A stretch of DNA of 64,000 bases from Arenicola marina (lineage: Eukaryota; Annelida; Polychaeta; Arenicolidae). The stretch is from NCBI GenBank assembly GCA_964019135.1, contig OZ025256.1, forward strand, positions 3,989,249 to 4,053,248, given 5' to 3'. Shown here in pieces: positions 1 to 64,000 of the stretch. Numbering within the stretch: position 1 is the first letter of the stretch; every line of letters begins with the position of its first letter. Made by a program: the position numbers and the translations under genes. The notes under the pieces were generated by a model, which saw only the letters and a list, made by a program, of their open reading frames with translations, ran no database searches and was not told where the DNA came from.

Positions 1-463
1 TGTAGAAAATACATCCAGAAGATTCAACAGTACCCGAGCTACCTATCATGAATACATCAATGTCAAGCCCTTAAACCAATGAGAATAACATAAACCTTAT
101 TGATTTAATTCTAGTTTCCTTTCATAAATACTGCTTTGTTTTTTTATTGCCACTACACTAAAGGTTTGCTCCCAAGTTTTCATTATCGGCGATATCATTT
201 ACAACTGAGCTGTGAGCAAGAGGCGAGTGCGTCTTAATGAATCTATAATCTCACTCCAACTATAGTTTGTGTGTTAGTCGTTCGTCCCACCACATCAGAC
301 CTTGAGTTATCGACATGAAGCTGATCATGTCCACCATCTCCTCGACCTGAAAGACACCCACACCGGGCACCATCCATGAGACAGCCAATGGAAAAAAAAC
401 TCTTAACAGCTAAAGGGGGGAGTGAAATGGAACAGCTGTCTCTTGCGATATCATATACGGGCT
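1..463 (-). other. PREP 3'UTR and downstream flank
   Basis: No coding exon or repeat recognised apart from the candidate polyadenylation signal. The open frame across 243-500 on the minus strand overlaps the last PREP exon out of frame and has no independent support. Confidence 0.4.
143..148 (-). terminator. Candidate PREP polyadenylation signal
   Basis: AATAAA on the minus strand about 315 bp past the PREP stop codon (464-466). Positioned as expected for a 3'UTR end. No other support is visible. Confidence 0.4.
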
Positions 464-1361
464 TCAATGCTCTTCCGGCGTGTTGTTCTCCTCCCGCCAC
501 GTTAGGTTCATGTTGAGGGTGATGAAGCAGTAAATCTCAGTGACTTCCTCGATCTGAAATGGAACACGGACCCAGCGGGCAGACTTTGTACAAAGCATGG
601 CGACGAATGTGGGTCACATCTCTCAGTCGTTGACACAATACCCTGGATCATTGGTCAAATGTTTTTTTTGTAAGGAGACTGCAGTAAATGGGTTGCTGCA
701 TTATTCCACCTGTGGTTCGCTGGGCCAAGCCGCTTGCCGGTATAGATAAACAACTGATATGTAAAAGTCACATTATCAGATACCGGCCTTCGGGTTCGAA
801 CGAATGTCTATCTGAACCGCAAACGACCCAGGAAGGTTCCCCATAGTACACGATCGCCCGATGATAACCGCCGTCAAGCTTGTGTCGTACACGGCGCCAC
901 CCCTGCTGCTAGACAACAACCGACGCATGGCCCTGTCGCCATAGTTACGGGTATTATATAACTTTACTTCCAGAACTCCATAGAACGTGCAGCAAGTGCA
1001 TGGCCGCCTCTATAAATTAAGCATGACCCATTTAGTGGCAATTTAATTGATACATAGGATAGCTAACAAATATTAATTATAAACTCTGATCACAATAAAT
1101 CATCTACTCATTATGATATAGCAGTGAAAAAAAAATATTACGCCTCACGTCAGCACTTCACCCATCCCGCTGCAGATTGCTCAAGAACGTATAGCAGTTT
1201 ATAGGCGGTGTAAACTTCAGAGCTAACAAAACAAGTTCAAGGCATGGTTACATATACGGTATAGTGAAAACCCGTTGTTAAGGCCACATACGGGACTGAG
1301 CATGGATGGTCTCGTCAGCAAAACTTCCCCAATTCCGACATGTCTTTAACAACAGAGTTGC

Positions 1362-1417
<56 letters not shown>

Positions 1418-4400
1418 TAATTACGTGACCAAAGATTAAAATGTAGGCCTGCTTACCACTTTGGTCGTGGGTTTCCCCGCTCCGTGGCCAGATTTCGTGT
1501 CCACTCGAACCATGAGGGGGTTCGTCTGTAACATGGGTTTTGTCACCACTTAGAAACGTCGTGTCCTCAGAACATAAGATTTTAAAAAACTTAGATCACT
1601 GGCTTTAAAAAAAAAATTACCCGGTAGTACATGTGGTATTTGTTTTTTTGTTTTACTTCTGGAAAAAGAGACCTGACAACACAAGAAATAGCTGCAATAA
1701 TGTCAGGTCTGAGCATGTAGTGAATCGGCCATACATTTTCACAACGCACTACTAGAGTTCGGCAATCAGGTAGCTGACCTGCTGCTGCACAACGCATACC
1801 TTCTACTGAGTTCGGCAATAGGCTTGCTTACCTGTGTTGGCTCAACGCCCACTTTTTTCTGCAGTTCGGCAATAAACTTGAGAGAGTGAAGGGGGACAAC
1901 TCGGTCGTCATGGTCACCAGTCAACAACAGCGTGGCTGGATACTGAACACCCGGAGCCTGAGGAACCCGGATGTTGTGTAAGGGCGAGTACCTGCCAAAG
2001 AAGTATTTATATATTATTAAATGCAAGAACACATTATTGCAATGACAAGTATTAAAGAAAACTAGCATGACACAGAGGTCAACGTGCCAAATCGCTCGAA
2101 ACAGAGCACCTTAATTCAGGTAATGGTACAGGTAAAAGTTCATTTTGTACTGCTGGCCTTGGGCGCATAGTAAAACATATACAGTAAAACCACCCTTCCC
2201 CACCACCTCCCTAATCCGATCGCCTCATTAACTCGATCGATTTTGTTTTCAGTCCCGACGGTCGGCCAATACCTTAGTATTGCAACAGTATTCTCTAACC
2301 CGATCACCTCCCGACTCTGTAAATGGATCGATCATTTCCGTCTCAACCGCCATTTCATATTCCCGAAGTCGATCGGTTGTCGACTGGCGGTCCACACACC
2401 ACAGACGGGGTGGAACGATTAGAGTCTGATTGCAATTAGTAGAACACACCACATGCGGGGCGGGTAAAGCTTGTGCAGTTTAAGTCAGTCACGTCCTCGG
2501 CCGACTTAGAGAGGTTTCATTGTATACAGATTATGATATTGACACAATTAACTTAATTCTGAGAATAGCTTTGCGAAAACCGATCAGGGAGATTTGGTGC
2601 TTGGCAGATGAAGTTTCAGGTTTACGAGTTAATCCAGGTCATTAAAATAGCAGGAATAAACCAGTTCATTAAAAGACTCGTGAACACTTCTTCAGCATTG
2701 TTGCAGACGTAAGTTCAGCACCCGTAAATATGCAAATCTTTGTACAGAATTTAAACCTGCCATATACCCGGCTCCACATACCATGTTAATTACGTGCACA
2801 TACATGGAATCTAATTGGCCAGGACTCCAGGGCACTTTCGTCCGGAAACACTCTTTGAAGGCAATTTGAGCAAAAGCTAACCGCGTTCAATACTAACATG
2901 CTATTGGGTGACTAGAGGAAGTATTCGTCATGAATCCTCCATCTAGTTTGGTTGTACAATGTATATTCAGGACGATTTGGTCATATCGCGTCAATGGGAG
3001 AAGGAAGGGCAGAGCGGAGCCATGTCCCCGGGATAACCCCATACTCTTTGTGAAGAAGGGCATGGGATCTTCATCCTGTGACACGTGACCACACAAACAT
3101 GGCCACAGCGGGGCTTGAACCACCGATCCACGTGCCGTTAGGCTCTCATGTGGCCAGAACAGTCAAGGCGGGCGCTGTAACCCACTGAGCTATCGTGCCG
3201 GTCCCTCATTCCAATTAGGATAAAATCTAATAATTTGCATGGAGAAATCTAGGGGAAAATGTAGCAATAGCAAAGAAAGACCCACTTGATGAGCCACTCG
3301 AAGTCTTCTTTGTCGTCCGAGCAGCCGAAGTCCGTGGTCCACGCGTGGCCGATGGTGAACTTGTGGAAGCGAAGCATGTCCATAACCCTGCAACCCCGAC
3401 ACGACACTTTACTTCAATCACTTCAACACCAACATCAAGCATCAATATTATAGTTTCCCCATGTGAGTGGGGCCTATAGATTTCTGTCACAGTATGCTTT
3501 ACCATGTGAATAGGGCCTTCACGCACGCTACGGATTTTCTGTTTCGTTTATTCGTGCGTGCGTTATCGACAAGATCCTTTTTAAAAAATTACCTTCGTGA
3601 AACTATTTTATTGGCTTATCACCATTTGTTCGCTCAGGCAATGGAATGGAATGGAATGTTGGTGTTTTAGGCCACTTTTGTGCACATACAGGCTAAATTG
3701 GGCCAAGGAACCTCCCGAGACGATGAAGGATGAAGGAATGAAACATGCCCCAGATTAGGTGCCCGAGCCCGGATTCGAACCCAGGGCCTATTGATCTGCG
3801 GTCTAGTGCGCTAACCACTACACCAGGGAGGCCCCCCCTCAGGCAATGGCATTTGGGAAGAGAAATGCCGAACTCATCCCGCTTGTGCCATTCATGGAAT
3901 TTAAAATACAGGCCGTGGATTATAAAAGAGAAGCGACGGAGAAGTCCGGGCGCTGATTTATAAGAAGCTGCATTTATTACAGCAACTACGGTACACTTAC
4001 CCGACTTGGGCCACGGCGGCTCCGAACAGATCTGGCCGCTGATTTATACAGGCGGCCACTAGGAGGCCGCCATTGCTGCCTCCGTTCACTGTGATCCTAC
4101 AAAATGGTGACGTAAATACAACAGTGCATCTGGGGATACCCACAGTTGTCGTCTGCATATCAGAGCATGCATGAGTTTCTTGTGTCAAAATACACCCCCC
4201 CCCCACCAAAAAAAATACAAAAATTCAAATTGTTGTAGGGGTACTTTTTCTCGATTAAGAACACAAGTACCTCTTGTTGTTGGTGTATTTGTTCTCGATT
4301 AGGAAGTCTGGGGTAAGTACCTCTTGTTGTTGGTGTACTTGTTCTGGATTAAGAACACTGGGGTAAGTACCTCTTGTTGTTGGTGTACTTGTTCTGGATT

Positions 4401-7400
4401 AAGAACACTGGGGTAAGTACCTCTTGTTGTTGGTGTACTTGTTCTGGATTAAGAACACTGGGGTAAGTACCTCTTGTTGTTGGTGTACTTGTTCTGGATT
4501 AAGAACTCTGGGGTAAGTACCTCTTGTTGTTGGTGTACTTGTTCTGGATTAAGAACACTGGGGTAAGTACCTCTTGTTGTTGGTGTACTTGTTCTGGATT
4601 AAGAACTCTGGGGTAAGTACCTCTTGTTGTTGGTGTACTTGTTCTGGATTAAGAACTCTGGGGTAAGTACATCTTACTGTTGGTGTACTTGTTCTGGATT
4701 AAGAACACTGGGGTAAGTACCTCTTGTTGTTGGTCTACTTGTTCTGGATTAAGAACACTGGGGTAAGTACCTCTTGTTGTTGGTGTACTTGTTCTGGATT
4801 AAGAACACTGGGGTAAGTACATCTTGTTGTTGGTGTACTTGTTCTGGATTAAAAACTCTGGGGTAAGTACCTCTTGTTGTTGGTGTACTTGTTCTGGATT
4901 AAGAACACTAGGGTAAGTACCTCTTGTTGGTGTAATTGTTCTGGATTAAGAACACTAGGGTAAGTACCTCTTGTTGTTGGTGTACTTGTTCTGGATTAAG
5001 AACACTGGGGTAAGTACCTCTTGTTGTTGGTGTACTTGTTCTGGATTAAAAACTCTGGGGTAAGTACCTCTTGTTGTTGGTGTAACTGTTCTGGATTAAG
5101 AACACTGGGGTAAGTACCTCTTGTTGTTGGTGTACTTGTTCTGGATTAAGAACTCTGGGGTAAGTACCTCTTGTTGTTGGTGTAACTGTTCTGGATTAAG
5201 AACACTGGGGTAAGTACCTCTTGTTATTGGTGTAACTGTTCTGGATTAAGAACACTGGGGTAAGTACCTCTTGTTGTTGGTGTACTTGTTCTAGATTAAG
5301 AACTCTGGGGTAAGTTCATCTTACTGTTGGTGTACTTGTTCTGGATTAAGAACACTGGGGTAAGTACCTCTTGTTGTTGGTCTACTTGTTCTGGATTAAG
5401 AACTCTGGGGTAAGTACCTCTTGTTGTTGGTGTACTTGTTCTGGATTAAGAACACTGGGGTAAGTACCTCTTACTGTTGGTGTACTTGTTCTGGATTAAG
5501 AACACTGGGGTAAGTACCTCTTGTTGTTGGTGTACTTGTTCTGGATTAAGAACACTGGGGTAAGTACCTCTTACTGTTGGTGTACTTGTTCTCGATTAAG
5601 AACACTGGGGTAAGTACCTCTTGTTGTTGGTGTACTTGTTCTGGATTAAGAACACTGGGGTAAGTACCTCTTGTTGTTGGTGTACTTGTTCTGGATTAAG
5701 AACACTGGGGTAAGTACCTCTTGTTGTTGGTGTACTTGTTCTGGATTAAGAACTCTGGGGTAAGTACATCTTACTGTTGGTGTACTTGTTCTGGATTAAG
5801 AACACTGGGGTAAGTACCTCTTGTTGTTGGTGTACTTGTTCTGGATTAAGAACTCTGGGGTAAGTACATCTTACTGTTGGTGTACTTGTTCTGGATTAAG
5901 AACACTGGGGTAAGTACCTCTTGTTGTTGGTGTACTTGTTCTCGATTAGGAACACTGGGGTAAGTACCTCTTGTTGTTGGTGTACTTGTTCTGGATTAAG
6001 AACTCTGGGGTAAGTACATCTTGTTGTTGGTGTACTTGTTCTGGATTAAGAACACTGGGGTAAGTACCTCTTGTTGTTGGTGTACTTGTTCTGGATTAAG
6101 AACACTGGGGTAAGTACCTCTTGTTGTTGGTGTACTTGTTCTGGATTAAGAACACTGGGTTAAGTACCTCTTGTTGTTGGTGTACTTGTTCTGGATTAAG
6201 AACTCTGGGGTAAGTACCTCTTGTTGTTGGTGTACTTGTTCTGGATTAAGAACACTGGGGTAAGTACCTCTTGTTGTTGGTGTACTTGTTCTCGATTAGG
6301 AACTCTGCCGCCGACTGGAAGTCATCGAATACGTTCTGTTTGTTGGCCATAGTTCCGGCTTTGTGCCACGTTTCACCATACTCTCTGCAACAGAACGATA
6401 CTTGTATAGTTTCATTGGATGATTCACAAATATAGTCCCTGTAAAAGCGACTTGCAAATGCACTCTCTGCTTATCTCATCATAATGCCACCTGATATTTC
6501 AGTTTTAGTCAATAATTCGGCTGGTTGGTTGTATATTCAGGACGCTTTAACCACTTTTGGTGATATCGCGTCAATGGGAGAAGGAAGGGAGAGTGGAGCC
6601 ATGTCCCCGGGGGTAACCTCCTAATCTTTGCCAAGAAGGACATAATGTTGAATTCGAAGTTCTTGGGATTATGAGCTATTGTTGTTTTGGACCACTTTTG
6701 TGCACAAACTGGGCCAAGAAAGCTCACGGGATAATAATGTGGGGTTGGGTGAACTATGAGATGGACGCATAAGTGGACGGATGGATGAAAGGATGGATGG
6801 AATGGTGGATGGATGGATGAACAGACGAATGGATGGATGAACAAACGGATGGGTGGATGAAATGGATGAACAGACGGATAGATGGACGAATAGATGGATG
6901 GATGGACGGACGGATGGATGAATGGATGAACAGACGGATAGATGGACGGATAGATGGATGGATGGACGGATGGGTGGACAGTTGGATTGGACGTACCCTC
7001 CGCCCCTGATGTTGGGCACGGCCAGCACCCCCCCGAGGTGGTTCATGAAGACGAGGCGGCTGACGCTGAAGGTTGGGGTGATGGAGATGGTGAAGCCGCC
7101 GTAGCCGTAGAGCAGCACTGGGTGACTCCCGTCCAGCTTGATCCCCTTCCGGTGAACGATGAACATCGGGATCTTCGTGCCGTCCTTGCTCGGGTAGAAC
7201 ACCTGGACCGTCTGGAACTGACTGGCGTCCACATTCTTGACGGCGATTTGCCTGAAGATCTGGAAATAATAAAATTTATGAATGGAAATACGGCATTGGT
7301 ACTTTAGGGCTTCTTTGTGTTTGTGTAGATATAGGCGGCTGTAAGAGGAAAGTGGCCGCTCTGCATGGGATAATGAGACGCGCGGTCTGAAAAATAATCC

Positions 7401-10400
7401 ACAGATCCGAGGCTCGCATCCGGGTCTCTGGATCTAAAGCCAAGTACGCCGCCAAGGGAGCTACAGCGGTTTTCCAGACAATCTGACGGCGAGGCTATCG
7501 CGTTACGGGGCGTTATGTTTCACTATACCAAGCAAGGCAGGAGTAAGAACTTTTTTTATATTTTATTTTATTGCTTTCAACAGAAATACACATCAATGAG
7601 CGCAGATAGATACATCAATCACACACATACATTCTTTTTTTTTTTTTTTTTTTTTTTTTTTGGTTAAATATATATTTATTTCAATATCAATGTGGATAAT
7701 CCAACATTCTTAATGTAAGTCTATGAATTAAAAAGAACACTACAAATTGACGTGATAATATTTTAATTTATTGCAGTGTAAGGTAAGGTTCAGTGTAAGG
7801 ATACCTAGGCAATTTGCTTGCAGAATAAACTAATATAGATGTAGGAGATATACAAAGGTGTGAAGACAGTGAAGTGTACCAACCTCGGGCTCCATGACGT
7901 CAGTGGACACGTCACAACGGAAGATTGTGCCCGGAGTCACGAAAGACATGAAATTATAGAATATCTGAAAGAAAAAAGCGAAAAAATTATTTGGAGAAAT
8001 AAATATCGTTAAATAAAGTATTTAAGAAAAATATATTCGAAGATCTGCGGATTCACGAAAGAGCTAAACGCTAAATAAATTAAGAAAATATTTAAGAAAG
8101 ATATATTCCAAAAGATCTAGCTTCACAGAAACCGTCACAGCTACTACATAGCCAAACCGAGTTGCTTTCACTATTTCCAATTGCAGAGAGTGCTCGATGC
8201 GAATCGTGGGCGATATTGAAAGAATTTATGCGTTGCCAAAACTTTTCTTTCGGGCGACAGCGACATTGCCGTTATTGTAGCTTTCTCAGGGCAATTAAAC
8301 TAATAAATTCGCCAGAGACACTTCCAAAATGGCGCCTGTCACCTCAGTGTCCTTCCTCTTGCCGGAGTACCCCACGATACTGCCGATGTCCAGAGGTAGC
8401 GTCTTGATGACCTTCCCAGAGGTCAAATGAGCCACTTGTAGTACACTCTGGATGGGGTGTAGAAAGATGTGTTAGAGATATATAAATGCTCCTCGTCAAA
8501 ATCACCATAACGAGATCAGAGAGGCAACATCTAACAACATATAATCATTACTTAATAAAGTCGTATAAAACGACAGCTTCGGTATGTCAGTCGCCATAGC
8601 AACGCAGTCATAAAGCACTTTTTACATTTCTATACATACATCGTGCTTTGTGAATGTACTATTGACTCAGCATATCTTTAACGGTGTATAATCGGTGACT
8701 ACAAAGCACAATGCAGATCGGTGACACAGTCATGATTGGATGGTTGCAAAACGAAGGAGACTCCAGTATATATCATTTTACAATACGATCTATATGAAAT
8801 GGACCGAGAATTTAAGCAGGGTTTCGACATATCCAGACAAATTTAAATACGACACTGTTCGCACCAACAGAGGACATCGCTACAAGTGGATCTTCTGAAA
8901 TAACGGATACGGTTACAGGTAAATTTCACCAGATTTGTAGACAATCCGGTCTTTGATGAACATGCATCACGCATTCTGTCGACCATTCAAACCGTCATTT
9001 CAGCGGTCTCTACACCAACTAGAACAGCCTACCTTCACATCATGCAGGTAGCAGAGAACCAGCTTATCTTGGTTGACACAAGCGACCCACTCCAGCACGT
9101 CATGCTCGTGTTCAGGTACCAAGTCAACCCAGTTTTCCTGGAAGTAAAACACACCAGCAAATGTCATTCAATAGCTGAATCACCGAGCTACACCAAACAC
9201 AGAACTGTGCTTAAATAATAACTTTCTGTTAAAATGGCTCATGTTGTAATAATGAAAAATGTATATGAAAATGCTGTAAGTTAACACCTGTAAATGATTT
9301 TTCTTAAGACGTGTCTGATCGAAATCTATAGGCTCAAATTTATGAAGAGGGAAATCAGAATGATTTTTTTATAGAAATACCGTCCCTGTATTATACGGTC
9401 CCTGCATTACACAACTCCCTCCGTTGTACGGGCTTTCGCGGTGCACGGAATACTTTTACATGTCAAAGCCCCCTCATTATGCGAGTCCCTTGTAGAAATA
9501 GTCAAAAGGTATACAAAGGAACTTCAGATGGCTGCGGATTCTTACCATGTCCGGTTTGCTCAAGTCAATGTTGATTAGCTTGTATCTTGGCGAGTTCAAG
9601 TTTGTCTTGAATGTAAACACAGTTCCTTCATTGACCACGTACTGAAATAGACAGAAAGCGACACATGTATCTAATATAATAACCATTATAATTGACTGTG
9701 TATAAGCCGTTGTTTTCGCCACGATCTCGGACCGTTGATTAAGCAGTCCACGGCATTCCCAAAATACCGCCAAAAAAGATACTCGTTAAGCGCGAACGAT
9801 AATACAATATTGATTATTCTAGCTAACCATGCCAATTGTTATCAAGACTACAATATGGTGTTCAACACTCAGTGAAAAGCGAGTAAGAAGAGAATTTGTT
9901 GTACCTGATATTCAGCATCGAAGTTGTCTATGACCTTCACAAACGGCAAAATTCCTGAAAGAAAGCAAAGGAGAAATTCAAGTCGATCATTAAGAGAAAT
10001 TCGAAAAAATTGTAGAAAGTAATCACCTTGCGAAAATGTCTGCATATCTTCTGATGTAAGGAGAGATGAGTGTTTTAGGCATCCAGGACCACTGTGCAGT
10101 TATGGGGTAAATCATGCTAATGATTCCTATGTTCCGATGCATACGATACTCAAAAGAAACCAAAAATTAAATAAGCAAGTTATGGTATCGCTTTCCAATG
10201 TCAGGGAAGGAAATATATCATACTCTATTGATAGGCAAACTGCACAGACATATTTATAAATACTATAGCACGTGGCGACGAGCTATGTATAATGTATAAC
10301 ACACAAGGTCACCTGCTATACCGTCGGCGAGAGTTTCAAGGTCGCAGTAATACAGTCGGTTGACGTGGTCGCAACCCTCATAGACGCCGGCCACAAGATA

Positions 10401-13400
10401 GCGTCCGTCCTCACTCACCTCCACACCTCTACGATACGACACAACATCATCACAATCATTACAGTCAGCAAACTCACCTAGTGATCGTAGAACACGATTG
10501 CAAAATATATTTGATCTTGTGAGTGATGAGCTGGTCACTATATCTTTCATATGTTAGTTCATTAAATATCTTACCAGCAACGTACCATATGCCGATTATT
10601 TTACACTAAAATCAACTTAATGCAATTATAGATCATATTAACTTAATTAATGCGCGCATGATACTTAGGCGAACCACCGTTATGAAATGTTCGTAACATA
10701 ATCACTGACATTGCAATTGACTTCCCACTTGTACGGTGATGGCAATAACATTGTAAAACCCACCATCCGGTATTATAATATTCACCGGAATAGGTCTTAT
10801 GTACCAGGACATGAGTATAATCGATTTTGAAGCAAAACTGAAATGAAACATACTATTCCAACATCGAAAACCTACGTAATCCACTTAGGGTTGTCGGGCC
10901 ATTCGGCGCACAGGATATCTTCTGATTGCTTGGTCCCCAGCCTATGGTAGTAGAGCTTTTGATTCAGGTTAGAGGTCGTCTCGGTTCCATCCGCCTTCTC
11001 TTTTTCCTCCACCGGGTAGCTCTACGCAAATAAAAGATATGCATATGACATTGGTGCTGAGATTTGTGCTGAGATAAACCCATCTCGTACGAGAAGCAAT
11101 GTCATATGTATTTTCTCGCTCGAACCGCAGTCAAATTTCATCAGGAGAGGTGACAAATGGAATCTTTTCGAAAGTATCCAGTCTGGGAGTGTGAGATGGG
11201 TTTATCCCAGACCTGGTGTCACAATGGGCCGCAGTCCAGTGAGTGCCGGAATAACACCAGATCTTGGTGTTTTGGCCACTTTGTGGGCTACCTAGGGTCA
11301 AGGCACATTACGAGACAACGAAATGGGTCTAAACAAATGCTGACGACACCAAAATATATTTTAACAGTAAGATCCATCCACCATGTTAGATTTTACAGAA
11401 GAATATTCAACAACAAAGTAAGACCTGAATAATACATGAGGTATGCTTAAAAGCAGGACCCTAACGTGGAAGAAATAAGACGGGTCTGACAGCTACAGAA
11501 CAAACAATGACATATATATCATACAGGGATTTAATCATGAAGAAATACATCATTAAAACCAGAGTACCTACATTAATGATAAGACACATGTAATCACTAA
11601 CTAGTCTTACATTGTAGAAAAGTCCTTTATGATCATGAGTCCAAGCCATGCTAGAAAACTTCACGTTTTCCAATTTGTCCGGCAAATCTTCTCCAGTTGC
11701 AACATCCTTGAACTGGAAGAAAATTTAAAAATAATTATTTTAATCGAATTAGAAGAATCACTGAAAGAAGCAACGAAATACGTAATCTTTCAACATAGTA
11801 TATCCATATTCTACGGGGTGGTTGGTTGTTTATTCAAAACGCTGTAAACACTTTTCTGCATATCGCGTCAATGGGAGAAGGAAAGGAGAGTGGAGCCATG
11901 TCCCCGGGGGTAACCCCCTACTCTTTACGAAGAAAGACATAGGATCTTTATCCTGCGACCACACAGCCATGGTCACAGCAGGGCTCGAACCACCGATCCA
12001 CGTGCCGTGGCCAGAGCACTCAATGCGAGTGCTCTCGCCCATTGAGCTATCGCGCCGGCCCCTATATTCTACGTGAATCGCCAGGACAGTGTGTGTTACC
12101 ATGAGTAACAATGGTAGGCCTGTAAAATGTTCCATCGCACAACAGTCATTAGCGTGTTTTCTCTCGTCTGCAGAATTGACATATTCATAAAATTTATCAT
12201 TTTGGTGCCTTTGGAGAGCCTGTAAATATTATTTTATTACCCATTTTCGTTTATTGTTAACTGTTTAATATTTGTTATCAAAAATAGCTAGATCCATGGA
12301 ATGATGAAAATAGAGCAGCCATCAGAGACTGATTAATGCCGCCCCGATTTACGGCAATACAAAGCACGTACGTCACTTCAGCTTTACGTCACGTCATAGG
12401 GCCACAGCACCCGCCCAATGACCGCAAACAAATACCTTATCAACAAGTCTTGACTTACAGGTTAGTTGGTTGGTTATTCCGGACGCTTTAACCACTTTTG
12501 GTCATATCGCGTCAATGGGAGCAGGAAGGGAAGAGTGGAGCCATGTCTCCGGGGTAACCCCCTACTCTTGGCAAAGAAAGACATGGGAGGCCGTTAGGCT
12601 CTCAGGTGGCCAGAGCACTCAAGGCGAGCGCTCTAGCCCACTGAGATACCGGGCCGGCCCCTGAGTCACAGTAGTGGACAAACATCTTACATTTATAGTG
12701 ACCCAGTCACTGCCTGCTTCGCTGAGGCCATATGCAAAGAAGTTGCCGTCTTCAGAGTAGGCCGTGCCCCGTATGGACGTGGTTCCGTCTTTTGATAACT
12801 TGTTGGGGTCCAGGAATGTTCGTGCCTCGCCGTCCAGAGAGTCTTGTACGAACAGGACGCTTCAAGGGCAAAGGACATACGTATTGATTTGTAACAAATT
12901 CATATAACTCCATTATAGGGAGGGTACTAAAATAACAACAAATAATACGCAAGTTCATCGTCCTATGCAAACGGGGGGATGCTAACCAACAATTCAATTA
13001 GTGAATCAATATTTATTAAAGTCGTGGCTCTTACCGACGTCTATTTGGTTGGTTTTAAGTATGAAGCTTCAATCTTTATAGGTTTACAGCGTAAAAGGAT
13101 CAAGGTAGATAGGAGCCATTTCTCCGGGAGTAACCCCCCTACCCTTTGCACATACAGACATGGAATATTTATCTTGCACAAAGATATTTGCACAGGGGGG
13201 ATTCGAACTCAAGGGCTGCCTTAACATGGCACACTAGACTATAGCCAGAAAGTGCCATCCACCAGGCCACAATGAACTGAAACTTACAACAGAGCTACTG
13301 CTATTATCAAAGAATGTTGTGTTACCTTAACTGAATCGCCCAAAGTTTAATAAGGGACTGACCATTTGATATTGAGGGGGGGGGGGGGGGGAGGTTAAAA

Positions 13401-16400
13401 AAAAAATTCTGAACATTCTTCACGCCAAAAAATGTATAGCTAGATAACTGTAATTAGAAAAGTGCTTCAATAAGAACCGCAAACATTTCTCAACTTTTCA
13501 CGATGGTCACAACAAATTAATCTGATGGGCGCAAGATTAATTTTGCCAAAAAATTAATTTGCCGGGGTTGGGTGGTGGGGTATAATCCGACCAGTTTCTA
13601 CCTTTGATTTTGAAGTCCCGTGTTGTGGTAGTAGAAGTAACGAGAACCACGTTTCGATGGGCAGCTGTATTTGGGATAATCCCACATCTCTGTAATCCTG
13701 CAACAAATAGTCGGACACAAGTGCTATAGTCCAAATTATTGGCTTTATTGAGTTGTTCATGTTAAATAATAATCATATAAAAAACATTACGTCCGTTGAC
13801 ATTACGTCGTTGACATGACGTCTGTTGACATTACGTCCGTTGACATTACGTCCGTTTACATTAAAATGTCCGTTGACATTAAAATGTCCGCTGACATTAA
13901 ACAGTCCGTGGACATTAAGTCTGTTGACATTGCGTCTGTTGACATTACGTCTGTTGACATTACATCCATTGACATTAAAAAGTCCGTTGACATTTGTTCC
14001 TTCACGCTTGGTCCTTTGGCCCTACGTTCGTTGAAATTGAGTAGCGTTTTTGCTAGTGCCTGACAATCTCAGTGACCTGATTTTGCTTGCGTTATTTGTA
14101 TCGAGGTTGAGGCTTGAGGTCCAATGTTAGAATGTCAATATTTACCTTGAAGATAAACACATGTAATTACACGGGGCGCCAAGGCCATTCATGTGTCGTG
14201 CACAGTCATCTCAGTGTGAGTCACTGGCAAAGTTTATTTGCACAAAGTCAGAGTATTGAATGACAAACCTTTGATGTAGTTTCTCCTTGTGGACACAGCT
14301 ATTCAGGTAGGGTTCAGTAACAGCATTTTGGGCTTCGACGAAAGCTATGGTTTCATCACTATCAGCGTCTTCCAGCCACCGGTAAGGATCTTCCACCTAA
14401 GGAATCAAGTTGATCAGAGACGATATTAAAAAAAAACATGATATGGTAAGAATAGCGTCAACTGATCTTTTTAGAACACATAGGTGAACAAAATCTCTGG
14501 ATTCAGAGCCTCAGTTTCAAGATTTTACAACTGTATCTGTTGATAAACCATAAACCAATGACAAGTTATTGAGATATTGCTGAGGGATGGGACATATGTG
14601 GAGTATGCAAGCCTAAATGATCTCTGTTACAGGGCTGCACAGTTTTCTTGGGTTCTATTTCCAGGTTACGGGCTTTGGGGACAACAAAAAAATGTGCTAA
14701 AATTATAATATAGCTGAAGGTAACACACAGATCTCTCTATAATGCATGTGGTCTGTTCGATGAGACCATTGGAAACATTGTATTTTGAGGCAAATATATA
14801 CATATGCCTGCGAACATATAAGCTAGCTGCATACAGACATGTGGTTGAAGACGATTATTATGGAAAGCAAAAGGGAAAACCCCCATCGCATGCGGAGATG
14901 CCCCCTCTGTATATATCATAATCTAATAATGGCACCATACAAACACATGGAGTGGACAGGGTCTCAATATCATGTACAGTGCATTAATTGCAACTTCTAT
15001 TTGTCAGCATTGCATTACTTCTATTTGTCAGCATTGCATTACTTCTATTTGTAAGCATTGCATTACTTCTATTTGTCTGCAAAAAAGTTGCAATAAACTG
15101 ACGGTGCGATTATTCAAAGTTGGTGATTTCGACGGGTCAGAACGGACTACATATACATGTATGTACACATATTAGGTTTATATGCACTTCAGATACTCAA
15201 GTACACGCTAGACATTCATTGTAAAACACTGCCCATCATTTGAAATTTCTGACTTATTTGGACTATGACCTCTGTAAACCATCTCCAAAAAGCATCTTCC
15301 ACAGATGAGACTTTGCCAATGCACCTTGGGATCATGTTTTTGTTGTTGTCATCCTTTTGATGTAAAACTGAGTCCCTATCTGCAATCAGAAATCTGGGAA
15401 CTGCTGGGATATCTGCACTTTCAAGACTTGATCGCAAAAAGAAGCTGTAATTGGTGCCAGAAGACTTTATAGGGGATAGCAGCATCTTATATCTTATTAC
15501 CTCTCATATCACAGAGAGGAACAAACAGCCAAACAACAAATGCCAATCATTCAAACGCAAAGGACTAAAATAATAATAAAGCATATAGCTTGTGTTTGTT
15601 GGTGCAGACTGTTAATCCAGCGATAACAATTAAGCTATAAAGGTGTTAAGTGTCAGCTGATAGCACATTGTCTCTATATGCCCGCTAACCATGCTAACAA
15701 CACCTGGGTTTCGCCAACACCTGGGATGTTGCCATTATCTGACGTTCCTGAACATTCTCAGGTAAATTTGTTTTGCAATTAAGCGGAATTTGCGATCAAC
15801 CGAACTTGTTAACATGGGGATGTATAGAAAATTGCGTTTAGATTTGAGATTTGTTGCGATTAAGCAGAAGTTGCGATTAACTGAAGTGTGATTAAGTGGC
15901 ATGTACTGTATTTTATATAAGGGGGTCATCTCTGCATGAGGGGGGGGGGGATTCGAACATGTGATATCCCACACAACACCTTAGCCCGCCTGACACTGTC
16001 ACTTGTGAAACAGTTTAAATTCAGTTCAGGACAGCTTTAGCCAATTTTGTGTGTGACTAAAGTGAAGGCAAATAACCACCAAAAGGTATTAGCAGAACAG
16101 GCTGCTGATGCTATAGCATTGACATAGAACATAGGTATCCCTGTCTTGTCACGTCTGGATCAGATCCTGTAGTGATAGGAGCACAGTAAACATGGTAAAT
16201 CTACAGATAAAGAATGAAGACAATAGATTAATTACCACTATTATTATAGTGAGGTTTAGTTGCATATTAGACTACCTAAGCAATTAAATCTTTTGTCACT
16301 TATCAAAATTGTAGCTGTTAAGCTTGCTATACATAATCTTTCCGATGCCAAGCTAGTGCTTTAGCATATGCTATATCTATAAATCACATATAATTCTTAT

Positions 16401-17682
16401 TGTCAGATCTATAAAACTGTACTTATTTTGATGTTGGCACTACTGATGCCATATCTATCCAGTCTGCTGATGATGTATGGTAAAATGAGCCCATTTAACA
16501 ACTTTCTACATCACTACTTGAAAGTTTACTGGTGATGTCATTTTATTATCCTATCTTATTGAGATAGATGCCAATTAGCAATTCAATTTATAAATACATG
16601 ATAGCAACTGGCTATATAAAAAAAGATTTGAAAATACCACTCTTGCAATATGACAGATCATATTTTTTACATTCAAATCAGTATATATATATATTGATTA
16701 TTATTAGTATAACTGTAGTCTCGGGAGACCCACTCTGTTCCGCCGTTGGGTCTTGGTTCCAGCCTGGGTTTTGCACGGGGACTTTTAAACAGAATAGGCG
16801 CATTTGGAAATTCTGAATTATCTGGAGGCACACTGGGACTAAATATCATATTTTTATATAGATTAATCTTTTACCTATCAAATTCTTCCAAACAATCAAA
16901 AAGATTGATCATCTGTATCTGTGTCTGCAAGATGATTTACGAAGTACCAACGTCCAAACCGGGCGCCATACTTGTTTTTGGCGCGTACTGGTGCCTGTGA
17001 ATGCAGCCTGGTTCCAAACTTTGAATTCTCTGTGAGAGAGGGCGCTGCTATTATCCTTAACTGCAAAGTGCCCGTCTGACAGAGCCATCTAGCGAAGAGT
17101 CGTAGGCTGGGAACCAAGTGGCATTCACCAGGTACCAGCATGTGCCAAAACAGATATGGCACCGTGTTCAGATGTTGGTGGTCTGTAAAACATCTTGCAA
17201 ACACACATACAGGTGATCAATCTTTTTGATTGTTTGGAATAATTCGATAGCTAAAAGATTGATCTATACAAAAATGTGATATTTAACCCCAGTGTGCCTC
17301 CAGATGATTCAGAATTTCCAAATGCGCTTATTCTGTTTAAAAGTCCCTGTGCGAAACCCAGGCTGGAACCGAGACCCAACTGCAGAACAGAGTGGGTCTC
17401 CCGAGGCTAGTATAATTGATGTTATTTCAATTCATAGCGTAGATATCTTGATTAGCTGACAGTCATCGATTAAGCTACCGGAACACAGTATAGGGTATAT
17501 ATCTACCATTGATGGACAACAGGCAGCAACGACTGTCAGCTGATCTGTGTGCCTGGGATTAATTTTATGATAAGATTGTACTGATTAAAGTGCTTGTGAT
17601 AATAACACTAACTTACCTTTGTTCCATGGTAATCATCTGTAACACTGTCATCTCTTCGTGCATTTGGGTATTGAAACTTCAT
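464..17682 (-). CDS. PREP: Prolyl endopeptidase, 19 coding exons, complete
   Basis: Cytosolic serine peptidase (family S9A) that cleaves short peptides after proline. Coding exons in transcript order: 17617-17682, 14269-14396, 13602-13697, 12691-12859, 11611-11712, 10876-11021, 10313-10428, 9905-9954, 9546-9641, 9033-9137, 8343-8447, 7884-7964, 6997-7259, 6268-6384, 4001-4096, 3286-3387, 1832-1991, 1457-1525, 464-553. All junctions are GT-AG and all phases close, giving 2157 nt (718 aa; human about 710). The start matches the family N-terminus ([12 protein letters not shown]). The first part forms the beta-propeller; the C-terminal part is the alpha/beta hydrolase domain. The catalytic triad is intact: Ser554 (GGSNGG, exon 15), Asp641 (DHDD, exon 17) and His680 (SGHGAGK, exon 18), the human numbering. 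The C-terminal tail after the last helix diverges from vertebrates. An acceptor at 17710-17712 implies a 5'UTR exon upstream. Introns 14 and 17 carry junction-derived repeats. Confidence 0.96.
1362..1415. repeat. (TA)n microsatellite
   Basis: About 54 bp of uninterrupted TA dinucleotides in PREP intron 18, roughly 40 bp downstream of exon 18 (in gene orientation). Confidence 0.95.
1714..1873 (-). repeat. Decayed 3-copy tandem repeat spanning the PREP exon 17 donor
   Basis: The motif gttcggcaat recurs at about 1757, 1810 and 1864, spacing 53-54 bp. The gene-proximal copy (about 1820-1873) contains the last 42 bases of PREP exon 17 plus its GTAAGC donor. The next copy (1767-1819) keeps the exon-like part and a donor-like CAG|GTCAGC. 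The third (1714-1766) is more degraded. The exonic copy encodes conserved PREP sequence ([14 protein letters not shown]), so the intronic copies derive from it. Confidence 0.75.
2182..2522. mobile_element. Short pogo/Tigger-like MITE
   Basis: Imperfect terminal inverted repeats CAGTAAAACC at the left and GGTTTCATTG at the right, each flanked by TA, as expected for a Tc1/mariner-superfamily insertion (TA target duplication). The 341-bp interior has no transposase. It lies in PREP intron 16. Confidence 0.5.
2932..3205 (-). mobile_element. tRNA-derived SINE, family A
   Basis: Minus-strand copy of the element best seen at 48312-48575. It has a tRNA-like head with A box (TAGCTCAGTGGG) and B box (GGTTCAAGCCC), then a body with the conserved string ending in the CGCGATATGACC region and a short simple tail (TTGGTT/ATATAC). 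It lies in PREP intron 16, close to exon 16. Confidence 0.8.
3640..3838 (-). mobile_element. tRNA-derived SINE, family B
   Basis: Minus-strand tRNA-like head: GTAGTGGTTAGCGCACTAGA acts as A box region and GGTTCGAATCC as B box. The body contains the string GGCCACTTTTGTGCACA in + orientation and ends in GGAATGGAATGG. The body string recurs in fragments near 6690, 11265 and 48845, so this is a family and not a functional tRNA gene. It lies in PREP intron 15. Confidence 0.7.
4243..6306 (-). repeat. Junction-spanning minisatellite (mirage-like), PREP exon 14 and intron 14, about 41 x 50 bp
   Basis: A 50-bp unit repeats head to tail for about 2.06 kb. Read on the gene strand, each unit is a copy of the last 38 bases of PREP exon 14 followed by the first 12 bases of the intron, so AAGAG|GTACTTACCCC occurs in nearly every copy. 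The first copy (6268-6306) is the functional exon end encoding [13 protein letters not shown]. Most intronic copies share CTTAATCCAG where the exon has CCTAATCGAG. Copies near 4290 and 5941 retain exon-like bases, and a 4-bp variant block (TACT for TGTT) marks a subfamily. It fills almost the whole intron up to about 150 bp from exon 15. Confidence 0.95.
6518..6645 (-). mobile_element. Truncated family A SINE (3' part)
   Basis: Contains only the body and tail of family A (TGACGCGATATCACC region, minus strand) without the tRNA head. It abuts a family B-like fragment at about 6657-6745 that shares the GGACCACTTTTGTGCACA string. It lies in PREP intron 13. Confidence 0.7.
6775..6985. repeat. GGAT/GGAC tetranucleotide-rich array
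   Basis: About 210 bp of degenerate ATGG/ACGG repeats with a longer approximate period (GATGAACAGACGGATAGATG recurs). It starts only about 12 bp inside PREP intron 13, next to the donor of exon 13 (6996/6997). The unit does not match the exon, unlike the arrays in introns 14 and 17. Open frames through it are a composition effect. Confidence 0.85.
7260..7883 (-). other. PREP intron 12
   Basis: A 624-bp intron with no recognised element apart from a 26-base T run at about 7637-7662, followed by AT-rich sequence. The T run may be the tail of an old minus-strand retroelement, but no head is identifiable. Confidence 0.5.
11041..11216. repeat. Nested inverted repeats, possible small MITE
   Basis: CATATGACATTG and CAATGTCATATG form one pair about 45 bp apart. 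GAGATAAACCCATCTC and GAGATGGGTTTATC form a second, wider pair. They lie in PREP intron 5 just upstream of exon 6. The boundaries are unclear. Confidence 0.4.
11818..12063 (-). mobile_element. tRNA-derived SINE, family A
   Basis: Minus-strand copy with B box (GGTTCGAGCCC) and A-box region preserved, full body and GGTTGGTTG-type tail at the left. It lies in PREP intron 4. Confidence 0.85.
12464..12664 (-). mobile_element. tRNA-derived SINE, family A, internally deleted
   Basis: Minus-strand copy with an A box and body, but the segment between body and tRNA head, including the B box, is missing. It ends about 27 bp from the donor of PREP exon 4 (12691). Confidence 0.8.
13041..13262 (-). mobile_element. 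Diverged tRNA-derived SINE
   Basis: Minus strand: a GGTTTTAAGTATGAAGC-type tail, the TCTCCGGGAGTAACCCCCCT body string shared with other SINEs here, and a tRNA-like head with B box (GAGTTCGAATCC-like). It resembles the 49597-49911 copy more than family A. It lies in PREP intron 3. Confidence 0.65.
13795..14005. repeat. Short-period minisatellite (about 15-18 bp)
   Basis: Repeats of GTTGACATTACGTCC and its variants (GTTGACATTAAAATGTCC) for about 210 bp in PREP intron 2. The open frames through it on the + strand are repeat artefacts. Confidence 0.85.
14996..15082. repeat. 24-bp tandem repeat, about 3.5 copies
   Basis: ACTTCTATTTGTCAGCATTGC repeats with a 24-bp period in PREP intron 1. It is nearly perfect. 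Confidence 0.85.
16716..17409. mobile_element. Long palindromic (foldback) element
   Basis: The left end TAGTCTCGGGAGACCCACTC and right end GAGTGGGTCTCCCGAGGCTA are inverted copies. The inverted similarity continues inward through TTTAAACAGAATAGGCGCAT, the AATCAAAAAGATTGATCA segment and on towards the centre near 17060, giving arms of about 330 bp with scattered mismatches. TAGTATA occurs just outside both ends, but the target duplication is not certain. There is no coding capacity. It lies in PREP intron 1. Confidence 0.8.
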
Positions 17683-17709
17683 GATTGCACTTTTTTTTGG
17701 CCGTAACGT

Positions 17710-18305
17710 CTGAAAAATATTTGATGTCAAAAAGGTGTCTTCGTATTGTTCAATAAGTAACACGGCAACGATCCCACTTATGACAGCAATAATATTTTGG
17801 AAAATAAAGTTCTGCAACAACAAATAAACTTTCATAAGTTCTGCGAGATGCACAATATTTCACTGGTCTTTTTTTGCGTCTAGAAGTGATGAGCTTCTCG
17901 TTTGCAATGTGGCTATCCCAATGAATGGATTCTGTTTGTGTTTTGCGTGCAAAATTGTGATAATAATGCAACCGGCTTATCCCCGCGCACCCGTTCTTCC
18001 GCCGTTCTTCGCTCCTCGCGTCAAAAGGAAAGCCCCAATTGAATGGGCATATTGGATCTCCCTATTTCCGGTGTGACGTCATTACTGGTTCCGCAAATGA
18101 CCATGCAGCACCCTGCCGGGATTCCGGGGTCAAGGCCGATCGAGCTATGAGTTTCCAATGACGCGTTTTGCCTATAAATAGAAAATCACATACAGATAGA
18201 GATACGCCATTCATTTGAAGGCTGTGTTTGACGGTGAATGATGATGGTGATATTGGTTTCCTACGAAGTGCCGTATTCATCTCGAGCAGGAAAGGATCGT
18301 TTTAT
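17710..18305. promoter_or_regulatory. Divergent PREP / RNF217 promoter region (inferred)
   Basis: PREP runs left from an exon whose acceptor is at 17710-17712, so its 5'UTR start lies further right. On the + strand a CRE-like TGACGTCA (about 18074) and a TATA box (CTATAAATA, about 18171) precede a stretch ending in a strong donor (TTTAT|GTAAGA at 18305/18306). RNF217's first coding exon begins with an acceptor 6 bp before its ATG, so it needs an upstream non-coding exon. About 18200-18305 is the best local candidate. Confidence 0.45.
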
Positions 18306-19790
18306 GTAAGAAACCTTCATCAATCGTTGCCGTCTGTAAAGGAATCCCCTGAGCTGTTGAATGGATATATTTCACTCAATCATTGTTTATGATAAGATAA
18401 AACCAGGAAGGTAAAATCAGCCATCACCATCAGGCATCACGGTCTGTTATGTTACTATTTGCAGTTGGTTACATCATTATAGTTCAATATATCAGCCCCA
18501 CCCCAATGATCACTGGTCCATTTCAGGGGCCTCTAAATTGATCGTTGGAAATAAATGCCTGGGGGGAATAGATTTCAGTGTCCAGCCAGGCCGGAATTAG
18601 CCTGAAAGTTCATATGTTACAGTCTTGACACTTGTTATTGGAGATGGTACAGTCTCAAATAATAAGTGTCAAGATTTTCTTGTTATTGGAGACGGTATAG
18701 CTTTTATACAACTATATCATATGTTTCTGAATAGAACTAGGCCAGACTATATGTGGTATGATATTGTCGTCTATGACTTTATTTCTATTGGAGTTTATTA
18801 GCCATAATTAATATTGATTTCTTATATATGGCAAGGTTAGTCAATGGCTAAGATAGTCAGCAGCTGTGGTAGTTATTGAGACAGGCCACTTCATCAGTCT
18901 ACAGGTTTATACTTTAGGCCAAGCCTGGTACTTGGGTAGTTCAAGATCATTATAGTCAGTCATCAACTAGGATAGTTAGTGGCTACCCAGCTAACACACA
19001 ACGTCTACACACATTTGTTTTTGGTTGTAATCACATAATCTCAAAGTTAACATCAGGACAACATTCGTCGCAAACTTTGAAGTAATATTTTCTAGCCTTT
19101 ATCCTATAGAAATAAAACCTTTGCCATGTTTAGGGACTAATGTAACTTGGCTGTGTGTAGCAGTTGTTATAAATACAAAATGGTGGACGTTTCCCCAAGT
19201 TACGACAACTTTACCTGAAAAATTAGACTGCAAGAAAACAATATGTAAGTGATTCTATTTGGCAACCATGCTTCTGATTAATTCATCATATACGCAGTTA
19301 TTCATTACAGAAGGCACAATTTTAATACTGGACTGAATGTTGGACAACGTTATCTGAAAATGTTTGGGCAACATAAAAAAACCTATACATTTTTACGTTA
19401 TCTCAACCAAAACCAAACCCCCAAAAAATGTTGTCATAACGTTAACTTGTTAGCTAGGTAGAGAGTCATCAGCTAGGATAATCAGTGGCTAGGATAGTTA
19501 GAAGGTAGGATAGGGTATGAAAGGATTACTGCTTGAATATATATATGACATATATGAAAACAAATTAAAGAATTACAGCGTAAATATAATACTTCTGGTA
19601 TATAGATTAAAGGGTTGGTTGATATGTTATAAAGAGGTTGGGGTATAGGTTCAGGATAAGTTTAGAGTATTTAGCATTTTGGTCAGACATTAGACCTTGT
19701 ACTTATATAGTTAATTAGTTAGGTTCCAGACTCTATTATTGATTATAATCTTTACATATAGGGTGGAGGAGGTGGGGGTATGTACCCAGA
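18306..19790 (+). other. Proposed 5' part of RNF217 intron 1
   Basis: No exon recognised. Contains low-order repeated wording such as tcagctaggatagt (about 18960 and 19455-19495) and a 27-30 bp duplication around 18620-18700 (TGTCAAGATT, TTGTTATTGGAGA...GGTA). Otherwise unremarkable AT-rich sequence. Confidence 0.4.
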
Positions 19791-19795
19791 TCACA

Positions 19796-22700
19796 ATGAA
19801 CACTGTGACTGATGTCCTGGTCAGGCTCTGAACACTGATTGATGTCCTAGTCAGGCTCTGAACACTGTGATTGATGTCCTGGTCAGGCTCTGAACACTGT
19901 GATTGATGTCCTGGTCAGGCTCTGAACACTGATTGATTTCCTGGTCAGGCTCTGAACACTGTGATTGATGTCCTGGTCAGGCTCTGAAGACTGTGATTGA
20001 TGTCCTGGTCAGGCTCTGAAGACTGTGATTGATGTCCTGGTCAGGCCCTGAACCCTGTAAGTGATATCCTGGTCAGGCTCTAAACACTGTGATTGATTTC
20101 TTGGTCAGGCTCTAAACACTGTGATTGATGTCCTCATCAGGCTCTGAACACTGTGATTGATGTCCTGGTCAGGCCCTGAACATTGTGATTGATGTTCTGA
20201 CTAGGCTCTCAACTCTGATTGATGTCCTGGTCATGCTCTGAACACTGTGATTGATGTCCTGGTCTGTCTCTGAACACTGTGAATGATGTCCTGGTCAGGT
20301 TCTGAACACTGTGATTGATGTCCTGGTCAGGATCTGAACACTGATTGAAGTCCTGGTCATGCTCTGAACATTGATGTCCTGGTCAGGCTCTGGACACTGT
20401 GATTGATGTCCTGGTCAGGATCTGAACACTGTGATTGAAGTCCTGGTCATGCTCTGAACACTAATTGATGTCCTGGTCATGCTCTGAACACTGTGATTAA
20501 TGTCCTGGTCAGGCTCTGAACACTGTGATTGATGTCCTGGTCAGGATCTAAACACTGATTGATGTCCTGGTGAGGCTCTGAATACTGTAATTGATGTCCT
20601 GGTCATGCTCTGAACACTGTGATTGATGTCCTGGTCATGCTCTGAACACTGATTGATGTCCTGATTAGGCTCTGAACACTGTGATTGATGTCCTGGTCAG
20701 GCTCTGGACACTGTGATTGATGTCCTGGTTAGGCTCTGAACACTGATTGATGCCCTAGTCAGGCTCTGATCACTGATTGATGTCCCTGTCTGACTGAACA
20801 CTGTGATTGATGTCCTGGTCAGGCTCTGGACACTGATTGATGTCCTGGTCAGGCTCTGAACACTGATTGATGTCCTGGTCTGACTCTGTACACTGTGAAT
20901 GATATCCTGGTCAGGTTCTGAACACTGTGATTGACGTCCTGGTCAGGATCTGAACACTGTGATTGATGTCCTCGTCAGGCTCTGAACACTGTGATTGATG
21001 TCCTGATTAGGCTGTGAACACTGTGATTGATGTCCTGGTCATGCTCTGAACACTGTGATTGTTGTCCTGGTCATGCTCTGGACACTGTGATTGATATCCT
21101 GGTCAGGCTCTGAACACTGTGATTGATGTCCTGGCCAGGCTCTGAACACTGTGATTGATGTCCTGGTCAGGCTCTAAACACTGTGATTGATGTCCTGGTC
21201 AGGCTCTGACCACTGTGATTGATGTCCTGGTCAGGCTCTGAACACTGTAATTGATGTCCTGGTCAGGCTCTGACCACTGTGATTAATGTCCTGGTCAGGC
21301 TCTGACCACTGTGATTAATGTCCTGGTCAGGCTCTAAACACTGTGATGGATGTCCTGGTCAGGCTCCGAACACTGTGATTGATGTCCTGGTCATGCTCTG
21401 AACACTGTAATTGATGTCCTGGTCAGGCTCTGACCACTGTGATTAATGTCCTGGTCAGGCTCTAAACACTGTGATTGATGTCCTGGTCATGCTCTGAACA
21501 CTGTAATTGATGTCCTGGTCAGGCTCTGACCACTGTGATTAATGTCCTGGTCAGGCTCTAAACACTGTGATTGATGTCCTGGTCAGGCTCTGAACACTGT
21601 AATTAATGTCCTGGTCAGGCTCTGACCACTGTGATTAATGTCCTGGTCAGGCTTTAAACACTGTGATTGATGTCCTGGTCAGGCTCCGAACACTGTGATT
21701 GATGTCCTGGTCATGCTCTGAACACTGTAATTGATGTCCTGATCAGGCTCTGACCACTGTGATTAATGTGCTGGTCAGGCTCTAAACACTGTGATTGATG
21801 TCCTGGTCAGGCTCCGAACACTGTGATTGATGTCCTGGTCATGCTCTGAACAATGTGATTGATGTCCTGATAAGGCTCTGAACACTGTGATTGATGTCCT
21901 GGCCAGGCTCTGAACACTGTGATTGATGTCCTGGTCAGGCTCTGACCACTGTGATTAATGTCCTGGTCAGGCTCTAAACACTGTGATTGATGTCCTGGTC
22001 AGGGTCTGAACACTGTGATTGATGTCCTGGCCTGGCTCTGAACACTGTGATTGATGTCCTGGTCAGGCTCTGAACACTGTGATTGATGTCCTGGTCAGGT
22101 TCTGAACACTGTGATTGATGTCCTGGTCAGGATCTGAACACTGTGATTGATGTCCTGGTCATGCTCTGAACATTGATGTCCTGGTCAGGCTCTGGACACT
22201 GTGATTGATGTCCTGGTCAGGCCCTGAACATTGTGATTGATGTTCTGATTAGGCTCTCAACTCTGATTGATGTCCTAGTCATGCTCTGAACACTGTGATT
22301 GATGTCCTGGTCATGCTCTGAACAATGTGATTGATGTCCTGGTCATGCTCTGAACACTGTGATTGATGTCCTGATTAGGCCATGAACACTGTGATTCATG
22401 TCCTGGTCATGCTCTGAACACTGTGATTGATGTCCTGGTCAGGCTCTGAACACTGTGATTGATGTCCTGGTCAGGCTCTAAACACTGTGATTGATGTCCT
22501 GGTCATGCTCTGAACACTGTGATTGATGTCCTGGTCATGCTCTGAACACTGTGATTGATGTCCTGGTCATGCTCTGAACACTGATTGATGTCCTGATTAG
22601 GCTCTGAACACTGTGATTGATGTCCTGGTCATGCTCTGAACACTGTGATTGATGTCCTGGTCAGGATCTAAACACTGATTGATGTCCTGGTGAGGCTCTG

Positions 22701-25700
22701 AATACTGTGATTGATGTCCTGGTCATGCTCTGAACACTGTGATTGATGTCCTGGTCAGGCTCTGACCACTGTGATTAATGTCCTGGTCAGGCTCTAAACA
22801 CTGTGATTGATGTCCTGGTCATGCTCTGAACACTGTGATTCATGTCCTGGTCATGCTCTGAACACTGTGATTGATGTCCTGGTCAGGATATAAACACTGA
22901 TTGATGTCCTGGTGAGGCTCTGAATACTGTGATTGATGTCCTGGTCATGCTCTGAACACTGTGATTGATGTCCTGGTCAGGCTCTGACCACTGTGATTAA
23001 TGTCCTGGTCAGGTTCTAAACACTGTGATTGATGTCCTGGTCAGGCTCCGAACACTGTGATTGATGTCCTGGTCATGCTCTGAACACTGTAATTGATGTC
23101 CTGATCAGGCTCTGACCACTGTGATTAATGTCCTGGTCAGGCTCTAAACACTGTGATTAATGTCCTGGTCATGCTCTGAACACTATGATTGATGTCCTGG
23201 TCATGCTCTGAATACTGTGATTGATGTCCTGGTCATGCTCTGGACACTGTGATTGATGTCCTGGTCATGCTCTGAACACTGTGATTGATGTCCTGATTAG
23301 GCTCTGAACACTGTGATTGATGTCCTGGTCAGGCTCTGACCACTGTGATTAATGTCCTGGTCATGCTCTGAACACTGTGATTGATGTCCTGGTCATGCCA
23401 TGAACACTGTGATTGATGTCCTGTTCATGCTCTGAACACTGTGATTCATGTCCTGGTCATGCTCTGAACACTGTGATTGATGTCCTGGTCAGGATCTAAA
23501 CACTGATTGATGTCCTGGTGAGGCTCTGAATACTGTGATTGATGTCCTGGTCATGCTCTGAACACTGTGATTGATGTCCTGTTCATGCTCTGAACACTGT
23601 GATTCATGTCCTGGTCATGCTCTGAACACTGTGATTGATGTCCTGGTCAGGCTCTGAACACTGATTGATGTCCTGGTGAGGCTCTGAATACTGTAATTGA
23701 TGTCCTGGTCATGCTCTGAACACTGTGATTGATGTCCTGGTCATGCTCTGAACACTGATTGATGTCCTGATTAGGCTCTGAACACTGTGATTGATGTCCT
23801 GGTCAGGCTCTGGACACTGTGATTGATGTCCTGGTTAGGCTCTGAACACTGATTGATGCCCTAGTCAGGCTCTGATCACTGATTGATGTCCCTGTCTGAC
23901 TGAACACTGTGATTGATGTCCTGGTCAGGCTCTGGACACTGATTGATGTCCTGGTCAGGCTCTGAACACTGATTGATGTCCTGGTCTGACTCTGTACACT
24001 GTGAATGATATCCTGGTCAGGTTCTGAACACTGTGATTGACGTCCTGGTCAGGATCTGAACACTGTGATTGATGTCCTCGTCAGGCTCTGAACACTGTGA
24101 TTGATGTCCTGATTAGGCTGTGAACACTGTGATTGATGTCCTGGTCATGCTCTGAACACTGTGATTGTTGTCCTGGTCATGCTCTGGACACTGTGATTGA
24201 TATCCTGGTCAGGCTCTGAACACTGTGATTGATGTCCTGGCCAGGCTCTGAACACTGTGATTGATGTCCTGGTCAGGCTCTAAACACTGTGATTGATGTC
24301 CTGGTCAGGCTCTGACCACTGTGATTGATGTCCTGGTCAGGCTCTGAACACTGTAATTGATGTCCTGGTCAGGCTCTGACCACTGTGATTAATGTCCTGG
24401 TCAGGCTCTGACCACTGTGATTAATGTCCTGGTCAGGCTCTAAACACTGTGATTGATGTCCTGGTCAGGCTCCGAACACTGTGATTGATGTCCTGGTCAT
24501 GCTCTGAACACTGTAATTGATGTCCTGGTCAGGCTCTGACCACTGTGATTAATGTCCTGGTCAGGCTCTAAACACTGTGATTGATGTCCTGGTCATGCTC
24601 TGAACACTGTAATTGATGTCCTGGTCAGGCTCTGACCACTGTGATTAATGTCCTGGTCAGGCTCTAAACACTGTGATTGATGTCCTGGTCAGGCTCTGAA
24701 CACTGTAATTGATGTCCTGGTCAGGTTCTGACCACTGTGATTAATGTCCTGGTCAGGCTTTAAACACTGTGATTGATGTCCTGGTCAGGCTCCGAACACT
24801 GTGATTGATGTCCTGGTCATGCTCTGAACACTGTAATTGATGTCCTGATCAGGCTCTGACCACTGTGATTAATGTGCTGGTCAGGCTCTAAACACTGTGA
24901 TTGATGTCCTGGTCAGGCTCCGAACACTGTGATTGATGTCCTGGTCATGCTCTGAACAATGTGATTGATGTCCTGATAAGGCTCTGAACACTGTGATTGA
25001 TGTCCTGGCCAGGCTCTGAACACTGTGATTGATGTCCTGGTCAGGCTCTGACCACTGTGATTAATGTCCTGGTCAGGCTCTAAACACTGTGATTGATGTC
25101 CTGGTCAGGGTCTGAACACTGTGATTGATGTCCTGGCCTGGCTCTGAACACTGTGATTGATGTCCTGGTCAGGCTCTGAACACTGTGATTGATGTCCTGG
25201 TCAGGTTCTGAACACTGTGATTGATGTCCTGGTCAGGATCTGAACACTGTGATTGAAGTCCTGGTCATGCTCTGAACATTGATGTCCTGGTCAGGCTCTG
25301 GACACTGTGATTGATGTCCTGGTCAGGCCCTGAACATTGTGATTGATGTTCTGATTAGGCTCTCAACTCTGATTGATGTCCTAGTCATGCTCTGAACACT
25401 GTGATTGATGTCCTGGTCATGCTCTGAACAATGTGATTGATGTCCTGGTCATGCTCTGAACACTGTGATTGATGTCCTGATTAGGCCATGAACACTGTGA
25501 TTCATGTCATGGTCATGCTCTGAACACTGTGATTGATGTCCTGGTCAGGCTCTAAACACTGTGATTGATGTCCTGGTCATGCTCTGAACACTGTGATTGA
25601 TGTCCTGGTCATGCTCTGACCACTGTGATTGATGTCCTGGTCATGCTCTGAACACTGATTGATGTCCTGATTAGGCTCTGAACACTGTGATTGATGTCCT

Positions 25701-28700
25701 GGTCATGCTCTGAACACTGTGATTGATGTCCTGGTCAGGATCTAAACACTGATTGATGTCCTGGTGAGGCTCTGAATACTGTGATTGATGTCCTGGTCAT
25801 GCTCTGAACACTGTGATTGATGTCCTGGTCAGGCTCTGACCACTGTGATTAATGTCCTGGTCAGGCTCTAAACACTGTGATTGATGTCCTGGTCATGCTC
25901 TGAACACTGTGATTCATGTCCTGGTCATGCTCTGAACACTGTGATTGATGTCCTGGTCAGGATATAAACACTGATTGATGTCCTGGTGAGGCTCTGAATA
26001 CTGTGATTGATGTCCTGGTCATGCTCTGAACACTGTGATTGATGTCCTGGTCAGGCTCTGACCACTGTGATTAATGTCCTGGTCAGGCTCTAAACACTGT
26101 GATTGATGTCCTGGTCAGGCTCCGAACACTGTGATTGATGTTCTGGTCAGGCTCTGAACACTGTGATTGATGTCCTGGTCAGGTTCTGAACACTGTGATT
26201 GATGTCCTGGTCAGGCTCTGAACACTGTGATTGGTGTCCTGGTCAGGATCTGAACACTGTGATTGAAGTCCTGGTCATGCTCTGAACAATGTGATTGATG
26301 TCCTGGTCATGCTCTGAACACTGTGATTAATGTCCTGGTCAGGCTCTGAACACTGTGATTGAAGTCCTGGTCATGCTCTGAACACTGTGATTAATGTCCT
26401 GGTCAGGCTCTGAACACTGTGATTGAAGTCCTGGTCATGCTCTGAACACTGTGATTAATGTCCTGGTCAGGCTCTGACCACTGTGATTAATGTCCTGGTC
26501 ATGCTCTGAACAATGTGATTGATGTCCTGGTCATGCTCTGAACACTGTGATTAATGTCCTGGTCAGGCTCTGAACACTGTGATTGAAGTCCTGGTCATGC
26601 TCTGAACACTGTGATTGATGTCCTGATTAGGCCATGAACACTGTGATTCATGTCCTGGTCATGCTCTGAACACTGTGATTAATGTCCTGGTCAGGCTCTG
26701 AACACTGTGATTGATGTCCTGGTCAGGCTCTGAACACTGTGATTGATGTACTGGTCATGCTCTGAACACTGTGATTAATGTCCTGGTCAGGCTCTGAACA
26801 CTGTGATTGATGTCCTGGTCAGGCCATGAACACTGTGATTCATGTCCTGGTCATGCTCTGAACACTGTGATTAATGTCCTGGTCAGGCTCTGAACACTGT
26901 GATTGATGTCCTGGTCAGGCTCTGAACACTGTGATTGATGTCCTGGTCATGCTCTGAACACTGTGATTAATGTCCTGGTCAGGCTCTGAACACTGTGATT
27001 GATGTCCTGGTCAGGCTCTGAACACTGTGATTAATGTCCTGGTCATGCTCTGAACACTGTGATTAATGTCCTGGTCAGGCTCTGAACACTGTGATTGAAG
27101 TCCTGGTCATGCTCTGAACACTGTGATTGATGTCCTGGTCAGGCTCTGAACACTGTGATTGATGTCCTGGTCAGGATCTGAACACTGTGATTGAAGTCCT
27201 GGTCATGCTCTGAACAATGTGATTGATGTCCTGGTCATGCTCTGAACACTGTGATTAATGTCCTGGTCATGCTCTGAACACTGTGATTGATGTCCTGGTC
27301 ATGCTCTGAACACTGTGATTGATGTCCTGGTCATGCTCTGAACACTGATTGATGTCCTGATTAGGCTCTGAACACTGTGATTGATGTCCTGGTCATGCTC
27401 TGAACACTGTGATTGATGTCCTGGTCAGGATCTAAACACTGATTGATGTCCTGGTGAGGCTCTGAATACTGTGATTGATGTCCTGGTCATGCTCTGAACA
27501 CTGTGATTGATGTCCTGGTCAGGCTCTGACCACTGTGATTAATGTCCTGGTCAGGCTCTAAACACTGTGATTGATGTCCTGGTCATGCTCTGAACACTGT
27601 GATTCATGTCCTGGTCATGCTCTGAACACTGTGATTGATGTCCTGGTCAGGATCTAAACACTGATTGATGTCCTGGTCAGGCTCTGAATACTGTGATTGA
27701 TGTCCTGGTCATGCTCTGGACACTGTGATTGATGTCCTGGTCATGCTCTGAACACTGTGATTGATGTCCTGGTCATGCTCTGGACACTGTGATTGATGTC
27801 CTGGTCAGGCTCTGAACACTGTGATTAATGTCCTGGTCAGGCTCTGAACACTGTGATTGATGTCCTGATTAGGCTCTGAACACTGTGATTGATGTCCTGG
27901 TCATGCCATGAACACTGTGATTGATGTCCTGTTCATGCTCTGAACACTGTGATTCATGTCCTGGTCATGCTCTGAACACTGTGATTGATGTCCTGGTCAG
28001 GATCTAAACACTGATTGATGTCCTGGTGAGGCTCTGAATACTGTGATTGATGTCCTGGTCATGCTCTGAACACTGTGATTGATGTCCTGATCAGGCTCTG
28101 AACACTGTGATTGATGTCCTGGTCAGGCTCTGAACACTGTGATTGATGTCCTGGTCAGGCTCTGACCACTGTGATTGATGTCCTGGTCAGGCTCCGAACA
28201 CTGTGATTGATGTCCTGGTCATGCTCTGAACACTGTAATTGATGTCCTGATCAGGCTCTGACCACTGTGATTAATGTCCTGGTCAGGCTCTAAACACTGT
28301 GATTGATGTCCTGGTCATGCTCTGAACACTGTGATTGATGTCCTGGTCATGCTCTGAACACTGATTGATGTCCTGATTAGGCTCTGAACACTGTGATTGA
28401 TGTCCTGGCCAGGCGCTGAACACTGTGATTGATGTCCTGGTCAGGCTCTGACCACTGTGATTAATGTCCTGGTCAGGCTCTAAACACTGTGATTGATGTC
28501 CTGGTCAGGCTCCGAACACTGTGATTGATGTCCTGGTCATGCTCTGAACACTGTAATTGATGTCCTGATCAGGCTCTGACCACTGTGATTGATGTCCCGG
28601 TCAGGCTCCGAACACTGTGATTGATGTCCTGGTCATGCTCCGAACAATGTGATTGATGTCCTGGTCAGGCTCTGAACACTGTGATTGATGTCCTGGCCAG

Positions 28701-31700
28701 GCTCTGAACACTGTGATTGATGTCCTGGTCAGGCTCTGACCACTGTGATTAATGTCCTGGTCAGGCTCAACACTGTGATTGATGTCCTGGTCAGGGTCTG
28801 AACAATGATTGATGTCCTGGCCAGGCTCTGAACACTGTGATTGATGTCCTGGTCAGGCTCTGAACACTGTGATTGATGTCCTGGTCAGGTTCTGAACACT
28901 GTGATTGATGTCCTGGTCAGGATCTGAACACTGTGATTGAAGTCCTGGTCATGCTCTGAACATTGATGTCCTGGTCAGGCTCTGGACACTGTGATTGATG
29001 TCCTGGTCAGGCCCTGACCACTGTGATTGATGTCCTGGTCAGGCTCTGACCACTGTAATTGATGTCCTGGTCAGGCTCTGACCACTGTGATTAATGTACT
29101 GGTCAGGCTCTGACCACTGTGATTAATGTCCTGGTCAGGCTCTAAACACTGTGATTGATGTCCTGGTCAGGCTCCGAACACTGTGATTGATGTCCTGGTC
29201 ATGCTCTGAACACTGTAATTGATGTCCTGGTCAGGCTCTGACCACTGTGATTAATGTCCTGGTCAGGCTCTAAACACTGTGATTGATGTCCTGGTCAGGC
29301 TCTGAACACTGTAATTGATGTCCTGGTCAGGCTCTGACCACTGTGATTAATGTCCTGGTCAGGCTCTAAACACTGTGATTGATGTCCTGGTCAGGCTCCG
29401 AACACTGTGATTGATGTCCTGGTCATGCTCTGAACACTGTGATTGATGTCCTGGTCAGGCTCTGAACACTGTAATTGATGTCCTGGTCAGGCTCTGACCA
29501 CTGTGATTAATGTCCTGGTCAGGATCTAAACACTGATTGATATCCTGGTGAGGCTCTGAATACTGTGATTGATGTCCTGGTCATGCTCTGAACACTGTGA
29601 TTGATGTCCTGGTCAGGATCTAAACACTGATTGATGTCCTGGTGAGGCTCTGAATACTGTGATTGATGTCCTGGTCATGCTCTGAACACTGTGATTGATG
29701 TCCTGGTCAGGCTCTGACCACTGTGATTAATGTCCTGGTCAGGCTCTAAACACTGTGATTGATGTCCTGGTCATGCTCTGAACACTGTGATTCATGTCCT
29801 GGTCATGCTCTGAACACTGTGATTGATGTCCTGGTCAGGATCTAAACACTGATTGATGTCCTGGTGAGGCTCTGAATACTGTGATTGATGTCCTGGTCAT
29901 GCTCTGGACACTGTGATTGATGTCCTGGTCATGCTCTGAACACTGTGATTGATGTCCTGGTCATGCTCTGGACACTGTGATTGATGTCCTGGTCAGGCTC
30001 TGAACACTGTGATTAATGTCCTGGTCAGGCTCTGAACACTGTGATTGATGTCCTGATTAGGCTCTGAACACTGTGATTGATGTCCTGGTCATGCCATGAA
30101 CACTGTGATTGATGTCCTGTTCATGCTCTGAACACTGTGATTCATGTCCTGGTCATGCTCTGAACACTGTGATTGATGTCCTGGTCAGGATCTAAACACT
30201 GATTGATGTCCTGGTGAGGCTCTGAATACTGTGATTGATGTCCTGGTCATGCTCTGAACACTGTGATTGATGTCCTGATCAGGCTCTGAACACTGTGATT
30301 GATGTCCTGGTCAGGCTCTGAACACTGTGATTGATGTCCTGGTCAGGCTCTGACCACTGTGATTGATGTCCTGGTCAGGCTCCGAACACTGTGATTGATG
30401 TCCTGGTCATGCTCTGAACACTGTAATTGATGTCCTGATCAGGCTCTGACCACTGTGATTAATGTCCTGGTCAGGCTCTAAACACTGTGATTGATGTCCT
30501 GGTCATGCTCTGAACACTGTGATTGATGTCCTGGTCATGCTCTGAACACTGATTGATGTCCTGATTAGGCTCTGAACACTGTGATTGATGTCCTGGCCAG
30601 GCGCTGAACACTGTGATTGATGTCCTGGTCAGGCTCTGACCACTGTGATTAATGTCCTGGTCAGGCTCTAAACACTGTGATTGATGTCCTGGTCAGGCTC
30701 CGAACACTGTGATTGATGTCCTGGTCATGCTCTGAACACTGTAATTGATGTCCTGATCAGGCTCTGACCACTGTGATTGATGTCCCGGTCAGGCTCCGAA
30801 CACTGTGATTGATGTCCTGGTCATGCTCCGAACAATGTGATTGATGTCCTGGTCAGGCTCTGAACACTGTGATTGATGTCCTGGCCAGGCTCTGAACACT
30901 GTGATTGATGTCCTGGTCAGGCTCTGACCACTGTGATTAATGTCCTGGTCAGGCTCAACACTGTGATTGATGTCCTGGTCAGGGTCTGAACAATGATTGA
31001 TGTCCTGGCCAGGCTCTGAACACTGTGATTGATGTCCTGGTCAGGCTCTGAACACTGTGATTGATGTCCTGGTCAGGTTCTGAACACTGTGATTGATGTC
31101 CTGGTCAGGATCTGAACACTGTGATTGAAGTCCTGGTCATGCTCTGAACATTGATGTCCTGGTCAGGCTCTGGACACTGTGATTGATGTCCTGGTCAGGC
31201 CCTGACCACTGTGATTGATGTCCTGGTCAGGCTCTGACCACTGTAATTGATGTCCTGGTCAGGCTCTGACCACTGTGATTAATGTACTGGTCAGGCTCTG
31301 ACCACTGTGATTAATGTCCTGGTCAGGCTCTAAACACTGTGATTGATGTCCTGGTCAGGCTCCGAACACTGTGATTGATGTCCTGGTCATGCTCTGAACA
31401 CTGTAATTGATGTCCTGGTCAGGCTCTGACCACTGTGATTAATGTCCTGGTCAGGCTCTAAACACTGTGATTGATGTCCTGGTCAGGCTCTGAACACTGT
31501 AATTGATGTCCTGGTCAGGCTCTGACCACTGTGATTAATGTCCTGGTCAGGCTCTAAACACTGTGATTGATGTCCTGGTCAGGCTCCGAACACTGTGATT
31601 GATGTCCTGGTCATGCTCTGAACACTGTGATTGATGTCCTGGTCAGGCTCTGAACACTGTAATTGATGTCCTGGTCAGGCTCTGACCACTGTGATTAATG

Positions 31701-34082
31701 TCCTGGTCAGGCTCTAAACACTGTGATTGATGTCCTGGTCAGGCTCCGAACACTGTGATTGATGTCCTGGTCATGCTCTGAACACTGTAATTGATGTCCT
31801 GGTCAGGCTCTGAACACTGTGATTAATGTCCTGGTCAGGCTCTAAACACTGTGATTGATGTCCTGGTCAGGCTCCGAACACTGTGATTGGTGTCCTGGTC
31901 ATGCTCTGAACAATGTGATTGATGTCCTGATAAGGCTCTGAACACTGTGATTGATGTCCTGGCCAGGCTCTGAACACTGTGATTGATGTCCTGGTCAGGC
32001 TCTGACCACTGTGATTAATGTCCTGGTCAGGCTCTAAACACTGTGATTGATGTCCTGGTCAGGCTCTGAACACTGTGATTGATGTCCTGGCCAGGCTCTG
32101 AACACTGTGATTGATGTCCTGGTCAGGCTCTGAACACTGTGATTGATGTCCTGGTCAGGTTCTGAACACTGTGATTGATGTCCTGGTCAGGCTCTGAACA
32201 CTGTGATTGATGTCCTGGTCAGGATCTGAACACTGTGATTGATGTCCTGGTCAGGCCCTGAACATTGTGATTGATGTTCTGATTAGGCTCTCAACTCTGA
32301 TTGATGTCCTGGTCATGCTCTGAACACTGTGATTGATGTCCTGGTCTGTCTCAGAACACTGTGAATGATGTCCTGGTCAGGTTCTGAACACTGTGATTGA
32401 TGTCCTGGTGAGGCTCTGAATACTGTGATTGATGTCCTGGTCATGCTCTGAACACTGTGATTGATGTCCTGGTCATGCTCTGAACACTGATTGATGTCCT
32501 GATTAGGCTCTGAACACTGTGATTGATGTCCTGGTCAGGCTCTGGACACTGTGATTGATGTCCTGGTCAGGCTCTGACCACTGTGATTAATGTCCTGGTC
32601 AGGCTCTGACCACTGTGATTGATGTCCTGGTCATGCTCTGAACACTAATTGATGTCCTGGTCATGCTCTGAACACTGTGATTGATGTCCTGGTCAGGCTC
32701 TGAACACTGTGATTGATGTCCTGGTCAGGCTCTGACCACTGTGATTAATGTCCTGGTCAGGCTCTGACCACTGTGATTAATGTCCTGGTCATGCTCTGAA
32801 CACTAATTGATGTCCTGGTCATGCTCTGAACACTGTGATTGATGTCCTGGTCAGGCTCTGAACACTGTGATTGATGTCCTGGTCAGGATCTAAACACTGA
32901 TTGATGTCCTGGTGAGGCTCTGAATACTGTGATTGATGTCCTGGTCATGCTCTGAACACTGTGATTGATGTCCTGGTCATACTCTGAACACTGATTGATG
33001 TCCTGGTTAGGCTCTGAACACTGTGATTGATGTCCTGGTCAGGCTCTGGACACTGTGATTGATGTCCTGGTTAGGCTCTGAACACTGATTGATGCCCTAG
33101 TCAGGCTCTGATCACTGATTGATGTCCCTGTCTGACTGAACACTGTGATTGCTGTCCTGGTCAGGCTCTGGACACTGATTGATGTCCTGGTCAGGCTCTG
33201 AACACTGTGATTGATGTCCTGGTCAGGCCCTGATCCCTGTAAGTGATGTCCTGGTCAGGCTCTAAACACTGTGATTGATTTCTTGGTCAGGCTCTAAACA
33301 CTGTGATTGATGTCCTCGTCAGGGTCTGAACAATGTGATTGATGTCCTGGTCAGGCCCTGAACATTGTGATTGATGTTCTGACTAGGCTCTCAACTCTGA
33401 TTGATGTCCTGGTCAGGTTCTGAACACTGTGATTGATGTCCTGGTCAGGATCTGAACACTGTGATTGAAGTCCTGGTCATGCTCTGAACATTGATGTCCT
33501 GGTCAGGCTCTGGACACTGTGATTGATGTCCTGGTCTGTCTCTGAACACTGTGAATGATGTCCTGGTCAGGTTCTGAACACTGTGATTGATGTCCTGGTC
33601 ATGCTCTGAACACTGTGATTGAAGTCCTGGTCAGGTTCTGAACACTGTGATTGATGTCCTGGTCAGGATCTGAACACTGTGATTGAAGTCCTGGTCATGC
33701 TCTGAACATTGATGTCCTGGTCAGGCTCTGGACACTGTGATTGATGTCCTGGTCTGTCTCTGAACACTGTGAATGATGTCCTGGTCAGGTTCTGAACACT
33801 GTGATTGATGTCCTGGTCATGCTCTGAACACTGTGATTGAAGTCCTGGTCATGCTCTGAACAATGTCATTAATGTCCTGATTAGGCTCTGAACTCTGATT
33901 GATGTCCTGGTCATGCTCTGAACACTGATTGATGTCTTGGCCAAGCTATGAACACTAATTGATGTCTTGGCCAAGCTATGAACACTGATTGGTGTCCTGG
34001 TCAGGCTCTGAACACTGTGAGTGATGTCTCGTCGAGGCTCGGAACACTGATTGATGGCCTGGTCAGTGTTAAGCACTGTTTT
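19796..34082. repeat. Large 32-bp satellite array, about 14.3 kb
   Basis: The unit is GATTGATGTCCTGGTCAGG followed by CTCTGAACACTGT, 32 bp, with a 30-bp variant lacking one TG pair and recurrent point variants (TCATG for TCAGG, GACCACTGTGATTAATG, AATACTG, CATGAACACTG). About 450 copies. Two large internal duplications are visible. About 20.5-23.06 kb recurs at 23.6-26.14 kb (offset 3106). About 27.40-29.52 kb recurs at 29.59-31.71 kb (offset 2188, nearly identical). Because 32 is not a multiple of 3 and each unit holds stop triplets, there are no open frames. It most likely sits inside RNF217 intron 1. Confidence 0.97.
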
Positions 34083-34327
34083 TAGTCTTGGTCATGCTCC
34101 TGTTACCTCTCACCAAGGAGTAAAGCGATGTCCTTGTCCGTATTTTAATAGAAATTAGAAATTTTAAATGAATGCCTGGCAACTCAAAAATCATTTCTAC
34201 GCCACATCAAGACATCAAGACATCAAGCCATTATCGATTGACTCAACGATTTTTTTTTTGCACATTAACGTTTTAACATTTAATTCTCTTCTTGATCCGT
34301 TTTTGCTCTTACTATTTTCAGTTGATA

Positions 34328-37300
34328 ATGGCCGCTGTGACCGCACTGAGAGACTCCCAAGAGGTCCAGGATTCAGATGTGTCAGCCGATACTCCACACA
34401 AAACTGAACTCCCTGCCGAGGGGTGTGTGGAGGAGGGTGGGGCAATGGAGGGGCGTCCGGTAGACGACGCCAGGGCTACGACACCGGAAATGGACCCCAA
34501 TATCGTCATCGTCATCCACGACGACTTTGACAAGGAAAGCCAGGTCGACTCCGATGTCCTGACATCAGAGTCGGACAACGATTCAGACAATGAATCCCAA
34601 GCGAAATCCGATTCGACGGATACCCCAGAAACCTTCCACCGCGATAGGAATCTCCGGGGCAAGAAACGGAATCCCCCTGACTGGAAGAGCTCGAGTTGGC
34701 CGTCTACGAGACTAAAACGCACCGACCGCAATTACCACGGCAGCCGTATACCGGAGGTGGACTTGATAGAGAACCTGCCCGTAACGGCTGATGATTACCT
34801 AGTTCTGGATATGATGGGAGTGCTGGAGAACCCACACTTGTTTCACGCTCTGATGGATAGCTCTGAAGACGGCGCCGCCGACGTGGCGGACACTGTCAAT
34901 TACCTGCGCGGTCCCAGAGACATGTACGTCGAATGCCAAATTTGTCTCACCATCAAGAAACTGTATCTGCGCATGTGCTGCACCGCGCCATTCTGCGACC
35001 AATGCATGAACGAATACGTGAGTTTTACGGTGAAAAATGGCCAGATTCAAATTCCTTGTCCGAGTACTAAATGTGATGCTTTCGTCCACACGGATGAAAT
35101 TCTCTGGCGACTGGACGATGAAAATAAGGACCGCTTTTATCGGTTTCTAGTCAATGCCAACATTGACCCCTCTAAAAAGACCTGCCCTCGATGCAATGAC
35201 GTCACCACGTTGGATGACGTCAAAATATTGCGAGACAGGAAAGTTAAGAAGATGGGACTGACGTTGACGTGCGAGTCGTGTGCGTTGGAGTGGTGTTTCC
35301 CGTGCCACGCGCCCTGGCACGCCGGGCTGACCTGCCGACAGTACAGGAAGGGGGACAAACTTCTCAAAACCTGGGCCAGGGAGTCTCAGTATGGCCAACC
35401 TAATGCGTGGCCGTGCCCCAAGTGTAAGGCAAGTACCACATAAACCTTCCGCATTGCAATTATCACAGCCAAAATACCATAATCTGAGTGAGATCGGACG
35501 TAATATCTGACAACTGAAAACTCTTGTCAGGCTGTTGCACTATACTGTGTGATGATAAGGCTATAAATAAAACATGATTTGTGACTATAATTGTGCTTAG
35601 AAACGAAACACATATTTACTGTTACGCTTGCACAACGATTTTTCACCTATATAAGGACAACATTTATGTGTGAAAGTTGGTGGACGCATTGTTTTGTCTT
35701 GTTTGCGTTAATTCATTTTAGTTTATTGCATATTTGTTTTATGCAATAATGAAGTACATATTCATATAAACGCTTTAAGGGTGTGTTTCCTTGCCAAATA
35801 TTTGACAGATTGAAGACAGAGGTCCAACTCGAATGTCAATACACACTCACTAACATGATCATGCAAGTACATATACATTGACACAATCATACCAGTACAT
35901 ACTCGAGGGACATCAAACTGAATTATCTACAATTGGTAGGTTTACATAGTTGTGGACAGGTATTGTCATTGTGTTGTATGCCGGTTTTAAGGAGAAAAAA
36001 AAACAATTGGTCTTGCCCAAGGTTTTTTTCTTTCCTTCCTCTGTCATGTAGATTATTCGGCTAATTGGGTAATTGCTTGTCCCCACCTCCCAGGTGTTTA
36101 TCCAGCGCACCACGGGATGCGATCACATGGTGTGCAACCAATGCTACACCAGCTTTTGCTACAGCTGTGGAGACCGCTTTCGCAGGTTCAAGTTTATCGG
36201 TAGCCATAACAACCGGCGCAGTATCCTGGGCTGTCGCTACAACTACTACGCCGAGAAACCCGTCAAACGGAGGCTGATTCGTGGCTCTATATTCGGTAAA
36301 TATACGACAACTATTGTCGGTACAGTCGGTGCTCTTGTTACAAGATGTTGGCGTATGTCTCTTACAGTTTTCATTAATATATACATGTGCAGTTGGCAAC
36401 ATGGGGGGGGAGGCTTTCATATGAATTCCATCATTGTAATCAATGTTTTTGCAGCTGACAAGGTGTTGATGTAAGGCTCACCTAGTTTATGTCTTTACAG
36501 CTGACAAGATGTTGGTGTAGGGCTCACATAATTGATTTAATTTACAGCTGGCAAGATGCTGGTGGCCCCCGTGGCGGGAGCCCTGGCGCTGGCGGCCGGG
36601 GCGGTACTGCTCGGGGTCGGGGTGTTCGCCTTACCCGTCTGGGGAGGAATCAAGATCCGAAAGAAGATGCAAGAGAAGAAACGCCTAAAGCAGTACCGGG
36701 AAGAGCAGCTAGAGAGGCGGAAGGCCCTGGATGAACTCCGCAACAGAGGTCCGACTTCGTATTTAACTTTTATCTTGTCGAACATTATTCAAAATTTAAC
36801 ATTTGTCACGTCGAACATTATTCAAAATGTAACTTTTGTCATGTCGAACATTATTCAAAATGTAATTTTTGTCATGTCGAACATTATTCAAAGTTTCTTT
36901 GTCGTTGTTTGTAAAATGTATGGCTTTTGGACCGGTTTCATACAAACATTTTATGGCTCTCAGTCTTACTCATGCAATATAATTGTTTTAATGTGGGGCC
37001 TTATTTGGCTTTTCCAGAACAATAATCATATGACCAGGAAATATTCTCTTGACTTGGCAAAGAGGTTAAAGCACTCTACTTAAACCAACAAGCTAATGGC
37101 ATAAATCGCACGAATCCAGCTGAAGGCATATGTTTTCTGTAGTATTGTATTTATTGGAGTTGCTGAACTATAGTGTCTCTCCTTTCTTAGGCGACCCGTA
37201 CTTGGAGCACTGGCAACACATGCGTCTGATGGGCATGAACACGTGGATGTTGCAAGGTCACGTGTCATCCGCTAGTAGCAGAGGTTCGTAGCAGCACATA

Positions 37301-38747
37301 CAGGGGCCGCCCCGATAGCTCAGTGGGTTAGACCGCTCGCCTAGAGTGCTCTGGCCACCTGAGAGCCGAACGCCACGTGGTTCGGTGGTTCGCGCCCCGC
37401 TGTGGCCATTGTCTGTGTGGTCGCAGGATCCTGAATATACAACCAACACCCAACCCGGCATATACAGGCCCTTTTCACCTCACACGAACGCGTGTGCTAG
37501 GGGGAAATTATCGATAGAATCTTCCATTAAACCGGGAACGATACCTGAGGAACACGAGAACAGTGAACAAAGTACATTGTAAACTACTAAGAAAGGCTTG
37601 TGGCAGATTCAAGCCAATGCGAGAACCGTTTTCTTACGATAAGAAAAGGTCGATATTTAAACGCCTCAGCGACCCGCAATTCTCTTCGCGCCAGTCGATC
37701 CGACGAAGAGCGAAAGTTTTGTACGCATTTATTTTTCTTCCTTGTCTGAAATATGTCGTTTTAACAGCAATAATGTCCGGTAACGTATGAAATCATGGCA
37801 ATGTATAAAATAGTGGCCATGTATAAAATAGTGGCTATGTATAAAATTATGGCAATGTATAAGAATTTATAAAATGTTATATTTACGGTCTCTTTATATA
37901 TCTTTACACGTTAACTGTAACATACCGACGTTAACTAAACCTTAAACCTGTCTGATCTTTTTTAACATGGATTCTTTACAGAGGATTCTTCCTCCTCTGA
38001 CGTCATGACTCTGGCTGAGGTGGAGGCTAAGATTGAGTCCTTGTCATTGGATCCCAGCGCCGTAAGCGTAAGGTACGTCATCGGTGGTAAACATCCGAAA
38101 ACAGTCCAAGCGGCATAACTTTTAGATATGTCACTAGAGTCTGTACATGTACTTCAAATTCTATACTAGAAACATCAAGGAGTTGGTAGTTTGGTACTAC
38201 GTTCACTGCAATCCCGTCTTGTTTACTGTATGACAGACTTAATCAGTATATCTATACAATCTGTGAGACTCCTGTTTGGTTCGTGTTCTGCAAAGTGTAA
38301 GATATGGTAAGAATGTCGGTGTGACAGATAAACAGATAAAATTTGTACTTAAAAAGCCATGATATTGTATTTCGTTATCGGCGTTATTTTATTCTGGATT
38401 TATACGCTTTATTTATTATGCAACAATATTTTATTGTGCATTTCTACGCTTTATTTATTATACTATATATTTTATTCTACATTTGTATACGCTTTATTTA
38501 TTATACAATATATTTTATTCTAGATTTATACGCTTTATTTATTATACGATATAGTTTATTCTGGATTTATAAGCTTTATTTATTGTACGATATATATTCT
38601 GGATTTCTATTAATAGCGTTGCTGTGCGGTGTGATAATATTAACGTTGTTGTACAGTGATGCGGAGCAGTGGACGACAGAAGACGCTGAACCGAAAGACA
38701 AGGTCAAGGACGCTTTGGAATGCTGCCACATGCAGACGGATGTGTGA
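34328..38747 (+). CDS. RNF217: RNF217-type RBR E3 ubiquitin ligase, 6 coding exons, complete
   Basis: RING-between-RING E3 ubiquitin ligase: it binds E2 through RING1 and passes ubiquitin through a RING2 cysteine. Coding exons 34328-35428, 36094-36295, 36548-36748, 37191-37283, 37982-38072, 38657-38747; phases close, 1779 nt, 592 aa (human about 540). The N-terminal 200 residues are acidic and low complexity. RING1 starts at VECQIC (201-206), the IBR region at TCPRC (285-289) and RING2 at CPKC (363-366), with GCDHM placing the catalytic cysteine at 376. A glycine/alanine/valine-rich membrane segment spans about 438-465, followed by a basic charged helix (KKMQEKKRLKQYREEQ), so it is probably membrane anchored. 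The first intron within the coding region uses a GC donor. The acceptor of the membrane-segment exon is duplicated upstream. The next best call is another RBR family member, but RING2 plus C-terminal membrane segment fits RNF217 best. Confidence 0.92.
35429..36093 (+). other. RNF217 GC-AG intron
   Basis: 665-bp intron with donor AAG|GCAAGT and acceptor CTCCCAG|GTG. GC donors normally need strong matching at the other positions, as here. No repeats or other features seen inside. Confidence 0.85.
36445..36567 (+). repeat. Tandem repeat spanning the RNF217 exon acceptor, 3 copies of 46-47 bp
   Basis: TTTGCAG|CTGACAAGGTGTTG (acceptor-like AG at 36453-36454), TTTACAG|CTGACAAGATGTTG (at 36499-36500) and the real acceptor TTTACAG|CTGGCAAGATGCTG (at 36546-36547) are spaced 46 and 47 bp. 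Each copy contains a pyrimidine tract, AG and about 20 bases resembling the exon start. Splicing to either upstream copy would run into TAA or TAG within a few codons. Confidence 0.85.
36768..36892. repeat. 33-bp minisatellite, 4 copies
   Basis: The unit contains TGTCGAACATTATTCAAAAT. It starts about 20 bp after the donor of the RNF217 membrane-segment exon, but its sequence is not derived from that exon. It creates a spurious open-frame extension of the exon. Confidence 0.85.
37301..37455 (+). mobile_element. tRNA-derived SINE, family A, body deleted
   Basis: The tRNA-like head CCCGATAGCTCAGTGGGTTA with a B-box region (GGTGGTTCGCGCCCC) is joined directly to the 3' tail (CCTGAATATACAACCAACAC), so the body is missing. 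It lies 18 bp into the intron after RNF217 exon 37191-37283. Confidence 0.8.
37797..37866. repeat. 18-bp tandem repeat, about 4 copies
   Basis: ATGTATAAAATAGTGGCC-type units in an RNF217 intron. Confidence 0.8.
38385..38605. repeat. AT-rich minisatellite, about 40-44 bp unit, 5 copies
   Basis: Units contain TTTATACGCTTTATTTATTA and end in a TATTTTATTCTGGATT-type string. It lies about 50 bp upstream of the last RNF217 exon. The long open frame reading into that exon is an artefact of this array. Confidence 0.85.
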
Positions 38748-39127
38748 AGGTCGTCGCGACTCATTTACCTGGCCATGTTGTTTTCTAACATGGCGACCTA
38801 TTCGCCAGGGTCTGGGATGAAATGCACACATTATCTGCATGTGTAATGACATATACTATTACCTGTTTAAGCTTTCGCTCTTTTCAGTTTTAACTGAGAA
38901 ATATATCTGCGAGGAGCTTTTGATTAATCGCGACGCATTCCATGTAAGTAGTTATTACGCGAGAGACGTTTATGTTTCTTGGGGTGCCACCCTCGGCTCA
39001 CTGAATATCGTTATTACGCGATACAGCTTAACCTGTTGCTGCCTGGTCAATGTCTTACATGCTTATGATAGATAGGGAATCTCTGTCGGGTCATTTAAGT
39101 TGTTCCTGCTCTTGCGCGTTCTGTGTT

Positions 39128-39128
<1 letters not shown>

Positions 39129-39163
<35 letters not shown>
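39129..39163. repeat. (AT)n microsatellite
   Basis: About 35 bp of AT/TA dinucleotides in the RNF217 3'UTR or flank. A shorter one is at about 40457-40472. Confidence 0.9.
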
Positions 39164-39166
<3 letters not shown>

Positions 39167-39403
39167 ATTATATCGATTGTTACCACAATGCTTGTTGATG
39201 TTTCTTTCCCATTTTCTCAGGTGTGTTAATATTTTCTCTATGCCTCCACGGTAGGCCACCTATGTGAATAGACTCTCTCCCTGCGTGTACCCTACGTGTG
39301 TAAAGGGACGTTATGTTATACTGCATCGGTACTCATTAAGTGTCTGTGATACCTAGATCTGTGACCTGTGTTTGCCCCCCCAGTCTGTCATAGGAGGCCA
39401 TTA

Positions 39404-39409
39404 GAATAA
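39404..39409 (+). terminator. Candidate RNF217 polyadenylation signal
   Basis: AATAAA about 660 bp after the RNF217 stop; a second AATAAA lies near 39441. Plausible 3' end, otherwise unsupported. Confidence 0.35.
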
Positions 39410-41825
39410 AACGCTCGGTTCTGAAGCAGGACTTCAGGCAATAAAAACGATCAAGACCCAACCTTGGCCTCACTAGACACAGATCAAAACCGGCGACTTT
39501 CAACTAGTTCAAAATGAATGATTAATGATGATTAGAAATATCTAACATTTAGACTTAATTATAATGGAAGGAAACATATCACATGTCAATAGTCATTTTC
39601 TGAAACTAGCTTGCTGTGATAAATATTATATTTGTGCTTATGCTAATTTATCAAATTATTGTTTAATTTGCTGACTCTGGTCGGAGGTTGGCTAAGGAAG
39701 TGGGCTGCATATATTTACCCGCGCTGGGTACTGTCAAAACGGATTGTGTTCTCACTGCCAATCTCGGCAGCATTTTTTGCACGGACTTTCTGCTTTCGTA
39801 CCACGGGACAATTTTGGCACAGGTACTGTATTTGATGCGTACATAATTTAATTGGTGCTTTGTTAGTTTTTTAGTTCTCAGACTGTTTTGCCATTGATGA
39901 AAGTAAATGTAATGATATTGAATATCCCTGAATTAATTAATTAAGGAAGAATTGGCCCATTTGAATTGATGGCTCAAATATCATTATCTACATGATTATT
40001 TTAACGATTTTTCTTATTCACAAAAGCTTTGCACGATGTTGATTTCGATTCCTAAAAATGTATTTAATAAGAAAAAAGGTAGGGTTGGTTTTTGGGCGTT
40101 TTGTGCATTTTGGTTCGCCATCCGCCGTTTGCGACAGAAAAGGATCTACAGATTAATATATAAGTACATCACCAGTTAAATTAATAATTACTTTATGTCT
40201 ATAGTGTGCCTCCGGCAGGTGTTATGCTCTTACAAATTGAATATCTTGAGTGCCTACTTCTTCGTTCCAGCGCAATTATTTACACCAATTGTATTCTTGT
40301 GTTTTCTCGAGCTTTTATAGTTTTACTTTAGAGCAGGCGGCGATGTCAGTTTTGATGGTATGATTGAAGCTCTGCTCTGTACAAACTGCGAATAAGATCT
40401 GAGCTAAGACCTGATAATTATCTCCTGTTTTACGATTTTGTTGTATAGAGTCTATTTATATATATATATATACACAGAGAAGTCGTTATATTCACTTTGG
40501 AGAGTTTAAGAAACACCTTGGCGCAATGAGTGGTGAAACGTTATTAACTATTATCATTTATCTGACCGACTTTACGTCTGCATGAAATTAACTTCTATAT
40601 TCAGAAAGTAACTGGCTTGAATTTCGTATGCTACAATGCTGCCTTCTTATGGCAGAACCGCAAAGTGACCCTTAACAGCATAGCTTTGTAGCTGTTGCGC
40701 ATGGGTTTCCGCGGCATCGTGCATCATCCACTGTTATAGAGGTGAACGCTCAGCGAGATTTTACTGTATATCTCGCAAGGTGCATGGCCTGTATTCCCAG
40801 TTGTCGACGTACCATGCCTTTCATTAATACTGATGTCAATGTTTGCTTTGTGCCCTCCTCTGGACTGAAAATAAAAGCCAGTTATGCGAGTAGTTATTAA
40901 GGTTTTTAACTCTGTAAACATGTAAAGCGTTTTCAATCTTGAATATGCCAATCGAGATATTATAAAAATGTGGCATACGTCATGTTGGTCGTTACGGAGT
41001 GAGGACTTGAAGTTGCTATTTTTGCGTTTATGTTGATACTTAATCGGGGAAAACTGCGATTCACGGGACTTATATAGCAGCAGGACTAGTTATTCTGATT
41101 GCTTTGCCAGCTTTGTTCCCTGGCGAATGGTTTTCACTACCCAAGTGTTGTATGAACCACAGCGGCTGTTTTGTATTTTTCGAAAATAACGTGGAAAGTT
41201 GACCCATGATATAGGTGGGTTTCGCATATGAATTGAATTGATTGATATCGGTGGGTGTCGCATATGAATTTATGTGTAATAAAAGTTGCAACTTCATTAA
41301 ATGTCCGTATCCACCCCGCCCTCGAAATTTATAAGGAGAGGCTGGCTTAGCAAGAACTTACTTGTATGGATGAGAGGACGCATTGCCTTATGGATACAAA
41401 GTAACACGAGACGATATCCTGTTGAAAGACTGCTGTTACGTAAATTTGCAACTTATGAGATATGTGAACATAAATGCGAACAAGGCTATCGGATTAATTA
41501 TTCGGAGACTTCTATAGATATATATGAGCAACATCAAACAGGGTTTATATCCACAACTTTATAAATGGCATTTGTCACTTCCGACATGGCCTTTAATATG
41601 AAGTAAAAGTGTATATATCGTTCTTGTATAAATGATTTTTTTTCGTACTTTCTGTATGAGTTGGGTTCATATAATAAAGCCTGTCTGAAGAAAACTGCCT
41701 TTGTGTTAAGTTCCAATTTGGAGAGAATACCGATATTATATTATCAATCGTATCAAGATATCATTTATTAGCTTGTTAAATGACGATGAAATCGTAAGCA
41801 GTGATCTATAGACAGATCATCCCGT

Positions 41826-42058
41826 GACTAGAGTAGGTAGCGTGTTCGGCTATCGTCGATTATTCTCTGCTGGACCAGCCGAGAAAGAGATCGGTGCGTG
41901 GTTCGAATCCCACCGGTGAGTCTCTGTGCTTGAAAAAGCTCCCAGGTCTTACTTCGCAAAGAGCCGGGGGTTACTCTCGGAGACATGGCTCCTCTCTTAG
42001 CAGATTTAATGGTAAGGTATACATTTATACTGTTGGATACCCTCCCACCCATCTTTTC
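41826..42058 (+). mobile_element. tRNA-derived SINE, family C
   Basis: Head TAGAGTAGGTAGCGTGTTCG gives an A-box-like segment and GTGGTTCGAATCCC a B box, followed by AGCCGGGGGTTACTCTCGGA and a body close to that of the 49597-49911 copy. It lies downstream of LDAH. Confidence 0.7.
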
Positions 42059-42424
42059 TACATGGTCTTCTCAGTGTTATTGAAAGCTGTGCTATAAATA
42101 AATAAAAGTACTATACTGACCTATACACAAGTGTATATGAGTAATAGGGTCTCATTTACTGATAATAATGGAGTAACTTACGCACCAAAAGTGCCTCTCC
42201 GTCATAACTTCACCAGCTCGTAGAAATGATAGTGTTCATAAGTGACATTTAGTTATATATTGGCAAATGTCTCTTGCTGAAAATGTAGATGGTAGTTGAC
42301 TTATTGGCCGAAAAACTATGTCCAACACTTCTACTCAGCGCTAATTAAGTAGATTAGTGCAAATGAGTAGGTGTTTATGAATATCGACCGAGGAATGTAC
42401 ACGTGTCTACCCTGGGTTCTGGTT

Positions 42425-43987
42425 TCATAACCCCGCATTGAGGGCTTTTCCCACTTTCCTATGAAGCCAGTCCCAGATGATATCCGCCATTAGCTTGCTG
42501 GATCCCAGCACGAAGGCATGTTCGATGCCCTGCTGGCACAGCATGATGTCCCCGTCCGGAAAGCGTGCCTTCATGTCCTCATAATACTGCACGGGACNNN
42601 NNNNNNNNNNNNNNNNNNNNNNNNNNNNNNNNNNNNNNNNNNNNNNNNNNNNNNNNNNNNNNNNNNNNNNNNNNNNNNNNNNNNNNNNNNNNNNNNNNNN
42701 NNNNNNNNNNNNNNNNNNNNNNNNNNNNNNNNNNNNNNNNNNNNNNNNNNNNNNNNNNNNNNNNNNNNNNNNNNNNNNNNNNNNNNNNNNNNNNNNNTAA
42801 TACTGCACGGGACACCAGTGATCCCGGCTTCCGTAGTAAAACATCAAACGGTTGAGATTGGCGGCGATGACGTCACAATCGGGGTCCACCACGCGCTGCA
42901 TCTCCTCGTTGGCCATGGACACCACGCGGCGCACGGTCCAGGGATCGCCCAGTCGCTTCGTCGCCTCAATCGCCGAGTGGTGCACGCCGCGTCCCTTGAA
43001 ATACCAACGAACGATCCAATCCTTCACGAAGCCGGGAAACAGGTAATACACCGGGTATAGCGGGAAATGGGCCGCCCAGTAGAGTCGCTTTAGCACTGGA
43101 GTGACTCTTCGTCCACTCTCCGATAGCGCCAATCTCTCTATGGTCGGGAATAGCAGGAGTCCTTTCAGGACTCGCGAGGTGTCTAGTTTCTTTAACATGT
43201 GCAAGATCATGTAACAGCCGATAGAGTGTCCGATTAAAATCAAACGTGTGTCGCGTGGAATGTGGTCGGCAACGAAGCGAAGCTTGTGTCTGACTTGCCC
43301 TTGAAGCGAGCAGTAGTTTTCCTCTGGGTCTGCAATTGAAGAAGAATTGTACAATAATTTAGCCAGTACTTGTGGTCCAATCCTTCATCCATTGGCAGAA
43401 ATTTTGTGGTTGAATTGCGTCCAAATGTTCAGTACTTTATATTGATTTATTGATCAATCTCAATAACCGGTAGTGTATATTGTCTTACCTGATTTGCCAG
43501 CAGATTCTGGTAATAGGCCGTGCCCAGCGTGAGCAACACACCACACTGGAGTCTTTGACTGCCCACTGTTATCATAGAGACGCTGCATGAACTCTGTATA
43601 ATAACCAGACAGCCCAGGATTGCCTAAAAACAAAAATAATATTGTAGTATACTTTGGATGACCTTAACATAACTCATATATATATTAACCTTATGTTAGG
43701 TATTCCCTTTTTGGTATGTACTCTTGTGGTGTAATTGACATTCTTCACATCACAAAAAATGCTTTGTGTGAGTGAAGCATGAAGGATAATCATTAGACTG
43801 TATCAGTCAGAATCACTTGTCTTCTATTGATGTCTAAATAGTCATTCAGGATTTGTTCTGCATAATTGCCTAACTGACCTGGAATGATGAGCACAAGTAC
43901 ATTCTGGGATAGAATGTCCCCACATTTCAAAACCGATGTTGTGTGCCCACCAATATTTAGAAACTCCTCCACAATGGTTTGAGTCAT
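42425..43987 (-). CDS. LDAH: Lipid droplet-associated hydrolase, 3 coding exons, interrupted by assembly gap
   Basis: Alpha/beta-hydrolase-fold serine hydrolase of lipid droplets, linked to sterol ester metabolism. Coding exons in transcript order: 43879-43987, 43489-43623, 42425-43329 (the last contains 200 N). The ATG is the first codon after an acceptor (TTTCAG|ATG), so a 5'UTR exon lies upstream. After collapsing the false gap the protein is 310 aa (human about 325). It shows the family's VLIIPGNPG motif (residues 32-40), the nucleophile elbow GHSIG with Ser117, Asp251 (SRDHWCP) and His280 (IEHAF), a complete triad. Residues about 160-195 contain aromatic, hydrophobic helices consistent with lipid droplet association. 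It is head to head with UQCC1. Confidence 0.93.
42598..42797. other. 200-N assembly gap with 16-bp overlapping flanks
   Basis: TAATACTGCACGGGAC ends the left flank (42582-42597) and starts the right flank (42798-42813). Removing the Ns and one copy yields a contiguous LDAH exon reading DHWCPVQYYEDM, which matches the family. The gap is therefore a negative-size gap, not missing sequence. Confidence 0.95.
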
Positions 43988-44027
43988 CTGAAACACATCA
44001 CAAGATAAACGAATGTTACAGCGATAT

Positions 44028-44119
44028 ACAGGCGCCACAGATCAACTGACACAGGCCGGGGGGAGAGAGAGCACTGTCTACATAAAACAAGCCTGTGTCA
44101 GTCGATCTATGGCGCCTGT
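44028..44119. repeat. Short perfect-looking hairpin
   Basis: 29-base arms (44028-44056 and 44091-44119; ACAGGCGCCACAGATC... against its inverse) differ at 2 positions and enclose a 34-base loop. It lies about 40 bp upstream of the LDAH first coding exon, in the leader intron or promoter. It could be a tiny foldback insertion or a hairpin RNA. Confidence 0.75.
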
Positions 44120-44222
44120 GCATGGATATATGAAAATGATACAATGGCCTTAATTCAGATGATAATTTAGTAGCTGAGTCTGTTTCCATTGATTATAGTT
44201 TTACAGAAGTTATTATATATAT

Positions 44223-44528
44223 TGGGTGCATTTCTTTGGGCCAGGTTCAGTATCCAGCCCCGGGCTCGCAATACGAGATAGGGAACTTCCGAATGTGCCG
44301 ATAGGGATATGCCTATTCCAATGAAATGTACACACTATTCACATCCGGTGGACGATAGGGCACTGGAACCAACCTACTCTTATCACCTTTCAATTGGGGC
44401 ACATCGGCATACCAAATTGATGCGCATGCACCCATACCCTGGTGAAAGAAGTGCCGGACTGTGAATGTGTAATGTGCGTATTCGGTCCACCGTAGGGATA
44501 CACCCAGGTTACAAAAGAAATGCACCCA
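44223..44528. mobile_element. TIR-bearing MITE
   Basis: Terminal inverted repeat TGGGTGCATTTCTTT at both ends, continuing imperfectly through CCAGGTT. Further inverted similarity inside (TTCACATCCGGTGGAC against GGTCCACCG). 306 bp, no coding capacity, no clear target duplication. Confidence 0.65.
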
Positions 44529-45313
44529 CTGGCATATATAGAATGATACAAATTAAGGCCTTCACTGGCTTCAGATGATATCTTTGGAACTACCCCCAAG
44601 CTGGCCACTAAAAAAGTGGGCTTGCCAGAGGTTACGACAGGCCACTTCATCACTCACAGGCTCGCACTCTGGTAAGCCAGGGGGTATTTCCGCAAATATC
44701 TTATCATGGAGCATCCTACCCCCCCGCCCCACCACTCCCCCCCCCATCTCCCTCTCACCGCTGGCGCTGGCTTACTGTCTGTATCTGCTGTGTGCATGTC
44801 ATGATTATCTAAAAATACTAAAATAAATGTCGGCAGGTCAGTGTCACTGTTCAGTGAGTAACTTTGTCAGCATGGACAGGTGGACATGGGTAAATTGTGA
44901 GCAGTGGTGAGTTCCATAGCAAGACAACATTTAGTGGTTCATCTGTTAATGAGCATCACGACGTTTATCTGCAAACCAATCAGCTTTATGAACTACAACC
45001 AACCTTTACGTTTCCGACTATGAACTCAGGTTGAGTGCACTCGGCGCACCGCGCGGAGTTTGACAGATGGTCACTTACATCATGGAATGACCTTGACCTT
45101 TCTAAGTATTTGTCTAAATCCTTCGCAAAAACACGTATGCATGCTTCAACAGTGTTTAATTTATTGTTTTATGTTCTGTTAGGCTCATATTTAGCACATA
45201 TGATTGGTTTGAGTCACTTGGTCTTTTGGTTTATGTATTTGTTAATGAGATAAGCAAAACCTGAAGGTTGTAGAGGTCACCAAGTGCAACTCGTCGGCTA
45301 CGGACCGGTTGTT

Positions 45314-48300
45314 ATGTCATTTTCCACTGGATTGCGAATTTGCGGCAGAGCTGCGTCTGGCTTAGCAGCGGCTCAAAAGGTAGACCACCGGGCGACCACT
45401 TTGGAGTTGTTGCAGCGCGGAGTCTAGCAACACAAGAGTGATAACCCCAATTTAATGTGCCCATCAAGTTTACTATGAGCGATAATAGGCAAACTTACAA
45501 TTCGTCCTGAACAAAACGGCCGAACGGTTTGCTCACTCCACAGCCACAGGGCCAGGCACAGTGAATCGACTGACACAGAGAGGGAAGGGGAGAGGGTCCG
45601 CACCGCCTATTAATAAAGAAGAAGGTGTCCAACTGAGCCCACTGCGCTGGTTATTTCGCACATCATGACAACTCAAGATTTTAGCCATGATTTTGAAAGG
45701 GATGACTGTGATTAGTCCATTGCCCAACCACAACATTTTGAAAATGACTTAAAACGTACCAACAGCTGTTCATTTTTTTGCCCCCCCCCCCCCGCCTACT
45801 CCCCACAGCGGAGCACTTAAAAGTAAACTGAAAGTTATATAGTCTTGTAAAAATACAATACTAAATATTTGTGTCGTGATGTATAAATGATTTTTTATCT
45901 ATTACAGAATGCCTTCTGCATTTCATTAGCACGTGGAAGGACGTTGAGTATCAAAGCAAGATGCCACAGAAATGACTTCTTAAATCTTTCAGCGACTCCA
46001 CAGATTAGTAACCATGTACCGGTAAATATAAAAGTATTTAAATAATTACTAGTGGCCTAGGTCAATAATTTATTATGGTAAATCATATATTATAAGTATT
46101 AATAAAGTTAACCAGATTATGAACCTGATACCCACAATTTTCTCAACCATGAAGGTAGACAGACTAGCCAGAAGCTGTGATATCCAATATCATTTTGTGA
46201 GCTGGCAGCTGAAAGGTGATGAATATATATCATTAATGTATCCATACCATGGATGTCATGGTGGTAAATAGTGGTCTAGAATGTCTAGTAGGTGGCACTT
46301 TCCGCTACTGTCCTGCATGTTCTACTAGGCTAGCACAAGGGGCTGCTGCATGGTGTGAACCCCATCTGTAGAAATGTCTATGCTTGTGCAGGATAAATGC
46401 CTTTCTCCGTGAAGAGCAGAGGCTTATCATTACTAGCAAAGACCTGGCTCTACCTTGATACTTATTTTATGTTATTGTCGTGATATGACAGAGATAACGT
46501 CGTCATCCATAACATCAACCAAGGGGAACGAAGACAAGGTGGAGTTGTGTTCCTAGATACACTAACACTAAGATTTTGCATGCAGGTTTAACATATATCA
46601 AACATGTATATGATATCATGATGTATATATCCACATAATCATGCCTTTTTCTGTAGTACACAACAAGTACAGTTAATGAAGATGGTGTCATCAGTCGTGT
46701 GTGGCGTGGTATGGGATTCACCGGAAAGCTAAAGTATAAAAAAATGGTGAGTACTCTTTTGTCACATTTGATACAAGTATGTACTGATATCTAAGTGATT
46801 GCAAAAAAATAGAGTCAAGCTAAGTAATTCACTTTGGAAGTTTTAATCTGTGTCTGAGTGGTTTCCTGACTATTGTCAAGTGTGGGTCACCCAAAACCCA
46901 AGATCCCATGTCTTCTTTGCAAAGACTAGGGAGTTACTCTCTGCCTGGATCCTCCATTATCAAGATATATGACTTGCAGCTGTTAAAGCATCCTCGTTAA
47001 GCCAATGAACCAACTTCCCATATTTTTTATTCTTGTAGTTATTGCAAAATTTAAATATAAAATATATTGTTACAGTTGCTGAACCGTTCAGGACTTCGCC
47101 TGTATCTCTGTTGTGTTGAACTTGCAGACCATGAAAAATTCTTTGAAAGTAAGTGTACAAATTAATTTTAGGTTTATTTCATATAAAAAACATGTACATT
47201 ACATTTTCCATCGCAAACTGAATAAAAGCAGTGCTTATATGCTCAAATTATCTTCTTAATATCAACTGAGCAGAAAGATGAACAATAGCTTCATGCTATA
47301 TCTATTGACAAATACAAATTAGGATCTTCTATTATATGATTAAAGCATATGATGAGCGTCCTTGGCACATACATCATTCCCGCTGTCATATTGATTTACA
47401 TATGGCTTCTTTTTATCCCACATGCTTGTTTTTAGGCGCTCTTGTAAGTCAATAAAATTTACGTCTTCACTACCCTTGATCCAATTTCCAATAAGTACTT
47501 AATTCAACTTTTGGACTTTATATTCATTTTAGAATTTGCAATGCCTGACACTTTCAACTCGTGGTTTAGAATAACAGAACTTCATACTTGGTAAGCCAGC
47601 GTTTATTTTAGCTTTACGTTCATTTGTAGGTAGTTTGCAGTTGTATTGAAATTATACAGGAGTTTGAGACTAAATTATTGGGTGTTAGCACCTGTGATCT
47701 GATAAGATTGACATTGAACATTCCGGTGAAATAACTTTACCCAGAAACACACTATTGACTCGATTAGTCCTGTAGTCTTAGCAACTCTTACATTGAAGTT
47801 ATTTATTCAGATATTTTTTCCGCCCAATGGAAGAAAAGGGCATAATATATTGCAATGAAATATTAGCCTTCATAGTTACCAGAACTGAAACAAGTGCTTC
47901 GGTTGGAAGGCTAAAAAGCCATGAAAAGAGATTTTGGACGTTTTGTGTACTATGTCGCAGATTCATGTGTGGTCCAATGTTTTATTGTACATTATTAGTG
48001 ATGCTGAGCACGCTCGCGGCAATGCAGTTTAGCGACAAGAATAGATAATTCTTGGACTAATCAGGCCATAATATGTTACAGATTTAGACAAAATTGTTGC
48101 AGGAAACAACAGTTTTAATAGTTTTAATGCCCGTGTCTTCAGGATGGCTATGGTCCGCTTGGCTAACGAACACCACGAGGGCAAGTTCGTGAGGGACTGC
48201 ATGATACGCAACCTGTGGCAAGACGTCGACAGTCGGACCAAGAAACTAGGGGTAAGTACGACAGGGGATCGTTTCACTAAGATTTACGAGCTCGCAACCG

Positions 48301-50837
48301 TATCTTTTATGGGGGCCGGCCCGATAGCTCAGTGGGTTAGACCGCTCGCCTTGAGTGCTCTGGCCACCTGAGAGCCTAACGGCACGTGGATCGTTGGTTC
48401 GAGCCCCGCTGTGGCCATGTCTGTGTGGTCGCAGGATAAAGATTCCAAGTCATTCTTCGCAAATAGTAGGGGGTTAACCCCGGGGACATGGCTCCACTCT
48501 CCCTTCATTCTTCCATTGACGCGATATGACCAAAAATGGTTAAAGCGTCCTGAATATACAACTAACCAACCGTATCTTTTATGCAAATTTAATGACAGCT
48601 TGTAATTTTACGAGCGTCGTAAAAAAGCGTAATACTGCGATTATTGGGGTGCAGCCGTCTTCGTGCAATTTATTTTCCACCAATATCATTCAACAACAGG
48701 ATTGCCATATAATTATGATAAATTCAACATTTTTTATTTCTCTTCGGGTCGGAAATTCAATCTTTTAATTTTATTGAAATGGCACCCAGATCCCTCACCG
48801 TCCCGCCCCCATGGGGACCTACCATCAAATGAACTGAAATGTTGGTGGTGTAGGCCACTAAATTTTGTCCGCCTGAACGCTAACCTAGGACCAGAGATAT
48901 CCCGGATTAATGATGTGGGGCTAGATGTAACATGCGCCAGACGCAGGTTCCCGGATTTGAAGCTAAATCAAATCATCCAATGGTCTGCCACCTTACTGAG
49001 CGAGGAATGGTCACAGTCTAATTATACTTGCGTCAATGCGTCATTGCGTTATACAAGTCTTCAGTCAGACCGGACAATTCCCATGATCTTAGAAGTATCA
49101 CATGGTCGGTTGGTTTAAATATGAAACTTTAATATCTGCAGGTCATATGCGCGATGTCTCCGTATGTTAATACAGTGACTACAAGTGTATGGAGCACTAT
49201 TCGATGTTCCCTTTGCATATTTGCACTTCTAAATAACCTGGTGTGATACTATCGGCACCAGCACCATTCTTGTACTAAACAGAAACGTTATAATTGGTTT
49301 GTTTGTTCTGCTTGAATTAACGCTTTATTCTTCTGGGCTTTTTTTCAGAATCAGGCGGGCATGACTGCACGAAAAGAAGGCATCAAGTTGATATCACACC
49401 AGTTTAAAAATTCATTATTTGCATATGACGAGGTACAAATTTGTAACGCATTAGCTTTCCATAAATTTTACTTTATGTCACTCGTTTTTCTGTGGAATCA
49501 TAAACCATGGTTATATATTTGGCCATGTGCTAAAGAGACGTTTTAAATTCCCGTAAGCCGTAAGTTATAGACAGTGGTTCTCTACCATTCCTTTCCGGGG
49601 TCGCCCCGCGGCCTAGTGGGTATAGCACGTTCAGCGTTTGTCGAGTGTGATCTGCTGAGAAAGCGCAAGCGACCGATGCGTGGTACGAACCCCAGCTGTG
49701 CAAATACATCCTTAGTATTTCTTTGCGTGCAACGAGTAGGGGGTACTCGTTGCAAGTGAAGAAATACATGGATATTTAGCCTGCACAAATATAGATATTG
49801 GCTTGTATATGTAGCCTGCACCAACTCCCGGAGACATGCCTTCCGATCTACCTTGACCCTTCCCATCGTCGCGATATGACATACAGAGCGACCTCATTAA
49901 ACCAACCAACATCCTTCCATTCCAGGGAGTCCTGAGTCACGACAGAGTCCTGGCTGGCGCTCTGTGGCGGAACTTCTTCGACCGCCAGTGTCAGGATCCG
50001 GAACATCTGGAGCTCATGGTGCACTACGTCAGGAAACAGGTGCGCCAGGCTCTTCCGGTTCCTGATCCTCGGTCTGTGATTAGTCCGCAGTGATCAGTAT
50101 TTGTTATTGTAGTCGCTGGAAGTGTCAGAGACACCTGACATTGAGGGATTTCTTTTGATTGCCCGGGGGGTATTTCATAGTAATTCACTGCTGAGGACAT
50201 GCCGCTGGAAAGTCTTTTCCGTTCATTTCGGTTAGCCAATGGGTCCTAAATTATGCACTTTCGGTACCTGCATGGGTCCACTGCAACGCCAATGGGTCAG
50301 TTTGGTACGTGCATGGCTTATAATTTTACAGTCTTTGGTACTTGGAATGGTAAGATTTTGGGGCCCCCAGCGGGACCTCCTTATACATTTTTGTATCTTG
50401 TTACCCCCCACCCCCCTCCCCTTCCGGGGGGTTATATGTTACAAACAATTCACAATGTTACATGCTAATATCTTTGTTAATGTGTGATCATGGCCGGGAC
50501 ATATTGATCAAAAGCCAAGTCATCGTAAGCAGAGCGAAGTTTCAAAACTAATTATGTGAAAAAAAAACATTCTGAAAATAACTTAAAACAAATTATCGGG
50601 ATTTGTATACATGTATTTGCAAATTGTCTTCATCGTCATATTGCGTCATCGCCAGTCCGCGACTCACCAAGGCTCACGCTGCTTTTGTTTCCGTCCTCAT
50701 AGTTGAAGCACCTCGACCGACAAGAAGCGGGAGTCATTCTGACGAGTGGGCTGGTCAGCTTCCTGCCGCTAGAGGGCGACACAGAGGACTCTGAGAGGAA
50801 CAAAGTCTTACTCAACGAAATCCTCAATAGAATATGA
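45314..50837 (+). CDS. UQCC1: Ubiquinol-cytochrome c reductase complex assembly factor 1, 9 exons, complete
   Basis: Mitochondrial chaperone (yeast Cbp3 homologue) needed for synthesis and assembly of cytochrome b into respiratory complex III. Exons: 45314-45379, 45908-46021, 46657-46746, 47076-47148, 47533-47590, 48143-48251, 49349-49432, 49926-50039, 50703-50837. All are GT-AG; 843 nt, 280 aa (human about 299). The N-terminus (MSFSTGLRICGRAASGL and the following arginine-rich exon) looks like a mitochondrial presequence. The chaperone domain begins near residue 75 and shows the family strings MGFTGKLKY, MPDTFNSWF, and LAGALWRNFF followed by EHLELMVHYVRKQ. Family A and C SINEs sit in introns 6 and 7. 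It is head to head with LDAH and tail to tail with PSMF1. Confidence 0.95.
48312..48575 (+). mobile_element. tRNA-derived SINE, family A, best full-length copy
   Basis: GGCCGGCCCGATAGCTCAGT opens a tRNA-like head with A box; GGTTCGAGCCCC is the B box. It is followed by TGTCTGTGTGGTCGCAGGAT, the body, CATTGACGCGATATGACC and a tail of AATATACAACTAACCAACC. It lies 60 bp after UQCC1 exon 6 in the same orientation as the gene. Confidence 0.88.
48838..48970 (+). mobile_element. Family B SINE body fragment
   Basis: AATGTTGGTGGTGTAGGCCACT and following GACCAGAGATATCCCGG resemble the body of the family B copy at 3640-3838. No tRNA head is visible here. Diverged. Confidence 0.45.
49597..49911 (+). mobile_element. 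tRNA-derived SINE, family C, with internal duplication
   Basis: CGCGGCCTAGTGGGTATAGC is the A-box segment and GTGGTACGAACCCC a mutated B box. The body contains GAGTAGGGGGTACTCGTTGC, an internal stretch with TATAGATATTGGCTTGTATA, then CTCCCGGAGACATGCC, GTCGCGATATGACATACA and a CCAACCAAC tail. It ends about 14 bp before UQCC1 exon 8. Confidence 0.75.
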
Positions 50838-51375
50838 ACCATAGTGTGTCACTGATAGTATTGTGGAGTAAATGCAGAGCCGAAGAGGGCTCTTGGAATG
50901 ACAGCCTGAGTGATACGAGGCGGCGAGAACCTGTTATGGACTAGTGGACTCGGAACATGGAAATTTCTGGTACTTGATTTCTGAGGTTGAAAGTTGCTGC
51001 GGTAGAACTGTCCCCGGAGGTGCTACAGAAATATTCAGCCACCGGTGAATGGATGGATTTGGCGTCCAAGAAGCTATACACAAACGCAGGATGTTATACC
51101 GGGATTAGCTATGCTGTGTTTCATTCGCGAGTGATTCATTACATACAACTGACTCTAGCTGGGGATGTGATGGATTACGTAAAAAACACGTGGTCACCAT
51201 GAATAGTGCCATTTAATAGAACAGCAAATACAAATAGAGTTGACATCTGTAAACCATGTGCGTTCATAGACGCGTAAGATAAAGGCAGAGATAGCCGATC
51301 TGTTTGCATGTGATGCAGTGTATTTATATCGAGATTCGTGTACATAAAACTGTACAAAAAATGTTGAAGTGCTGT

Positions 51376-51381
51376 AATAAA
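51376..51381 (+). terminator. Candidate UQCC1 polyadenylation signal
   Basis: AATAAA about 540 bp after the UQCC1 stop codon. Confidence 0.4.
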
Positions 51382-51811
51382 ATCCCAGATATATTCTCCT
51401 TGTTACTTACATGCTTTTACAACATCACCACCAGTTTAGGTGATACGCGAACACTCATTCCTATTGCAATACAGTATTTTGGATCCAACCACATTAAAAA
51501 CACTTGCGCATAGACTGTTTGGAGTGCCAAGATACGCAGCGTTTGTTGGTGGCATCTAATACGTAACGATTCTATAACGTGAGATTAAGGTTTTGCAAAT
51601 AAGTACGGTACACTTTTTGACTGGCGACCGCCGCCAAAAGAGAACGGAAAACCTTACATATACATCGGTCTGGCTAATAGCCTTAAGTTTGCGCAATCTC
51701 CTACGGCAGAGAATGGAGCTTCGAAATCCCTGGCGGCAAATAGTTAATTGTCCTCGTCTGAAAGTAGTTTTTGAATTATTAAAAAACGCGTGAGTGCGTG
51801 CGAATCAGGTC

Positions 51812-51817
51812 TTTATT
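51812..51817 (-). terminator. Candidate PSMF1 polyadenylation signal
   Basis: AATAAA on the minus strand about 450 bp after the PSMF1 stop. It and the UQCC1 signal lie about 430 bp apart, consistent with non-overlapping convergent 3'UTRs. Confidence 0.35.
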
Positions 51818-52265
51818 TACAGCAAATACACTTTACATGTCGCTCTATCCTCACGTCCAAGAGCGCAAGTCGAATATATTGTTCCCAGTTTCACATTGAT
51901 AGCTCAGCAACAAAGGATATGGTTTGGTAATATTAGGCATATCTATCTGTATCGATCATGAACCTAATGCGCAATTCAGCATCTGGTAAGCGCTTGGGAA
52001 CAGTATTTTAAGCAATAAACAGGTCTTCATTATAGTCTTCACATGAAATCTCTCGAAAACGAAACTGCGAGAACGCATAATTTCTGACAGAATGTTACCG
52101 CCCACTGTGTTAGATATTTGACCTCAGTTGTAATGTACGCTCGATAACGCAATCATTGAGCGCGATGCGGCAACATTATGTCGTCTGTTGGGGGTATTGT
52201 AGTTGTTTGCAGTTGGTACAGGAACAGTGGATGGGGACGAGAGGGGTGGGGGTGGGTGTCTCCCT

Positions 52266-55200
52266 TCACATGAACATGTCGTCATAGCCCGGCATGGGGA
52301 GGTGGTCCGGGTCGGGTCTGTGGGAGGGAAGAGGAACGGTAAGACGATAAACCATAGTTCACAGAAGAAAAAACGGATTAGCAACTGCACAGCGGATGAA
52401 CACGCAATGGCGGATCTACGGTACTTCTCTCAGGGCCTGAAACTGCACACCGCGTGAACATGCAATAGCGGTTCTACGGTACTCAAACACCGGCTTATCC
52501 GGGCCAGCAACTGCACAGCACATGAACACGCAATGGCGGTTCTAAGGTACTCAAGCGCCGGCCTCTCCGGGCCAGCAACTGCACAGCGAATGAACACGCA
52601 ATGGCGGTTAAGCGCGGCATCTCCGGGGCAGCAACTGCACAACGGATGAACACGCAATGGCGGTTCTACGGTACTCAAGCACCGGCCTCTCGGGGCCAGC
52701 AACTGCACAGCGGATGAACACGCAACGACCGTTCTACGGTACTCCTCTCAGGGCCTGAAACTGCACACCGCGTGAACAGGCAACGGCGGTTCTACGGTAC
52801 TCGGGCGGCCGGAAACGCTATTACAATACATAGAAACACTCCAATTCTGAATCAAGTCCTGCCAATGTCAGAAATCTTTTTCATGTCCTAACTTTTACCC
52901 CGTACTTAAAAGCTCGATAAATAGAAATCCTCTGCATTAAAGCGAACATATCGCTTTGTCATATCACGATATGCGAACACGATTTCCACTGTAAGTTTTG
53001 TTGTCATCCCACGTCATCTCTGACTGGTAGTATGGACAAGAGACAAATAAATATATATATCTAGCTGTGTGTTTATATCGAGCTTGAAGGGTTGTATTCA
53101 GCATGGGGAATGTCTATATATAACACATGTTGGTAAGAGCTTCATCTTTCGTACCATTATAAAAGCAAAATACTGTGCAACAATTATATACAACGCATGG
53201 AACAATTGATTTTGAAATGCTGTAACTCCTTAGTATATAAATGTTGTATATCTTTATATTCACAAACGCACTGGCATTGATGTACACACACACAAACACA
53301 CGCGCCGCCACTTGTTAAACCGCAATAAGCCCTTTGAGGTTACGCGGCAGCAAGCCTAATCCCCACCCTTCACCCACTACCCCATCAATGTAATCAGAAA
53401 GCCACTTACCCCGGTCTCCGGCCTCCTCTGGGGCCGATGTTACCACCTCTGTCGATGTCTGGGGGTCCAAAGGGGTCGAATCTAGCGCCCGGGGGGACGG
53501 CTCCTCTGGGGAAGGCAGTGGAATGTAAGTCTCAGGTGTCCATACACAACCTGTCCATAGGCTAATAGAACCAGCGGGAAAATGGGGCTTCCTTGCGTAT
53601 TACGTCATCAAAACTGGGATATTGATTGCTGCCGCGTTTTTGCCTTTTTACTTCAACATTTAATAACATACGCTGTTCAAAGCGTTAAATAAATTCTAAA
53701 ATAAGATCCACAAATGTGTCAAGTAAATGAAAAATAATTTGAGTTCTGATAATAATAGCCGGACACCCCGGTCTAATAAACCTGTTACCTTGGTAACCGA
53801 CCGGGCCCTCCGACATTAGGATCCATGTCGGGGACTCCGCCTGACCTAAGTGGGTCAAAGATCATGCCACCGCCGCCACCTCCAATTCCAAATCCAGGGT
53901 CAAGGTCACCCCGGCCGAGGGATCGCAGCGGATCGTCCGGATCGTGCCTGAAAGCGAATAAATTCGGTACGTTGTCCATTTCAAGGTATCTAATTTACAG
54001 TGGTCGGTGCGTCGTTAATTTCAACTTATCTACTTTACATTGATTCATGTGTCGCCAATTTCATTGCATATATTTCACTGATTGATGGTGAGGGGGAGGG
54101 GCTCTCTGTGGTTAACGAGGTTACTGGTTACCATTGATGGTGAGAGGGAGGGGCTCTCTGTGGTTAACGAGGTCACTGGTTACCATTGATGGTGAGAGGG
54201 AGGGGCTCTCTGTGATCAACGAGGTCACTGATTACCATTGATGGTGAGGGGGAGGGGCTCTCTGTGGTTAACGAGGTCACTGATTACCATTGATGGTGAG
54301 GGGGAGGGCTCTCTGTGGTTAACGAGGTCACTGATTACCACTGATGGTGAGGGGGAGGGGCTCTCTGTGGTTAACGAGGTCACTGATTACCATTGATGGT
54401 GAGAGGGAGGGGCTCTCTGTGGTTAACGAGGTCACTGATTACCACTGATGGTGAGAGGGAGAGGCTCTCTGTGGTTAACGAGGTCACTGATTACCATTGA
54501 TGGTGAGGGGGAGGGCTCTCTGTGGGTACCGACGTCACTGATTACCATTGATGGTGAGATGGAGGGGCTCTCTGTGGTTAACGAGGTCACTGGTTACCAT
54601 TGATGGTGAGAGGGAGGGGCTCTCTGTGGGTACCGAGGCGGGCCGATCCGAAGCGGGTCATCATCGCGAGATGGTTGACCACGATGGCCTTGACCTCTAT
54701 CTGGCGACCTTGACCGTGAAGAATTTCCAACGCTTGCTTGGGTAGATGAAGTTTTCGTGCTTTTTTTAAACCCATCGAGCAAATCGTTTTTGATACGCTG
54801 TTGCAATTTCTCCATGTTCTTGTAACAACTTCAATAGAATAATAAAACGAAAAAAAAGGGTGATTAACGTTGACTTCGAAACATGCTCTTCTTATCATAA
54901 GCTTTAGCACGTAAAAAGAAGACATTATGAATCTAATATAAAAATTTAGGTTGATTTTGGTTCATTCTAATAAGCTTTCTTGTATACAATATCAGATAAT
55001 GATATATCTAGAGAAAAAACAGAGATACCGGTACCAAGTACCATTATTTGACATGAGTGTTGGTCATGTACCCTTCATAAACATGATCAGCAAAGTTTTT
55101 TTAAAGAAAGATTATTATAAGTGTTACCAGTAAAATATTATGTTCAGTTTAATTTAAATAAATGTATTACCCAGAGAAAGAATTGAGGTCTCCGCCAAAG

Positions 55201-58128
55201 TATTCAGATGTTTCAAAAGTCATCAATGCAACTTTTTCATCTTTAACTCGCTGAAACACAAAAAAGTTAAGTACATTAGTTGCAGTACATAAAGGTTAAT
55301 TTAATTTTAAATTTAACAAAATGGTTAGAGAGTTCAAATTTATTCTGGTATAAAAATAAGAATAACATTCTAAATCTCATAGAAAGACTTAATCATGTGG
55401 TGACATGCATTCTCATAACATTTATTCTTTATTCCTGGAATATAATTCGTATTCATGTATACATAGCAATCTTACATACTATAAAGTGTACCAATTGACT
55501 TTAATCTATTTTGACAACTTTCAATAAAAGCTTAGCAATCTTACCATGAAGTGTACCAATAGACTTGAATCCATTTTGACAACTTTCAATAAATGCTTAG
55601 CATTCACATTATTGGCACTGTCTTTTGGACAATACTGGAGAGTGTAGACACCATGTGAGGCATTCCAGCCAGCTGGGAGCATTTCTGTTGCGCTACAGCT
55701 TGATTCATCTTCACTGATCTGTAAAAAAAAAGACATTTTCAGAATACCAAAGAAAAGTCCATACATTATTATATATTGTATACATCACTGCTAAGAATGG
55801 CATATGGTTTACTTACCATAATTTCAGGTTTTTCCTCGTGGCCGAGGGGTGTGACTTATACACTGGTGCAACTTATACACTGGTGCAACTTATGCACTGG
55901 TGCAACTTATGCACTGGTGCAACTTATATAACATTGAGACTTGACTTGAGGCTCAAGTCTAAATATTTCAAAAAATTGGTGGGTGCGACTTATACACTGG
56001 TGAAACCTATACCCCAGAAAATATGGTACTAGTAAATTTTATTACTTTCTATTTTTAAACCAATTCTCCTAAAAGAGTTATATATGCAAGATTTTCTTTC
56101 AATTACCAATAAAAATTCATTTCAATGAGTACCGTAAAGTGCCTTTTTGAAGCCGTGGCTACTATTAGAAAGTTGCATGATGCACTTTCCGGGTTTGACT
56201 GCAAAGTTGCAGTGCAGCTATAAATACGACCTTTGGCCGATTGTGGAGGGGAGTTGAAATACGAACATTGATGGTGTTGCCGAAATAATTGTGCGCATCA
56301 TAATGTCATCATAACGTCATCAGTGTAATATGTGACAGCTGCTGTCAGGGACTAGAGGGCAGGGGGGATCTTGAGAGAGAGGCCAAAGACCAAGTGCGGC
56401 TTATAATATATCCTCAAACAAACTATAGTTCCGGTAGGTTACTCTGGCTAGAGAGAAACATAGTACTGGGTAGGCGCGACAGTGATTCATAAATATGTAG
56501 TACATGCCAGGAGAGCGGCTGAGCCCACCACTAGTGTGACACTTGATAGAAGGTGCACAAAAAATATTCCGAATCTGTATAGGGTCTACAGTCAAAGTCA
56601 TAACTGCTGTAGATACACGTTTCGGCCCATATTTTCTGCGAATTTGCCCTGATCACTCTAAAAATCCCTGATATGAGAAAACAACACTAGACCATTTTAA
56701 TGATATCAAACTTACGTGTGTAATGCGATGTTATGCTTTTTTATGACACAAAGAATATTTCTCCATACTGACACGCAATTGGCAGAAAATGCTCTGTCGC
56801 CAAAATACTAAAGCCCGCTTCATAAAATGATGGTTGCCATGGCACCGAACATGCTTTGAACAATACATGCTCTTTATTTATACCAGCCACGAGGATGCCA
56901 TGGCAACACCCTATAGAACCTTTTATTGTCTGTGATTTAGTCTATTTGCGAAAGTGTGTCTGCTGCCAATGGAGTGTCAGCATGGAGAAATATTGTTTGT
57001 GTCTTAAAAGAGGATAACATCGCAGTACAAATGTAAGTTTAGTATCATTAAAATGGTCTGGTATTGCTTTCTCACGTCAGTGATTTTGAGAGTGGTTGAG
57101 ACAAATTCGCGGAAAATATAGGCCGAAACGTGTATCTACGGCCTTTATGACTTTGATTTTACTATACTACTATAGTCAAAACGGAAACTCTCCGGACATC
57201 GAAATTTACGAATTATTTGTTTCCTCTACGAGTTGAGGACGAAATCTATGCATATACCTTACCTATAAACTGAATAATTGTTTATCTGATCTGCAGTTCG
57301 ATTCCTATCCTCACAATACATGACCTGCCATGCTATTTAATAGAGCAGACGATGTTGTTTTTATCCTTCTCTTGTCAGTCGCGCAAATGTAAAGGTCATC
57401 CAAATGCCAACTGATTGGTTCAAAATCTAGGTCAGGTTGGCAAAGTCCATCGCATCATTTGACGAGGGTACTGAGGTTGAATGCAATGGTCAGGGGGTAG
57501 TAGTTGATCTGCTGTATCCACTTTTGCAGGAGGTGTTTGCTTTCGTGCAATGAATTCAAGTTTAACATCAATTGATACTAAACTGATTTCAATTTTACTC
57601 TGGGTCACTTTAGGCATGCGTCAATGCTTAAAAACAGAGTTAATGATAAAACACTACAAAGGAATTCAAACCTGTGACCCCTTACAAAGATGTAAATGGT
57701 ATCGCCCAGTGACGTCACAGTAAACAGTGAATGGCGCCATCAACATGATCAAGCCGATCGGCTGCTTCGAAGTGCAGCAAAGCAACATTTGCTTATAGTT
57801 TATTTGCAAGTGTCTCAGGAAACGTGAGTTGACATACACTTATTAGGCCCCGATTTGATGTTCACACAGAAAGTATTTTTTTCTTCGAATCCGTGAATAT
57901 TTTCTCGTAAACGCCCGTAAAACGGGAAATTTCGTTGTCCGGAGTCGCGGAGAGTTTCCGTTGCGACTACAGTCTTTAGTGAGCTTATATCGAACTTACC
58001 ACATCACCCACACCGATGCACTGGAAGTCACTGCTGATAACACTCCAGTGTAAGCAGCAGACAATAGCGTCTTCCTCACATTGGAACTGATTTTTGATGC
58101 AGGAAAATAATATTTCCATCCCCGCCAT
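52266..58128 (-). CDS. PSMF1: Proteasome inhibitor subunit PI31, 7 exons, complete
   Basis: PI31 binds the 20S proteasome and the F-box protein FBXO7; it inhibits 20S in vitro and acts as a proteasome adaptor in cells. Exons in transcript order: 58000-58128, 55545-55718, 55171-55250, 54598-54828, 53789-53947, 53410-53505, 52266-52317. GT-AG throughout, 921 nt, 306 aa (human 271). The N-terminal FP domain covers about residues 1-140 (start MAGMEILFSC; LPAGWN motif). The C-terminal half is proline/glycine rich with DPLRIGPP, GGMIFDPLRSGG, GAVPPGARFDPFGP and PDPDHLPMPGYDD. The final residues are DDMFM where vertebrates have DDMYL, so the HbYX-type proteasome-binding end is present with Phe for Tyr. 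Introns 2 and 4 carry junction-derived repeats. Confidence 0.95.
52376..52805. repeat. About 68-bp minisatellite, 6 copies
   Basis: Units contain GCAACTGCACAGCGGATGAA, CACGCAATGGCGGTTCTACG and a GCACCGGCCTCTCCGGGCCA segment, with deletions between copies. It sits in the last PSMF1 intron, about 60 bp upstream of the final acceptor. The unit does not contain exon sequence. Confidence 0.88.
54079..54637 (-). repeat. Junction-spanning minisatellite (mirage-like), PSMF1 exon 4 and intron 4, 11 x about 52 bp
   Basis: On the gene strand the exon ends ...CACAGAGAGCCCCTCCCTCTCACCATCAATG|GTAACC, written here in pieces: CACAGAGAGCCCC, TCCCTCTCACC, ATCAATG|GTAACC. Ten further copies of that exon end plus donor follow in the intron, each with CAGTGACCTCGTTAACC as linker. 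The copy near 54,500-54,540 keeps GGGTACCGA, an exon-specific variant, so the intronic copies came from the exon. Period is 51-53 bp. Reading past the true donor gives TGG TAA, an immediate stop. Confidence 0.95.
55466..55600 (-). repeat. Two-copy tandem duplication spanning the PSMF1 exon 2 donor
   Basis: Copy 1 (55535-55600) contains the last 56 bases of exon 2 (...KHLLKVVKMDSSLLVHFM) and the donor ATG|GTAAGATTGC. Copy 2 (55466-55534), inside the intron, repeats the segment with about a dozen differences, including TTATTGAAAGTTGTCAAAAT and GGTACACTT, and keeps a donor-like TAT|GTAAGATTGC. Period 66-69 bp. Confidence 0.9.
55815..56029. mobile_element. Small TIR element with 17-bp internal repeat
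   Basis: Ends TACCATAATTTC and GAAAATATGGTA are imperfect inverted repeats. The interior includes a 17-bp tandem repeat of CTTATACACTGGTGCAA (about 55856-55930) and a related GCGACTTATACACTGGTG. It resembles hAT-type non-autonomous elements seen in many animals. It lies in PSMF1 intron 1. Confidence 0.5.
56587..57160. mobile_element. Long palindromic (foldback) element
   Basis: The left arm (about 56587-56846) and right arm (about 56893-57160) are inverted copies. Shared strings include GTAGATACACGTTTCGGCC, ACCATTTTAATGATA, AATATTTCTCCAT and GGTTGCCATGGCA. The loop is about 45 bases. Arms of about 265 bp, no coding capacity. Same architecture as the element at 16716-17409 but unrelated ends. 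It lies in PSMF1 intron 1. Confidence 0.8.
57169..57974. mobile_element. Non-autonomous element with about 45-bp TIRs
   Basis: The left end (57169-57210) with ACGGAAACTCTCCGG and CGAAATTT is matched inversely at the right end (57927-57974; GAAATTTCG, CGGAGAGTTTCCGT, GACTACAGTC). 806 bp. It directly abuts the preceding foldback element, and its interior shows no transposase. The right end lies about 26 bp from PSMF1 exon 1's donor. Confidence 0.6.
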
Positions 58129-59110
58129 GATGACAGGCAGCCGGAAGTTGACATATGGCAAGTGATTTAACTGCTAAATCATGCCCGAAGAATGTATAAA
58201 TATTACTCCGATATATGTACCGTACGTAAAAAAAATGCACTGCGAAGAAAGGGGGTTGGGGGGGGGGGGGGGTGTAAACTTCCAGGCAGATTTTAACTAC
58301 AAATATGCAACAAGGGAGGGAGTGGGGTGGGGAAGGGGTGACTCTCCACCACTATTTCTATACTAAAACAATCTTGCACGAGAGCGCGGGTTTCTCAACC
58401 GTGTAAAGGTTACGCTAGCTGTGGCGTGCCGCCCAGCTCACCTTATATTAACGGAATTAACATTAGCAGAATTTGCCTATTTTATTTTATTATATTTAAA
58501 AGGAATGTGCGTCACCACCCCGGTAAGAGTAAACAGATCCCAAGGTCACCATCATGAATGGATGTAAATACTTTCTCTGGGATCCGCTTGGGTGGTCGCA
58601 ATTGTATAGACAGTAATTGGTCTTATGAAACGTGCCATATGGTACCGGGTGGTACAAGGCAGTAGGAATGTGCCACGTCACCATGCGTCACTGTTGTTGT
58701 GACATCGACTAACAAATACGCATAGGCAAGCAGTTTAAAACCAGGTCGTAAACACGATCATTAATTGCTGAGGTTCGGTGACACCATGTATGGACTAAAT
58801 CGCCGCGGTCACACGGAGATAGTTGGAGGGATCATAAGGTCACGCCTACCCCTATGACTTGACAAAGAGGGAACGCTTGGCTCGACAAATCCCACGTTCC
58901 AAGGTCAGGCAACGCCCTGTATGCGACGCCCTGTATGAATCATTGTTATCGGGATACACTAATGATGGGTCATGCCTACCCCAATGGCTTAGTAAAGAGA
59001 GAAAGCGTGGGTTGCGAAAACCCAACACTTAGTATCGGTTTACCCGACGTCGAGCCCTCTATGTGTAGCCAAACGCGGTTCCCTAAAGAGTAAGACCAAT
59101 ATCAAAGGTT
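58129..59110. other. PSMF1 upstream region
   Basis: Presumed PSMF1 promoter at the left. Contains a 14-base G run at about 58257 and a 2-copy repeat of about 132 bp at roughly 58836-59030 (GGTCACGCCTACCCC and GGTCATGCCTACCCC; GACAAAGAGGGAACGC and GTAAAGAGAGAAAGCG). No coding exon recognised. Confidence 0.45.
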
Positions 59111-59119
59111 GAAGTGATT

Positions 59120-59753
59120 TATGTGACAACATGTAAAGGTCTATTGTAAATAACTCCATGTATACAAATCACAAATAGCTTAGGTGGTAATCACGTGATA
59201 ACTGAAAGCCTTGGTTGTAAACCAATCAAGAGCTTGCCGTAGAGTCGTGCGAGAAAATCAACCAATAAGAGAAGGACTTAACCAGTAGCATGTGAGGACC
59301 AATGGTGTATAAATACCAGAGGTTCAGAGGTAGAAAAGTAACTAGGAGAGGACCAGGAACCAGGGAGAGAACCAGGAACGAACCAAGGACTCAGACCAGG
59401 ACCCAAGACCAGAGATGACCAGCAGAGCAGAGCAGTGAAGAAACCAAGACTCAGCGGTTGGACACCGGTCATGGAGAACACCCCCAAGACAAGCATCAAG
59501 ATCTGGTTCGATCCGCTGCCACCTCCTGAGTCCACTGGTACCCTAGTATATTATATAGATGATGTTATTATCTACGTATAACTACACAACGAGAAGTACG
59601 CTGAACAATGCTGATTGAAGTGCTGATTAACTCTGTAGATAAGGTTAATAAATATTAGTATTCATTATATATGTCTGTCGTTGTATGGCTTACGAATAAG
59701 TCCAGGTGTCTGTTACACGCCCTGGCCGGACCCCGATATCTGGTTACATATGT
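59120..59753 (+). mobile_element. Possible solo LTR
   Basis: A segment starting GTGACAACATG or TGTGACAACATG and ending CTGGTTACA, flanked by TATGT on both sides (59120-59124 and 59749-59753). Inside are a TATA box (GTATAAATACC, about 59305) and, about 340 bp later, AATAAA (about 59648), the promoter-then-polyadenylation order of an LTR. No internal retroviral-type domains are present in the window. Confidence 0.4.
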
Positions 59754-60045
59754 GTCAAGATTCCACCTCAGATCAGCACGGTCTAATGAGGAGGGTCTTC
59801 ACAACCGTCACGATCAGATTAAGGGCGGCAGGGGAATTTAAAATTCGTCTAAGGTAGTAATGCTTTTGCATGAGAAAGATTGCCAGTGCAATTTGCAACA
59901 GGTGTACGTCCGATGTCACATGCGGAAATGCTGCCCCAGCCTGGATTGCACAAAATACATTTGGGGAGGGTGCGCCGCGTTCAACAAAACAACACTTCCA
60001 GCCTGTATAGAGCGTAGCGTTTACTTCAACTATGCAACAAATAAA

Positions 60046-60548
60046 ACATACGCGTGTTAGAACCCAAAACGTCATAGTGACCAAAACGTCATACCTTGGT
60101 GGAATGAAATATACAGTTTAAACTTTAATTTCAACCATCCCGGTTATCGCTCACACAACCCTGCGTGGCGTTTCTGAAGGAGACAGGGCGGGGCCACTCG
60201 GAGCGAAAGGATTGATTGATTGACAATTAGAGACCTCTTGCAGGCCGAAATTTGCATATTAAGGCGCAGGAAAATAAGGAAATCTAAGGTTTCTTGGAAT
60301 AGAAGGTTCCAAGGGGTAGACCCGTAGGGGGGGGGGGGGGGGGTGCAATACCCATATTCCATCGTTTATGAAAGCGCTTAAATATATCTGAAACTGAAGA
60401 GTTACTGCCTCATATATTCATAGCCCCCATCAACAGACACTGCGATCGAGGCACAATGTGAAACTGTACATTTGCTCCTAGACGGCTCAGACCGTGTGGT
60501 CTGACGTTTTCGTCACTATGACGTTTTGGGCCCAACATACGCGTACAG
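60046..60548. mobile_element. MITE with about 45-bp TIRs
   Basis: The left end ACATACGCGTGTTAG...CCCAAAACGTCATAGTGACC is matched inversely at the right (CACTATGACGTTTTGGGCCC, AACATACGCGT). About 500 bp, including a 17-base G run near 60329. No coding capacity. Confidence 0.65.
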
Positions 60549-62340
60549 TTACAAGTGGAGGGTGGATTTGTTTTTAATACAGCGTTTTATTCATATCGAA
60601 GGTAACTCACTCGAATAACATATCGAAGCGTGAGTGCGCCATGGGCCCAGCATATACTGGCGCCAACAGGCACGACCGAGAGGTTGGTTGGTCGATTTAA
60701 TTCGCCGCGGGCGAGAGCAGTCCCGTATCATAATATCAAACCCTGGACGACGCATACGACACATCTGAGATATGTGGGGATAACCCGTAAATATGGAAGC
60801 TTAATAATGATCCTTTATTGATCCATATTTTATACACTATTTATATTGTGCTGCTATTTCCAAATTAGGATTAATTATTGAGTGGATATGCCCGCAACGA
60901 ATGAAAATAGTTGGCTGTGACCAATGTCGTTCCATAGAGAGTTCAGAGTGACCAGCGATGGCGGAACTTGGCCCACGTGCAGGAGCCACAAGTTTCTTTC
61001 TTTGTTTTATGCATAATAAATAAACCATGTGACACCACAAATGCCATATCATGTCATTTATTGTCTTATTTACATAGTAACGAAGAGAAATTACTACTTA
61101 TGTATAGTAATTGAGTCATAATATTTTCCAACCACATGTTAAGTCTACTACACTGCTTTCACATGATCAAACAACACATACAGTTTGACAGACGCACAGT
61201 TGGTGCATGTATAGGCCCCCCCGCAATGTGGAAACTTTACCTTAATTGTCAGAACTTTAACGGTTACATTTATATATATATATATTCATGCATTCCATCC
61301 AGCCTCAAACAAATGCAATCTTATGCAGCGGGTTTAGGACCCTACAACATGGTCGAACGAATGTAATTAGATCTGACAAGTTCCGGCATAAATTCATATT
61401 ATTCAAGTTTGAGACATTGTTTTAGGATCCGCGAATGTTGTTATCTATCATCTTGTTGCAACAAACAACTTGTGTTCCATGTGGACAATAATCTAGTATT
61501 AGCGGTACTCTAGCACTCAGTACTCTACCCATACCCAAATATATCAATGTCCATGAACTTCTAATTTCATTAGTTTACAAAACTAATCTGAAAAAAAACA
61601 ATGAAAACTCTCAATTAGTTAGTATTCTGCCGCCTTGGTTGTTGCATTCCCAATTCCATTTAGTGAAAAAATAGGTTAAGATGATGATGCCCTCTCCTCC
61701 ACACCGTGACTATCTTATCCTCATACGATACAAAAATAATGCAATTTACCCAGGCCGAACTTCTAAACTGGAGGTCGAAGAAGTAGCAGATTGCAACATA
61801 TACAACTTCCATTGTTGATGAACACATATTTCAGGACGAATGGCCCTACGAATAACATCGCCCTGAAGTAACAGAAATACATATAAGGAGACCACACAAG
61901 ACATGTTCCGGACAGAAATATATCGCGACTACTATGAAATCTACACTACATGCTGCCATTGAAACAACCTTTCCCTCTGCCAATCCCCCGTCGTTATAAA
62001 CTCATCGACAATAAGGAGAGTAAAAGCCCAAATGGCTCCTTATATCCTACAAAAAAAACACGAGACACCTACTTGTCTATGACAAAAATAAATCTTGCAT
62101 AAAAACTCCGATCGCGTTTCAAAAGCGGTCACGGTCTAGCGTGTCGCCATTGGCGGCAATGATAATGTACCATTCGTGTATCCACGCAGCGAGGAGTCGG
62201 CTTCACATCTCATCATCAGAAGATAGCTTTATGCAAGGTTAAAACACGTGCAGCCCTCGGCCAGGTCATCACCCCAGTTTCCATACGGATCGCAACAACT
62301 GGCGGTGTTCACACGCCCACCGCTCACAAATAAAACCTCG
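60549..62340. other. Intergenic sequence before SMCHD1 3' end
   Basis: No exon or element recognised. Contains a short TA run (about 61272-61284). The many short open frames show no similarity I know. Confidence 0.45.
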
Positions 62341-62561
62341 ACAGACAGACAGCCAGACAGACAGACAGAGAGGGAGGGAGGGGAGGGAGAGGAACACATA
62401 GGCACGAGTTGAAAACTCGAGGAGATCGGCAGTGGATCAGGTTTAATTAAGAACGATGGTGGAGCCTGGAATCAGTGTTTATGACGCCGGTTTTGACGTT
62501 CAGCGAGGACGAAGGGGCAAGGGGGGGGGGAGGGGAAGAAGGAAAGGGGGGGGGGGGCGTC
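62341..62561. repeat. GACA microsatellite and G-tract cluster in SMCHD1 3'UTR
   Basis: ACAGACAGACAGCCAGACAG-type repeats at 62341-62372 run into GGGAGGGAGGGG. Two further G tracts (9-13 Gs) at about 62521-62557 end directly before the SMCHD1 stop on the other strand. On the + strand this can form G-quadruplexes; the SMCHD1 transcript carries the C-rich strand. Confidence 0.7.
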
Positions 62562-63913
62562 TCAGTTCCGCCTGGTCCGCTTCCTCAGACTCTCCCAGGC
62601 CACCGAGGACCCCTGCGCCGCCCGTCGCGCGCTCGTCCGCGTCGGCGTCGATGACGGCGTTGACGACGGCGTCCCCCCGCTTCCCTCAGAGTTACCGTTG
62701 ACGGCCGCCGTCGGCGTGGCGGCGCCACTGCTGGTACTTCCGGTGGACGTGCGCGATTTCTTCGGCGGCGTCGGTGTCGGTTCCTCGGGCGACAACGCCA
62801 ACTTGGGGACGGACGTGCGCCGCCGCCGGCCGCCGCCAGAGGTCGGGGTGGTGGGGGCAGTGGCGCCGCCTGTCGGCGTGCTGTGGTTGCTAACGGTTGC
62901 TGGCGGCGGGGGCGGCGGCGGCGGCGTCCCGAGAGACGCCAGTGCGCTGCCGCTCCCGCCAGAGGGCGGCTTGACGGTAGAGCTGGGCTGGTTCCTGACG
63001 GACTCTGGAAACGGCAGAATGCAAGTAACTATGTAAGTAATAAGAATCATCTTAATATAACAATGCCCCTTAAAAGAACGAAACTACCCAAAAACTTTAC
63101 TTTTTGGTGACAAATTTTGCAACATTGATATACATACAAACTATATATGTATACATCTCCGTGACGTAACTACAAAAAAACGCTTTGGATTTTTAGCGTT
63201 TTTAAAACGCCAGCTTTATATGGAGCATTAAGAATGCGAAAAAAAACACGTGATTCATCTCATAAAAGGTTGTATCTTCAAATTATCTGTCAGGATATCA
63301 GTCAGTAAATAAATACAATTTACATTAATACATTAATGTCTCTTCTTTGTTTTGCGACAACATTTCTATCTACCCACCGCCCCCCACACCCCAGCCACGC
63401 ACGCGCCACGACTCACTGAGGCGGTCCTCGATGTCCTTGAGTTGTTCCTCGGACTCCTGACACTCCCGCAGCTTGTCCCTCATCTCGGCGGTCTGCAGGC
63501 CATCCTGCTGCTCCCGGAGGTCGCGCTCGCCGCCCTGGCGCTTCAAGACGGCCGCCTTCAGGGTGCTCAGCAAGTCTGCGGGGAGCAAAGGACAGGGTGA
63601 CGTCACAGTCGTCATATATATTAAAGATAAGTAAAAAATATATATACTTTCTCGGCCTTAACACCATCATTTTCCCTTAAATTTATGTTCCGAATTAATG
63701 CTAATCAGAGAGATTGAATCAGAAAATATATGATGGCTTACCTATTTGGTCGGAGAGTTTGTAGTAGTTGGCGTTGATGGGGGCCCCGAACACTGCCCCT
63801 CTCAGCTTCTCCACGGGCAGCGCGCGGTTCATCAGGCCGCCAAACTTCCCGTTGCTCCGGATACGGTCGCCTTCCCGGGTCAGGATCGTGGGGCAGTGCG
63901 TGAAGCGGACGAT
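62562..63913 (-). CDS. SMCHD1: SMCHD1, last three exons (partial; continues beyond the window)
   Basis: SMCHD1 is a chromatin protein with an N-terminal GHKL ATPase and a C-terminal SMC-type hinge that silences chromatin in vertebrates. Exons seen, in transcript order: 63742-63913, 63417-63575, 62562-63004 (257 codons plus stop). The first encodes the end of the hinge: [39 protein letters not shown], close to human. The second is coiled coil ([20 protein letters not shown]), as in the vertebrate protein. The third is a 147-residue Pro/Ser/Thr/Gly-rich tail with a run of eight prolines and basic clusters ([19 protein letters not shown] at the end), plausibly nuclear localisation signals and not conserved in sequence. 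All junctions are GT-AG with matching phases. The 5' remainder is outside the window. Confidence 0.92.
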
Positions 63914-64000
63914 CTGTGGCGGACACAGCGAGCGTCAGTACAGTGTAGTATCGTTACAGCGTATGTCAGTGATACTTTACAAGAATGGACAGCGAAGATG

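Follow-up and report, generated by a model that had tools for sequence, protein, structure and literature searches.

Tandem arrays spanning exon-intron junctions, probably mirage-type minisatellites, in neighbouring genes of the annelid Arenicola marina

Tandem arrays that run across exon-intron junctions mark a set of neighbouring genes of Arenicola marina, and very probably are mirage-type (exon-stuttering) minisatellites that have grown from exon edges. The window (the whole stretch analysed, 64,000 nucleotides) lies on a 43.4-Mb contig and has a GC content of 0.355–0.533 per 2 kb; no Rfam match above cut-offs was found in it. The original prediction had listed five junction-seeded arrays in the window, with 2, 3, 3, 11 and about 41 copies, in three unrelated genes. 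All five are found by TRF, the exon models place the junction inside the array in 5 out of 5 cases, and both the genes and the copy numbers, which are those of one assembly, agree with TRF and the gene models (Table 1). The repeats as such exceed chance by a wide margin. Exons of PREP and PSMF1 were placed by tblastn with the respective proteins, those of the IBR-domain gene, which we take to be RNF217-like, by open frame and Pfam. PREP ends with a stop at 464, and the PSMF1 start is at 58128.

Table 1. Arrays and exons in the window
Feature	Position	Strand	Description	Basis
PREP exon 17-donor array	1749..1874	-	53 bp x 2.3 copies, decayed	TRF
PREP exon 17	1832..1991	-	last exon base 1832	tblastn, splice sites
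PREP exon 14-donor array	4230..6307	-	50 bp x 41.7 copies	TRF
PREP exon 14	6268..6384	-	last exon base 6268; 38-letter translation	tblastn HSP, splice sites
IBR-gene exon 3-acceptor array	36443..36564	+	46 bp x 2.6 copies	TRF
IBR-domain gene exon 3	36548..36748	+	first exon base 36548	open frame continuing IBR protein; Pfam
33-bp array	36761..36896	+	4.1 copies; intronic, non-spanning; begins 13 bp past IBR-gene exon 3 donor	TRF
40-bp array	53964..54063	-	adjoins, does not span, PSMF1 exon 5 acceptor	TRF
PSMF1 exon 4-donor array	54081..54638	-	52 bp x 10.8 copies	TRF
PSMF1 (PI31) exon 4	54598..54828	-	last exon base 54598	tblastn; Pfam PI31_Prot_N, PI31_Prot_C
PSMF1 exon 2-donor duplication	55477..55602	-	65 bp x 1.9 copies	TRF
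PSMF1 exon 2	55545..55718	-	last exon base 55545	tblastn
SMCHD1, two 3' exons	63378..63913 (~63378-63575, ~63742-63913)	-	gene extends beyond window	

The largest array of the window follows PREP exon 14. Each unit is made of 12 intronic and 38 exonic bases, and the 50-bp array takes up nearly all of the 2171-bp intron. The copies carry ordered variants. Exon-type bases are retained in copies 1 and 41 and absent in nearly all interior copies; the interior is mostly homogenised and both ends keep the exon type, which bears out the homogenisation predicted for later copies. In the second copy at PREP exon 17 the junction CAG/GTCAGC is still visible, and every extra copy differs from the junction 20-mer at more than 4 positions; the second copy at PSMF1 exon 2 likewise has no junction 20-mer at up to 4 mismatches. 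The 52-bp array at PSMF1 exon 4 shares one intron with the 40-bp array. An amphioxus origin, considered in view of the mirages of that group, was rejected: the PREP protein is 70–71% identical to that of Branchiostoma, which is not nearer than Lingula or Lamellibrachia, and in the tree it groups with Lamellibrachia and two other sequences (91/92) at an open, unstarred fork.

The survey covered 284 kb around the window, with five gene models and 84 introns. The models were reset by hand at 22 junctions of SMCHD1 and NPC1 that looked doubtful, whether they carried arrays or not; a few weak ones were left unchanged. The NPC1 exon 5 donor and the SMCHD1 exon 34 acceptor, candidates for array-spanned junctions, proved to be wrong junctions on sequence reading, and the long SMCHD1 intron that separates models 31 and 32 probably contains exons that escaped the search. 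Excluded from the statistics were a duplication at SMCHD1 exon 21, hit clusters on array copies, one weak NPC1 hit, and an LRR gene, because it lacks a homologue-based model. Kinase loci were left out of the sampling, since many appear to be single-exon genes. Two further junction cases stand outside the statistics: one affects the donor of an exon that encodes LRRs, the other lies where a neighbouring open frame without a Pfam match ends.

The 84 introns hold 63 TRF arrays, which make up 47% of the intron bases. Fourteen of them run across a junction, 10 at donors and 4 at acceptors, and 16 loci in the 284 kb are supported. In all 14 the exonic part is shorter than one period. Junction-spanning arrays account for 31,727 of the 125,274 intron bases (25%) in the five modelled genes, in keeping with the predicted ability of such arrays to fill introns. 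The process had also been proposed to be general: nine more arrays were found in SMCHD1 and NPC1, in the region adjoining the window. They range from two copies, as at NPC1 exon 17, to 430 extra donor copies over 18 kb of a single intron after SMCHD1 exon 22. SMCHD1 carries six of the TRF-called arrays plus the duplication at exon 21, a near-identical pair of copies not called by TRF. Total array load is 88,162 of 284,000 bp locally, and 22,118 of 50,000 bp in a sample of five 10-kb stretches taken arbitrarily from other contigs. AG and GT splice signals are kept in many, not all, copies; donor copies were counted, acceptor copies inspected.

The anatomy of the arrays, their direction from exon to intron, the homogenisation in PREP, the recurrence and the short incursion into exons can be read directly from the sequence. 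That the exon copy is the ancestor of the array copies is supported by SMCHD1 orthologues of other phyla, which align with the exon and also, though weakly, with the array copies (best E 0.003), and by the end copies of the PREP array. The mutational mechanism may be pictured as follows. A tandem duplication of about 30–115 bp would comprise the exon edge and the start (or end) of the intron, and the copies would multiply on the intron side by further slippage or unequal exchange. Inside copies would then homogenise, both array ends lagging, and the outermost copy, as the true exon edge, would be held by selection at the protein level. The rest would therefore be tolerable only if the proximal site is spliced and all other copies are removed as intron, so that accurate use of the proximal site is presumed. 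Among 672 extra donor copies from 11 donor events (GT retained, no more than 4 of 20 bases altered), one is usable in frame without a stop; proximal donor choice therefore matters.

Mirage-type growth stands as a reading whether or not births favour junctions. A donor bias, which we infer from a sample of one chromosome region, has a competitor in the birth of minisatellites anywhere in non-coding DNA, with junctions overlapped by chance. We consider such junction-blind birth possible, if somewhat unlikely. It is favoured by the share of intron bases already in arrays, and by the acceptors, where no excess was seen in the 84 introns (4 spanning arrays, 3.4 expected). It is opposed by the donors: 10 spanning arrays were observed against 3.4 expected under a junction-blind null (P=0.001) and 2.8 under a second null (P=0.0001), the excess having been first noticed in the same region as tested. 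Outside the window the figures are 6 against 2.2 (P=0.017) and, under the second null, 1.7 (P=0.004). The excess is similar at two other TRF cut-offs. For the 29 modelled introns of the window, 1.2 spanning arrays are expected at donors and 1.2 at acceptors; 4 (P=0.024) and 1 (P=0.73), respectively, are observed. The difference between donors and acceptors is not significant (P=0.18).

Array edges also weigh against junction-blind birth. Over the 60 exon bases that immediately precede donors, their density is 2.06/kb versus 0.51–0.92/kb in intron interiors (2–4 times denser); at acceptors no excess of exon-side edges was found. On the intron side, edges are concentrated in the 60 bp next to exons (1.62 and 2.55/kb versus 0.5–1.2/kb farther in). 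Repeat occupancy points the other way, being lower at junctions (9/84 and 4/84) than in the interior (13–18 of 82–84), before junction correction. The predicted preference for junctions is thus partly supported, by the edges at donors; acceptors show no excess, and junctions are not more repetitive than interiors.

The genome-wide enrichment proposed as a check was approached by a proxy, triplets of donor 9-mers at 24–53 bp spacing, a measure that registers matches instead of arrays and is dominated by large arrays. CAGGTAAGT gave 1,857 triplets versus 445 for its reverse (singles 14,053 versus 5,841), and MAGGTRAGT 7,443 versus 1,815 (singles 47,279 versus 26,180). For the permuted control RAGTMAGGT and its reverse, triplets were 4,731 and 2,290, singles 26,195 and 29,500. 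Triplets per single were 0.157 for MAGGTRAGT, within the range of the controls (0.069, 0.181, 0.078) in these array-dominated counts, so that the donor motif could not be told apart from its controls by this proxy; such a rate is compatible with junction-blind birth. In the 284 kb, none of four 9-mers was found in an array with at least 3 exact copies; for AGGTRAG, a shorter donor motif, there were 2 such arrays, compared with 0, 1 and 2 for the three controls. Edge-density and placement tests could decide between seeding at junctions and elsewhere in introns in any annotated genome. It is conceivable, though we doubt it, that tandem duplication in this lineage actively favours 5' splice sites, perhaps through transcription- or splicing-coupled breakage at exon ends; exon edges would then be a main source of growing introns, and exons would seed intronic satellites again and again. 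If so, single introns would offer the spliceosome hundreds of near-identical donors, with the frame kept only by the exon-proximal one.

Copies might alternatively function as donors or acceptors that regulate isoforms, as in human IFI6. The donor 9-mer is indeed intact in many copies, and identical in 406 of the 430 at SMCHD1 exon 22. Such a function is nonetheless very improbable: with one usable donor in 672, alternative-donor use is unlikely, and the second copies at PREP exon 17 and PSMF1 exon 2 have diverged beyond the 4-mismatch limit. The arrays offer natural tests of 5' splice-site choice, as in the case of the 430 similar donors that come after SMCHD1 exon 22. The exact length of tandem arrays is hard to assemble from long reads; an assembly artefact is still highly improbable, since the arrays vary in unit, age and direction, copies carry ordered variants, and old decayed arrays are not read errors. 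Introner-like mobile elements, or dispersed repeats of another kind that insert at junctions, would also yield intronic copies bearing splice sites. They can be practically dismissed, as the units are each gene's own exon edge, different at every locus, and a search of 867 Mb with 171 bp of the PREP array, confined to this unit and skipping very common words, gave no match outside that array.

Mirage-type arrays have known counterparts. According to two papers on amphioxus (PMC3087553, PMC3902484), 'mirages' in Adh3, the globins BflGb6 and BflGb9, troponin C and PGBD5 are minisatellite-like tandem duplications across 5' or 3' exon boundaries. Their units measure 10–160 bp, splice signals occur in many copies, the interior evolves in concert with cluster boundaries excluded, BflGb6 haplotypes have 6 and 3 copies, and a link to intron gain was proposed. 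The Arenicola arrays share the boundary-spanning units (5 out of 5), the involvement of donors and acceptors, and the many retained splice signals; interior concert with excluded boundaries is seen here in the PREP exon 14 array. In contrast to amphioxus, where single cephalochordate genes are concerned, the present arrays lie outside Branchiostoma, reach 430 extra copies, occupy 16 supported loci in 284 kb, and were tested against chance.

In chicken, PMC12954441 (Genome Biol Evol 2026) describes 'sequence stuttering' or 'exon stuttering', in which copies of a coding-exon edge, together with its splice donor or acceptor, extend through the neighbouring intron. Imperfect tandem repeats fill many introns there (236 introns in 115 genes), and most of the cases lie on GC-rich dot microchromosomes (190 of the 236 introns; 190 of 5,572 dot introns). 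Intron length polymorphism was shown; in that paper 'amphioxus' appears in a cited title only. A coding-exon edge with its splice site is repeated in the adjacent intron in Arenicola as well. The preference for GC-rich microchromosomes is not seen here, given the ordinary GC content and the 43-Mb contig; this is a difference in distribution, not in anatomy.

In the human IFI6 (6-16) minisatellite, splice donors are repeated at an exon end and downstream units are used, yielding several mRNAs (Turri 1995, as cited in PMC4526556). Inner donors are thus used in IFI6, whereas nearly no inner copy in the Arenicola arrays would be expected to keep the frame. The Rogers model, as cited in PMC3087553, derives intron gain from tandem duplication of AGGT proto-splice sites. 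It shares with the Arenicola arrays a tandemly duplicated segment with splice signals, and differs in that a new intron is gained, rather than an existing one enlarged from its edge. The phenomenon is thus known piecemeal, from amphioxus, chicken and human IFI6, and what is new is the lineage, the scale and the test of junction bias. Its frequent occurrence in an annelid suggests that introns can generally grow by this route in genomes with strong minisatellite turnover.

Tandem repeats built across splice junctions mark three unrelated genes of the window, PREP, PSMF1 and an IBR-domain gene, which were identified by tblastn, open frames and Pfam; we read the last as RNF217-like. The five arrays of the original prediction were all found again, by TRF and by direct reading of the sequence. 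The repeat unit is in every case made by a piece of the exon end, the splice site and a piece of the intron. At PREP exon 14 the unit includes 38 exonic and 12 intronic bases, and 41.7 copies occupy nearly all of the 2171-bp intron. The intron 3' of PSMF1 exon 4 (window 53964–54638) consists almost throughout of two arrays, with units of 52 and 40 bp; one crosses the donor, the other stops about 17 bp short of the next acceptor. The coding part of the RNF217-like gene, as modelled, opens with an exon whose donor is GC (AAG/GCAAGT, window 35428). A 14.3-kb satellite (window 19797–34066; about 451 copies of a 32-bp unit) separates the coding part of PREP from that of the RNF217-like gene; no modelled splice junction falls in it.

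The examination of 220 kb of neighbouring DNA, in which exon models of NPC1 and SMCHD1 were built from homologues and their junctions then corrected, revealed nine further spanning arrays. Junction-spanning arrays are real, and general in this region. Exon 21 of SMCHD1 features a duplication of two near-identical copies spaced 114 bp. An LRR-coding exon with a 40-bp donor array, and an adjacent open frame lacking a Pfam match which also terminates in an array, were left out of the statistics.

Genes of the window, and junction-spanning arrays of SMCHD1 and NPC1
Feature	Window position	Strand	Unit (bp)	Copies	Basis
PREP, prolyl endopeptidase gene	464–17682	minus			tblastn, open frames, Pfam models
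IBR-domain gene	34328–38748	plus			open frames, Pfam models
PSMF1/PI31	52266–58128	minus			tblastn, open frames, Pfam models
SMCHD1 exon 6 donor array			75	34 extra donor copies	
SMCHD1 exon 8 donor array			35	41 extra donor copies	
SMCHD1 exon 14 donor array			33	99 extra donor copies	
SMCHD1 exon 18 acceptor array			91		
SMCHD1 exon 22 donor array (18 kb)			42	430 extra copies	
SMCHD1 exon 30 donor array			96	4 extra donor copies	
NPC1 exon 16 acceptor array			70		
NPC1 exon 16 donor array			77–89 (spacing)	15 extra donor copies	
NPC1 exon 17 acceptor array			32	two copies	

Enrichment at junctions was analyzed in the 84 introns of the five genes. When 24-mers centred on the junctions, as placed before correction, were scored for another nearby copy, 9/84 donors and 4/84 acceptors were occupied, against 13–18 of 82–84 positions 72–240 bp into introns and none 72–96 bp into exons; junctions are therefore not more repetitive than introns. 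The arrays themselves numbered 63 (period at least 18, score at least 80). Dropping one seed unit uniformly in non-array intron, blind to junctions, predicts 3.4 spanning arrays at either side; 10 were found at donors (P=0.001) and 4 at acceptors (P=0.44). Outside the window, donors numbered 6 and acceptors 3, versus 2.2 expected for each (P=0.017 and 0.37). Two alternative TRF cut-offs gave 10 donors versus 3.3 and 2.9. Random placement of whole arrays led to the same picture, both overall (2.8 expected; donors P=0.0001, acceptors P=0.30) and outside the window (1.7 expected; P=0.004 and 0.24). Array edges crowd close to exons at both sides. At donors their density per kb is 2.06 within the exon end, 1.62 over the initial 60 bases of the intron and 0.51–0.92 deeper; at acceptors it is 0.92 on the exon side, 2.55 over the final 60 bases of the intron and 0.66–1.16 deeper. 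Incursion into the exon exceeds chance at donors only, the difference between donors and acceptors not being significant (P=0.18). A genome-wide count of donor-motif triplets did not set this motif apart from its controls. A donor excess of about 3-fold is likely in this region; a genome-wide donor bias is an interesting possibility.

SMCHD1 orthologues of other animals match the exon and, weakly (best E-value 0.003), the array copies, which makes the exon the source of the array. Incursion into the exon is shorter than one period in 14/14 spanning arrays. In the PREP exon 14 array, the two bases marking the exon copy are found together again in far-end copy 41 and, in the interior, in copy 8 only; copies 15 and 42 carry one each. 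The near absence of the pair between the array ends indicates that the interior was homogenised, as anticipated for later copies. PREP exon 17 and PSMF1 exon 2 are old cases, in which the junction 20-mer has no further copy at up to 4 mismatches; the second copy at PREP exon 17 still has CAG/GTCAGC. The donor 9-mer is identical in 34/39 inner copies at PREP exon 14 and 406/430 at SMCHD1 exon 22, and inner donors look usable. In-frame use without a stop is possible for 1 of 672 inner copies, suggesting that the proximal site would win almost always, or that transcripts using inner sites would be lost.

Arrays make up 58,904 of the 125,274 intron bases of the five genes, and junction-spanning arrays 31,727 (25%), over half of which belong to one 18-kb array. 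The filling of introns, also foreseen, is evident in the 17/84 introns which are more than half array.

The genome assembly measures 867 Mb in 762 contigs (longest 77 Mb). Of five 10-kb pieces chosen arbitrarily, the two at 5 Mb of C3 and C4 are minisatellite arrays from end to end. Of the 122 kinase matches, many lie on one chromosome (contig C3, about 14–57 Mb) as open frames of similar length, a large local gene expansion. Five equal-score kinase matches, spaced about 8.5 kb (C5:5402476–5437356), are probably a recent tandem gene array. A long ankyrin-like open frame and a companion membrane-protein frame, both named by eye, recur as several similar tandem copies in the contig of the window (C9, about 4.18–4.26 Mb). 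Kinase matches on small contigs C330, C443, C465, C504 and C652 carry in-frame TAG or TAA, TGA being absent, as if TAA/TAG were read as amino acids in a ciliate-like contaminant or symbiont. In the PREP tree the window sequence groups with Lamellibrachia and two other sequences (support 91/92; fork open, unstarred), and Owenia is placed elsewhere. Among the 120 relatives listed, Lamellibrachia SMCHD1 is the most identical (48% over 52% of the query); among those listed for NPC1, identity reaches 43% at most, and Helobdella, an annelid, does not exceed the molluscs with its 37%. The mitochondrial contig has, on a single strand, the order nad3, nad2, cox1, cox2, atp8, cox3 (cox1 named by Pfam, the others by eye), which agrees with the annelid order. 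The PREP grouping, SMCHD1 identity and mitochondrial order speak for an annelid, whereas the open PREP fork, the place of Owenia and the NPC1 identities are contrary or neutral; an annelid is likely.

Reports of exon-edge arrays in annelids were not found in the open-licence literature, in a search mostly not annelid-directed. The donor minisatellite of IFI6 is reportedly the same kind of object as the arrays described here. The mirages of amphioxus (PMC3087553, PMC3902484) and exon stuttering in chicken (PMC12954441) are objects of this kind too.
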